Source: Brachycybe producta (lineage: Eukaryota > Arthropoda > Diplopoda > Playtdesmida > Andrognathidae). Taken from it: a stretch of 64,000 bases of DNA. Positions 1 through 64,000 of the stretch are shown piece by piece (position 1 is the first letter of the stretch; the number at the start of each line of letters is the position of its first letter). The stretch covers positions 1,864,001-1,928,000 of the forward strand of contig JAUPFP010000014.1 in assembly GCA_036925085.1 (NCBI GenBank), written 5' to 3'. Made by a program: the position numbers and the translations under genes. The notes under the pieces were generated by a model. It saw nothing but the letters and a program-made list of their open reading frames with translations. It was not told where the DNA came from and did no database searches.

Positions 1-258
1 CTCAATCTGTGTCCCAAGAGCCAATTGTGAAGTAATCATCATCATTAGACCAACCGCAATATTATGCGTTTTCTAATCAAAAAGGCCTGTTAGAGGCTAG
101 ATGTCTAGTAACTATCAGTTTTCAACTATATTTCTAGCCTCTATTCAGTGTTTTTTTATTAGAAAAAAATCATAATTGTTGGTTGATCTACTTCACAATT
201 GGCTCTTGGGGCCACAGATTGAGAAACATTTGCTTGATATTGCATAAAAATCCGAGCC
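1..258. mobile_element. TA-flanked foldback element, family A (left end cut by window)
   Basis: A palindromic repeat. The left part (CTCAATCTGTG, CCAAGAGCCAATTGTGAAGT) is mirrored by the right part (ACTTCACAATTGGCTCTTGG, ending in ATAAAAATCCGAGCC). An inner inverted pair, TTAGAGGCTAG / CTAGCCTCTA, sits in the middle. The same element recurs intact at 5866-6140 and 46896-47197, where TA flanks both ends. It encodes nothing and is best read as a non-autonomous DNA transposon. Confidence 0.75.
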
Positions 259-299
259 TTGCTAATTATATATATTTTTTTTTTTACAAAAAAAGGATT

Positions 300-1330
300 T
301 TTTTACAGAAATAATTAGAAATATACAAAATGTATTTAAAAAAATCGCATATTGATACAAAAAAAGGCTTATTTGTGCAATGAAATATCATACTTTTCTA
401 AACATTGATATATAAAAAATTAAAATGTGATAATTTATACATAAAATATGAAATGTATATTCATGAGGTACAAACTTAATTCCACCAAAATATACAGAAA
501 ATATCAAATTTATCATAAATAGAATAAATTTATAAAGAAAAAAAATTGATAAAAAAAATTGTGAAAGTTTATAAAAAAAATTATGAAAATTTATACAAAA
601 AAAATTGTGAAAATTTGTAATTTAAAATTTTAAACAATTAACAAAATTTATACAAAAAAGATTGTGGAAATTGATACAAAAAATTATGAAAATTGCTTTA
701 AAAAAAAGATAATTGATACAAAAAAATATTAATATTTCTACAAAAAAATTATAAAATTTTATGCAAAAAAAATTATGAAAATTTATACAAAACAAATATG
801 AAAATTATAACAAATCATGAGAAATTATATAAAAAATTTTTTGAGAATTTATACAAAAAATTATGAAAATTGATACAAAAAATGGTGAAAATTTATACAA
901 GAAATGGTGAAAATTTGTAATTTAAAATTTTAAACAATTAACAAAATTTATACAAAAAAAAATTGTGGAAATTGATACAAAAAATTATGAAAATTGCTTA
1001 AAAATGATAATTGATACAAAAAATATGAATATTTATACAAAAAAATTATTATAAAATTTTATAGAAAAAAAATTATTATAAAATTTTATAGAAAAAAAAT
1101 TATGAAAATTTATATTAAAAAATCAGACAAGAAAAGTATCAAATTTATCGAAATTATAACAAAATTTATGTAAGAAAAGTTATAATTTATACAAAAAAAT
1201 TACAAGAATTTCTAAAAAAAAAAAAAAAAAGATACGTAAATTTATTCAAAAAAATGAGACTTAAGAAATGTGTCAAATTTATTTATAAAATGGTAAATTT
1301 CTTCAAGAAAACAAATAATTCAACATAAAA
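300..1330. repeat. Very AT-rich degenerate tandem repeat in LIN28 intron
   Basis: The stretch is built from loose repeats of the form TTATACAAAAAAATTATGAAAA of about 20-25 bp. A block of roughly 90 bp near 609 is repeated almost exactly 300 bp further on, near 909, so there is a larger duplication on top of the short one. I see no coding exon here. The missing first half of the LIN28 cold-shock domain is therefore upstream of the window. Confidence 0.6.
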
Positions 1331-1360
1331 GAATATTTTTGTATTTTTCTAAACACTTAG

Positions 1361-3773
1361 TCTGTTATCCAAATGTCCGGTTTTCGAAGTTTGGGCGACG
1401 AAGAAGAAGTTGAATTTGAATGTAAAACTTCGGACAAAGGTCTCGAAGCCACTTTGGTCAGTGGTCTTAGTGGAAACGATTGCAAAGGAAGTCACAGGAG
1501 ACCGGTTTCGAAGAAACGATTTCGAAAAATAAGGTAAATTTCAATTGTTTTAATTAATTATTATTCTGTTTGTTTGCTTTTTGGTTGTAATTTCTATTTT
1601 GATTGGACTTTTCACTCATCTTATTTTTTTGTTGTTGTTGTTGTTGCAAGTTTGTAGCTATTTGTTATTTTTTTTCCAACATAATTTATCATTTATTGAA
1701 TGCAACTTAGGAATTGTTCATGATTTATTTGAAACTAGAAGAGTAAACGAAGATGCATAATTTTTCATGATAATATTTATGTGATGATAGCTTTGAAGTT
1801 GTTTTTTTTTTCGATGAAAAACAAAGCAAAATTAAGAGAAACTCGAAAGAGTTCTAAAAAACTAGAAGGGTAACTCATTCACTCAAGGATAGGTTCATAT
1901 CTTTCAAAATAAACTTGGGTCATTTTCACACGTGACTCAAAAAGCTTATTTTGAAAGATATCAACATGAAAATATTTCTTAAGTAATTGGGTTGTTACCC
2001 TTCTAGTTTCTAAAACACTTTCAATTTATCCTTACTGTCGCTGTCTTGAAACGGCAAAAAGAAGAAACTTGAAAATGTTTTAGAAACTAGAAGGGTAACT
2101 CAATAACTCAAGGGTTGTTTCATATCTTGCAAAATAAACTTGGGTCATTTTCGCACGTGACTCAAAAAGCTTATTTCGAAAGATATCAATATGAAAATAT
2201 TCCTTAAGTAATTGAGCTACCCCTTCTAGTTTTTATAATACTTTCAATTTATCCGTAGTGTCGCTCTTTATAAACGGCAAAAAGAAGAAACTAGAAGGTG
2301 TATTAGAAACTAGAAGGGTAACTCAGACGCGGAAGAATAGAGTTTCATGTTGATATCTTTTAAAATAAGCAATTTTATGTCAATTTGAAAATGTACCCAA
2401 TTTTTGGCAATCTATATCAAAAGTTTATTTTGAACGATATCAACATGAAAACTGCTATTAAGTTATTCGGCTACCCTTCTAGTTTCTAACACTCTCACTT
2501 CCATTTCTTCTTAGTATCGCTGATTTGAAACGACAGAAGGAATAAATTAGAAGTATTTGTGAAAACTAGAAGGGTAATTCAGACACTAAAGAGTATTTTC
2601 GTGTTGATATCTTTTAAAATAAGCTTTTTTATATCAATTTGTAAATAGCATTCTTATCTCAAAAGTTTTATTTTGAACGATATCAACAGGAATGTGTTAT
2701 TAATTTATTTGGCTACCCTTCTAGTTTCTAACACACTCTCGCTTCAATTTTTTTCTTAGTGTTGCACTTTTGATAACGCAAAATAATCAAAGTTTGAAAA
2801 AAAACAGCTTTTTAGAGGAGAAAAAATACCTGAAAAAAGTTAATTTTGAAATATATCGTGAAAATTACGTTCGTTTTACTCTTTTAGTTTCAATTTTTTT
2901 TTAAACTTCTTATTTCTGGATGGATATTCTTGTTGTGGGAGGAGATTGCATGGCGGTTTTTATTTTGACGTTTATTCTTTGCATGGCGGTTTTTCGTGTA
3001 ATGTCATTGTGGTTGGTTTTACTGGTCAGTTTCTTTTGTTGTCCATCTTCTGTCCAGTATATTTTTTCCGTAAACATTGGATTTTCCTAATTAATTGACG
3101 ATGCAAAACATGATTGAACGAACCTCACAGGTGTTACAACTGTGGCGAATTTGCCAATCATGTGGCTGCCAAGTGTTCGATGGGTCCGCAGCCGAAACGT
3201 TGCCACAATTGCAAAGCAGTAAACCACTTGATTGCCGATTGCCCGTTACGAGACGACAAGAAGAAAGGCAACAACAACAACAACAACAGCAGTAGTAGTA
3301 GCAGCAGCTATAATAACAACAATCGAACGAAGAACGGAAGTAGTAACGGAAACAACGATAGTGATGCTTCGAATCATCATCAAAATGGTACGAACGGTGG
3401 TGGTGGTGGTGGTGGTACGGGTGGAGGTAACAGTCAGCCTCCTTCCGACTCGCAGTCGAGCCCTAGTTCGTGTACTAGTCCCGGTTCGTCTTCGGGACCA
3501 GGCTGTGGCGGTAATGTTCAGACGGACAATGCTGAAACTTTGCCATTGACTGTCATTGGTAACAATGGCACCTCTTCGCCGTCACTCATTGAATCACCTC
3601 AACATAATCAACATCAAATTCGTCCATTGTCCACTAGAGGTACTTATATCATAGTCACTAATAGTGGTACGATTGTTACCACATCTACGTCCGTTGCGTG
3701 CCAACAACCTATTAGTACAACGTCAACATCGACTAAAACTTCTTCGACAAATGGTAGCATTTCGAATGTTTAG
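1361..3773 (+). CDS. lin-28: LIN28-like RNA-binding protein, 3' two coding exons (5' partial)
   Basis: Exons 1361-1533 and 3131-3773 join in phase (AG|G = Arg) to give 271 residues plus stop; the N-terminus lies outside the window. The first exon encodes the C-terminal half of a cold-shock domain (SVIQMSGFRSLGDEEEVEFE, then GLEATLVSG and GSHRRP). The second opens with two CCHC zinc knuckles, CYNCGEFANHVAAKC and CHNCKAVNHLIADC, separated by a short basic linker. This order of half CSD, basic linker and paired knuckles is diagnostic of LIN28, which binds the let-7 precursor terminal loop and blocks its maturation. The first knuckle has five residues between the second Cys and the His; vertebrates have four. 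After the knuckles come about 170 residues rich in Asn, Ser, Gly and Thr, partly encoded by AAC, AGT and GGT triplet runs, with no known fold. The knuckle and CSD assignment is strong; the low-complexity tail may vary between alleles. Confidence 0.92.
1853..2740. repeat. Cluster of palindromic family B elements in LIN28 intron
   Basis: Four consecutive foldback units (about 1853-2016, 2081-2254, 2302-2492 and 2559-2730) each begin near GAAACTAGAAGGGTAACTC and end near TACCCTTCTAGTTTC. The arms contain TTTCATGTTGATATCTTT and its reverse complement. The same family sits in introns of the HGD-like, MAP3K and DDX18 genes in this window. Confidence 0.75.
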
Positions 3774-4002
3774 GTCTTCGGAAACGTGTTTGTCACTTTT
3801 AAATATTACCCCAATTTCTGTAAAATGCTTTTCGGGGGGTTTGTTTGAAGTTTGGACTGCGACAGGTATTTTGGAAGTTCTTGAGAGGTATAGTAACTTC
3901 GAAGGTTCGAAGAACAATTCGACCTCGTTAAATTCTGTGAGGCGCAAATTAGAAGTATTTATGTTAAGTGACTTTCGAAGATTTTTTGCAAGTTTGTTGT
4001 GT

Positions 4003-4215
4003 CTTTCGAAGGCTTTTCGCGAGTTCGAAGTGACTCTCGAAGGCTTTTCGCGAGTTCGAAGTGACTCTCGAAGGCTTTTCGCGAGTTCGAAGTGACTCTC
4101 GAAGGCTTTTCGCGAGTTCGTCGTGACTCTCGAAGGCTTTTCGCGAGTTCGTCGTGACTCTCGAAGGCTTTTCGCGAGTTCGTCGTGACTCTCGAAGGCT
4201 TTTCGCGAGTTCGTC
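4003..4215. repeat. 31-bp minisatellite, about 7 copies, LIN28 3' flank
   Basis: The unit is TCTCGAAGGCTTTTCGCGAG plus TTCGAAGTGAC or TTCGTCGTGAC. It recurs every 31 bp, for example TCTCG at 4035 and 4066. The first copies carry GAAGT and the later ones CGTCGT, so the array grew in two blocks. It begins about 230 bp after the LIN28 stop and may lie in the 3' UTR. Because 31 is not a multiple of three, long open frames across it are artefacts. Confidence 0.9.
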
Positions 4216-4659
4216 CCACGAGTCAGTTCCTATGCTTTTTAAGGTTTAGAAATTTTGAATGGCTAAAAGCAGCCAAATGGTTTTTCATAAGCGCATGATT
4301 AGTATTCAATTTTTTTGTGATGGTTTTCTTAGCAAAAAAAAAATATGTAGACTTAACAGAGAGAGAGAGAGTCTACTTTCGTAAGTACGAAATGTCTTTG
4401 TGGCATATGATCCACACAGTTCCTAATTTTATTTAGTTTTTAAATCTGAGGGTTCGAAAATTTCTGTAACCCACATTATGTTTTGAAAAGAGACTAGAAG
4501 AACCCAAATTCCCGATGGTTCAAAGGAAGAACGGTACTGTAAGAATACAATCAGCCCTCATACCCGGTTGGGTGGGCGGGGCGTAGTCTGATTCCTGTAA
4601 GAATACAATTGAATCCGTAAAGTACGAAAGAACCGTTACGAACATTTCTAAAACCTCGA

Positions 4660-5863
4660 AGATGGACAAGAAAATGTCTAGAAATTCGATTTTACTTTAT
4701 ATATATAAAAAATTGAAAACGGTAGGAAAAAACAAACAAGAAAATGGGATGAGAGAGGCTGTAATCATATTTTTTTTGTGCATCACCATCATCATCATCA
4801 TCATCATCATTATTATTCTGTGTTGTATTTTCTCTCCATTGATTATTTTTTTTGCTTTACGAGCATTTGGAAACCAGGCGCAAATGCTCGAATTTGATCT
4901 TTTTTTTAAAGGGGGTCTTAAACCATTTTAAAGGACCTTTATGATAGGACCCTGTATGATACACGTCTCATAGTTAGATATTTAATTTATTACGATAATT
5001 AATTCATTTATATTTTCTTTAAATTTTTTTTTTCGTCATTTTTTACGAGGAGCTCACCTGAGTAATAAATCAAAATGCAAGATTTCCTGTTTTTTTTAAA
5101 TTTTTTTTATTTTAATTAATTTATAATTAATTAACAAATTAAAAAAATATAAGATAGGCCTACTTCTTGAAAAAAAAATTGATGGCGAATTTTGAAGTAA
5201 AAAAGACCGGTTTTTGTTTTGTTTTAATTATTCAAGAGAATTAATTACTTAAATACTCTTTCTTTCTCTCTATCTTTTTCACGTAAAATATATTCGTAGG
5301 TTTTAGATGTTAATTTTTACGGCCAAAAATTTGATTTTTATTAATTAGTTTGTTAGACTTTAATTAGTAATTACTAGCTCGTGTAATAATATAGTGTATT
5401 AAAAATTGCTAGTAAACTAGAAATTTAGTAAGAAAAGAATTGATTTTTGAAAATAGTGACGTCATCACAGGAGTTTAATGTAAAACCCCAAGCTTCTTCA
5501 GTTAATTATAATTAGATTTATTTTAATTAACATAATTTGTGCCATTGAAATATTTAACATTGTGCCATTTTTTTTTCTGATATATTTAAAAATAAAAATC
5601 CTTTTTTTCTAATTTAAAGTTATAAATTTGTATCAGTTTTGGTAATTTTACGCCTTTTTTTCTAAAAAAAAAAAAACAATTAATACAAAAAGTAATTAAC
5701 TTTTAAACCTTTATATGTAAATATTACAGAGGAAAAAAAAAGGACGTTATGATGAGGAGAAGAAAAAAAATCTTTTTCAACATTTTTGCATTATTTTACA
5801 TGTTTTTAATGGTGGGTCAGTTTCTTTTTACTGAAGAATGAATGGTGTATAATTACTATCATG
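4660..5863. other. Gene-free AT-rich intergenic sequence
   Basis: Low-complexity A/T-rich DNA with a short CAT run near 4790-4820. I see no conserved coding segment, RNA gene or terminal-repeat element. An 89-codon open frame at 4662-4931 is made of Ile/Phe/Lys-rich simple sequence and has no recognisable domain. Confidence 0.5.
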
Positions 5864-5865
5864 TA

Positions 5866-6140
5866 GGGCTAGGATTTTTATGCAATATCAAGCAAATGTT
5901 TCTCAATCTGTGGCCCAAGAGCCAATTGTGAAGTGACAATCTTCCGATCAACCAACATTTTTATAATTTTTTTAAATAAAAAACACTGGTTAGAGGCTAG
6001 AACTCTAGTTGACATCTGTATTAGTAACCAAACATCTAGCCTTTGACCAGTCATTTTCATTTGCTCGAATACTTCCACAATTGGCACTTGGGCCACAAAT
6101 TGAGAAACGTTTGCTTGATATTGCATAAAAATCCGAGCCC
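5866..6140. mobile_element. TA-flanked foldback element, family A (complete)
   Basis: A 275-bp element bounded by TA at 5864-5865 and 6141-6142. Terminal inverted repeats are GGGCTAGGATTTTTATGCAA and TTGCATAAAAATCCGAGCCC, and homology between the arms continues inward for about 60 bp (AAATGTTTCTCAATCTGTGG and its complement). The TA target duplication and lack of coding capacity fit a Tc1/mariner-type MITE. Confidence 0.85.
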
Positions 6141-6350
6141 TAAGTATTAGAGTAACATCAGGTTTCTTGTGATGAAACTGGTCAATAATAATTTACAACC
6201 TTCATTAAGGTTGATTTTTTTTTTTAACTTGTTTTTCATTTTTTATTTTCATTTTAGAGAGAAAAAAATATGTAAAATCTGGGCGTGATTTATATGGAAC
6301 AATGCAAAGGACTTTTTGGGAAAAAAAATTTAATCTTGACGTGTGGAGAT

Positions 6351-6509
6351 TCTTTTATTCGGCCACATGTTAATTATGCCATGTTGCGCGCGGGCCATAC
6401 TGTAATAATTAAATTATTGCAAGCGACCTCTCTTGTAGCAGCAATAATTTAATTATTAAGAGTATGGTGCGAGCAACATGGCATAATTAACATGTGGCCG
6501 AATAAAAGA
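6351..6509. mobile_element. Near-perfect 159-bp palindrome
   Basis: The left arm TCTTTTATTCGGCCACATGT (running on through AATTATGCCATGTTGC) is repeated inverted as ACATGTGGCCGAATAAAAGA at the right end. AATAATTAAATTATTGC and its complement lie inside, and the loop is under 30 bp. The palindrome abuts the 31-bp satellite. It is likely a recent foldback MITE; no clear target duplication is visible. Confidence 0.8.
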
Positions 6510-6586
6510 GATTAAAAGTCGACATGTCGAGTTTTATAAAAAAAAAAAGTCGACATTCGACATGTCGACTTTTTATAAAACTGAAC

Positions 6587-8229
6587 GTCGACATGTCGAC
6601 TTTTTATAAAACTGAACGTCGACATGTCGACTTTTTATAAAACTGAACGTCGACATGTCGACTTTTTATAAAACTGAACGTCGACATGTCGACTTTTTAT
6701 AAAACTGAACGTCGACATGTCGACTTTTTATAAAACTGAACGTCGACATGTCGACTTTTTATAAAACTGAACGTCGACATGTCGACTTTTTATAAAACTG
6801 AACGTCGACATGTCGACTTTTTATAAAACTGAACGTCGACATGTCGACTTTTTATAAAACTGAACGTCGACATGTCGACTTTTTATAAAACTGAACGTCG
6901 ACATGTCGACTTTTTATAAAACTGAACGTCGACATGTCGACTTTTTATAAAACTGAACGTCGACATGTCGACTTTTTATAAAACTGAACGTCGACATGTC
7001 GACTTTTTATAAAACTGAACGTCGACATGTCGACTTTTTATAAAACTGAACGTCGACATGTCGACTTTTTATAAAACTGAACGTCGACATGTCGACTTTT
7101 TATAAAACTGAACGTCGACATGTCGACTTTTTATAAAACTGAACGTCGACATGTCGACTTTTTATAAAACTGAACGTCGACATGTCGACTTTTTATAAAA
7201 CTGAACGTCGACATGTCGACTTTTTATAAAACTGAACGTCGACATGTCGACTTTTTATAAAACTGAACGTCGACATGTCGACTTTTTATAAAACTGAACG
7301 TCGACATGTCGACTTTTTATAAAACTGAACGTCGACATGTCGACTTTTTATAAAACTGAACGTCGACATGTCGACTTTTTATAAAACTGAACGTCGACAT
7401 GTCGACTTTTTATAAAACTGAACGTCGACATGTCGACTTTTTATAAAACTGAACGTCGACATGTCGACTTTTTATAAAACTGAACGTCGACATGTCGACT
7501 TTTTATAAAACTGAACGTCGACATGTCGACTTTTTATAAAACTGAACGTCGACATGTCGACTTTTTATAAAACTGAACGTCGACATGTCGACTTTTTATA
7601 AAACTGAACGTCGACATGTCGACTTTTTATAAAACTGAACGTCGACATGTCGACTTTTTATAAAACTGAACGTCGACATGTCGACTTTTTATAAAACTGA
7701 ACGTCGACATGTCGACTTTTTATAAAACTGAACGTCGACATGTCGACTTTTTATAAAACTGAACGTCGACATGTCGACTTTTTATAAAACTGAACGTCGA
7801 CATGTCGACTTTTTATAAAACTGAACGTCGACATGTCGACTTTTTATAAAACTGAACGTCGACATGTCGACTTTTTATAAAACTGAACGTCGACATGTCG
7901 ACTTTTTATAAAACTGAACGTCGACATGTCGACTTTTTATAAAACTGAACGTCGACATGTCGACTTTTTATAAAACTGAACGTCGACATGTCGACTTTTT
8001 ATAAAACTGAACGTCGACATGTCGACTTTTTATAAAACTGAACGTCGACATGTCGACTTTTTATAAAACTGAACGTCGACATGTCGACTTTTTATAAAAC
8101 TGAACGTCGACATGTCGACTTTTTATAAAACTGAACGTCGACATGTCGACTTTTTATAAAACTGAACGTCGACATGTCGACTTTTTATAAAACTGAACGT
8201 CGACATGTCGACTTTTTATAAAACTGAAC
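6587..8229. repeat. 31-bp satellite, 53 identical units with a palindromic core
   Basis: The unit is GTCGACATGTCGAC plus TTTTTATAAAACTGAAC (31 bp). Its first 14 bases are a perfect palindrome made of two GTCGAC hexamers. GTCGAC begins at 6587 and at 8230, exactly 53 x 31 apart, and I see no substitution inside the block. Degenerate relatives lie just before (from about 6515) and just after (8230-8370, with units such as ATGTCGAGATTGAAAGTCGA). A homogeneous core with decayed edges is what unequal exchange produces. Nothing in it codes for protein. Confidence 0.95.
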
Positions 8230-8370
8230 GTCGACATGTTGAGATTGAAAGTGGACATTTTGAGAATAAAGTCATCATGTTAATTATAAAAAGTCGATAT
8301 TAAAAGTCGACATGTCGAGATTGAAAGTCGACATGTCGAGATTGAAAGTCGACGTGTCGAGTTTTATAAG

Positions 8371-9086
8371 AAGTCCACATGTCAAGATTTAAAAAAAAAA
8401 TGTCGTCCTGTCCTTTACATACGGCGCCTTTGATTTTATCATCTGACAAAGTTCATTACTTTGTTGACCAAAATGTGAAAATCTGATATAAAAGTTGTAA
8501 ACCCTTTTCACTCTTTAGTCAGAATCGAAAATGACACCAATTGAAGGGTGTTTTAAGATACAATTTGATTAATTCACTATTACATATCATTCGTATACAA
8601 CAATAATTTAAAAAAAAGTATACGATTTAATGACAAAAAAATATTGAATAAAATACAAGAGGCACATTTAAAATTCTGTTAAAAAAAAAGTAGTGGTCGA
8701 AACAAAAACAAAATGGCTGTCAGTAATTAAAGTAGTAATTATTTCTAGCTTTAATTTCGTAGATCAAAATTGTAGTTTTTATCTTTTCAGTGTGTTTTTT
8801 TTTTGTAAAAAAACAAGTGACTTTTTTGTATTAAGTGTGTATTAAAATAAGGGACCTTTTTGATATGGGCTCAACTGTACATAAAAGACCGTTTTCTACC
8901 TCATTCAAAAGTAGTTAGTTAAAAAATAAAGGTTCTCTGTAGTTATCATAAAACCGGTTAGTTAAAAAAATCCGGTTAAATGATCACATTGACACCACAT
9001 TGTAGATGTCCATTTTTGTATTTGATATTATTATTATTATTTTGAATGGAGAAAAAAATCTTTTGTTTCACAAATGATCTTTTAGG
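8371..9086. other. AT-rich spacer, nothing recognised
   Basis: A/T-rich DNA between the satellite edge and the next foldback. No coding, RNA or terminal-repeat signal was seen. Confidence 0.4.
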
Positions 9087-9318
9087 CCCTTTGTTTCCAA
9101 TGGGGTGAAAATTTGAACTTTTTGAAAAATTTCAACTGGTGAAAAGTTGAACAAACGTGGCTCCCGCCCATTTACTATCATAAATTAATTAATTAATTAA
9201 TTTAAACTGGTGAAAAATAGAAGAAACCTGGTCCGGTGTGGACCAGGTTTCTTCTATTTTTTTTACCAGTTTAAATTTTCACTAAGTACAAATTTTCACC
9301 CTAGTGGTAACTAGGCCT
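9087..9318. mobile_element. Small foldback element with internal hairpin
   Basis: Imperfect terminal repeats (GGGGTGAAAATTTGAAC on the left, GTACAAATTTTCACCCTAG on the right) enclose an almost perfect hairpin. In it GGTGAAAAATAGAAGAAACC is mirrored by GGTTTCTTCTATTTTTTTTACC across GGTCCGGTGTGGACC. Non-coding and MITE-like; the ends are uncertain. Confidence 0.6.
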
Positions 9319-9609
9319 TCAAGTTAAAAACTTTTAAATTTCATCTATATTTTTGTGGATGTAATTTTGTAAATTTTAAACTTAATTTATTTGTATTTCT
9401 TGCTGAATTATTAAAGGGGTAAATTTCATTTTAGTTAAGTGTAATTAGGTGCAAATCTTAAGTAAAAAGTTGCTTCAGTTTGTCCAAATTTATAAATTAC
9501 ACCAAGAAAAAGTAATGAAAAAGTAACCCCCACCGCAAGTCAAGAGTAGTTACAAGTTAGTTTAGAGAGAAGTAACTCGTGTTATCTCTATTGGATTACG
9601 TTACTTTAA

Positions 9610-10192
9610 GCTGCAAATAGACTAAGCTCGCGAGCCGTTCTAGAACAGTTTGCAATCAGAAACAGAACCCGGTTTAGACTGGATCTCGCGAACAGTTCTA
9701 GAGCTAGACCTGTTCGCGAACCGGTACATCAATGGGTTAGTTCTCGAACATCTGCCGAACAAAAGAGAACCCTCAGTCTAGACGTAAATGAGCTCGTCTC
9801 ACCATCTTTAATAAAACGAGCGAACTTTTGACGAAGTTGAACTAACAAACTCTCTAGAGACAGGCAATTAGAAATCGGAACAAACAGAAGTTGGCTCCGC
9901 CCTTTTGATGACGACTGGCAACTTCTAATTGGTTTGTTGTGTGGTTCGACGTTGAAAAGGGCGGAGCATATGACGTCAGACTACATAACCAACCAATTAT
10001 AAGTTGCGTTCGTCATAAAAAAGAGGGCGGAGCCAACTTCTGTTTGTCCCGATTTCTAATTGCCTGTCTCTAGAGAGCTGTTCGCCACGCGAACACGCTA
10101 AGTTTTTAGTGTTGACGTTTTGCTCGCGAGCAGCTCTCTCGAACAGTTCTCAGAGCACTTTGGGAACATCCAATTTTTGGTTTATTCGCAGC
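9610..10192. mobile_element. TTAA-flanked foldback element, interrupted by another
   Basis: Bounded by TTAA at 9606-9609 and 10193-10196, with short inverted termini GCTGCAAATA / TTCGCAGC. Inner motifs CTCGCGAGC and GAACAGTTCT occur on both sides. A second foldback (9850-10077) sits inside it. TTAA target sites are typical of piggyBac-like elements; no transposase remains. Confidence 0.6.
9850..10077. mobile_element. Nested 228-bp foldback element
   Basis: The termini CTCTCTAGAGACAGGCAATT and AATTGCCTGTCTCTAGAGAG are exact inverted repeats. The arms stay matched for about 60 bp (AGAAGTTGGCTCCGCCC and its complement). It is less AT-rich than its surroundings and lies inside the TTAA-flanked element, so it inserted later. 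Confidence 0.8.
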
Positions 10193-10199
10193 TTAAGAT

Positions 10200-10460
10200 G
10201 TAATTGTAACGGGATTGGACACTCACTTCTACGAAAGTAACTGTTCAAAACGTTAACTGTGTAACATGTAATGTGATAGTTACTTTCAGAAAGTAACGCT
10301 AGTTACTTCTCTTCATTGTAATGACAGTAACTTATTAACAAGTAATTCTGTTTAAAACGCTTCACATTAGTTGATTTCTTCAGAAAGTAACGCCAGTTAC
10401 TTCTCAACATGTAATAAGACAATTACGTATTGAAAATGTAACTTAGTTACTTTTGTATTC
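10200..10460. repeat. AGTAAC/GTTACT-rich irregular repeat
   Basis: Short alternating GTTACTT and AAGTAAC words, often as small hairpins (GTTACTTTCAGAAAGTAAC), fill this stretch. A little more lies on the left side of the TTAA element (9500-9600), which therefore inserted into this repeat. The same repeat fills MAP3K intron 16 at 50270-50890. Confidence 0.6.
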
Positions 10461-11008
10461 TGGAATTTCTTTTTTATTAAAAATCATTGTGAAATTGATA
10501 TTTTTTTTTCCATTCAAATTTGTTTTCTTATGAAAAACGAAACAGTTCCTGATATATCTTATGTACGTATTATTTTTAATTTCATTTTTCTTTTGTTAAA
10601 AAAAATATTTATTGAGAAGCAACAACAAAATTGAAAGCAATTTTGATTGCAATTTTTTTTTTTCAATTAATTTAGAAAATATTTTGTGCCAAAAAAAAAC
10701 CATTTTTAAGGTTCCTAATTAGAAAGAAAAAGCAAATTTGAAACTTTGAGAATATTTGAAGAAATGTGATCTTAATGATGAGGATGCTCTTAATTTATAA
10801 TTGACGTTTCCTTGGTTACTGCGTGCATCTTGATGACGTCATCTTATTGTCGTCACTTGGTCTTATATTATTAAATCTCTCTAAAAGCTCAGGAAAATAA
10901 AAGTTGGTTCACTGAAAAATACAAGATTCATTTATTTATTTTTCAATACAGTATATGTCACAAGGAACAAACGATCCTTATTGGTTGCCCAAAAGTTGCC
11001 TAAATCGT
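10461..11008. other. AT-rich spacer, nothing recognised
   Basis: A/T-rich DNA with a GATGACGTCATC palindrome near 10831. No gene or repeat boundary could be supported. Confidence 0.35.
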
Positions 11009-11012
11009 TTAA

Positions 11013-11831
11013 GAGGCTGCTACATCGCAAATTTACTTCGAAAAATCTCCACAAAGAGCGCTAGCATCGTTTTTCTATTGAGTCCATAGACCCGATGTTA
11101 AAGAAAAAACATTAATTTTTAAAATTACACAGTCGCGACGGCAATATGTTTATTTTTCATATTTAAAGTTTATTTAAAGTTGTCCAATTTTGATGGTTCA
11201 AAGTGCACTGTGCACCTTAAATATAGGCTGATCGAGTGATATAATGACAAAAAATTGGTAAATGTGGTTCTATTTTTAAAAAGTATTTCAAAATCGCGAA
11301 TTTCTAACTAATGTTAAACTCCATTGAGTAAGCCCAAATAAAAAAAAATCACATTAAAATGTTGGTAAAAATACCTAAAGATAATTTTAAAAAAACCACA
11401 ATTAAACCACAGTGCAGCCAACACATTGGCGCACGTGCTGATTTTTTTCTGGTTTTTTAAAATTATTTTTAGGTATTTTTACCATCATTTTAATTTGATT
11501 TTTTTTTATTTGGGCGTACTCAATGGAGTTTAACATAATAGTTAAAATTCGCGATTTTGAAATACTTTTTAAAAATAGAAAAACACTTTCAAATGTTTAG
11601 TCATTCTATTACTCGATCAGCCTATATTTAAAGTGCACATTGCACTTTGAACCATCAAAATTGGACAACTTTAAATATGAAAAATAAACATATTGCCGCC
11701 GCGACTGTGTTATTTTAAAATAATAAAAATTAACGTTTCTTCTTTAACATCGGGTCTATGGGCTCGATAGAAAAACGATGCTAGCGCTCTTTGCGGAGAT
11801 TTTTCGAAGTAAGTTTACGATGTGTAGCCTC
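11013..11831. mobile_element. 819-bp TTAA-flanked long foldback element
   Basis: TTAA lies at 11009-11012 and 11832-11835. The terminal repeats GAGGCTGCTACATCG and CGATGTGTAGCCTC begin arms that stay matched for roughly 350 bp. Examples are AAAGAGCGCTAGCATCGTTT with its mirror near 11775, and TTTAAAGTTGTCCAATTTTG with its mirror near 11655. The centre is a short unpaired region near 11420. Its length and almost full self-complementarity make it a long hairpin if transcribed. Confidence 0.85.
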
Positions 11832-11835
11832 TTAA

Positions 11836-12455
11836 AATTTAATATTTCCGAAGTTTAATCATTCATTCTTTCGGCCAATCTCTAGTGCTTTTCTAGTTTC
11901 TAAAAATATTCAATTTTAAATACTAGACTGTGGGCGATCCAAGATATTAAGACTTTGATTATGAGACATATTTAAGTGTATAATATTAATATAAATGAAA
12001 TCTTTTTGCTTCAATGTCACTTTTATACAATTTTTTCCTTTCTAAGTTGCCAAAGTGCAGGTTTTTTTTAAAATACGTTTACTTAAGTGATTATTTTTTT
12101 GTGTGTTTGTAATTTCATTTTTCTTTTGTACTTTTGAGTTTGGTTTTTTTTTTGTTTCCTTTTATATTTACTCATTGTGTTTATATATATTTTTTTCTTA
12201 ATGTTTAGTAAATGGTATGTATTTATGTGGGTGTTTACATTACATGTATTATATTGTCTAAAATAAAAAGGGGTTATTGTTGTCCACTTTTATAAGGGAG
12301 GAGATTTTGGTCAACTCAATAGAATTAAGGTCCAAATTCAAGAAAAGAGAAAAAAATTTAGCAATTATACCTCAACTTGAATTTTTTTCTGAAAGGGTTT
12401 CAACATAGAAAAATGGTCTTGTTTTTTTTATTGAGTTAAGGATGGTTTTTAATAG
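11836..12455. other. AT-rich spacer, nothing recognised
   Basis: T-rich low-complexity DNA. No support for a gene, RNA or mobile-element end. Confidence 0.35.
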
Positions 12456-13005
12456 AGAGGTCCGACGAATCGTAAATTTTCTTGAATCCGAATCCTAAAA
12501 TGTACTCGAATCTCTCGAATCCTTATAAGAATCCTATATTATTCATTAAGAAAATACAAATAAATGAAATAGTATTAAATATTAAATTATTAATAATAAA
12601 AACCAAGTGTGGCGGCACTCAGGATCGCCACAATGTGATATTGGTGATCCGGATACCACCGAAATTGCAACAGTCACCGGGGTTTTTTTTTGGTTAGTGA
12701 ACCGCTTCTATTGGACGTCAATGGAGTTAAAACTAATTTTACCAAAGTTTTTAACATTTTTTTAAGGTTGGGATTCGAAAGACGAAAAAAGCGCGAAGAT
12801 TCCATCCAGTTTTAGAATCTGGGATATTTTTCAAGATTCGAGGATTCGAATATCCCATCCCTAATTAAAACTAATTTTACCAAAGTTTTTAACAGTTTTT
12901 TTAAGGTTAGGATTCGAAAGACGAAAAAAGCGCGAAGATTCGAGTTGTCGAATCTCGAATATTTTTCAAGATTCGCAGGATTCGAATATCCGATCTCTAG
13001 TTTGT
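12456..13005. repeat. GAATCC/GGATTCGAAT repeat block with a tandem duplication of about 130 bp
   Basis: A segment beginning AAACTAATTTTACCAAAG and running through GATTCGAAAGACGAAAAAAG occurs twice in a row, near 12731 and 12866. The left flank (12470-12530) carries complementary GAATCCGAATCC and CGAATCTCTCGAATCC words, so the whole block can fold back. Non-coding. Confidence 0.55.
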
Positions 13006-13059
13006 AAAGTGCAAACGGCGCCTCTTAACTGCTTGATTATTCTGTCTTGAATTCAGACT

Positions 13060-13470
13060 TTGAATATGTTTTAGAAACTAGAAGAGGTAGCTCAAACATT
13101 TATAGGTATTTTCATTTTTGATATATTTCAAAATAAGCTTTTTATGACAATTTAAAAAAAAATGACACAACTTTTAAGTAGACGATATTTTTCTAAATAA
13201 AAAGTTTATTTTAAAATTTGTCAACTTGAAAATATTGTTATGTTTCAGGGGATACCCTTCTAGGTTATTACACGCCTTCAATTTCTTCTATTCTTTTAGA
13301 AAAAACTTGAATGTGTTTTAGAAACTAGAAGGGGGGTAGGTTAATCACTCAAGGCTATTTTAATGTCGATATCTTTTAAAATAAACTTTTTTTGGCCGTT
13401 TGAAAATGGTCCCGCTTTAAGCAAACGATATTTTGTAATTTTTTTTTCTATAAAAGGTTTATTTTAAAAT
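13060..13470. repeat. Palindromic family B elements, two degenerate copies
   Basis: The boundary words TTTTAGAAACTAGAAG (about 13069 and 13317) and CCCTTCTAGGTT (about 13255) mark two diverged members of the same foldback family as in the LIN28 intron. Confidence 0.55.
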
Positions 13471-13496
13471 ATATCACAAAATAAAAATACAGCTGA

Positions 13497-13790
13497 ATAC
13501 CTAGTACACACACCTGATAATTTAAATGCAATAAACGTGTTCTACAGAGCTCTGTGAAGGACAAACAAACAATATGTCGAATTCAATTTATTCAGTTAAT
13601 AATCTGAAAATATTGAGTTAATACTTAAATATAATTTATATAAACTATTGACGAAATATTAATTCAGTATTTCAATTTAAAATATCAATAATTAAAGTCA
13701 ATTTTTATTTGGTGTTCATGTCCTTAACTGGATTCCGTATAATTCACCTAAACACATTTAATTTGAATTCATTTAACTCGTGTGTATGTG
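13497..13790. repeat. Repeat family C (shared HGD-cluster flank)
   Basis: A block starting TACCTAGTACACAC and including AAACGTGTTCTACAGAGCTC and CTTAACTGGATTCCGTATAA is found here and, nearly identical, at about 29455-29760 and 36890-37150. It lies at the corresponding place upstream of the 3' end of HGD-like copies 1, 3 and 4. It marks the outer part of the duplicated unit. Confidence 0.7.
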
Positions 13791-13799
13791 TGTGTACAA

Positions 13800-14713
13800 G
13801 GTATAAGTGATTCAGAACTACCCTTCTAGTTTCTAAATCACTTTTCTAGTTTTTTTTTTAAATTTTGGCTCTTTTGAAAGACAGAATAAATCAGATTTCG
13901 AAAAATTAAGCTCTGTTCATAAACAAACCATCTTAACTTTGAAAATTTCAGGTGAAAGTTTTAATTGAGTTTAAGCTTTTTCAAGGAACTCAGTAAGAGT
14001 TCAAGTTAACGACATGAAACAAACCCTTTAATTATAATTGTGACAAACAAAGGAGCAGACAAAACATAACGAAAGTCATAATTGAAAGAAGAAAAAGCGA
14101 TTTCTAAAAAAATGAAAGTAAAATTAAAGATATTTTGTAATGAAAAGTTAACAATTAATATTGTAATAAATCGTTTTTTTAATTATTATTATTATTATTC
14201 AAAATTAAATTTACAAAAAAGAAGTTTTCGTTTTGTTTTGTTACAAAAAAAAACGACTAGTCACATATATTTTCATATATATATAAAAAATAAAACTTCA
14301 AAAAAACCAAATTTTGGGACTTTTTTTTTTAAAAAATGTGGGTCCTAATATTTTTTATAATTTTTTTTGTCAGAAGAAATTCGACAGAAAAAAAAAACGA
14401 TAATAAAATATTCAAGCAATAATATTTTAAAGAAATTGGTTTAAATTGTCAAAATTTCGATTTAGATTAAGAAAGTTCTTTATAGAGATATTTTTTTTTT
14501 CAATAGTAAGTAGTAGTGGGCCAAAAAGGTCCTAACATGGTGTCCTTTTACTTGACCTTATAATGTTTCGAGTCACCGTTTCTCCTTTTTTTCAAGTGTC
14601 ATTTAGTTCAATTTTGTAATAATAATGTCCATTTTTGTGTGAAAATAATACTGGCAAAAAAATGTCTTTTGTAAGTCTTTTTGTATTTAAAACTGTATTA
14701 TGTAATTAATTAC
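13800..14713. other. AT-rich spacer
   Basis: AT-rich DNA with a half-copy of family B (CCCTTCTAGTTTCTAAATCAC near 13820) and homopolymer runs. An 88-codon open frame at 14082-14348 is Lys/Asn/Tyr-rich simple sequence and is not supported as a gene. Confidence 0.4.
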
Positions 14714-14715
14714 TA

Positions 14716-15350
14716 GGGCTCGGATTTTTATGCAAATATTAAAGCAAATGTTTTTTTCAATTTTTGTGGCCCAAGAGCCAATTTTGAAGTAATCATCATC
14801 ATTAAAGCAAGAAGAATTATGCTTTTGCTGCCAACGAGGCTGATTAGAGGCTAGAGTTTTTCTAGAATTAAAATACAGCTGAATGACAGTTGTATTTTAA
14901 ATTTAGCCTCTAACGAGCATCTTTGATTGCAAAAAAATAATTATTTTTGCCTTAATCACAAACAGGATCATTAGAGCAAATGCAATTGTTTTTTATTTTG
15001 TTGTCAGCGAGACTGATTAGAGGCTACCGTTTTTCTAGAATTAAAATACAGCTGAATGACAGTTATATTTTAAATCTAGCCTCTAACGAACCTCTTTGAT
15101 TGCAAAAAATTCGTTTTGCCTGTTATCATCATCATTATAGCAACTGCAATTATGCTTTTTTTTAAATTAAAAAGGCTGGTTAGAGGCTTAATGTCTGGTT
15201 TACTATCAGTTGTTAACTACAGTTGTAGCCTCTAATCAGTGTTTGATTGTAAAAATCATAATATTTGGTTAAATCTAAACAGAAGATTGTTACTTCACAA
15301 TTGACTCGTTGAGCCATAGATTGAGAAACATTTGCTTCCTAATTTGCATA
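14716..15350. mobile_element. Family A foldback, composite of about three units
   Basis: It starts GGGCTCGGATTTTTATGCAA after a TA and ends with the family A right arm (ATTGAGAAACATTTGCTTCC). The central module GATTAGAGGCTAGAGTTTTT occurs at about 14832 and, almost unchanged, at about 15012. It looks like internal duplication or insertion of a second copy. The right terminus has lost the CCGAGCCC end. Confidence 0.7.
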
Positions 15351-15599
15351 AATTTAATTGTACTTAATGGGAATTCTGATTCAATACGTATTTTTTTGTT
15401 GTTGTTTTTTCGGGGGAAAAAATTTTTTAGTCATTTTTTTTCTGTTTTAATTGTATTTTGATGAATGTTTTTTTTTATATAAAAATATTTCGAATCAAAA
15501 TAATTTGACGGGATTTTTAATAAAGAGAAGAAGAAAACCAACTTTTGCTGTAAAAAAAATTGTATAAATTGGCTTTCATTTTGCAAATTAACATAAGTT

Positions 15600-16010
15600 T
15601 ATTGTTTTTACACCAGGTGTCGCCTCTAATGAATGTTAATTAGATGAAATCAGACAAAGGAATTGTTGCATTCAGAATGAATTTAATTGAAGGTATGTAC
15701 AACCTTTTTTTTGCTCCTTGTTGAATTGAAAGTAGGCAATCACTGCAAGCATCAAAGCAATGCTCTTTTATTTTGCAGGGTGTTTCAAAAATACAAAAAA
15801 TAACAAATGTTCATTTTTCACTTTTATATGATAATGAGTCTGACTTAAGTTGAAATTGTAGTTTTTTTATCAATTTGTAGGTTAATGGCAGTATTCTAAA
15901 ACGTTACTTAAGCCAAAGTGAAACTTAAAGCTAAACTTAAATAAAACTTTCCATAGACTCACTATAGAAAGTTTTCTCAAAATAAAACTTATTAAAGGAA
16001 TTTGAAAAAT
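15600..16010. repeat. HGD-cluster 3' flank, unique-looking part
   Basis: CACCAGGTGTCGCCTCTA, AAGTAGGCAATCACTGCA and the AAACTTTCCATAGACTCACT stretch recur downstream of HGD-like copies 3 and 4 (31260-31500 and 37260-37510). This shows that the amplification unit reaches at least this far past the 3' end of copy 1. Confidence 0.6.
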
Positions 16011-16265
16011 GAGAATTACTAAAGGTTTTAATTAGTTATTGACAACAAAATATTTTAAAATGTCGTTAATTTGTCGTTTACGCTTCAAGCGATTCGGAGC
16101 GAGTTTTAAAAAATTAAAAAATTGTTTGAAACTAGAAAGGCAAAAGGGGTAGCCCGTACCTGATTTAGTTACCCTTCTAGTTTCTAAAATTAGTTCTAGT
16201 TTTAAATTTTTGCACCTGTAAGACACAAGAGGTCAAAGAGGCTTTTACAATTTAAAACCACCTAA

Positions 16266-16590
16266 TGGGTGCGTTTAGACTACTCGTACTCGGGCTCGTG
16301 CTCTTGTTAACTGAGGTTTGAGACGTTGACTCGTGCGGATCCAATGAGGGATGACGAAGTTTTAGAACGAAGTTTTTCAACGAAACTGGGCTGGTCACCG
16401 TGCAATGACTTGCAAGTCTTGACGAGCACTTCTTTGATGTTACGGCACCAAGCAGAGCCTGACGAGACCCTGTCTTGTGTTACTCGTGCAACTTGTATTG
16501 TTGCTTGCGAATCCGTCCACATTACTCGGGCTAGTCGACGAGCCACCTCACCGACCCCGAATACGAGCCCGTGTAATCTGTATCCGGTAC
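16266..16590. mobile_element. Higher-GC inverted-repeat element downstream of HGD-like copy 1
   Basis: About 325 bp of clearly higher GC. Imperfect inverted ends are AGACTACTCGTACTCGGGCT and CGAATACGAGCCCGTGTAAT. It is absent from the matching flanks of copies 3 and 4. Overlapping open frames on both strands (16307-16546 and 16326-16595) are by-products of the GC content; they show no domain. Best read as a non-autonomous DNA transposon. Confidence 0.5.
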
Positions 16591-16649
16591 CTTAAGAATT
16601 AATTTGATAAACGAAATCAATTAGAAACTTTTTTTTATATGAATCAAAC

Positions 16650-16655
16650 TTTATT
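16650..16655 (-). terminator. Poly(A) signal, HGD-like copy 1
   Basis: AATAAA on the minus strand, about 160 bp past the stop codon. The surrounding AACTTTATTGCAAAATAA is kept in all four copies (23770-23775, 31952-31957 and 37956-37961). Confidence 0.65.
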
Positions 16656-16814
16656 GCAAAATAACTTGAATAAAATAATAGAATATTATTATTAAGAAAA
16701 ATAACAAGAATTAGTTAAGAATAATTTCAGAACAAAAAAAAATACATGATTTGAACTTTCAAAGGGTAATTTAACATTTTTCTGTCTTGTTTTCATTTTT
16801 GAATGAAAATTTTA

Positions 16815-19800
16815 TTATTGTGGTTTCTGATTTGGGTTGAAGTTCTTCGGAAGATCTTCCCAGCACCTCCAGTAATCTTGATCCATTTTCTGAGACATTG
16901 CCCATTTGGTAACATTCATTTCCATGCATGTCTCGAACATGATTGACTTTTAAAAAAACCGGAAATTAAGTCATAATTTGAAAAAATTTTTAATTTTCAT
17001 TTGCATAAATGGTGTGTGTGTGTGTGTGTTTACCATGCATCCTTCTGCAACACGTTCGGGCGCAAGTTTAGCCGAACTTGCCTTTTTGTAGCATGCGGTA
17101 TCGGGACCGTGAGGAGTCATCATGGGAATAAGAGTGGCACATCCGGGCTGCATCGATTCCTATTGTATTCCAAAGGAATAAAAAGTTAAAATTTTGGGAA
17201 AACACATTTTACATTTTATCCGAAACTCACCTTTGCTTCGTATTTGCCTTGAATGCAACCCATAAATTCAGTCATGCAATTGCCTTTTTATATTAAAATG
17301 AAACAGAAGAAGAAATTAACATAAATGAAAGAGTAATTTTGAGTTGAAACTTACGGTGATAATATGGTGGTCGGAATGTGTGTTCGGCCACTGCCCACCT
17401 TGGTGGAAAGCAAACAAGATCACCAATTGGCATTGAACTGCAGTTTGATGAGCATGTCAGGACCGTAAAGATGGATGGGTCCTAAATTTAAACAACAATT
17501 GTTAAGGACCCATTTTACAAAAACAATATGCAAATGAAGTACAGCACAATGGAAATAGAACTTTGATTATGCATTTCTTATACAGATTTTGAACCAAATT
17601 GTCAGGCAATTTTAAATTCCTACATTTTTGGATTTTTTTTTCTCCCTTCAAGTTGGGTCCAAATTGTGAAAATATCTAGTCTTGATAGGGCAAGTGTCCC
17701 ACATCCGAAATTAATTGAAATAATCGTAAAACAAAAACGTACACAATGATCGTAACAGACGGCATTGACGGCCATAAAGTTGTTCATGTTGTATTTGTAC
17801 GGAACGTAATTTCCGTGCCAAGCAACAACATCAAATGGAGAATGGTTTTGTGTGTAACAACGAAGTTGGCCCTGATGTTTCTGAACCATCATGTAGTTTT
17901 GGCAAGTACGATCTTCGTACCAGGCAGTCGGCACTTCGAAATCACGAGGATTAGCACATCCGTTAGCTCCTATATTAGCATAGAATTAGGATTAGGTTCG
18001 GACGGAGGAGAGAAGAGTTCAGAGTTCGGCCGGCCAAACTGACCCATGACTCCCAATTCTGGAAGTTTGAAGTGACCATCGAGAACTTCCATCATGTAAC
18101 CACGGCACTGTCCATCAACGTTCACGTTGAAACGTATTCCACGCTATAATAAATAATATAGAAATAAGATTTTTTTTTAAAACATGTGTAAACACTAGAG
18201 ACTGGTTAGAGGCTAGTTTTCCAGTCACTAGCATCTGTGTAGCCTCTAACCATCTTTTTTTTATTAGGAAAAGTATACATATTCTTCAGATAATTTTTAG
18301 TTTTGTTCTATTTAGTTTAGCTTTGTCTTTAGGTTTAGTATATTGCTGTAGAAAAATAATGGCAATAATTTGTTAGAAACTAGAATAGTAAATAAATTTC
18401 CAAAAAAAAAATATGTTTAAGTCTATATCAGTTATTAACTTATTAATTTATATTAGTTTAAAAGGGGAATTTTCATAAAAAATTAATGGTTGAAAGATAA
18501 TCGTTATGAAAACTGATTTTATTTCATTCATTTAATGTTTTGGCTTCAAGCAAACTTTAGAATATTTTTTATGAAAATTTTGAAGTTTTACCTGAATGAC
18601 ACACATTTCATTTGGTTCGACTGTCATTTTTCCGCATTCGGTTGTGATTTTCAGTTTTCCCTGTTGAGGAACTGAAAAAAAAAATATTCAATATAAGTAA
18701 CCATTGTACAGGATTGCAAATGAAAGAAAACATAAGAAATTGAAAGTGTTTTAAGAAACTAGAAGAGTAAACGAAATGAAAAAAAATGATTCAGAAGTTA
18801 AATTTCAGTCATTTTTCAAATTGACATAAGTTTACTTTTAAAAATATCAACATGAGACTATTTTACGTGATCGAGTTGCTCTTCTAGTTTCTAAAATATT
18901 TTCAACTTTTCCTCTTAAAGTTGCTTTCAAAATGCAGAATAACCAAGAGTTTCGGTTGGAAAACACAAGACCATTTTTTAATGCAAAATGAAGTCTATGG
19001 AGAAGACTCAAGGTGGTCGATTATGGAAACTTCATTTTGTAGTCGAAAAGTGGGTCTGTGAGATTAAAAAGTAGAAGTACCAATGCACATATCTCCGTCA
19101 TTGTTACACATGCTTTTGTCCTGCATTGGAGCATTGCAAGTGTAAATGTAAAAAGAGACTCCTTGTCTCTCTCTGGGATGTCCACTTCCACAAACAGTGG
19201 ACATTCCTTGGACAAAATCGTGCTTCTTGGATGGAATCTCAAATGGGTTCCATTTCATCTGAGAAAATAGACAAATTTATTTCATTCAACTGACTTTGAG
19301 GTCATTCTAGTCCACAAAACCCTTTCGAAATACCTGAGTTGAATTGCATTCAGTTTGATTTTCGTACCAGTTGTGAGTTATGTTGCCGTTGTCCATTGGC
19401 TTCGAAGGTTGTTGCTGTTGGCACGATGGAAGGATACGATACATCCATCTGAAATAACATCATTTATATCATTAATGAGTATTCATTTCTTGGCAGAACA
19501 TTTAGAAAACAACTTCGTTTCTGGTTCTTTAAGGAAGCCAGTTATTCTCAACAAACGGCTCCACAAATCACTCCTCCATTTCTTAATTGGGGGAGACTAG
19601 ATTGGCTCGCGAGCCATCTGTTGAGAACCACGTAATGAACTCTAAAATTATGCAAAAAATAAAAAGGGTCCTTACGTTCTTTGGTTGTCTTTTCTGGGTA
19701 CAGTAAAGCAAGTTCCGGATACTTGTTCGGCATACAATCCATAAGGACAAACTTGGGGAGAATTCTATTTAATTTTAAATAATAGACAAAACAATATTAA

Positions 19801-21732
19801 ATGAGCGCTATGACGTCATATGTTTCATTTTGTACCTGATGTTGGGGCAGTGCTTTGGGGCATCTTGGATCTTCGGACGTGAATTCGTTTCCGAATCCAT
19901 TCATATACTGAAAACAAATAATTAAATTTAAATTAAATTAATTAATTAGCTATTTATAAATCGTGTCAAGGATGTTTTCTTTTAAATATATTAAGATGTA
20001 AATTATACAAATAAATTACTTGTATAATTAACTGTTTATGCCAAATAATATAATTTTAAATAATTTGATAATTTGGCATAAACAGTTTTTGGCGACCATT
20101 TTTTTTTTTAATAATTGTGGAAGTTTATTCTGAAGCAATTTCTATTTCGTTTTAAAAAAAATATTCTCATTTTCCATATTTCAACATTCGAAATTTCATT
20201 AATGACAACTGTGGCAATATAATTATATTTTTATCAATTTGAACTATAACCTTTAGAATTATCAATTAAGCAATCACAAATATTTTGTTTGCTCAAAACG
20301 CAATTTAAAAAAAAAAAAAACTTCTGAGAAAATCTCAGAAAATATTCTCTGAGAGTTATTCTCAAAAAAAAAATAATCTGAGAGTTATTCCCAAAAAAAA
20401 AATAATCTGAGAGTTATTCCCAAAAAAAAAAATAATCTGAGAGTTATTTCCAAAAAAAAAAATAATCTGAGAGTTATTTCCAAAAAAAAAAATAATCTGA
20501 GAGTGACTCTCAGACTGTTAACAACCATCGAATGGTGTCAGATAGTTTCAGCATTCAAGTAATTACTGTTTATTTAGCAAAAATATTAAATGAATCACAA
20601 AAAAGCAAATACATGAATTACATTGAATTTTATATTAATTAATTAAAATTTCATTAATTATAATTTATTATACAAAATCAACTGAAATTCAACGGCATCA
20701 AAATATAATACACTAATGCCTCGTTTTACGGCCGAGTTGCGTCCAGGAAAAGTTGGCCATTTATTTTCAACATTGTAAATTGCATGTACAGGTGTGTTTT
20801 TGGCCGTATATCGAAAAATTTTGGGCTGTAAATCGAAACGTAAGCTAAGGCCGCATAAAGAGGACGGGCCGTATAGCGAGGTATGAATGTATTTATTTTT
20901 TGATGTTTTTTTAAATATTTAAACTAGAAAACACAACTTAATATTTAATTAATACTTAATTATTTTAACGTATTCAGTTCGATTTTTTAACAAATAAATT
21001 GAGAGAAAAATCTTAACGAAAAAAGTTTTGTAAAAGTTTTTTTTTTTTTTTTTTTGTTTATTTAAATCATATTTTGAAGTTTTTTTGAACATTTATTTTC
21101 GTTTCAATATTATTTTAATACTAGTGGGGTAACCCGTCATAAATGACGGGAGCAAAATTCACAGGCAATTGTGCGCATGCGCGTCGTTTTTTCTTTTTTT
21201 TTTTAACTCCTTTCATTTCAATTTCAGTCACCCCCTCCCACTTTTTCCCACTCCACGTTTCTCTCCCCCCTCTACACTTTCCAACCTTTTCCCCTCTCCA
21301 ATTTAATATCATGGAGTTCTTGTATGGGAATTCAACATATAGTTGACCTTGAGAGAAAAAACGGTTCATTTATTCAAATTTATATAAATTCCGACGTTCC
21401 ACACACACACACACAGACCTGGCTCAATATGTTATTGTTAAATATTTTGTTTTTAAATAAAACAAAAAAATCAAATTAAATGTAAATTAGTTTAAAAAAA
21501 TTAAATGAGTAAAAATTTCAATGAGAGAATAATTTTTTAAAAAAAGTTTTAAATTTATTCATTTTAATTAAATCATATTTTGAACTATTTTTTTTAAACA
21601 TCTTTTAATATTTTAAATTTTTACTTTTTCACAAAAAAACTACTTCTTTCTAAAAAAAAAAAAATAAACATAAAATTAAATTAGATAAAAGTTTTAAAAA
21701 AGTTTTGCAAAAGTTTTTTTCTCATTGATTTC

Positions 21733-21768
<36 letters not shown>

Positions 21769-21965
21769 TCAATAAAAAAATTATATTTATAATAAATATT
21801 TAATATATATATATATATATAGAAATAGAGAAATAGAGAGAGAATCAATAAAAAAATATATTTAAAATAAATATTTAAAAACTTGCAATATAAAATTAAT
21901 TAATTTTTAATTATTAATTAAATACATACTTTCAAGTTGTCGAAATTATTGTTGTCACCAGACAT
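16815..21965 (-). CDS. Homogentisate 1,2-dioxygenase family, copy 1 (most canonical)
   Basis: Twelve exons on the minus strand: 21930-21965, 19836-19907, 19676-19764, 19334-19448, 19081-19258, 18592-18671, 18044-18143, 17743-17969, 17355-17481, 17231-17283, 17034-17159, 16815-16946. Phases match throughout and give 444 residues (human HGD, 445). HGD opens the ring of homogentisate to maleylacetoacetate in tyrosine breakdown, using one Fe(II). Family marks: [82 protein letters not shown]. By alignment to the human enzyme, iron ligands H341, E347 and H376 (human H335, E341, H371), catalytic H298 (human H292) and Y356 (human Y350) are all present. Human H365 is Ile. The N-terminus is short ([12 protein letters not shown]). 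Sequence is clearly diverged from typical animal HGD, so a related substrate is possible. Confidence 0.93.
17011..17030. repeat. GT microsatellite, copy 1 intron 11
   Basis: A short TG run next to the exon 11 donor. In copies 2-4 it is reduced to TGTGTGTTT or similar. Confidence 0.8.
19811..19818. promoter_or_regulatory. CRE-like palindrome TGACGTCA in HGD-like intron 2
   Basis: The 8-bp cAMP-response palindrome lies 18 bp past the exon 2 donor and is kept in all four copies (27372-27379, 34793-34800, 40791-40798) although the bases around it differ. Function is inferred only; the same word also occurs elsewhere in the window. Confidence 0.35.
20338..20515. repeat. 30-bp tandem repeat, 6 copies, copy 1 intron 1
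   Basis: Units of CTGAGAGTTATTCCC plus an A-run and TAAT recur every 29-30 bp. The array is present only in the long (2.0 kb) first intron of copy 1. Confidence 0.8.
20711..20889. mobile_element. pogo/Tigger-like MITE, copy 1 intron 1
   Basis: TA at 20709-20710 and 20890-20891 flanks inverted ends CACTAATGCCTCGTTTTACG and the mirror CGTATAGCGAGGTATGAATG. A TA target site with a CCTCGTTTTA-type end is characteristic of pogo/Tigger elements of the Tc1/mariner superfamily. Only 179 bp, no coding capacity. Confidence 0.75.
21190..21300. repeat. Pyrimidine-rich tract and small hairpin, copy 1 intron 1
   Basis: A strongly C/T-biased tract follows a small hairpin (ACCCGTCATAAATGACGGG at 21132-21150). 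Overlapping open frames on both strands come from this base bias. Confidence 0.5.
21737..21766. repeat. GA microsatellite in HGD-like intron 1
   Basis: A GA run follows TTGATTTCAATGAGA. The homologous site is expanded in copy 3 (35825-35881), shorter and interrupted in copy 2 (27835-27866), and nearly absent in copy 4 (41569-41575). It is therefore a fast-changing marker between copies. Confidence 0.85.
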
Positions 21966-22047
21966 CTTGATGGTTAATTAATATTTTCTAGAAAGTTTAA
22001 GAAAGTTTTCTTCCGAAGATAATGAAACTCCCTTCTTTTTGGGTCGA

Positions 22048-22055
22048 CTTTTATA
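22048..22055 (-). promoter_or_regulatory. TATA box, HGD-like copy 1
   Basis: TATAAAAG on the minus strand, 83 bp upstream of the ATG and giving an expected start site about 30 bp downstream. The same box stands at the same place in copies 2-4 (28077-28084, 36087-36094, 41790-41797) within a conserved stretch of roughly 120 bp. Confidence 0.7.
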
Positions 22056-22059
22056 CTAA

Positions 22060-22958
22060 ATTATAATGAGGGTTATTCCATATTTCACTCTCCCTTTCCA
22101 ACACTGTCTATTATTAATTAAATTACATAACTATTTCACTTTCCAGACATTTTAATATCATATTACCACAAATATATATATTTAAAAAAATCGAAATCAT
22201 ATATTTAGAAAGTTATGACCTTCATTATTCAAATTTCAACAACTACATTTTTTTTCGTTCATTGTTTATGAACTTTCTGAACTTTCCATTAAAGTTTCTT
22301 ACTGGAGGTGATCAATAAGCGGCTCGCGAGCCACGTAATCTGATAGAAGTCCCAAAATGCTTGGAAAAAGCGCAAGGATTCAAGAATTTTTAAAATTCGA
22401 AAAACATTTGGCCAAGATTTTGGCTTTTTTTCTAAAAACGGCCAAAAATCGAAAAATATTTAAATTCTCTAAAAGCTTTGAAAATGCCTCAGGAGTGCTC
22501 AACTGACCCCATAAGTTCCCCCTTTTTTTCTTGTCGAGAGCGCCTTAATGAGAGTTTGCAAAATGGCGCCTTATGCCCACGCAGCAGCGCTGATCATATG
22601 GTATGGCCCGCGGATATATTTAAAATTCGCTATCCGGCCCACTTTCTTAATAAAGTTGCACATGCCTGGTTTAAACTTTGTTTTTTTTTTTCATTCGTAA
22701 CTTTAAAATATGACCGTTTCATAGTATGAAGTGATTGCCTGTCTGGTGATATTTGCGATTACGAATGTGCAAATATTGCGAGAGTAGACCTACAATGACA
22801 TTGGTACAGGGGGGGGGCACCACCCTCAAGTTAGCCCCTCCCCCCGTAACATTTTACAAGTCCAGTTCCGGGCCTGCTCGGTTTTAGCAGTTAGTTTTTA
22901 TAGCTACTTATTTCAACAACCGTGTTTACATAATTATGACGATATCCAACTTATTTAT
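22060..22958. other. HGD-like copy 1 upstream region
   Basis: The first 260 bp match the upstream regions of the other copies (CACTCTCCCTTTCCAACACT, AAGCGGCTCGCGAGCCACGT). The rest is copy-specific and contains CAAAATGGCGCC near 22558, resembling the YY1-like motif found upstream of copies 2-4. No gene. Confidence 0.45.
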
Positions 22959-22959
22959 A

Positions 22960-23266
22960 GGGCTCAGATTTTTATGTACTATCAAGCAAATGTTTCTCAA
23001 TCTGTGGCCCCAAGAGCCAATTCTGAGGTAAAATTTCCTCGTTTAGAGATCAATCAGCAATTTTTTTTTCTCAATCAAAAACACTGGTTAGAGGCTAGAA
23101 CTATGATAGTAACCGGACATTAGCCTCTAACCTAACCTTTTTGATTAGAAAAAAAAGTATAAATGCAGTTGCTATTTTCTAATGATGATGATTAATTACG
23201 TAACAATTAACACTTGGGCCACACGTTGAGAAACAGTTGCGTTATATTGCATAATAATCCGAGCTC
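22960..23266. mobile_element. Family A foldback element between HGD-like copies 1 and 2
   Basis: TA at 22958-22959 and 23267-23268 flanks GGCTCAGATTTTTATG and its degraded mirror ATAATAATCCGAGCTC. The central GGTTAGAGGCTAG / TTAGCCTCTAACC pair is present. Confidence 0.8.
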
Positions 23267-23329
23267 TACTTATTTAATATGTATCTAAAAGATTAACTGC
23301 TTAATTAATCTCATGTAAAGGAAATAGGA

Positions 23330-23760
23330 CTTAACATTGTATCCCACCATCTAGCGGCCAATGTGTAGAATAGTATGGACTTAACACTGTTTACCACTTG
23401 ACAAGATGATTCATAAGATGTAAAAACCTCTTACCTCTGAGGCACTGCTTTTAGATTTCTTTCAAAATAAAAGTTTTTACAGCAGTTTGAAAAATACTAA
23501 AAATTATTAAAGGTTTTAATTAGGAATTTACAGGAAAGTGTTTTAAAATGAAAAAATTCGTCTTTTTTTTTTGTCAAAACTAGAAAAACAAAGGTGATTT
23601 AGTTACCCTTCTAGTTTCTAAAACGTTATCATAAAAAGTTTTTTTTTTAAATTTTGCATCTCTGAAAGAAAAAAATAATCATAATTGAAACCACTTTAAT
23701 TAGAATTAATTTTTTTTAAAAAAAAACAAAATCAATTAGAAAAGTTACTTTTTTTAATGT
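23330..23760. other. Flank downstream of HGD-like copy 2
   Basis: TACCACTTGACAAG and the CCACCATCTAGCGG...GGACTTAACACTGT words are shared, with changes, with the flanks of copies 3 and 4 (31790-31840 and 37810-37850). A degenerate family B half-copy lies at 23570-23625. Confidence 0.4.
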
Positions 23761-23932
23761 GAATTAAACTTTATTGCAAAATAATTTCACTAAAATAACA
23801 TAATATCAACAAGCAAAAATAACAAGAATTAGTTAAAAATAATTTGAGGACCAAAAAAGAACATGATTTGGGATTTTAAAAGGTAATTTTTTAAGATTTT
23901 TCTGTCTTTGTTTTCATTTTTGAATGAAAATT

Positions 23933-26900
23933 TTATTGTTGTGGTTTCTGATTTGGGTTGAAGTTCTTTGGAAGATCTTCCCTGCACTTCCAGAAATCTT
24001 GGTCCATTTTCTGAGACATTGCCCATTTGGTAACATTCATTGCCATGCATGTCTCGAACATGATTGACTTTAAAAAAAAAACGGAAATTTACGTCAAAAT
24101 TTGCAAATTTTCAATTTTGATTTGCATAAATGATGTGTGTTTACCATGCATCCTTCTGCAACACGTTCGGGCGCAAGTTTAGCCGAACTTGCCTTTTTGT
24201 AGCATGCGGTATTGGGACCGTGAGCAGTCATTATGGGAATAAGAGTGGCACATCCGGACTGCATCGCCTGCCATATCATTCAAAAGGAATCAAGAGAGTT
24301 AAAATTTGGGGGAAAAACATTTTACATTTTATCTGAAACTTACAGTTGCTTCGTGTTTGCCTTGAATGCAACACAGAAATTCAGTCATGCAACTGCCTTT
24401 TGATATTAAAAATGAAAAAGAAAAAAAGAAATTAACATAAATGAACAAGAGTAATTTTGAGTTGAAGCTTACGGTGATAATACGATGCTCGGAAGGTGTG
24501 TTCGGCCGCTGCCCACCTTGGTGAAAAGCAAATAAGATTAGCAATTGGCATTGAATTGCAGTTTGATGAGCATGTCAGGACGGTAAAGACGGATGGGTCC
24601 TAAATTCAAGCAAAAATTATTAAGGATCCATTTTACAAAAATACGCAAATGAAGTACGGGAACAATGGAAATAGATAGAACTTTGATTATGCAAAAAATG
24701 TTTTAAAAACTAGAAGAGGAAATGCATCATTGAAGAGAATTTCCAATTATCATTGTTTTTTAGCTTCAAGTTGGGGCCAAAACACAGAATAACAAAAATT
24801 CCTAATGATGTTATGATTATGAAATTGAAACGATAAGCCCAGGAGCGATCCTGGATCCTTTCTCCTCCCAGTCCCACCCCTTAATACAAAGAGATTTTCC
24901 TGATAAGCCTCAGCATTAAGCCTATGTGGTTGTAATTTTCTTTTGTAAGTTTGTTTTGATTGTTTTTTTTGTTTGTTTTGTTTAAGTATGTTTGGTTTTT
25001 ACTTTTGTTTTTGCCCAATCAGAGGATTCTGAGAAAGTGTTTTCAGTATCTTCTTTTTGGGTATAAAAGGGCCGTGTTTTTGTATATTTGTTAAGCACTT
25101 TTTGATTTAACTGAGCTATGATGAATCTATGCCCAATTAGGGCTAAATTCGGAATCAATTGTATATGTGGATGGTTATTATGAACAAAAAGCTGCTGGAA
25201 GTTTATTTTCTACTTTTTGAATCGAACGAAGAACTTGGAGCAATTTTGTCATCTAGGACTGTCAACCCAGGTGTAGTAAACCAGGATCTCCAGCACTAGA
25301 TGACACTTCAGAAGACAACACGATCAACCAGCTTTTAATCGGGGGGGGGGGGGGAAGCCCGAGGGGTAGCAGACAGCGAAAGATTCTTAAAACTGTAAAG
25401 GTTCTTGTGAGAGGAACTTGTGAGGAAACGAACGGGACTAATTTGCTCCCTTCCTCCCGGACCAGGGTAGAATTAGTGGCCTAGCCAACCACTTTCAGAT
25501 CGCTCGAAAGGGCGCAACGAAGCATTGGGAGAATTCTATCCACCCCCTGAACGTGGTTTGTTACGATATAATTCAATTAATCGTAAAAAAAACGTACACA
25601 AAGATCGTAACAGACGGCATTGACGGCCATAAAGTTGTTCATGTTGTATTTGCATGGAACATAATTTCCGTGCCAAGCAACAACATCAAATGGAGAATGG
25701 TTTTGTGTGTAACAACGAAGTTGGCCCTGATGTTTCTGAACCATCATGTAGTTTTGGCAAGTACGATCTTCGTACCAGGCAGTCGGCACTTCGAAATCAC
25801 GAGGATTAGCACATCCGTTAGCTCCTATATTAGTACAGAATTAGAATTTAATTAGGAATTTTTTTACGAAGGTCAAAGTTCGGCCGTCCAAACTGACCCA
25901 TCACTCCCATTTCTGGAAGTTTGAAGTGACCATCGAGAACTTCCATCATGTAACCACGGCATTGTCCATCAACGTTCACATTGAAACGAATTCCACGCTA
26001 TAATAAATAGTATAGAAATAAGATTTTTTTTTTGTTAAATGTGTAAACAATAGAGACTGGTTAGAGGCTAGTTCGGCGTAGAGTGAATGAAAATTGGAAG
26101 TTTTTTCTTGTTTCATTTACCGGCATGACACACATTTCATTTGGTTCAACAGTCATTTTTCCACATTCGGTTGTGATTTTCAGTTTTCCCTGTTGAGGAA
26201 CTGAAAAAAAATATTCAATATAAGTAACCATTGTACACTATGCAAATGAAAGAAATCATAAGAAATTGAAAGTGTTTTAAGAAACTAGAAGAGTAAGCGA
26301 ACTAGTGGACGTTTTTTTTTAAAAAAAAATGATTCAAAAGTTAAATTTCAGTCATCATTTAAATTGACATAAAAAGTTTACTTTTAAAAATATCAACACG
26401 AGACTATTTGACGTGATCGAGTTACTCTTCTAGTTTCTAAAATACTTTCAACTTTTTTTCTTCTTAAAGTTGCTTTCAAAATGCAGAATAACCAAGAGTT
26501 TGGGTTGGAATACGCAAGACCACTTTTTAAATGTAAAATGAAGTCTAAAAGTGGTTGCCATTCTATGAAAAAACTCAAGGTGGTCGATTTTGGCAAATTG
26601 ATTTTGCGTTTTGGTCTGTGTGATTAAAAAGTAGAAGTACCAATGCACATATCTCCATCATTGTTACACATGCTTTTGTCCTGCATGGGAGTATTGCAAG
26701 TGTAAATGTAAAAAGAGACTCCTTGTCTCTCTCTAGGATGTCCACTTCCACAGACAGTGGACATTCCTTGGACAAAATCGTGCTTCTTGGACGGAATCTC
26801 AAATGGGTTCCATTTCATCTGAGAAAATAGACAAATATTTATTTCATTCAACTGACTTTGAGGTCATTCTAGTCCACAAAACCCTTTCGAAATACCTGAG

Positions 26901-27832
26901 TTGAATTGCATTCAGTTTCAGATTCATTCCAGTTGTGGGTTATGTTGCCATTGTCCATTAGTTTCGAAGGTTGTTGCTGTTGGCACGATGGAAGGATACG
27001 ATACATCCATCTGAAATAATATCATTTATTCATTAATGAGTTTATTAATTTCTTGGCAGAACATTTAGAAAACAACTTCGTTTCTGGTTCTTTAAGTAAG
27101 CCAGTTATTCTCAACAAACGGCTCCACAAATCACTCCATTTCTTAATTGGGGGAGACCAGATTGGCTCACGAGCCATCTGTTGAGAACCACGTAATGAGC
27201 TCTAAAATTATGCAAAAAATAAGAAGGTTCCTTACGTTCTTTGGTTGTCTTTTCTGGGTGCAGTAAAGCAAGTTCCGGATACTTGTTCGGCATACAATCC
27301 ATAAGGACAAACTTGGGGAGAATTCTATTTAATTTTAAATAATAAGACAAAACAATATTAAATGAGCCCTATGACGTCATATTTTTTATTTTGTACCTGA
27401 TGTTTGGGCAGTGCTTTGGGGCATCTTGGATCTTCGGACGTGAATTCGTTTCCGAATCCATTCATATACTGGAAACAATTAATAATTAATTAATTAGTAT
27501 ATGATGCAAATAAATGAGAACAATGGAATGGAACTCTGGTTCTTTCTACGTTTCGGCAGCTGAATTAAGATGGTTAAATAGGTGGAAAAAAAAACAATTT
27601 CAATAATTACACAAAAGTTTTAAATTTATTCATTTTAATTAATTCGTATTTTGAACTATTTTTAAACATATATTTTAACGTTTACTTTTTTTTTCATAAA
27701 TTACTTCTTAACTATTAAAATATTTAGTTTGATTTTTATTTCTATCTAAAAATAACCATCAAATTAAATTAAAATTAAATTAAAAGTGTAAAAAAGTTTT
27801 GCAAAAGTTTTTTTTTCTACATTGATTTCAAT

Positions 27833-27866
<34 letters not shown>

Positions 27867-27994
27867 TACAATCAATTAAAAAAATTATATTTATAATACA
27901 TATTTAAAAATTCGAAATATAAAATTAATTAATTTTTAATTATTAATTAAATACATACTCTCAAGTCGTCGAAATTATTGTTGTCACCAGACAT
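23933..27994 (-). CDS. Homogentisate 1,2-dioxygenase family, copy 2 (catalytic His replaced)
   Basis: Twelve exons: 27959-27994, 27397-27468, 27236-27324, 26896-27010, 26641-26818, 26121-26200, 25898-25997, 25598-25824, 24473-24599, 24344-24396, 24145-24267, 23933-24067. Total 1335 nt with all phases intact, giving 444 residues. The iron-ligand motifs are kept (YYHRSCMTE and TAHGPN). The residue matching human catalytic H292 is Leu: the exon reads CYDLC where the other copies read CYDHC. The Tyr350 equivalent is His (GKHEAT). FPPRW has become FSPRW, and a C-terminal Trp has become Arg. The frame is open, so this is either a functionally altered protein or a young pseudogene. Intron 8 carries an insertion of about 740 bp not seen in the other copies. 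Same orientation, TATA box and poly(A) signal as its neighbours. Confidence 0.9.
24826..25569. mobile_element. 740-bp insertion in copy 2 intron 8
   Basis: Copy 3 reads straight through TTATGAAATAATTCAATT (about 33000-33017). Copy 2 breaks after TTATGAAAT and resumes at ATAATTCAATT, with AT repeated at the junction. The insert carries a CCAAT-like word, GGGTATAAAAGGGCCGTG (about 25059) and a 14-base G run near 25341. Its TATA box and lack of an open frame suggest a retroelement LTR fragment, but no inverted or long direct ends were seen. Confidence 0.6.
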
Positions 27995-28084
27995 CTTGAT
28001 GGTTAATTAATATTTTCTAGAAAGTTTAAGAAAGTTTTCTTCCGAAGATAATGAAACTCCCTTCTTTTTGGGTCGCCTTTTATA

Positions 28085-29200
28085 CTAAATTATAACGAGG
28101 GTCATAGGCGTAAATTAGGGATGCGCGGGGAGGCGGCCGCAACCCCCAAAAAACTGACTTAATTTTCTTTTGTCACATTTGTCACCAATTTATCTATGGT
28201 TTTACATGCTGGCCCTAACAGTTCAATCGTTTATCTATTTTGAGAAGGACCTTAAGAATTTACAGTTCAACGTTCATTGTTTATGATCTTTCTGAACTTT
28301 CCAATGAAGTTTCTAACTAGAGGTGATCAATAAGCGGATCGCGAGCCGACGTAATTCCACATTTTTTATTAAAATTCTAAAAGAAAAATTAGTCAAAAAT
28401 CTTGTTTTATTTTATTTATTTCGTATTTATTGAACAATTGACGATTGGGTTTTATTTAGATCAGGGAAGAATATTAAATGAGTGGCCCTTTTAGTGGTTG
28501 TAGGTTGGACACAGATCTGGTTTCATTACTTAATAGGTTCAGTTCAAGATGGCCGCCGATTAAGAATATCACTTAAGAGCCTACAGTGAAAAAAAAAACT
28601 TACAAAAATCTTCGCATGTGGGCGCTTCTGTAGCTGTGACGTCAACATAAACGTAAAACGAGGGATATTCCATATTTCACTCTCCCTTTCCAACACTGTC
28701 TATTATTATTTAAATTACATAACTATTTCACTTTCCAGACATTTTAATATCATATTACCACAAATATATAAAAAAAAGATCGAAATCATATACATTTAGA
28801 AAATTACGACCTTGATTATCCAAATTTCATCAACTTTTTTTTGTTTCGTTCAATTGTTTATGAACTTTCTGAACTTTCCAATATAGTTTATAACTAGAGA
28901 TGATCAATAAGTGGCTCGCGAGCAACGTAATTCCACACTTTTATTAAAATTATAAAAGAAAATGCGTCAAAAATCTTGTTTTATTTTGTTTATTTCGTAT
29001 TTATTGAACAATTGACGTTTGATTTCTAGTTAGATTAGAGAAGAGCTTTAAATGAGTGGCCCTTTTAGTGGGTTTAGGTTGGACACAGGTCTGGTTTTAA
29101 GTTCAGTTTTTAAGTCAAGTCTGGTCTAGGTTCAGTTCAAGATGGCCGCCGATTAAGAAGATCACTTAATACGTTTATATGAGAGAAATTAACCACTAAC
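28085..29200. other. HGD-like copy 2 upstream region with internal duplication
   Basis: A segment of about 560 bp (about 28095-28660) is inserted between CGAGGG and ATTCCATATTTCACTC, a junction that is intact in copy 3. The inserted part itself repeats downstream sequence (TTCTGAACTTTCC, GATCAATAAGCGG, TCAAGATGGCCGCC). As a result copy 2 carries this upstream module twice (about 28270-28570 and 28850-29170). Confidence 0.55.
28545..28557. promoter_or_regulatory. YY1-like motif CAAGATGGCCGCC upstream of HGD-like copy 2
   Basis: An exact 13-mer found about 0.55 kb upstream of the copy 2 ATG and again at 29138-29150, 36583-36595 (copy 3) and 42296-42308 (copy 4). It fits the AAGATGGC core bound by YY1 in other animals. 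Function is inferred. Confidence 0.4.
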
Positions 29201-29436
29201 GTTTAGAGATCAACCAACAATTATGGTTTTTTTTTTCTCAATCAAAAACATTGGTTAGAGGCTAGCACTATGTTAGTAACCATGACATTAGCCTCTAATC
29301 ATCCTATTTCATTAGAAAAAAAAACTATAAATGCAGTTGCTGTCTCTAATGATGATGATGATTAATTACGTAACAATTGACACTTGGGCCATAAGTTGAG
29401 AAACATTTGCTTGATATTGCATAATAATCCGAGCCC
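29195..29436. mobile_element. Family A foldback, left end lost
   Basis: Central GGTTAGAGGCTAG / TTAGCCTCTAATC and the complete right arm ending ATAATCCGAGCCC followed by TA. The left terminus has been deleted. An almost identical copy with the same left deletion lies at 36640-36881, so it was carried by the segmental duplication. Confidence 0.75.
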
Positions 29437-29454
29437 TATTTATGTAATATATGG

Positions 29455-29760
29455 CTAGTACCTAGTACACACCTGATACTTTAAATGCATTTAAATAATA
29501 AACGTGTTCTACAGAGCTCTGTGAAGGACAAACAAACAATATGTCGAATTCAATTTATTCAGTTAATAATCTGAAAATATTGAGTTAATGCTTAAATATA
29601 ATTAGATAAACTATTGACATTAAAATATTGATTTAGTAATTTCAATTTAAAATATTAATAATAAAGTCAATTTTTAATTTGGTTTATGTCCTTAACTGGA
29701 TTCCGTATAATTCACCTAAACACATTTAATTTGAATTCATTTAACTCATGTCTGTGGTAT
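29455..29760. repeat. Repeat family C, downstream flank of HGD-like copy 3
   Basis: Carries AAACGTGTTCTACAGAGCTC and CTTAACTGGATTCCGTATAA as at 13497-13790 and 36890-37150. It belongs to the amplified unit. Confidence 0.65.
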
Positions 29761-29814
29761 AACAAGGTATAACAGCTTAGCTACTAAGTTATATTTTCAT
29801 GTAAACGTAATAAC

Positions 29815-31200
29815 TGTTATTTTTACCTCCACTCTATAGCCCTGAATGTAAAAATTGGAAATTTTGGAAAGGGGAAGAAGTGAAAGTGTACAGCTTGGTT
29901 CTGGTTCTAGACAATTGTCTATATGGGGAACCACTATCCCTGTTTTGATTAAGTTGTGCCCCCTATGTTTCTTAGTGTACTCTTACTTTATTGGCCTTGT
30001 TTAAAAGTAAATTATTAGTTTCCTACCTTTTCTTGATGCTTGTTCAGATGTTCAGTTGATTTGGGGTTGTGGAGTTGATTGCTGAATTTGCACACACTTA
30101 AATTAAACACCAACTCAAATGACAATCACAAAACACTATGAAGTTTGCATACAATTTATTGTTTGAACATGTAACCAACCAAAATTATTTAGAGTTCTAA
30201 ATGTGTTAACTCAAAATATTTTCTAAGTAAATCAAACAATACACTAGGTTTCTATAGGAAACTAGTATATTGTTGTCTTTTTTCTTGAAAAGAAAACTAA
30301 GTCCTTCTGGTCCCTTTACAAACCACTGGTATTCTTTTATCTCTTTCTCTCTCTCTCTCTCTAGCTGTAGACACTCTGCTCGAGAGCCTCTCCCACACTC
30401 TCCTTGAGAGTCTGCCACGCTCTAGTCTAAAATCTAAAATGAACTGACTAAAATTGAAGATTTTCAGTCTATTCTAGTTTCTCATTGGTCAACTTGGGTT
30501 GATTATTCAATCATTTAATTGGTCAACCTTATGATTGACAAGTGAAAGTATTGCGATTGACATGAAAGACTAACATGATATCAGGTGTTGACAAAAGTTA
30601 CATTAAATGTAAACACAGGTGTGACCTTTCTTAGAAAAGGTTAATTTTAAGTGTTAGTTTGATTTAAAAGTAATGATAGAATAATATTATATCTTATTAT
30701 GATTGACAGGCCATTTTAACATTTCCTCTTATTGTGACAGCAAATCTCATAAATTATTTTTGTGATCTTATTATTTTCACACCCCCAGCCTAGTCACCGT
30801 ATGATATTTTGTTAATGTGCGATGTGTATGCCTATTGTAGTTAATTATTTCTTCTTTCTATTATCATTGTTTCACTTAAGGTGTTATATTACACCTTTTA
30901 GCTTTTACATACGACACACCTGTTATGGAGACTGTTTACATTTTAAAGTTTCTTCGTCACTATCTTCTATTCATTTTCAGGTGTCACATTACACCTTTCT
31001 AGTTAAACACCTGTTTTCATTCATGACGTTCTTTTAAACATTATTATTAACATTATTATCATTATCATTATTATTATTCTCTTTTATTTTCTCTCTTCTT
31101 TTTATGTTTCTATTCGTTTTAAATTCTGTTTTTTGTGTTTGTATATAAATTAATGTTAGGTGCTTGTGGTGTATTGGGTGCATTATTTGAACACCTAACA
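29815..31200. mobile_element. Solo-LTR-like insertion, 1386 bp
   Basis: The element begins TGTTATTTTTACC and ends GAACACCTAACA (TG...CA), with TAAC at 29811-29814 and 31201-31204. The corresponding place between copies 3 and 4 (37211-37220) reads TAATAACTTT with no insert, so it is a clean empty site holding a single TAAC. A GTATATAAA box lies 60 bp before the right end, and that end forms a hairpin (TGTTAGGTG with CACCTAACA). No long open frame. TG..CA ends, a short target duplication and no coding fit a solo LTR; the superfamily is not determined. The region also contains a CT-rich run near 30341-30363. Confidence 0.75.
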
Positions 31201-31229
31201 TAACTTTCCATCAAAATTGTCTTATTACT

Positions 31230-31940
31230 TTATTTAAAAAAAAAGTGTACTAAGTTTGTTGTTTTTGCACTAGGTGTCGCTTCTATTGAATAATAATTTG
31301 AATGAAATCAAGACAAGAAAGCAAAAGAAACTAAATGCATTCAAATGAAATTAACATTCTTTTTTGCTAATTGATGAATTTGAAAGTAGGCAATCACTGC
31401 ATGCACCAGAGCAATGCTAATTTTTTTTTTTTGAGTGAAACTGAAACAAAGCTAAACTTAAAATACTCTCTCCATAGAGACTAACTATGGAAAGTTTTGA
31501 CTTTCGTCATGGTTTAAGCTTAACTTTATTCTAAAGTAAAAATATTTTTATAATAATTTCTTGGCTTTTAAACTTAATAAGGATTAATGTTCTTTTGATG
31601 GAAAAAAGCCTCGATCCAGGCTCCAACCTGCAGATTTTCCATTAAAAGCTACTTCTTTTATTTTAAGGAATCTTTTTTGGAAATGGAGGTTTAAAGTAGT
31701 TAGATTTTTTCTTAAAAAGGAACTCAAAAATGTATTTCAGTGCCTCAAAGGTAAACTGTGTTAAGTCACCAAGCCTTTTAACATGGTATACTACCATCTA
31801 GTGGAAGATGTGTAAAGCTGTGGACTTAACACTGTAAACTGTAACATTGTTAATTTAAACAAAAAAACTAAATATTTTTTTAAAAAATGATTTTTTGTAA
31901 ACTTTGATAAACGAAATCAGTAGAAACGATTTTTTTTAAA
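31230..31940. repeat. HGD-cluster 3' flank of copy 3
   Basis: This block (ACTAGGTGTCGCTTCTATTG, AAGTAGGCAATCACTGCATG, CTACCATCTAGTGGAAGATG) is nearly identical to 37240-37940 downstream of copy 4 and partly to 15600-16010. It contains no gene. AAGCCTCGATCCAGGCT (about 31606) is a small hairpin, also present at 37618. Confidence 0.6.
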
Positions 31941-32115
31941 TTTGTGCCAACTTTATTGCAAAATAATTTCACTAAAATAACATAATATCAATAAACAAAA
32001 ATAACAAGAATTAGTGAAAAAAAAATTTGAGGACCAAAAAAGAACATGATTTGGGATTTTAAAAGGTAATTTTTTAAGATTTTTCTGTCTTTGTTTTCAT
32101 TTTTGAATGAAAATT

Positions 32116-35100
32116 TTATTGTTGTGGTTTCTGATTTGGGTTGAAGTTCTTTGGAAGATCTTCCCAGCACCTCCAGAAATCCTGGTCCATTTTCTGAGAC
32201 ATTGCCCATTTGGTAACATTCATTTCCATGCATGTATCGAACCTAACCGACTAAAAAAAAACCGCAATGAAATTCACGTCAAAATTTGAAAAAGTTTCAA
32301 TTTTGATTTGCATAAATGGTGTGTGTTTGTTTACCATGCATCCTTCTGCAACACGTTCTGGAGCAAGTTTAGCCGAACTTGCCTTTTTGTACCATGCGGT
32401 ATTGGGACCGTGAGCAGTCATTAAGGGATAAAGAGTGGCACATCCGGGCTGCATCGCCTGCCATGTCATTCAAAAGGAATCAAGAGAGTTAAAATTTGGG
32501 GAAAAAACATTTTACATTTTATCTGAAACTTACAGTTGCTTCGAATTTGCCTTGAATGCAACACATAATTTCAGTCATGCAACTACCTTTTGATATTAAA
32601 AATGAAAAAGAAAGAAATTAACATAAATGAAAATAGTAATTTTGAGTTGAAACTTACGGTGGTAATACGGTGCTCGGAAGGTGTGTTCGGCCGCTGCCCA
32701 CCTTGGTGGAAAGCAAAGAAGATCAGCAATTGGCATTGAATTGCAGTTTGATGAGCATGTCAGAACCGTAAAGGTGGATGGGTCCTAAATTCAAACAAAA
32801 ATTATTAAGGTTCCATTTTACAAAAATATGCAAATGAAGTAGAGGAACAATGGAAATAGATGGAACTTTGATTATGCAAAAAAATGTTTTAAAAACTAGA
32901 AGAGGAAATGCATCATTGAAGAGAATTTTCAAGTTTGTAATTTTATCATTAATTGTGGCCAAAACACAGAATAACGAAAATTTCTAATGATGTTTTGATT
33001 ATGAAATAATTCAATTAATCGTAAAAAAAAACCGTACACAATGATCGTAACAGACGGCATTGACGGCCATAAAGTTGTTCATGTTGTATTTGCATGGAAC
33101 GTAATTTCCGTGCCAAGCAACAACATCAAATGGAGAATGGTTTTGTGTGTAACAACGAAGTTGGCCCTGATGTTTCTGAACCATCATGTAGTTTTGGCAA
33201 GTACGGTCTTCGTACCAGGCAGTCGGCACTTCGAAATCACGAGGATTAGCACATCCGTTAGCTCCTATATTAGTACAGAATTAGAATTTAATTAGGAATT
33301 TTTTTACGAAGGTCATAGTTCGGCCGGACAAACTGACCCATCACTCCCATTTCTGGAAGTTTGAAGTGACCATCGAGAACTTCTATCATGTAACCACGGC
33401 ACTGTCCATCAACGTTCACATTGAAACGAATTCCACGCTATAATAAATAGTGTAGAAATAAGATTTTTTAAAAATATGTGTAAACACTAGAGACTGGTTA
33501 GAGGCTAGTTCGGCTTAGAGTGAATGAAAGTTTCTTGTTTCATTTACCGGCATGACACACATTTCATTTGGTTCAACAGTCATTTTTCCGCATTCGGTTG
33601 TGATTTTCAGTTTTCCCTGTTGAGGAACTGAAAAAATAAATATTCACTGTAAGTAACCATTGCACAGGATTGCAAAGGAAAGAAAACATAAGAAATTGAA
33701 AGTGTTTTAAGAAACTAGAAGGGTAAACGAACTACTTAAGAGGTTTTTATGTTATCCATGAAAAAGGACTCTAAAAATGATTCAAAAGTTAAATTTCAGT
33801 CATTTTTCAAACTGACATAAAAAGTTTACTTTTAAAAATCTCAACATGAGACTATTTTACTCTTCTAGTTTCTAAAATATTTTCAACTTTTTTCTTCTTA
33901 AAGTTTCTTTCAAAATGCAGAATAACCAAGAGTTTGGACCACTTTTTCAATGCAAAATGAAGTCTAAAAGTGGTTGCCATTTTATGGAAAAACTCAAGGT
34001 GGTCGATTTTGGCAAATTGATTTTGCGTTTTGGTCTGTGAGATTAAAAAGTAGAAGTACCAATGCACATATCTCCGTCATTGTTACACATGCTTTTGTCC
34101 TGCATTGGAGCATTGCAAGTGTAAATGTAAAAAGAGACTCCTTGTCTCTCTCTGGGATGTCCACTTCCACAAACAGTGGACATTCCTTGGACAAAATCGT
34201 GCTTCTTGGACGGAATCTCAAATGGGTTCCATTTCATCTGAGAAAATAGACAAATATTTATTTCATTCAACTGACTTTGAGGTCATTCTAGTCCACAAAA
34301 CCCTTTCGAAATACCTGAGTTGAATTGCATTCAGTTTGATTTTCGTTCCAGTTGTGGGTTATGTTGCCATTGTGAATTGGCTTCGAAGGTTGTTGCTGTT
34401 GGCACGATGGAAGGATACGATACATCCATCTGAAATAACATCATTTATTCATTAATGAGTTTATTCATTTCTTGGCAGAACATTTAGAAAACAACTTCGT
34501 TTCTGGTTCTTTAAGTTAACCTGTTATTCTCAACAAACGGCTCCACAAATCACTCCTCCATCTCTTCCGTAGAGACTAGATTGGCTCGCGAGCCATATGT
34601 TGAGAACCACGCAATGCGCTCTTGAAATTATGCAAAAAAATAAAAAAGGTCCTTACGTTCTTTGGTTGTCTTTTCTGGGTGCAGTAAAGCAAGTTCCGGA
34701 TACTTGTTCGGCATACAATCCATAAGGACAAACTTGTGGAGAATTCTATTTAATTTTAAATAATAAGACAAAACAATATTAAATGAGCTCTATGACGTCA
34801 TATTTTTTATTTTGTACCTGATGTTGGGGCAGTGCTTTGGGGCATCTTGGATCTTCGGACGTGAATTCGTTTCCGAATCCATTCATATACTGGAAAAATA
34901 GTGAATAATTAATTAATTAATTAGCATATTATGCAAATAAATGAGAACAATGGAATGGAACTCTGGTTCTTTCTACGTTTCGGCAGCTGAATTAAGATGA
35001 AATTGGTTTATAAACTAGAAGAGTCGCTGTAATTTGACATAAGGCGATTTTCGAGTTGTCTTATCTTTTAAAATAAACTTTTCGTCACAATTTCAAACTC

Positions 35101-35820
35101 TCTAATTTCTATAGTTGTTTTTAAAAACTTTTAGTATTTTAAAAGCCTCATAAATAGTTTATTTTTGAAGATATGAACATGACAATTCTGTTAAGTGATT
35201 GGGTTACTTTTCTAGTTTCTACAGTTTTTCTTAATTTTGCTCTCCTGAAAGACGGAATAAGAAGAGTTCCACAAAATCAGTTATTTATAAATCATCTTAA
35301 GGATGTTTGTTAAATTATACAAATAAATTATTTGCATAATTAATTAACTGTTTATACTAAATAATTTCACTATTTGAAATAATGTTTTGAAATAAAGTTT
35401 TGCAACAGTTTGCTTTTGTTCTAATTGATTTAAATCAAAGAAATCAAATTTTAACAAATTTTAAACTTTTTAACATTAATTTTGGTTTCAATGTCGTTTT
35501 AATATTTTAATAATTTGTTTCTGAAAAAAAATAAAACATAAAAATCAAATTAAATGTAAATTAGTTTTAAAAGGTTAAATAGGTAAAAACAATTTCAATA
35601 ATTAAACAAAAGTTTTAAATTTATTCATTTTAATTAATTCGTATTTTGAACTATTTTTAAACATGTATTTTAACGTTTACTTTTTTTTCATAAATTACTT
35701 CTTAATTATTAAAATATTTAGTTTGATTTTTATTTCTATCTAAAAATAACCATCAAATTAAATTAAAATTAAAAAAGTGTAAAAAAGTTTTGCAAAAGTT
35801 TTTTTTTCTACATTGATTTC

Positions 35821-35883
<63 letters not shown>

Positions 35884-36004
35884 ATCAATAAAAAATATAT
35901 TTACAATAAATATTTAAAAATTTGCAATATAAAATTAATTAATTTTTAATTATTAATTAAATACTTACTCTCAAGTTGTCGAAATTATTGTTGTCACCAG
36001 ACAT
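32116..36004 (-). CDS. Homogentisate 1,2-dioxygenase family, copy 3
   Basis: Twelve exons: 35969-36004, 34818-34889, 34657-34745, 34315-34429, 34060-34237, 33548-33627, 33338-33437, 33038-33264, 32658-32784, 32534-32586, 32335-32457, 32116-32250. Total 1335 nt with intact phases, giving 444 residues. Catalytic His298 (CYDHC) and the three iron ligands are present. The Tyr350 equivalent is Phe (GKFEAT), and the human H365 position is Tyr (TLYPLM). The last exon opens SVRFDTC where copies 1 and 2 have SIMFETC. Exon 11 has TAWYKK in place of TACYKK. Intron 7 and intron 5 sequences group it with copy 2. The 1.39-kb LTR-like insertion lies in its downstream flank. Confidence 0.91.
35825..35881. 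repeat. GA microsatellite, about 28 repeats, copy 3 intron 1
   Basis: An uninterrupted GA run 90 bp inside the first intron. It is the longest of the four homologous GA tracts. Confidence 0.9.
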
Positions 36005-36094
36005 CTTGATGTTTAATTAATATTTTCTAGAAAGTTTAAGAAAGTTTTCTTCCGAAGATAATGAAACTCCCTTCTTTTTGGGTCGCCTTTTATA

Positions 36095-36640
36095 CTAAAT
36101 TATAATGAGGGTTATTCCATATTTCACTCTCCCTTTCCAACACTGTCTATTATTAATTAAATTACATAACTATTTCACTTTCCAGACATTTTAATATCAT
36201 ATTACCACAAATATATATATTTAAAAAAATCGAAATCATATATTTAGAAAGTTATGACCTTCATTATTCAAATTTCAACAACTTTTTTTTTTCGTTCATT
36301 GTTTATGAACTTTCTGAACTTTCCAATAAAGTTTCTTATTTGAGGTGATCAATAAGTGGCTCGCGAGCAACGTAATTCCACACTTTTATTAAAATTCTAA
36401 AAATAAATTTGTTAAAAAACTTGTTTTATTTTATTTAATTCGTATTTATTGAACAATTGACGTTTGATTTCTAGTTAGATTAGAGAAGAGCTTTAAATGA
36501 GTGGCCCTTTTAGTGGGTTTAGGTTGGACACAGGTCTGGTTTTAAGTTCAGTTTTTAAGTCAAGTCTGGTCTAGGTTCAGTTCAAGATGGCCGCCGATTA
36601 AGAAGATCACTTAATACGTTTATATGAGAGAAATTAACCA
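36095..36640. other. HGD-like copy 3 upstream region
   Basis: Matches the upstream region of copy 2 from CCATATTTCACTCTCCC to AGATCACTTAATACGTTT, but carries the YY1-like module only once (36583-36595). No gene. Confidence 0.5.
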
Positions 36641-36644
36641 CTAA

Positions 36645-36881
36645 CGTTTAGAGATCAACCAACAATTATGGTTTTTTTTTTCTCAATCAAAAACATTGGT
36701 TAGAGGCTAGCACTATGTTAGTAACCATGACATTAGCCTCTAATCATCCTATTTCATTAGAAAAAAAAACTATAAATGCAGTTGCTGTCTCTAATGATGA
36801 TGATGATTAATTACGTAACAATTGACACTTGGGCCACAAGTTGAGAAACATTTGCTTGATATTGCATAATAATCCGAGCCC
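36645..36881. mobile_element. Family A foldback, left end lost (duplicate of 29195-29436)
   Basis: Same truncated copy as upstream of HGD-like copy 2. The right end is ATAATCCGAGCCC followed by TA. Confidence 0.75.
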
Positions 36882-36889
36882 TACTTATC

Positions 36890-37150
36890 TAATATATGGC
36901 TAATACCTAGTACACACCTGATACTTTAAATGCATTTAAATAATAAACGTGTTCTACAGAGCCCCGTGAAGGACAAACAAACAATATGTCGAATTCAATT
37001 TATTCAGTTAATAATCTGAAAATATTGAGTTAATACTTAAATATAATATATGACAAAATATTGATTTAGTATTTCAATTTAAAATATTAATAATAAAAGT
37101 CAATTTTTATTTGGTGTCCATGTCCTTAACTGGATTCCGTATAATTCACC
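36890..37150. repeat. Repeat family C, downstream flank of HGD-like copy 4
   Basis: Third member of the block seen at 13497 and 29455. It lacks the last 40 bp or so after CGTATAATTCACC. Confidence 0.65.
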
Positions 37151-37239
37151 ACGTCTGTGGTATAACAAGGTATAACAGCTTAGCTACTAATTTATATTCT
37201 CATGTAAACGTAATAACTTTCCATCAAAATTGTCTTATT

Positions 37240-37950
37240 ACTTTATTTAAAAAAATGTACTAAGTTTGTTGTTTTTGCACTAGGTGTCGCTTCTATTGAA
37301 TAATAATTTGAATGAAATCAAGACAAGAAAACAAATGAAATTAAATACATTCAAATGAAATTAACATTCTTTTTTGCTAATTGATGAATTTGAAAGTAGG
37401 CAATCACTGCATGCACCAGAGCAATGCTAATTTTTTTTTTTGAGTGAAACTGAAACAAAGCTAAACTTAAAATACTCTCTCCATAGAGACTAAATATGGA
37501 AAGTTTTGAATTTCGTCATGGTTTAAGCTTAACTTTATTTTAAGGTAGAAATATTTGTTTATAATAATTTCTTCTCTTTTATAAACTTAATAGGGAGTAA
37601 TGATCTTTTTATGGAAAAAGCCTCGATCCAGGCTCCATCCTGCAGGTTTTCCATAAAAAACTACTTCTTTTATTTTAAGGAATCTTTTTTTTGGAAAAAT
37701 GGAGGTTAAAGTAGTTAGATTTTTTTCTTAAAAAGGAACTCAAAAATGTATTTCAGTGCCTCAAAGGTAAACTGTGTTAAGTCACCGAACCTTTTAACAT
37801 GGTATACTACCATCTAGTGGAAGATGTGTAAAGCTGTGGACTTAACACTGTAAACTGTAACATTGTTAATTTTTAAAAAAACTAAATATTTTTTTAAAAA
37901 ATGATTTTTTGTAAACGAAATCAGTAGAAACGATTTTTTTTAAATTTGTG
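37240..37950. repeat. HGD-cluster 3' flank of copy 4
   Basis: Near-identical to 31230-31940. It joins directly to the family C block because the 1.39-kb insertion is absent here. Confidence 0.6.
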
Positions 37951-38121
37951 CCAACTTTATTGCAAAATAATTTCACTAAAATAACATAATATCAATAAGT
38001 AAAATAACAAGAATTAGTTAAAAATAATTTGAGGACCAAAAAAGAACATGATTTGGAATTTTAAAAGGTAATTTTTTTTAGATTTTTCTGTCTTTGTTTT
38101 CATTTTTGAATGAAAATTTTA

Positions 38122-41100
38122 TTATTGTGGTTTCTGATTTGGGTTGAAGTTCTTTGGAAGATCTTCCCAGCACCTCCAGTAATCTTGATCCATTTTCTGA
38201 GACATTGCCCATTTGGTAACATTCATTTCCATGCATGTCTCGAACATGATTGACTTTAAAAAAAAAAACGGAAATTCACGTCAAAATTTGAAAAAGTTTC
38301 AATTTTGATTTGCATAAATGGTGTGTGTTTACCATGCATCCTTCTGCAACACGTTCGGGCGCAAGTTTAGCCGAACTTGCCTTTTTGTAGCATGCGGTAT
38401 TGGGACCGTGAGCAGTCATCAAGGGATAAAGAGTGGCACATCCGGGCTGCATCGCCTGCCATGTCATTCAAAAGGAATCAAGAGAGTTAAAATGTGGGGG
38501 GAAAAATATTTGAAATTTTATCTGAAACTTACAGTTGCTTCGTGTTTGCCTTGAATGCAACACATAATTTCAGTCATGCAACTACCTTTTGATATTAAAA
38601 ATGAAAAAGAAGAAATTAACATAAATGAAAGAATAATTTTGAGTTGAAACTTACGGTGATAATATGGTGCTCGGAAGGTGTGTTCGGCCGCTGCCCACCT
38701 TGGTGGAAAGCAAATAAGATCACCAATTGGCATTGAACTGCAGTTTGATGAGCATGTCAGGATCGTAAAGACGGATGGATCCTAAATTCAAACAAAAATT
38801 ATTAAGGATCCATTTTATAAAAAAAAAATATGCAAATCAAGTACAGGAACAATTTTGATTATGCAAAAAATGTTTTAAAATTACTAGAAGAGAAAATGCA
38901 TCCTTGAAGTTTATGAACAAAATTGCTTTTTAACTTCAAATTGGGGGCCAAAACACAGAATAACGAAAATTACAAGGATGTTTTGATTATGAAATAATTC
39001 AATTATTCGTAAAAAAAAAACCCGTACACAATGATCGTAACAGACGGCATTGACGGCCATAAAGTTGTTCATGTTGTATTTGCATGGAACGTAATTTCCG
39101 TGCCAAGCAACAACATCAAATGGAGAATGGTTTTGTGTGTAACAACGAAGTTGGCCCTGATGTTTCTGAACCATCATGTAGTTTTGGCAAGTACGATCTT
39201 CGTACCAGGCAGTCGGCACTTCGAAATCACGAGGATTAGCACATCCGTTAGCTCCTATATTAGCATAGAATTAGGATTAGGTTCGGACGGAGGAGAGAAG
39301 AGTTCAGAGTTCGGCCGGCCAAACTGACCCATCACTCCCATTTCTGGAAGTTTGAAGTGACCATCGAGAACTTCCATCATGTAACCACGGCACTGTCCAT
39401 CAACGTTCACATTGAAACGAATTCCACGCTATAATAAATAATATAGAAATAAGATTTTTTTTTTGTTAAATGTGTAAACAATAGAGACTGGTTAGAGGCT
39501 AGTTTGGCGTAGAGTGAATAAAAATTGGAAGTTTTTTCTTGTTTCATTTACCGGCATGACACACATTTCATTTGGTTCAACAGTCATTTTTCCACATTCG
39601 GTTGTGATTTTCAGTTTTCCCTGTTGAGGAACTGAAAAAAAAATATTCAATATAAGTAACCATTGTACACTATGCAAATGAAAGAAAACATAAGAAATTG
39701 AAAGTGTTTTAAGAAACTAGAAGAGTAAGCGAACTAGTGGACGTTTTTTTTTAAAAAAAAATGATTCAAAAGTTAAATTTCAGTCATTTTTTAAATTGAC
39801 ATAAAAAGTTTACTTTTAAAAATATCAACACGAGACTATTTGACGTGATCGAGTTACTCTTCTAGTTTCTAAAATACTTTCAGCTTTTTTTCTTCTTAAA
39901 GTTGCTTTCAAAATGCAGAATAACCAGTAGTTTCAGTTGGAAAACACAAGACCATTTTTTAATGCAAAATGAAGTCTATGGAAAGACTCAAAGTGGTCGA
40001 TTATGGAAACTTCATTTTGTAGTCGAAAAGTGGTCAGAAAGTGGGTCTGTGAGATTAAAAAGTAGAAGTACCAATGCACATATCTCCATCATTGTTACAC
40101 ATGCTTTTGTCCTGCATTGGAGCATTGCAAGTGTAAATGTAAAAAGAGACTCCTTGTCTCTCTCTAGGATGTCCACTTCCACAAACAGTGGACATTCCTT
40201 GGACAAAATCGTGCTTCTTGGACGGAATCTCAAATGGGTTCCATTTCATCTGAGAAAATAGACAACATTTAGTTCATTTCTGACTTTGAGGTCATTCTAG
40301 TCAACGTTTAAAACCCTTTCGAAATACCTGAGTTGAGTTGCATTCAGTTTGATTTTCGTTCCAGTTGTGGGTTATGTTGCCATTGTCCATTGGCTTCGAA
40401 GGTTGTTGCTGTTGGCACGATGGAAGGATACGATACATCCATCTGAAATAACATCATTTATTCATTAATGAGTTTATTCATTTCTTGGCAGAACATTTAG
40501 AAAACAACTTCGTTTCTGGTTCATTAAGTTAACCTGTTATTCTCAACAAACGGCTCTTCCATCTCTTCCTTAAAGACTAGATTGGCTCGCGAGCCATCTG
40601 TTGAGAACCACGTAATGAACTCTAAAATTATGCAAAAAATAAAAAGGGTCCTTACGTTCTTTGGTTGTCTTTTCTGGGTGCAGTAAAGCAAGTTCCGGAT
40701 ACTTGTTCGGCATACAATCCATAAGGACAAACTTGGGGAGAATTCTATTTAATTTTAAATAATAGACAAAACAATATTAAATGAGCGCTATGACGTCATA
40801 TGTTTCATTTTGTACCTGATGTTGGGGCAGTGCTTTGGGGCATCTTGGATCTTCGGACGTGAATTCGTTTCCGAATCCATTCATATACTGAAAACAAATA
40901 ATTAATAATTAATTAATTAGCATATTATGCAAATAAAAGAGAAGAGTTCCATAATTAGCTATTTATAAATCGTCTCAAGGATGTTTTTTTAAAAAACATA
41001 TTAAAATGTAAATTATACAAATATAAATTATTTGTTTAAATATAAATAAAAGCAGATAATAAATTAATTAATAGTTGATTCTTCTAAACAGTCATTTTTA

Positions 41101-41683
41101 TATAATTTTAAAATAAATAAATTGTTTTAAATAAGAGATGGTTTTTAATATTTTTAAATAAAAGTTTTTTTTTAAAAGAAAATTTAAAAAAATGACGATT
41201 TAGAAGAATCATCTAATTAATTAATAAAAAAAATAGTCAAGTATATTTTTTTCTAATAAATTAATCTTAATGAAAAAAAAGTATTACAAATATTTTTACT
41301 TTTTCTAATTGATTTCAATGGAATAAATCAATTATTTATTCAATAACAAAATATTTTAAAATATTAAAAATGATGTTTTTATATTATTTTAATATTTAAT
41401 TTTTTTTTTTTTCATAAATTAATTAATTATTAAAAATATTACGTTTAATTTTTTTCTTTCTCTCTAAAAAATAAGCATAAAATAAATTAAATAAAAGTTT
41501 TAAAAAAAGTTTTGCAAAAGTTTTGCAAAAGTTTTATTTCTCATTGATTTCAATGAGAGAGACATGAATAAAAATTCATATAAATTTAAATATATGAAAA
41601 CTTTGAATATAAAATTAATTTTTTTTAATTATTAATTAAATACTTACTTTCAAGTTGTCGAAATTATTGTTGTCACCAGACAT
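38122..41683 (-). CDS. Homogentisate 1,2-dioxygenase family, copy 4
   Basis: Twelve exons: 41648-41683, 40816-40887, 40656-40744, 40328-40442, 40072-40249, 39552-39631, 39329-39428, 39028-39254, 38655-38781, 38533-38585, 38333-38455, 38122-38253. Total 1332 nt (443 codons plus stop) with intact phases. A second in-frame ATG directly upstream (41684-41686) would add one Met. Catalytic His and iron ligands are kept (CYDHC, YYHRSCMTE, TAHGPN). The Tyr350 equivalent is His (GKHEAT) and the human H365 position is Tyr. Introns 2, 5 and 7 and the KPQ C-terminus match copy 1, while intron 6 and the exon 6 end (CVMP) match copy 2, so this copy is a mosaic. It is the copy nearest the MAP3K gene, in head-to-head orientation. 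Confidence 0.91.
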
Positions 41684-41797
41684 CATGATTGATTATTAAT
41701 ATATTTTCTAGAAAATAAAGATTTCTTTGATTGTTACTTTTGAGAAAGTATTCAGAAGATGAAGACATTGAGCTCCCTCTTTTGATCGCCTTTTATA

Positions 41798-41832
41798 CTA
41801 AATTTTCACGAGGGTTATTCCATATTTCACTT

Positions 41833-41863
<31 letters not shown>

Positions 41864-42480
41864 CCCCTTTACAACAGTAATCGATTATTACGTAACTCAT
41901 TTCACTTTCCAGACATTTTAATATCATATTACAACAAATATATATAAAAAATCGAAATTATATACATTTAGAAAGTTAGACCTTGATTATTCAAATTTCA
42001 ACACCAACTTTTTTTTTTCGTTCATTGTTTATGAACTTTCTGAACTTTCCAATAAAGTTTTTTTTAACTAGAGATGTTCAATAAGCGGCTCGCGAGCCAC
42101 GTCATCTTACATTTAAATTAAATTTCTAAAAGAAAATTCGTTAAAAAACTTATTTTATTTTATTCATTTCGTATTTATTGAACAATTAACGTTTAGTTTT
42201 TATGTTTTTTTGTGAAGAATATTAATTGAGTGGCCCTTTAAGTGGGTTTAGGTTGGACATCAGTCTGGTTTAAGTACTTTAATTAGGGTTCATTTCAAGA
42301 TGGCCGCCGATTAAGAAATGGAAAAAGATCACTTTCTCTCAAAGTCTGTGAAAAAAAGTGTCGTAATCGTTGATTATAAACGTTTTTTTCCTCTCGCTTT
42401 CTTCGCTTTCATCTGATTTGTCTTTTTCAACCTCTGGATTCTTAATATATTATAAGTTAAGTACCAAATAAACACGTGAA
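41798..42480. other. HGD-like copy 4 upstream region
   Basis: Contains a CT run (41831-41857), the shared upstream words (TTTCACTTTCCAGACATTTT, AAGCGGCTCGCGAGCCACGT) and the YY1-like motif at 42296-42308. Similarity to the other copies ends near 42315, which marks the right edge of the amplified unit. Confidence 0.5.
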
Positions 42481-42942
42481 ATCGAATGTTTTCGTTACTT
42501 TTTTTAGGTCTTGTTTCTACGCTCGTACGTTTAATTTCATCTGACCTTTAACCTTTTTTTAAAATAAAATAAAAAAAAAACAATATTAGGCATAAATTAG
42601 CATATATTGATATTGCTTATTTGAATTGATTGCTCAATTAAGGTCATTTTAAGGTCCTTTTATTGTTTTTTCGACTGAATTTCGTTGGGTTTTTATTTTA
42701 GGCCTAGATGTGGTTCGTTCTTTTTTTTCCTCTCTTTTAGGGCGCGGTTCCCACTTTTGTCTTCATTTCTTTATAATGACCTTATAAGGAGGGTTATTAA
42801 AGGCGTTCTTTGAGTATATATATATAACGCCTCCACGTAACGTACAAACACGCGCACACGGAGTTGATATAGGTACGCACGCGCGAGAGCGACATTGCTT
42901 TGTTGTTGTTTTTTATATATAAAAGAATAGGTAAACAGAACG

Positions 42943-43017
42943 CACGTGGCCTAAACGGAGAACCCACGTGGCCTAACGGAGAGGATGCACGTGGTCTTAA
43001 CGGAGAGGATGCACGTG
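42943..43017. promoter_or_regulatory. Array of four CACGTG E-boxes upstream of MAP3K
   Basis: CACGTG at 42943, 42965, 42988 and 43012, in imperfect 22-24-bp units ending in CTAAACGGAGA, with a fifth degenerate copy (CACGCG at 43034). It lies 1.0 kb upstream of the MAP3K start codon. E-boxes of this type bind bHLH factors. Whether this array acts as an enhancer is unknown. Confidence 0.45.
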
Positions 43018-43149
43018 TCCTAAACGGAGAACGCACGCGGTCAACAACGGTCACTGTGCTCAGTGTTTGTTGTTTGACAGACACTCGCATGTTTAGTGGA
43101 ACTTTTGAGTGGAACGAAGTAAAGCACGCACACATAAGAGAAGGTGTAC

Positions 43150-43990
43150 ATGGTATATATCACACACACACACATAGAATAAATAGGCACACGAACGAGG
43201 TACGAACAAAAACGCAATATTATACGCACAAATACAACAAACAGACGAAAAAGGTACGAACAAACGCATTGTATTACTTAGAATTACAGCAAAGAGACGA
43301 ACAAACGCACAGTATTATACACACTTACACACAACGGTAAAAAGATACGTTACACACATACAGAATAAACAGGCAGACAAACGAGGTACGAACAAACACG
43401 CAATATTACGCACAAGTACAAACAAACAGACGAAAGAGGTACGAACAAACGCATTGTATTACTTAGAAATACAGCAAAGAGACGAAAGAGATACGAACAT
43501 AGAACACACATGCAGAATAAACAGACAGACAAACGAGGTACGAACAAAAAACTAACACAAACAGACGAAAAAGTATGCATAATATTATGCGAACAAACGG
43601 ACAGTATCAACTGTTTCACGCACACAGAGCAAACGAACAGACAAAAAAAAGGTACGAATGAACGCATTAAGGATGAACGAAAAATAAAAAAAAAACTCGG
43701 CATTACACACGCACACACTTTGACAAAACAGACAGACGGATGGAACAGTTACAAATAGTTTGTACACACCTAAAAGAAACAAATTAAGAAACACATGCAC
43801 AGAATACGAACATAAAAAACGCACAGAAATTGTACAAACAATGTTCAATACACACAAACAAAATGGAGAACAACCACACACACATACGGGAAACAGACAA
43901 ACGCAAACGCATCATGATAAGAAGAAGAAACAGGAGGACGCACATGTGACGTACAGTTTAATCTTCTTAATGTTGTTTACTTTTGCATAA
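43150..43990. repeat. AC-rich degenerate repeat upstream of MAP3K
   Basis: The + strand is rich in A and C (words such as GGTACGAACAAACGCA and ACAGACAGACAAACGAGG). Blocks of about 150-190 bp repeat near 43196, 43384 and 43536. Several open frames of 70-146 codons on both strands (42900-43340, 43350-43718, 43585-43881) translate to His/Thr/Asn- or Cys/Val/Phe-rich simple sequence and are not credible genes. Confidence 0.6.
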
Positions 43991-44040
43991 ATTTTAGGAG
44001 GAGGAGGAGTGAGAGAAAGAGGAGGAGGAGAAGGAGGAAA

Positions 44041-47000
44041 ATGAGTGAAATCAGTGACACGGCCTCGACGTCTACGTGTCAAACACTAAAGGGCAAGATG
44101 GACGTCGTGTGCGTGATGGACATTGTCCACTCTGATAGACTGGCACATCGAAAGAGAGCTTTCGAAGACGTTCAAAATGCCTGCAATCAGATTCACGCCA
44201 ATATTCAACACATACAAGTGTGATATTGATATCAAATGACATCAGTTACTAGACAACGTTTTTCTTCTTCTTCGTAACGTTAATTTCTTTTTTTTATTTG
44301 TAGTTCGAGAAGTTAGATTTTGGCGAAACGAACGTTCTGGACATTTTCTACAATGCGGACGTGGCAGTCGTAGACATTTCGATCCAGGTTCAACAGAGTG
44401 CTCTCTTTTATCATCTCGGAGTACGAGAGAGCTTTGGAATGAAAGAGAACATTTTGCTCTATAATGATAAAGACGCCGAGATCACGATGCCACTCAAAGT
44501 AATTTGCTCGTGTTGACGGGAGTAGAAATTACCACAATTATTATATTGAATCTTAATAAAAATTCGATAGAAAATCTAAACACGGTCAAATATAATTATA
44601 GAAAATAGATAGAAATGTGTAACTACAAAGGAAAAGCAAAAATTCATATTAAGCTGCAAGAATTTTATAGAAAACTGCAAAAATGGGCAGTAAGTTGTAA
44701 GAAAACAATAAAAATCTGCACGAAACTGCAAAGAATTAAGCAGAAAACTTTTTAAAGTTGCTAAAAAGAGAAGAAATTACAGGGATTTGTTTGAAAACTG
44801 CCGAAAATGGGCAATAAATTGCAAGGAAATAGGAAAAATCTGCACGAAACTGTAAAGAATTCTGCTGAAAACTTTTTAAAATTGCTAAAAATTGAAGAAA
44901 CTACAAGAATTTTGTAGAAAACTGACAAAAAAACTAGACAAACATTGCACAGTAAGTGGCAATCAAATAGCTAAAATCTCAAAAACATTGCAAAAGATGT
45001 TGCAGAAATTTTTTTAAAATTGCTAAAAATGCTACAGAACATTTTTTAAAACTGCTAAACATGTGCAGAAACTGCAGATATTTGTTTGAAAGCTGCAAAA
45101 ATGAGCAATAAATTGCAAGGAAACAGGAGAAATTTGCACGAAACTGCAAAGAATTCTGCAGAAAACTTTTAAAAATTGCCGAAAAATATACAGACTGTAG
45201 GAATTTGGTTGAAAACGGCCAAAAATGACTAAAAAAATTGCAAAATCGCAACCAATAACGGTGGGAAATTGCAAGAATTGAACAGATAATGTTTGAAAAT
45301 TGCTAAATTTGCAGTGAAATTGCCAGAAAAGAACAAAAACATGCAGTAAATTACAAGAAACTGTGAAAAAATAGTGTAATTTCTGCATTTAACTTGTATG
45401 CTCGCGTTACGATCATGCAGCTAATGCACTGCAGTAGGCATTACAGAAAAATGACGACACAGCCGGTCGTCATGATCGTAACGAGAGCATTACATGTTCG
45501 TCATTTTCACTCATAGTCGTTTTCTCTTTTTCAAGTTATCTTGTGCCAATTATGTCATCGTTTCGTACTGCACTAATTCGGACACTGGTCAGTGTGTCGT
45601 TACCGATCCTTCGTTACGATTGACCAACGAAGAAGCCGGAACTAAGATTCCACTTTTCTGTCGGATCAAGAAATTACTTCAAGATGTCGAAATACAATCA
45701 AAGTAACTGTCTTAACTACTTGCAAAAGTAACTTGTAACTTAAATTTGAGGATTTATTTTTCAGGGCGCACATGAAAGAGAAGTTTCTTGCCGATTTGCG
45801 TAAAGCACGAGAGAATTTCTCTGGAGAAGAACTTGCGAAAGTTCTTCATAACATGAGACGACGTCTCGACGATCCGAACATTCTTTCGGGCGACATCGTC
45901 CTCAATATGTTGATCTCATTCAGAGAGATTCAAGTACGAAGCAGTTTTTTTTTTGGTCAAAATTGCGCCTGAAAAGTTAAAAATTGTCGTAATTTTTTGG
46001 TTGTTTTTTTGTCTTTTGTAAAATATAAAAAAAGGATTACGATGCGATGGTCAATTTAGTGAATGATCTGAAGACGTTACCAAATCACGGCAAATTTACC
46101 GGAACGCAAGCGATACGTTACCTTTATGCTTTTGCTCTAAACAGGTTCGAAACTGGGTTTCTTTACGTTTGACAATCTTTGTTTTAAATGTGGTTTAATC
46201 GGTTTGATTTGACGTAGACGTAACATGAAGGGCGATCGAGAAAAAGCTCTGAACGTAATAAATAAAGTTCTGGAGAAAAAGGAGAATCACGTTCCCGATG
46301 TTGTCTGTCTCTGTGGTCGAATTTACAAAGATATGTTTGTTGAATCGAACCACAACGACATGGAGAGCTTAGATAACGCCATCTACTGGTAAATAAGGCG
46401 TCTCTTTCGATAACGACGTTGTCGAATGGCGCATTACAAAGTTTACAAACATTCTTATAGACAGGATTGGACTTCGTGATTGTCATTTACGAACAGACAC
46501 AAAATAAATGTTTCGTTACAGGTACAGAAAAGGATTTGAAGTTCAACCGAATGAATACGCCGGAATAAATCTCGCGACTCTTTTGGTAATCGCCGGAAAC
46601 GAGTTTTCGAAATCGACCGAACTTCAACACATAGGTAATTCTGAAAATCGAAATCGAGGTCTTCGATGATCTTCTCGTTCATTGTTAGTCGTTTTTTCAC
46701 ACTTTTTATTTTTGAAGTAGTAATTAGTTGTTTATTTTTGTTTTTGTTATTCAAATTAACCGATTGATTTCATGTGTAAGTTTTTATGTTTTTCCCAGAA
46801 ATTGTAAATTTTGAAGGATTTTGCACTTTTTACTATTTTTTTCTTTCTTAAAGCACTCATTTTTATCACAATTTCTAAGTCGTAACTTATGATTAGGGCT
46901 CGGATTTTTATGCAAAAATATTCAAGCAAATGTTTCTTAATTTGTGGCCCAAGAGCCAATTGTGAGGTAACAATCTCACGTTTAGATTAACCAACATTTG

Positions 47001-50000
47001 TGTTTTTTTTTCCGATTAAAAACACTGATTAGACGCTAGAACTTTAGTTTGAAATTGCGTGTAACTAGACATGTAGCCTCTAAACAGCCTCTTTGATTAG
47101 AAAAAGCATAATTGCGTGATGATTGCACTTCACAATTGGCTCTTGGGCCATACATTGAGAAACATTTGCTTGAAATGCTGCATAAAAATCCGAGCCCTAC
47201 TTAGGATTTCATACAAATGGAAATAATTTTTGTTTATTTGATTTGATCAGGAATGATATTAAACAATCTGATTGGTCGTAAGGGAAGCCTCAGTTCTCTA
47301 GAGGATTACTGGGACGTTGCGACGTTCTTCGAGATCAGCGTCTTGGCCGAGGATTACGCTAAGGCCATTCAAGCTGCCGAATGCATGTTCAAGTTAAAAC
47401 CGCCGAAATGGTTATTAATTGTTTATTTTTGAAACGTAGGATTGCAATCGAGTTTGATTTAGATTTTTTTTTTCTGTTTCTCTTTTACGGTTTTTCATTT
47501 CTTTTAAAAGTGTGAACAACGAGTCTCAAACTTTGGTTATTCTATCTTTTAGAAGCCAAATTATGAGAAACTCGAAAGGGGTTTATTTCTATATTTTTCA
47601 AATGGAACATTTTAAATTAATAAAACAGAAAATAACGAAGTTTATAAGATTTTCTTCGAGATAAAGTTGATTTGTTGTTTTTTGTGAACAGGTACTTGAA
47701 ATCAACGATCGGAAATCTCACACTGATTAATAATTTCCGTAAGAAAAACGAAGATGTCGAATTATCGCCAGAAGGACAAGTAAAAAAAAATCGTTTTCCC
47801 CCATAAAATCCTAGCATTTTTCTTATTAATCTGTTTTTTTTTTTGTAGATTTTTCATTTTTGGATGGATTATTTTCTCGAAGCCACGAAAGATGAAACTT
47901 CGTTTACGATTCGTTTTCCAGTAATAAACTTTTATAATTTAATTCTCTCATTTTTTTGTTTTGTTTAATCGTTAGTTTTGTTATTTTTTTTATAAAAAGA
48001 TTTTGATTTTAGAACCGACTAAAGTTTACCTTCCGAGTTATGTTACCGTGAATATGGGAGCCGACGAGAAATCGCTTCAGATAATTAACCTTTGTATAGA
48101 TAAGATGAAAGGAAAATGTCGACAGGAACACGACTGGCTTTTCACGGCTTCGATGATCAGAAGTGTCAGGTATTTATTTATCCATGTACTTCTTTGGTGA
48201 CGTCTTTTTTTTGGAAATCGTAACGTTTTTAAACTTTTATTCGGATTCAAAGTCAGTATAAAAGAGACGAACGTTGCGTCTTCCTTTACGTTAACCAGAA
48301 TTCGGACGACTTTCAGATGTTCTTTTCGTCGGAAGGTCAACGTCAGAGGTTTGTCGTTTAAACACATTTCATTTCTGTGTCTCTGCAAAAGAAATGTGCC
48401 GAACAGGCGGAACTCGGCTTACTGTGCAAGCACGTTACATGGCGTGTGGCACAGGGACCATTTAGCCAAAAAGCTGCATAGAAATAAAAAAAATCAATTA
48501 ACTTAGGCGTTTTTGTTTTCGGAAGTAACTTTAAGTTTTAAAGTATAAAAGCCCCTTTGTACTTTGGTTATTCTGTCTTTCAAAAGCCAAATTAAGGAAA
48601 ATTTGAAAGTGTTTTAGAAACTAGAAGGGTAGCTCCATCACTTCAGAGTATTTTCATGTTGATTATCTTTCAAAATAAGCTTTTTATGTCAGAGTATGAA
48701 AATGTACAAACTGCAAGTAGATAATATTTTGTTAATTTTTGTCTATAAAAAGTTTATTTTGAAAGATATCAACATGAAAATATTATTAGTGATTGTGCTA
48801 CCCTTCTAGTATCTAACAAACTTTCAATTTCTTCATAATGATGCTAATCTGAAAATTCTGAATAACCAGAAAGCGAGAATCAGCTGTTCTTTAAATATCT
48901 TAAAGAAGAAGAAAAAAATCGAAGTTTATTAGAAACTAGAATAGTAGTTGAATGTGCTAAAAATGATTTCGTGATGATATCTTTCAAAATAAACTTTTTA
49001 CATCAATTTGAAAATAAATAAAAAATCATGAAATTTGACTGAATTGTTTTAGCTGTCATAAAAATTCATTTTAAGCAATATTATTATGAAAATTTTTATC
49101 ATCTGCGCTGACTAGTATAGTTTCTAAGTTTCTAACAAATGTTTTCGAAGTTGTTTCTGAAAAAAAAAATATCCACATTTATTTTACGCGCCTTATTTAC
49201 ACTTTAAATAAACAACAATAATGAATTTAACGTTTGTTTCGATGTTTGAAATGACAGTTTCTACGATCTCGTTCTCGAAATGACGGCCGATCAAGCCGGA
49301 ATGGTTACCGATCTGGACGGTGACATGCAATCTGGTCCGATTCAGTACGAATACGAGACTGATGATCAAGGTCGACGTGTTATTCTCGGAAAAGGAACTT
49401 ATGGCGTCGTTTATGCAGCTAGAGATCTCGAGACTCAAGTTCGAATTGCTATCAAGGAAGTTCCAGAAAAGAATTTAGGGTGCGGTTTTATATAAACTGG
49501 TCTTGTTTGTAAGATTTTCATCGTAATGGTGTTAGTTTTCATACGATTTCAGTGATGTTCAACCATTACACGAAGAGATTAAACTTCATTCTCAGCTTCG
49601 GCATCGAAACATAGTTCAGTACCTCGGTTCTGCAAGTGCCGACGGTTACTTTAAGATTTTTATGGAACAGGTTCCTGGAGGAAGTCTTTCGGCTCTTCTT
49701 CGTTCTAAATGGGGACCGTTGAAAGATAACGAGTCCACTATTGGCTATTATACGAAACAGATACTTCAGGGACTTAAATATTTGGTGATTTGGAGTTGTT
49801 TTAGTGGTTTTTCTTTCAGCTCGTTTGTTAAACTTTTGTTATTTTTTGTCAGCACGATCAAAATATCGTTCATCGTGATATAAAAGGTGATAACGTTCTG
49901 GTGAATACTTACAGCGGTGTCGTGAAAATATCCGATTTCGGAACATCTAAGAGGCTTGCTGGACTTTGTCCATCTACCGAGACCTTTACTGGTCAGTTAC

Positions 50001-53000
50001 GAAAGACTGCCTAGAACGAAAAGAGTGATTCTTATCGAGGGCTTGTATTTTTTTAGGTACTCTTCAGTACATGGCTCCGGAAGTTATCGATAAAGGGCAA
50101 CGGGGTTACGGAGCACCAGTAAGTGAATGTACAATTTGTGCGATTGTTAATTATGTTTTTTTTTATTAGAAAGTAATTTTGAAGTTTCGATAACTTATGA
50201 AGGTAAATATAGGCTAAACAATATTTAAATTTTAAGGAAGACTCGTTAAAAAAACTTGATGTAATTTAATGTAATTACTTCAGAGTAATTGAATACTCGG
50301 AGTAACTGAAAATGACAGTTACTTTGTGAAAATGATCTTATATAACTGCTATTTATGGTGGAAGTAACTTAAAAACATAGCTACTTTTGAATATAGTTTG
50401 AGATGACAGTTACTTTTGGAAGTAACTTGAGATGGCAGTTACTTTTAGTAGTAATTTGAGATGACAGTTACTCTTGGCTGTGTAACTTCTGATGACAATT
50501 ACTATAAAGAAGTTACTTCAGACGACAATTACATCTGAAAGTAACTTGTGATTAACAGTTACTTCTACAGGTAACTTTAGAGGACAGTTACTCTTGGAAT
50601 TAACATAATATGACAAGTCATTTCTGAGGATTGGAAGTATTTTGTAATGAACGTTAATTGCAAATGTGAATTTTTAATTTTTGATTACATTTCCTTCTAG
50701 AAGTAACTAGGTGACAGTAACTTATTACAGTAACTTGGAATAATAGTTACTTCTTAAAAGTAAATTGAGAATTTAAGATTGACAGTTACTTCTGAAAGTA
50801 ACATTGGATGACAGTTACTTTTTAAAATTTATTAGCAATTTTGAGTTTGATAGTTATGTCTGAAAGTAACTTAAGTTGACAGTTACTTCTGAAAAATACA
50901 CGAGAATATTAATTTTTATACTTGGGTTTCAGGCCGATATTTGGTCTTTGGGTTGCACAATTGTCGAAATGGCGACCGGAAAACCGCCGTTCATTGAACT
51001 CGGTTCGGCCGAAGCTGCAATGTTCAAAGTCGGTTTTTACAAAATGCATCCCGAGATTCCAGAAACAATGTCCGACAAAGTGAAGCAATTCATTCTCAGG
51101 TGTTTCGAACCGGATCCGACGATGAGAGCGACGGCTGCAGAACTTGTTGAAGATCCTTTCATGCACGAGTGCGGAATCGATTATTTGATTTTTTTTTTGT
51201 TATTTATGCAATGATTCGTTTTTTTATATTTTTGTTTTTAGTCTCGGAAGAAAGAAAACGATTCCTCGTTTGATAACAGCACAAGAGTTTTCTCGAAGCA
51301 TTTCAGGTTTTAAAAGGATTTTTCCTTTCTTCGTTAATCGTACTTTTTTGAAACGTAAACTTCATTTGTTTTTGTTCAGTTCCTGTCGATCGAACCGTGA
51401 AGAACGACAAACCAGACGAACTGATGCGAATGTCCAGCGCACAAGACGAGAGGTATTTTTTTTGGGTTACGGTGATTTGTCTTTTTTTGCTTTCGCTTTT
51501 TGTTTTGTTTTTTCTATGTCCGTAGTTCTTATGTTTTGCACTTTGTCGTCGTAGTTGCTTTTGTATCATCTCTTGTTGTTTGTGTCTTTCTCTCTCACTC
51601 TCTTTGTGGCTTTTTCACTACTGCTGCTGTTGCTTTCGTCTTTCGAAGTCCTCCCGTGTTGTTTGCAACCAAAACGAGTCCTCTCGGCTCTGTTCCGGAA
51701 TCTCCCGTCACACCTTCCATATCGTCTTTTAGCAGGTATGAAATTTTTTTTTCTGTTTTGTTGTCTGCAGTTTAAATCCGAACTTATTACAACCGCCAAA
51801 AACTTATGGGGTCTCGATCGTCGTCGAGAAAGGTGTCGAGATCAATTCTAGAGAAATTCACAGCTGGCCTGAAAGGTGTTGTCCAACTTTGAGATGTCTT
51901 TTTTTATATTTCGACTTCATTTTGTTAACGAAAACATTCAAAGTTTGTATTATGAAATTAAAGTCCGGTCTTCTGGGTAATTTATATCCCAAGGTCTCTA
52001 AATTAACAGGTTGGCCGGTAACCAATGGAATTCGAGGAGTTTCCTTACCTCCAAGATGTTGCTTTGGAATAAGGATGCAGGGTGACGTTGGCACGTATCA
52101 TACACCATATTCCCTGCGTCACCCTGTATCCTTATTATTTGTTACCGTGCTTCGTGACCTTTCTTATCACTTCTTATTGTTTATTACATCCGGTCAACTA
52201 ATTACTACTTCTTCATTGAAAATTTCATATTATGAAACTGGCGTGAATTGTTTATTTTGAAATATATCATCATAATATTTTTTTAAAAATATTTAGTTAG
52301 TTATTCTAGTTTTTAACAAACTTTTTAATGTTCTTTAGAACTAAAATAATATTTGCATCAATTGGGAAAATATTTATCTTATTTGTGTTAAGGTTATGAG
52401 GTATTTACTAATAGAACTTTGTTAGAAACTAGAATAGTAATTTAATGAGTTGAAAGTGTTTTTATGATAACTTTTCTTTCTTAATTGGTAAAAAAAAATT
52501 GACGAATGTGTGTTCAAAATTTGTTGCAGAAATTTCAACGTGTTTGGTATTAAAGTGTGGTCCACATGAAACGTTTTGTAAAACGTTTTGCCTGCGCATG
52601 TGAAACTGTGTAAAATAAAACCTTGCAGTTTAGTTTAGGTGTCCACATGCACAGTTTTCAGCACCGTTTTTCTCCCTCGGTTTCATGGAATCCATCGAAA
52701 TCCTACTCACTCTGCGAACAAAGAACAAACTGCGCTGTTCACAAAATTACACAGTTTTCTTGTCCACAAACAACCTCTTGAACTGCGCAGGCAAAACGTT
52801 GCTTATGGACCGCACTTAAGTTTATTTTTACATTGTCGATCAAAATTGTTCAAATTTTTAAGTATATTTCAAACTGCAATAGAATATTTATTTTGAAATT
52901 TATTCATGAAAATACTTCTAGTCTACTCATTTACTTTTCTAGTTTTCATGAACCTTTTTTTTTTCTTCCAACTTTTGTAAAGTTCTGAATTGTGTTTTAA

Positions 53001-54912
53001 TAACATGTTTTTTTTTTACTTTTGCAACTTCGTCTTCAGCTCTTCCATGTCTGAATTCGATGGCAACATATTTTCTCGTGCAAGCAGCAGTAGTATCGGA
53101 ACGTTGAGTCCGTCTACAGACGTCGAACAAGAATCGGATGGATTTTATATGTTGAAAAAAGATTCGCAACGAAGAGCGACTCTGAGCCGTGTTTTAGCAC
53201 AGGATCAACAGAAGGTTTCAATGCGAACTTTTTGTTGTAAACTTTCGCTTCGTGAATTTAACGTTTACATTTTATTTTTTCATTATGATTATTACAGATA
53301 TGTGAAACTTGGTTGCGATGCCTTCAGCAAGAAGTTGATAAACTTGTGCTAACATTGGTGCGAGATTTATTTACTGAGCTCTTTTTTTATGATTTAATAA
53401 GTCGATCGTACGATCTCTTTTAGGATCATCTCGGAACACTGATGACGGGACTTCGTGAATTCATCCCGGAACAAAACAAAGATGTTATTTCTAAAGCTAT
53501 TCGCACTCTAAAGGAGGATTTAGAGTTCGATGGAGTAGCTATCCATCAGATTCAACTCGCTCTCTACTTGTTTCAAGATGCGGTTAATTCTGTTTTACGT
53601 CTTCATAATATTAAACCTCATTGGATGTTTGCACTCGATAACTTAGTTCGAAGTGCCGTTCAAGCAGCTATCATGATCTTATCTCCCGGTAGAACTGATT
53701 GCGACGTCAAAAGCCAACTCGAACTGAGATTATTCTACATTTCAGAAGCAATATTAAGAAGAAATCGAACGCGTTGTAGATACTAGAAGAGTAAACGAAT
53801 CACATAATAGATGATTTTCATGTTGTTATTTTTTAAAATGAACTATTTATGGTAGTATTTGATGTTTCTTGTTGATATTTGACCCAAATTGAAGTGAAAA
53901 ACGAAAATGTAAGATTTAAAACTGTAATGAAAGGTTTTATTTTTAAAGACACGAACTTGAAAATCTCCTTAAGTTGATTCATTTCCTCTTCTAGTTTCTA
54001 AAACACTTTTTTTAATGTTGATGCTGATATGCAGAATAACCCAGAGTTCTATTGCTGATGTTATTTAATTTGCATATTATGCAAATGAGTTTTTATAAAA
54101 CATCTTAACGCTTATTTTATAGAACTCGGTGCTAATTTGGCCGGCAGCGATCATCGTGACCATAGAGATGGTGCCGAAGAAGAAGGATCGACATCCGGAG
54201 TATCGACGATCAATTCTGTGAAATCGCAGAATCCGTTGGTCGAACAATTTGCTGCAAGAAGTAGCAAAATGACTCAAGAGTTGTTAGAACAAAGCGATGT
54301 TCTTCAGCAGGAGAATATGAGGCTTCTTGGCGAACTCGTAGATACTCAGAAAGCTTATCAAGATTTACTGAGACAATGTGTTGCCGATAAAAAGATACAG
54401 GCTCAAATGCTGGCACAAAGTCTCGAGATGCCGGGTCTTAACGGACGCATACAGAGCGAACCGTTGCGCAGATTTGAAGATGCGAATATCGACGATGATT
54501 CGAATACGGTGGCCACGAGAAGGCCGGTGGATGAAGAACTTGTAAATTGGCTTTCTGGTCTTCATTTGGACCAAGAAAGCATCGAGAAAGTAATTAATTA
54601 TTCAGTTTGCTTCGTATTCGGTTGCATAATTTAAATAGATATGGTTTAATATTTGAAATATTTTTAAAATAATAGTTTGTTAACGAAGAATACACAAAAG
54701 AAGATGTTTTAATGTTGATGCGAAGAGAGGATTTACATCGAATGGGTTTGAGGTGAGATTGAGACGATGTTTTGACGTTTTTGTCGTCTTTTACGTTTCG
54801 TAACTTAAGATTGTTGTGTTTTCAATTTTTCAGAGGTGGAGTGGAACTAAAAGTGTGGCGTGCGATCCTTCGGTTTCGCACTTTAGCTGCTAGAGCTAAT
54901 CAGCCTCGTTAA
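44041..54912 (+). CDS. MAP3K15: ASK-family MAP kinase kinase kinase (MAP3K5/15), complete
   Basis: 27 exons: 44041-44217, 44304-44498, 45536-45702, 45765-45933, 46035-46144, 46218-46388, 46522-46634, 47251-47410, 47692-47779, 47849-47920, 48000-48169, 48253-48348, 49258-49479, 49553-49784, 49853-49991, 50057-50118, 50933-51168, 51242-51306, 51380-51452, 51649-51735, 51771-51875, 53040-53214, 53298-53357, 53424-53688, 54123-54589, 54676-54752, 54834-54912. All phases agree: 4032 nt, 1343 residues (human ASK1 1374). The N-terminal region begins [22 protein letters not shown] and [10 protein letters not shown], typical of ASK thioredoxin-binding and TPR-like parts. Kinase domain about 603-858: [10 protein letters not shown], Lys629 in [23 protein letters not shown], activation loop [21 protein letters not shown] matches the human Ser967 14-3-3 site. 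A coiled-coil precedes a C-terminal SAM domain. ASK kinases link oxidative and other stress to JNK and p38. Whether it is MAP3K5 or MAP3K15 is not resolved; invertebrates often have one. Exons 20-21 are least certain. Confidence 0.93.
44640..45370. repeat. Degenerate tandem repeat in MAP3K intron 2
   Basis: Units of roughly 125-150 bp carrying ATCTGCACGAAACTGCAAAG, AATGGGCAATAAATTGCAAG and TTTTTAAAATTGCTAAAA recur four to five times with heavy divergence. Long open frames on the minus strand (44979-45388) are by-products. Confidence 0.6.
46896..47197. mobile_element. Family A foldback in MAP3K intron 7 (complete)
   Basis: 302 bp with TA at 46894-46895 and 47198-47199. Termini are GGGCTCGGATTTTTATGCA and TGCATAAAAATCCGAGCCC, with GTGGCCCAAGAGCCAATTGT mirrored near 47135. 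It gives the cleanest view of the family ends. Confidence 0.88.
48562..48873. mobile_element. Palindromic family B element, full-length example, MAP3K intron 12
   Basis: Outer ends GGTTATTCTGTCTTTC and GAAAATTCTGAATAACC are inverted. Next come TTTTAGAAACTAGAAGGGTA and TACCCTTCTAGTATCTAAC, then TTTCAAAATAAGCTTTTTAT and ATAAAAAGTTTATTTTGAAA. The whole 312 bp folds back on itself. Other members here include 18740-18950, 26270-26495, 33700-33925, 39705-39930, 48925-49135, 53770-54035 and 63000-63190. Confidence 0.8.
50270..50900. repeat. AGTAACTT/GACAGTTACTT repeat in MAP3K intron 16
   Basis: About twenty irregular repeats of GACAGTTACTTCTGAAAGTA spaced 25-40 bp apart, many as small hairpins. 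The same word family surrounds the TTAA element at 9500-10460, so it is a dispersed minisatellite rather than an intron feature. Confidence 0.7.
52068..52136. repeat. Short hairpin in MAP3K intron 21
   Basis: AATAAGGATGCAGGGTGACG and CGTCACCCTGTATCCTTATT form 20-bp arms with one mismatch around a 29-base loop. Possibly the remains of a foldback element. Confidence 0.7.
52554..52816. mobile_element. 263-bp TAA-flanked MITE in MAP3K intron 21
   Basis: TAA at 52551-52553 and 52817-52819 flanks AGTGTGGTCCACATGAAACG and its mirror (GTTGCTTATGGACCGCACT). The TWA target site and short inverted ends fit PIF/Harbinger-type elements. Non-coding. Confidence 0.7.
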
Positions 54913-55260
54913 TTGAAAGGTAAAATAATCGGGTGCTAATTTTACAACTATAAAATGCGCTTTTGTCGACTCAACGGATCGTCTCTGTTGAGATGATAAT
55001 CATTTATGCATAATTACGTAGAATCGTGTAACGCACAAAATGCCTTCTAGAAGCTGCGATATTGATGAGTTTTGTTTGCACTCTATACCGAGATAGATTT
55101 CGGTTGAAAATGTTTTTTTTTTTGTTCTTGATTGTTATGACAAATTTTAAGGCCCAAATTCATGATGGCAACTTAGTACTTGGTGCTTGAATTTGTTCGT
55201 TAATTTTTACAAAACTCTCGGAACTGGATATTTATTGGGTTTTCTAACAAGAAGTTACGA
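54913..55260. other. MAP3K 3' flank
   Basis: Non-coding DNA after the MAP3K stop codon. I could not identify a convincing poly(A) signal or repeat boundary. Confidence 0.35.
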
Positions 55261-55346
55261 GAGTTAACTTGCACACGAGCGATTTTTTTTGTCGTGCGAC
55301 AGTTTTGTCGCAAAATGCAGCTACTTGTCATTGTTGCTCGTAATTA

Positions 55347-55729
55347 AGCCGAAATTACACTAAGGAAACATTGTGCGACATGCGGATTACGGCAAGCGAT
55401 ATCGTGTAACATATTGTTGCATGCAGCACCCAAAAAATCTTGCAGCATGCGCCATTTCTATTACACCGAAATCTACCATATGTCTCACAACAATTCGCTT
55501 TTCCTATAGTCTTCAATGAAAGACAATATCGTTTCGTTTCACTCCATTGTAGAGGTGAACGAGACTGCAGCATGCATTATCCGTTTGTTTCCACTAGGAT
55601 CGGGAAAAAAAGGCGACAACGTGCAATATGACGCAGGAGTCACATTTGTAGCATGCACCAGAGGAAACATTGTGCATCATGTTGCTTTGCTACATGTTGC
55701 ACAATGTTTCCTCAGTGTAATTTCCGGCT
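55347..55729. mobile_element. TTA-flanked foldback element, 383 bp
   Basis: TTA at 55344-55346 and 55730-55732. Terminal repeats AGCCGAAATTACACTAAGG and CCTCAGTGTAATTTCCGGCT continue with GGAAACATTGTGC and its complement. GCAGCATGC words recur inside. Harbinger-type target site, no coding capacity. Confidence 0.75.
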
Positions 55730-55862
55730 TTACACACTAGCGAAACTTTGTTGTGCGACAGTATGCGTATAGTAAAAATTAAATATACTGCAGAGCTTGT
55801 GCAACAATTAGTACGTCAGTCAGCATAGTACCATTGAAACGTTTACGTTCTGATACTGTCAC

Positions 55863-56042
55863 ATCATCATCATCATCATCATTTTCTGTACCTTATCCCG
55901 CAAGCAGCAGGATCGGCCTTGCTGGTTCTAACTCTTTACTCGTTCCGATTTTGCACCAAGCCCCCCAGTAACCCCACATGCCACCATATCCCGTTTTACT
56001 ACCACGTCCCACGTTTGCTTGGCTCTTCCTCTACCCCGTTTT
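55863..56042 (-). mobile_element. 5'-truncated non-LTR retrotransposon with 10-bp target duplication
   Basis: ATACTGTCAC at 55853-55862 is repeated exactly at 56043-56052. Between them, on the minus strand, an open stretch reads RGRGRAKQTWDVVVKRDM before a stop at 55928-55930, then a short 3' end with a GAT/ATG triplet tail (55863-55882). The GRxKxTWxxVVxxDM pattern is the usual C-terminus of LINE reverse-transcriptase proteins. A 5'-truncated copy with a simple-repeat tail and target duplication is typical of target-primed insertion. Confidence 0.85.
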
Positions 56043-56604
56043 ATACTGTCACGACACTGAAAAATGGAACAAGTTGCATCTTTTTGAATAGCAGCTATCA
56101 AAACTGTCATACGTCTGTCTTTCTTGTGCCATTTTCAAACAATTTCTTTCATTTGTGTCATGTTGTTGCGACAGTGCGACAAAAAGTCGCTCGTTAATCT
56201 CTCCTCTGTCTGTCTGTGTGTGTTGCCAAAAGTAGGAAAATTCGTTAGGAGACTTCGAGTTGATGATATAAGAAATGTGCCATTTGACCTTATTTTTTAT
56301 ATATAATATATAGAAGCTTAGTAATTTAAAAAGTAATTTCTTAACAGGGTTTTTTTTTGCGAGGTTTATGTTTAATTATTGAAATTATTGGGGTTACGGA
56401 TGCGGCGCTGTACATAAAATTGCTTATTTTTAACTTTTTTTTTTATATACGTTTATTTTTTTTTGAGAAATATTTTAATTTTGTTAGAAATATTTTTTGT
56501 CCCCCCCCCCCTCCCCCAATCCCCTAGTCATGAACAAGAACAAAAAATTTTTGCATAAGAGATTAGGAAAGGAAAGAAAAATGGGGTTTATTCTGAGATA
56601 ATTA

Positions 56605-57010
56605 CAGTAGAACGTCGATTATCGGAACTAATGTCGGACATGATGATGATGACAAGTGTAAGTTGCTGCATGCTCGGGAAAGGTGAAATGCAGTGGTTTC
56701 CCCTTGCCTTCTGCATATGAAGATGAAGATGAAGATACACACAAACAGCCATGCCTGTACGAGGATTCGAACCCGGGGGACCCCCCAACACCGCAATCGG
56801 AGATCATCCCATTGCGCCACCAAGGCGTCGGCGTCGGACATGACTAGTTCCCGATATTCGAAAGTTCATATAATCGAACTCATAATAAACAAAGAGTGGA
56901 GAAAAAAGTAAGGAAAAACAGATTGCAAATAAAAATTTTTATTTCCGTAAGTAGTATTTCCATGAGAATAAGCAAAAAAAAAATCGGTTCCGATAATCGA
57001 CGCTCTACTG
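56605..57010. mobile_element. pogo/Tigger-like MITE, interrupted by a SINE
   Basis: TA at 56603-56604 and 57011-57012. Inverted ends are CAGTAGAACGTCGATTATCG and CGATAATCGACGCTCTACTG. CAGTAGAACSTCGATTATC-type ends with a TA target duplication are characteristic of pogo/Tigger elements. Without the SINE and its extra target copy it is about 206 bp. Confidence 0.85.
56644..56832 (-). mobile_element. tRNA-derived SINE with 11-bp target duplication
   Basis: GTCGGACATGA at 56633-56643 is repeated at 56833-56843. On the minus strand the head (56752-56826) carries A box TGGCGCAATGG and B box GGTTCGAATCC, with partly paired tRNA-like ends (GCCTTGG and ACAGGCA). It is followed by an unrelated body and a short CAT-triplet tail. 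This is a SINE with an internal RNA polymerase III promoter, not a tRNA gene, because the acceptor stem is imperfect and the body continues. Confidence 0.88.
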
Positions 57011-57120
57011 TAACACATATTTCAATTTAGCAAAACGTTTATTTTAACTGTTCAAAAAATTAAGAGGCCTTAAAACTTTTATCCCATTTGGATATTTTTT
57101 TAAATTATATTTTAATTGTA

Positions 57121-57479
57121 CAGTGAAAAATCGGATAACACGGAATTTTCTTTTCTTTAGGCCAACCCTAGACGTAACGTTTAACTGTGCAAATTTAACC
57201 GCACATGTCTACCACTCTATGCCACGCTGTTCATGTCAAAAATACACCGTCATACATGAATTGACAAATTCATATAAATTTGAATTAGTGATATCACTAA
57301 TTTGGAGTATTTTTGACATGAACGACGCGGCATAGAAACTCGCAGACATGTACAGTTAAATTTGCGCCGTTAAACGTTACGTTTAGCGCCGTCCGGCCTT
57401 AGAATAGCATACAAATTCATTCTTTTAACACGAACAAATATTCTGGTCCCTTCCATTTCGTGTTAAACGGTTTTCACTA
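57121..57479. mobile_element. TA-flanked element with nested Harbinger-like MITE
   Basis: TA at 57119-57120 and 57480-57481. Ends are CAGTGAAAAATCGGATAACA and the mirror CGTGTTAAACGGTTTTCACT. It contains the 57160-57398 element, so the host element itself is only about 117 bp. Confidence 0.65.
57160..57398. mobile_element. Nested 239-bp TTA-flanked MITE
   Basis: TTA at 57157-57159 and 57399-57401. The termini are GGCC...GGCC, with the arms GACGTAACGTTTAACTGTGC and its mirror near 57370, and ATACTCCAAATTAGTGATAT/ATATCACTAATT near the centre. TTA target and GGCC ends fit PIF/Harbinger. Confidence 0.8.
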
Positions 57480-57658
57480 TAATATATATTATTTTTTTTT
57501 ATCTTCTAAGTTATTAAAATAAGATCAAAATTATTTTTAATACAAAATTCTTCCAGTGCCTTAGTAAGAGTTTAAAAATTCGATTAGAAATTAAACAACG
57601 TAAAAAAAAAAAGTTTGTTCGAAACGCTGATATCTAAAAAAAAAGTAGTTTCGTCCGT

Positions 57659-59936
57659 TCAGCTTTTTTTAGTTAATGCTGTTAGCATCTTTGCCAAATC
57701 GTAGACACGAAGTGTTTGATCGAAACTGCAATCTGCTACCTATAGTTGTACATTAAATAGAAAATAATATATGAACTAGTAAAAAAAAAATGATTACTTC
57801 TTAATTTGATTTTCTTCTGTTTATCTTCACCTGTCCAATAACGTGAAGGTTAAAATCTAGGCCGTAAACGAACTCTGTATGATTTTTTAGTATTTCGATT
57901 GCGTTTGACGATTCTCGATAATTCCAGATTCTAAACGGAAGAGTGGATTAATTATAGATTTTCACGTAATTATAATTTTGTGACAGTTTTTCGAACCTCG
58001 TCGTGAAATCGTAAGAAACCGTTGCCAGAATTGATTCACCGTGTGGAGAAAACTTAAAAATATAACAAAGGAGGGATTAGGATTTTTACATAAAATGTGG
58101 GTAGTTCGAAGTTGTTTTCGATCAAAGATAATCGCGTTGCCTATTCTTCGTTTGCATATTTTGCGATTCTTAAAAAAATTCATACAATTTTCAAAAAAAA
58201 TAATACGCATTTTTCGTCAAAAACTTGCTCCAGATTCGATAATGGTTTAAATCCTTTTTTTTTTAAAAAAAGCTTCCGATATTTGGTGGTCGATAGTCTC
58301 TTCCAATTTCATTGTCATTTGACGATGGAATTTGCTTCCAGAGAATGCTGTGCGTCATGGGGAATGTTATGATTTGGGGAATTCTTAAAGAGCTACTATT
58401 AAACAACGAATATATAACGATGCTGCAATTGAACGTATTATATTCAAATGGAGATTGGTATCGCAGGGTATATTGTTTATTTTGACAATGAATTTCTATG
58501 CTGTTTTTGGACTAAATGGTCCCTCTGGGCTGCTTGCCGAGTAATTATTCAAATTCAAATTCCCTCGTCTCTAAAGAAGTTCATTTTTAATTCGTACGTA
58601 CTTTGACTCTTCTGACAGCGTACTCGTGACCTTGTAGTTCGAAACAGAATCGCCTCGTATTCCTGAGATCCCAACCGCGAACTAAACCATCGGTAGAAGC
58701 AGTTGCTAAAACATTCTGTCAGAATAAAAAACATAGAATGTGGATGTAAATCTGACAAAATATTTTAAAACCTCGTCGTATTTGTTCCAGTCGCAAGATA
58801 AAATTTCTGTTTCGTGGGCCGGTATTACGAGACGTTCCGATCCGGGACACTTCATTGACCATATCCTTAAAGTTGAATCTCCCGATGTGGACGCGATACA
58901 ATCAGGAATGTGAGGTGACCACGACGCGCAATAAACAACACTCGAATGTCCGGTTAATGTCGCTATCGATTCCAATCGGTTTGGACTCCACTACAAGATT
59001 CGTAATTATAGTTTTTTTTCTTCTTCGAGTTATTTAAAATAAGTCTTAAAAAATTAGAATTTAATTTTAGACTTATTTTAAAAGATCGAAATGTCTCGAC
59101 GATCGATATGGCACTTTGAACTCACAACTTTCACTGTTTTGTCCCAGGATCCACTAGCGTAACGGTCATCACCACGAATAGGACACGATTCGATGCTATA
59201 CACCTGTAATAAATAAACAAATGACGGAATATGACGTAAGTATTGCCCATACACGGGTTCAAATAAGAAAAAAACGGGTTGAAACTAGAAGAGGATTTTC
59301 AAACAGCCATAAAAGGTTTATTTTCAAAGATATCTTTTAGTTCACGCGTTCTAGTTTTAAATTAATCTTGGAAATTCTTTTGTAAGTTAATTCGTTACAA
59401 TGTTCTAGTCGTTTTTCTTCATCACGGTGCCTCGAAACCTCACCTCTTTCGTGTGTTCCTTCATGACTTGTAACGGCTCCTATAGATAAAAAAGTATTAT
59501 GTAAAACCAGAATGATTTTAAACGTAAAGAAATGTGACGAAACCGTAGAAGGAGACTCATTTGCATTTGCAACATTCCACACTTGAATCGTTCCATCTCC
59601 TCCAGCTCCAATACAAATATTCGGGTTAGTTTCACTCCAGGTGACGTCAAATATGACATCTGAGTACGCGCGATCACAACGGCACACGATCGAGGCGTTC
59701 GGAAGGAGTTCCACATGGTGAACGTAACCACGTCCTACGTGAGTTCGATAAAGAGCAAGCACATGGCCAATTGGCGTAATGTTAAGAATTGTTATGAGTC
59801 CTTTATACACTTTATGCCTATTAAACTTACCAGAAATGCCGTAATTTTCACATGCGACGTACAGTAATCTATTACCCTCAAACGGAGACCATTTCACGGA
59901 GTATCCGTGTCTTCCCGCTGTCTTAAAAACGGTCAT
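57659..59936 (-). CDS. PEX7: Peroxin 7, PTS2 import receptor (WD40)
   Basis: Eight exons: 59544-59936, 59444-59479, 59126-59203, 58772-58990, 58602-58715, 57997-58052, 57831-57930, 57659-57739. Phases agree and give 358 residues (human 323). PEX7 is a cytosolic beta-propeller that binds the PTS2 signal of peroxisomal matrix proteins and delivers them with PEX5. Family marks in order: [143 protein letters not shown] and [14 protein letters not shown]. Two stretches in exon 1 are extra relative to human. One is [10 protein letters not shown] after GISG, which starts with GTAAGT and ends in AG and could be a 30-nt intron. The other is about 25 residues before FDVTWSE. It is divergent from DDX18. 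Confidence 0.92.
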
Positions 59937-61010
59937 TTTCTACGCTTTTTGATTCATTTCGCGAACTTCTGTCTGTTTCGCGGGAGATTTCAAGCAGACA
60001 GCATTTATCGATATTTTAAACATCGATACTTAATTGATGAAAGACGCATATCGATATTTAAAAGTAAAAATTAGGAACGGCGCTAAGTTTAACATTACGA
60101 ATAATTTATGAAGCCAAGTCATTAAGTCACAAGATGAACCAACATGGCTGTTTTTCTTTACATTAAATGCGGATTGTACGCCATATTGGGTTATCTATCT
60201 GGCATATCTGTAATGATTTGTAGGCCACGCCTTTTACTTCAATAGTGAACGTGGTTACAAATGGGCTCATGTTCATTATCTTCTCATATTGACTACCATA
60301 TTGTGTCCTTTATTATTTGCAAATTAATTCAATTGTTAATGCAAATTTACACTTAAAAGATACTTTCAAACAATATTTGCATAAATTTTAACACATAATT
60401 TAATTTATTATAAAATTGTAAAACCACAAGAAGTGTATTTACAAGTCTTAAAACTGAAAGCACAGACCCAATAACGAGCAACGAAATTAATTGTATAAGT
60501 CCACAAAATGGCTGCCAGTTCTTATGTACTTAACAGTACTTTTACAACAGGCTTTTCTTTAATCGTAAGAGACGTAAATGAAAGTGCTGCCTTTATTTTA
60601 TTATTAGTTTGTGACATATTTCGTAGGGGTCAATTTACATATATAGAGGTAAATAAACTAAGCGCAACTTCTTATATAACATTTCGTGCCAACTCTGAGT
60701 GTTGCCAATAGATGGCGCAGACTGTACTTAGAGCTTCAGTTACTTTACAATTACAAGGCGTACGAGATTCACTCTCAATATCTTCGCCCTTTAAATAGCT
60801 GACCATACCGTACAAGATTTACCCGTTTGATGTCGTTCTCCTTGGCAAAATGGCGTCTTTTTTTAGCTTCAAAAAGCAGACATTTTTTCACTCACTTTTG
60901 GCGTTTTCTTTTCTAACATGAAGTTGCGTTACCTTTATATATTGGTATCTTGGTAGTGGTTTCTCTTTTCAGCCATTTTCTTTGTCGTTTTTCGTTCTCA
61001 ATCGTTAAAA
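59937..61010. other. PEX7-DDX18 divergent intergenic region
   Basis: About 1.07 kb between the two start codons. It contains near-palindromic TATCGATATTT words (60007-60060), several ATGGC words on both strands (for example CAACATGGCTG at 60141 and AAAATGGCGTC at 60848) and no open frame with a domain. Promoters for both genes are expected here; no TATA box stands out. Confidence 0.45.
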
Positions 61011-63532
61011 ATGGGTCTTACGCGGCAAGTTCTCATGAGAAAAATCAGGAAAAGGTATTCAAAAAATAATAAAAATGACTCCGATGATACAGATGCAGTT
61101 GGTAAGCGTTTTAAATGATTTTTCTGGTGTTGAAATGGTGTTTTTGCTGATGATATTTCTATGCCAATTGGGTTGATATTGAAATCGGGCTTTTTCTTCT
61201 TGAACACGTGGTTTTTTTTATGTTGTTATAACAACATACGATTGATATTGACATAAAGCTGCACGTTTTTGTCTATTTTTATGTATTTAGAAGTTAATAT
61301 CGTTGTTTCAGGACTTAAATTAAGCTGGAATTGGTTATATTTGACGGAAAATGTTTTAGAATCAATCGAAAAACTGCGAAAAATACAGGAATTATTGTCG
61401 AATCAGTCGATTAACTGTGAAGAATTGCAAGAAATACATAAATTGAGGACGAAATAGTTAAGAATTAATCGAAAAACTGTGAAAAATACAGGAATTATGG
61501 TCGAATCAGTCGATTAACTGTGAAGGATTGCTAGAAATACATAAATTGAGGACGAAATAGTTAAGAATTAATCGAAAAGGCAATGAAAAAGTGCGAAAAA
61601 TACACGAATCGAGGTTAAATCGATAGTTAAGAATCGGTCGAAAAACAGTGAAAAATGACTAAAAAAAATACACGAGTCCAATGTTGAAATAATTAAGAAT
61701 CCGTTGAAAAATGTTGAGTAGTTATTAGGCGTTTCAGGTTGTTTACTTTCAAATGAAAGTGTTTCTAATTAAGAAATCAGTAAATTAATTGAGAGATTAA
61801 TCTGTTTCTAGAAGTACAACAACAAGAAAAAGTTGCTAAAAATGAAGAAGACGTCGATGAAGATGTAAAAGAAGAAGACGACGACGACGACGAAAGCCAA
61901 GAAGAGACCGAGAAGAGTCAAAATGAAGAGAAAGAAGAAGAAATTCAACGTAAAATTACGGAAAACTTCAAACAAAAATAACCGTTTTTTTACTGAATAT
62001 TGTTTTTATTTCAGTTCCCGGTACGAGTGTTGGTTTAGAAGTTTCTTCTGATCGTTCGTTTGCTTCTTTGAACGATAAAATCTCGAAACGTACGGCGGAT
62101 GCCATCAGGAAGATGGGATTCACTGAAATGACTGAAATTCAAGCTAGAGCCATTCCTCATCTTCTGGAAGGACGGTAAAGACAGAGAGAGAGAGAAGGGA
62201 ATCGCGTGAAATCACTTGAAGTTGCATTCAGTAATTGGTTTTAGAAATACGAGAAGAACAGTCTGATTAGTTCTGAAATTTTCAGTGATTTTCTAGCAAA
62301 GATGACGGTTGAAAATATAACGAATTTCATGCCGATTGCGGCGACATTTAAGCCCGATTCCTAGAACTTTCAAAACCACCCTCGTAGTTTCTAAAACGTT
62401 TCAATTAATGTCTTTATGTTTTGGATTTAAAATGTAGAATAACGAAGAATATTATTCGTTACAGAGATTTGCTGGGTGCTGCTCACACGGGAAGCGGAAA
62501 AACGCTCACTTTTTTGATTCCGGCCATTGAACTATTATCGAACCTGAAATTCAGAGCTAGAAACGGTTATTAATGGATTTTTAACGAGAGAAAACCAGAG
62601 AAAATAACGAGAGAAAAAAAAACCGTTTGTGTTTTAGGTACCGGCTGTATGGTGATCACTCCGACACGAGAACTTGCGATTCAAACATTCGGAGTTCTAG
62701 TTGAGCTCATGAAATTCCACTCGCTCACTTTCGGATTGATTATGGGTGGATCTCCTCGAAATATGGAAGCTGTAAAGTTAGAGAATGGAGTGAATATACT
62801 TGTGTGTACACCCGGAAGACTTCTCGATCATATGCAGGTCGGACGGAACAAAACCAAAACAAATAACCACCTTAGTAGCATTTTCAGATTAAGATATCAA
62901 CATGAAAATACCATTAAATGATTGTGTTACCCTTCTAGTTTGTAGAACACTTGTCAATTTCTCTTTAGTGTGGCTCTGCTTGAAACGGCAAAAAAAAAGA
63001 AGATATTGAAAGTATTTTAGAAACTAGAGGGGTAACTCAATCACTTAAGGGTATTCGCATGTTGCTATCTTTCAAAATAAACTATGGCCATTTTCAAACT
63101 GGTGCAAATAGCTTATTTTGAAAGATATCAACATGAAAATATTTCTTAAGTGATTGGGCTACACTTCTAGTTTCTAAAACACTTTGACGGCGTTTAATTT
63201 CTCCTTAAGTGTGTCGCTCTTCTGAAACGGCAAAAAGAAGAAATTGAAAGTATTTTAGAAACTAGATGGGTAGCTCAATCACTTACACGATATTTTCATG
63301 TTGATATCTTTCAAAATAAGCTTTTTATTTCAGTTTAAAAATGACATTCGTGTAGAAAAGTTGATTATTTTCTTTCTTTCTAAAGATGAGGACGTTTTTG
63401 TTCGATTTTTATTTCAGAACACGCCGAGATTTATCTTCAAGAATCTTATGTGTTTGATTCTTGACGAAGCCGATCGAATTCTAGACGTTGGATTCGAAGA
63501 AGAAATGAAACAAATCATTAAATTGTTGCCGA
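61011..63532 (+). CDS. DDX18: DEAD-box RNA helicase DDX18/Has1, 5' part (3' partial)
   Basis: Six exons inside the window: 61011-61101, 61812-61949, 62015-62174, 62465-62565, 62638-62837, 63418-63532, giving 268 residues; the rest is beyond the right edge. DDX18 (yeast Has1) is a nucleolar ATP-dependent helicase for ribosomal subunit assembly. A basic start ([20 protein letters not shown]) leads into an acidic Glu/Asp-rich stretch (residues 31-76). The helicase core follows: Q motif [11 protein letters not shown]...GFTEMTEIQ, motif I AHTGSGKT, Ia PTRELA, GG, Ib TPGR and motif [38 protein letters not shown] and [19 protein letters not shown] are specific to the DDX18 branch. Motif III and the second RecA domain are not in the window. 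Introns 1 and 5 carry tandem and family B repeats. Confidence 0.94.
61345..61690. repeat. 103-bp tandem repeat in DDX18 intron 1
   Basis: GTCGAATCAGTCGATTAACTG occurs at about 61397 and 61500. Two near-identical units and one or two degenerate ones carry AATCGAAAAACTG and ATAAATTGAGGACGAAATAG. The open frame over the first unit (61269-61457) is not a gene. Confidence 0.75.
62900..63345. repeat. Tandem family B foldbacks in DDX18 intron 5
   Basis: Ends of one unit (CCCTTCTAGTTTGTAGAACA near 62931), one complete unit (about 63012-63185) and the left half of another (63250-63345) follow one another, as in the LIN28 intron. Confidence 0.7.
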
Positions 63533-64000
63533 GTATGTTTTTCGGAGAAATTTAATTTCCTTAATGTGTGAAACACTCACTGGCAACTACTTTAAAATTG
63601 AAAATTGTTTTAGATATTAGAAGAGTTAATCGTCGGTTCCCATACGTAATTAATAATTGACTGAATATCTTTTAAAATAAACTTTTTATGGTAATTTCAG
63701 TGAAACAGACGAAATTTTATAATTTTTTTTAAAGTTGTTTTTATCAATAGATAATTTTGTAACTCTTTGTTTATTCTGATTTTCAGGAGGAAAATAAAGA
63801 GAAACTTTAAAGTGATTTAGAAACTAGAAGGGTCTCTCAACCAATTTAAATGTATTTTTGTGTTGATATCGTTCAAAATAAGCTTTTTATGGACGTAATT
63901 CAAACTGACCTAAAAAGCTTATTTTGAAAGGTAGCAACATGAAAATATCCTTGAGTGATTGAGCTGCCCTTCTAGTTTTTAAAAACACTTTCTAGTTTCT
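63533..64000. other. DDX18 intron 6 (runs off the window) with family B elements
   Basis: Follows the exon ending KLLP. Contains a degenerate family B half near 63610 and a nearly complete unit at 63815-63998 (GAAACTAGAAGGGTCTCTCA to GCCCTTCTAGTTTTTAAAAA). The exon with motif III must lie past the edge. Confidence 0.6.

Follow-up and report, generated by a model that had tools for sequence, protein, structure and literature searches.

Loss of homogentisate dioxygenase (HGD) causes alkaptonuria. The human enzyme (PDB 1ey2/1eyb) is the closest described counterpart of four tandem genes, designated A to D, that lie in a 64,000-nucleotide window (the whole stretch of DNA analyzed) of the millipede Brachycybe producta. 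Like animal HGD, all four gene products are full-length, collinear two-domain proteins with the iron ligands H335, E341, and H371. In HGD, His292, Tyr350, and His365 have been proposed to handle the protons and the carboxylate of the substrate (PMC4019311; PMC6337169). A to D differ from animal HGD in that H365 is missing from all four, Y350 from three, and H292 from one, and in that G361 is replaced by Cys in every copy. They also contain about twice as much Cys and Met, and they form an array of four tandem copies with no other HGD found; none of the titles and abstracts listed in a literature search mentioned tandem HGD copies in animals. Alkaptonuria missense alleles also alter conserved residues of HGD, those at 361 and 122 among them, and human G361R retains about 20% activity (PMC9663557), whereas the changes in A to D are fixed in intact, selected copies and the replacement residues are different. 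Gentisate and salicylate dioxygenases are likewise bicupin enzymes that cleave para-diphenol rings by an analogous mechanism, but their iron site consists of three His residues (PMC4019311), while A to D all keep Glu341 and match HGD from end to end. New here are the lack of another detectable HGD, an accelerated, Cys/Met-rich protein, and young copies in which omega of exons 9-11 is about 1.

The gene array and the tyrosine pathway

By spliced alignment, A to D each have 12 exons and all lie on the minus strand (Table 1). The initial annotation, which gave no strand, had described four 12-exon genes of about 444 codons in one orientation with unbroken frames, and this was confirmed. The coding sequences, including the stop codon, are 1335 nt in A, B, and C and 1332 nt in D (443-444 aa), without an internal stop or frameshift, and all 44 introns are bounded by GT and AG. 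The TATA box, poly(A) signal, and shared flanks reported for each copy were recovered as well, with TATAAAA 90-114 nt before the ATG and AATAAA 157-160 nt after the stop; positions 31200-34947 match 37213-40943 at 90.5%, and 28654-29716 match 36101-37150 at 94.5%. Pfam HgmA_N (E 9e-116 to 4e-114) and HgmA_C (E 9e-47 to 3e-63) were detected in all four proteins and together span the full length of each, with scores well outside chance expectation, and the family of HGD was the only one matched.

Table 1. Features of the HGD array, in window coordinates
Feature	Position	Strand	Remarks
HGD copy A, 12 exons, 444 aa	16815..21965	-	H292 and Y350 kept, H365 to Ile; most conserved family residues retained
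HGD copy B, 12 exons, 444 aa	23933..27994	-	H292 to Leu, Y350 to His, H365 to Ile
HGD copy C, 12 exons, 444 aa	32116..36004	-	H292 kept, Y350 to Phe, H365 to Tyr
HGD copy D, 12 exons, 443 aa	38122..41683	-	H292 kept, Y350 to His, H365 to Tyr
Exons 9-11 of A	17034..17481	-	Active-site cupin: H335, E341, Y350, position 365, H371
Exons 9-11 of B	24145..24599	-	Active-site cupin
Exons 9-11 of C	32335..32784	-	Active-site cupin
Exons 9-11 of D	38333..38781	-	Active-site cupin
TATAAAA of A	22049..22055	-	90 nt 5' of ATG
TATAAAA of B	28078..28084	-	90 nt 5' of ATG
TATAAAA of C	36088..36094	-	90 nt 5' of ATG
TATAAAA of D	41791..41797	-	114 nt 5' of ATG
AATAAA of A	16650..16655	-	159 nt past stop
AATAAA of B	23770..23775	-	157 nt past stop
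AATAAA of C	31952..31957	-	158 nt past stop
AATAAA of D	37956..37961	-	160 nt past stop

The initial annotation implied that these genes were extra copies beside a normal HGD. This was not borne out by exon-by-exon matching against the 295-Mb assembly of Brachycybe producta: the HgmA_C model gave 8 matches and a canonical HGD protein query gave 30, all inside the four copies, and neither search found another HGD in the 442 contigs. Of the three outcomes that together had been named as refuting the annotation's reading, we obtained two, namely four copies inside animal HGDs, here on a long branch, and no HGD found besides them. The assembly also contains FAH as one gene, HPD as two tandem genes that keep the iron ligands and of which one member is divergent, and a probable MAAI. 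Given these pathway genes and the lack of another HGD in the searches, at least one of the four copies presumably retains the ordinary HGD reaction. None of the neighboring genes pointed to another pathway. Among the only detectable HGDs of this animal, none has His365 and just one has Tyr350, yet the preceding and following steps are kept. If any copy acts on homogentisate, His365 would either not be needed as proposed or have been replaced in its role; if no copy does, tyrosine breakdown would have been rewired in this animal.

Active-site residues and divergence of the four copies

Residues were numbered after a human HGD sequence, of which residues 217-294 agree with PDB chain 1ey2 and in which H292, H335, E341, H365, and H371 sit at their published positions (PMC4019311; PMC6337169); Tyr350 was equated with Tyr346 of the bacterial enzyme via a 4-residue ligand offset. 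Conservation was assessed in 112 homologues. The iron ligands, which form a 2-His-1-carboxylate site, are kept in all four copies as originally claimed. The calculated probability that all three would be retained by chance is approximately 0.22-0.46, and we regard their retention as weak evidence. Positions 292, 350, and 365 are His, Tyr, and His, respectively, in 112 of 112 homologues. The corresponding triads are H/Y/I in A, L/H/I in B, H/F/Y in C, and H/H/Y in D, and the canonical Tyr350/His365 pair is swapped to His350/Tyr365 in D. The earlier statements that human H365 is replaced by Ile or Tyr throughout and that only copy 1 has both the catalytic His and the substrate Tyr were correct; copy 1 is A, which has the lowest coordinates and is last in transcription order, and C and D also keep H292. 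Since H365 is invariant among the homologues and missing from all four copies, even A may be inefficient on homogentisate. B carries the further pocket changes D314N, P319S, P332S, M343L, and W427R, and its pocket is the most decayed of the four. Among 182 positions conserved in at least 97% of the homologues, A keeps 160, D 146, C 144, and B 142. No candidate relative with the unusual C-terminal words of D emerged from a search with residues 325-400 that demanded three 5-residue words in common.

In the tree, A to D grouped as a single clade within the animal HGDs (SH-aLRT 100), with a stem branch of 1.19 against a median end branch of 0.23; the exact place of the clade was poorly supported (82), and its letter make-up was flagged as unlike that of the other sequences. 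Identity to human HGD is 52-57% for A to D and 65.2-87.0% for the homologues. FAH, HPD, and the flanking genes look normal, unlike the fast-evolving HGD copies. A role of A as the working enzyme does not account for this stem divergence.

The copies themselves are young, with a pairwise dS of 0.05-0.10. Omega was estimated at about 1.03 in exons 9-11 (grid support roughly 0.5-2) and about 0.2 outside them (roughly 0.1-0.4), and a model with two omegas was better than a model with one (p 6e-4). Amino-acid-variable columns were also concentrated in exons 9-11 (23 of 101, compared with 24 of 342 elsewhere; p 3e-5), and the description of the array as an amplified, diverging ring-cleaving dioxygenase family was upheld in that the changes cluster around the active site. 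Pairwise values for exons 9-11 spread widely, however, from 0.35 for C-D to 1.35 for A-D and 1.64 for A-B, and an omega near 1 is also expected under simple relaxation. The tree of exons 9-11 differs from that of the other exons, which may reflect exchange among the copies by gene conversion. An older divergence masked by homogenized exons 1-8 was rejected because exons 9-11 and the remaining exons have much the same dS, although the exon-set trees differ.

Possible roles of the four copies

We lean slightly toward a recent origin of the array by tandem duplication of a single HGD that was already unusual, in which A is ordinary and B, C, and D are relaxed or retuned. In this reading, the one HGD gene that can be detected first diverged rapidly within its lineage, where His365 and the GGFLPGGGSLHS-type loop were lost and Cys and Met were gained, and recent tandem duplication then added three further copies. 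Selection would still maintain a folded, iron-binding bicupin protein in all four. A most likely cleaves homogentisate; it would act after HPD and before MAAI/FAH, producing maleylacetoacetate with the H335/E341/H371 iron, with H292 acting as acid/base and Y350 forming a lid over the substrate, and without H365. B, C, and D probably either bind iron and join A in mixed hexamers while cleaving weakly or not at all, or act as dioxygenases with a changed specificity.

A conversion of B, C, and D to new iron dioxygenases for other dihydroxy-phenols, with specificity arising from the altered 292/350/365 pocket, seems unlikely; the initial annotation had considered a new phenolic substrate possible. 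Each copy does have its own pocket triad and an intact frame, exons 9-11 hold the excess of change while the rest is constrained, the A-B and A-D values exceed 1, and HPD, the preceding enzyme, is likewise encoded by two tandem genes, one of them divergent. However, the fitted omega is about 1 and not above it, retention of the iron ligands is within the reach of chance, no adjacent gene hints at another pathway, and the gentisate and salicylate ring-cleavers use the 3-His site mentioned above, while Glu341 is present in all four copies. It is similarly doubtful that the array is a natural series of HGD active sites working without His365, with the pair swapped in D and at least one of B, C, and D opening a non-homogentisate phenolic ring, in an animal without canonical HGD. 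The four differently rebuilt active sites represent a natural test of which parts of HGD are needed.

We consider it quite unlikely that all four are ordinary homogentisate dioxygenases serving dosage and that positions 292, 350, and 365 matter less than believed. Such a role would fit the finding of no other HGD beside an otherwise present pathway, and the duplicated HPD would fit an increase in flux; on the other hand, ten residues between human positions 294 and 394 that are invariant in 112 of 112 homologues and kept in A are altered in some or all of B, C, and D within a dS of less than 0.11.

That B, C, and D, or all four copies, are young pseudogenes being lost is very unlikely. The omega of about 1 in exons 9-11 and the loss of second-shell residues, most advanced in B, would be expected of such genes, but frame breaks, lost splice sites, and a whole-gene neutral omega are absent and exons 9-11 alone are near neutral. 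In the six copy pairs, no frame-breaking gap occurs in 1332-1335 exon bases, compared with 12-28 per 1.2-1.4 kb of introns, the splice sites, TATA boxes, and poly(A) signals are all retained, and omega outside exons 9-11 is low.

The copies contain 27-29 Cys (at most 17 in the 112 homologues) and 6.3-7.0% Met (maximum 3.82%, and more than twice the homologue mean), a gain over the family majority of about 16 Cys and 17 Met. An AT-driven composition was rejected because Leu, Phe, and Ile are down and Met, Cys, Gln, and Asn are up, and because FAH, HPD, PEX7, and hand-picked flanking fragments have an ordinary composition. Recruitment of these proteins to a non-enzymatic job (sulphur storage, redox buffering, quinone trapping, or a lens-type structure) would suit this enrichment, which was not seen in FAH, HPD, PEX7, or the flanking fragments, and the disappearance of second-shell catalytic residues, but is extremely improbable, as it would leave the species without HGD despite HPD and FAH, and no signal peptide is evident by eye. 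An enzyme-derived lens protein was rejected on the refractive increment calculated from residue values, which is not raised (0.1951-0.1959 versus 0.1951, sd 0.0006), and the papers listed in a literature search included none on a homogentisate enzyme with a crystallin or lens link. Millipede quinone chemistry was likewise set aside as a link, since a word search of the main text of two myriapod genome papers found no mention of homogentisate. A second puzzle of this array is that Cys and Met are doubled in a single enzyme of the pathway but not in its neighbors.

Gene models and HGD complement

Gene finding in the window was carried out with our own script for splice-aware protein-to-DNA alignment, guided by what we take to be the human homogentisate dioxygenase (HGD) sequence, and yielded four collinear HGD genes, named A to D by rising window coordinates. 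Exon 1 and the stop codon were added to the aligned models. All 44 introns are GT..AG, no stop or frameshift lies inside the coding sequences of the four spliced models, and both HGD Pfam domains were matched in all four proteins. Each gene carries TATAAAA 90-114 nt ahead of the ATG and AATAAA 157-160 nt past the stop, and flanks are common to the copies across kilobases.

Coordinates of features in the window and of the HPD pair
Feature	Location	Strand	Remarks
Lin-28-type CCHC zinc-knuckle exon	3114-3773	+	PF21890
31-bp tandem array	3968-4215		8 copies, 94%
31-bp tandem array	6557-8239		54 copies, 100% identity
HGD copy A	21965-16815	-	12 exons, 444 residues
HGD copy B	27994-23933	-	12 exons, 444 residues
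HGD copy C	36004-32116	-	12 exons, 444 residues
HGD copy D	41683-38122	-	12 exons, 443 residues
ASK1 (MAP3K5)-like gene	49442-54634	+	kinase exons, HisK-N-like domain
PEX7 (peroxisomal targeting signal 2 receptor)	57680-59930	-	10 exons in model
DEAD-box helicase exon (presumably DDX18)	62574-62921	+	PF00270
Tandem HPD pair (locus L034)	C54:445196-453312

In the assembly (295,300,729 bases, 442 contigs; the window is C14:1864001-1928000), no second HGD was found with the HgmA_C profile (8 matches from 11 candidates) or with a canonical Artemia protein, P0042 (30 matches from 30 candidates), every match lying at A-D. These four genes apparently make up the entire HGD complement of the species. 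The initial annotation, which had read them as an amplified, diverging family, was half right: the family stands, but the implied setting of copies additional to an ordinary HGD is not supported.

For HPD, which acts before HGD, 9 matches comprised two tandem genes on contig C54 and one HPD-like gene on C36. The tandem genes share 63.8% identity with each other, and their identities to human HPD are 64.1% and 53.3%; both keep the iron ligands, H183, H266 and E349 in what we take to be the HPD numbering. The step preceding HGD is therefore also encoded by tandem genes, one of which has diverged. FAH is a single gene on C27 (9 of 10 matches; the further match, on C8, is weak), whose 416-residue model spliced without a break. 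A gene on C2, matching positions 67-210 of the 211-position profile across three exons, is probably MAAI; weaker GST-like matches occurred elsewhere. All exon-wise FAH, HPD and MAAI matches fell below the whole-protein cut-off of their families, as expected because the genes are split into exons. Since HPD, FAH and a candidate MAAI are present, the animal presumably continues both to produce homogentisate and to consume what its cleavage yields, so that one of A-D should supply the connecting step.

Divergence from the HGD family and the active site

The homologue set was the best 120 of 7999 scored; 8 with at least 560 residues were left out, and the remaining 112, which include many unnamed environmental entries, were compared. 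Among the 120 homologues listed, top identity was 62%. Identities to human HGD of 56.7% (A), 52.2% (B), 52.4% (C) and 53.1% (D) all lie below the 65.2-87.0% of the 112 homologues. At 182 positions at least 97% conserved in these, A kept 160, D 146, C 144 and B 142, and the copies departed at 21 of the 103 positions invariant in all 112 and human: at 8 of these every copy differs (A included), at 13 only some of B-D do. In a 63-row tree (the copies, human HGD and 58 of the 120 homologues), A-D formed a single clade (SH-aLRT 100) whose stem, at 1.19, compares with a median of 0.23 and a longest other value seen of 0.65 for end branches. On this long stem A-D fall among animal, loosely arthropod, HGDs, with weak support (82) for the exact place. 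The tree program marked the letter composition of A-D as deviating from the remaining rows.

Cys counts were 27, 29, 28 and 29 in A, B, C and D and at most 17 in the 112 homologues; Met reached 6.3-7.0% vs a homologue mean of 2.85% (sd 0.42, maximum 3.82; n = 112), and Leu about 3.2-3.6% vs 6.3%. Met or Cys was gained in 36 of the 157 differences that separate A from the family majority. The enrichment is not genome-wide as far as FAH (Cys 1.7%, Met 2.4%), HPD1 (0.5%, 1.4%), HPD2 (1.4%, 1.1%), PEX7 (2.8%, 1.3%) and the flanking genes, sampled as 634 residues chosen by hand (1.4%, 3.5%), go. Identities to human of FAH (67.0%) and HPD1 (64.1%) are ordinary, and the acceleration is therefore specific to HGD among the modelled pathway genes.

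His292, Tyr350, His365 and the iron ligands (H335, E341, H371; human numbering) occur in 112 of 112 homologues. His292 and His365 are proposed, in a review (PMC4019311), as the bases setting substrate protonation; according to PMC6337169, His365 bonds Glu341, and a loop is folded over the substrate by bacterial Tyr346, which we equated with human Tyr350 via the 4-residue offset of the iron ligands. The 292/350/365 triad is H/Y/H in the family, H/Y/I in A, L/H/I in B, H/F/Y in C and H/H/Y in D, so that all four pockets differ, and in D the His and Tyr at 350/365 are swapped relative to the family. The spliced models bore out the initial residue statements that all copies keep the iron ligands and lack His365 and that only A keeps both His292 and Tyr350. 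As A-D are apparently the whole complement, at least one member should remain an ordinary homogentisate dioxygenase, without His365, and by its residues A is the natural candidate. That B-D retain all three iron ligands would fit catalysis by them, but such retention would be expected by chance with a probability of 0.46 (judged by the columns of exons 9-11 that do not vary) or 0.22 (judged by the invariant residues kept). B-D possibly act on a new substrate.

Substitution rates and probable exchange among the copies

dS among the copies was 0.05-0.10 over the full coding sequence. Pairwise omega in exons 9-11 was 1.64 (A-B), 1.35 (A-D), 0.79 (B-D), 0.71 (B-C), 0.65 (A-C) and 0.35 (C-D). The single omega fitted to these exons was about 1.03 (grid support roughly 0.5-2) and that for the other exons about 0.2 (roughly 0.1-0.4); a shared omega for both exon sets fitted less well, the difference being 11.8 (grid-derived p 6e-4). 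Variable columns numbered 23 of 101 ungapped in exons 9-11 vs 24 of 342 elsewhere (p 3e-5; p 0.03 when tested against synonymous-only codons, 7 and 24). Frame-breaking gaps were absent from the exons in all six copy pairs, and introns of up to 500 nt held 12-28 gaps of the frame-breaking type per pair. The intact exons and their omegas together indicate that A-D are maintained as protein-coding genes, with active-site exons that are free or pushed to change; because the fitted omega in exons 9-11 does not exceed 1, positive selection is not established.

Intron 7 is 100% identical between A and D and 84% between A and either B or C, intron 4 is 100% identical among A, B and C and 95-96% to D, and exons 9-11 and the remaining exons yield differing trees. 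Such mosaic similarity makes it likely that the copies exchanged sequence by gene conversion.

Other features of the window

The ASK1-like gene is strongly conserved and would make a useful control next to the fast HGD array. PEX7 is somewhat fast (50.8% identity to human; end branch 0.54 vs a median of 0.33), and its nearest match among those listed is from the millipede Chamberlinius (54% identity; SH-aLRT 87), which points weakly to a myriapod. The satellite at 6557-8239 is very young or homogenised, and the smaller 31-bp array is unrelated to it in sequence by eye.
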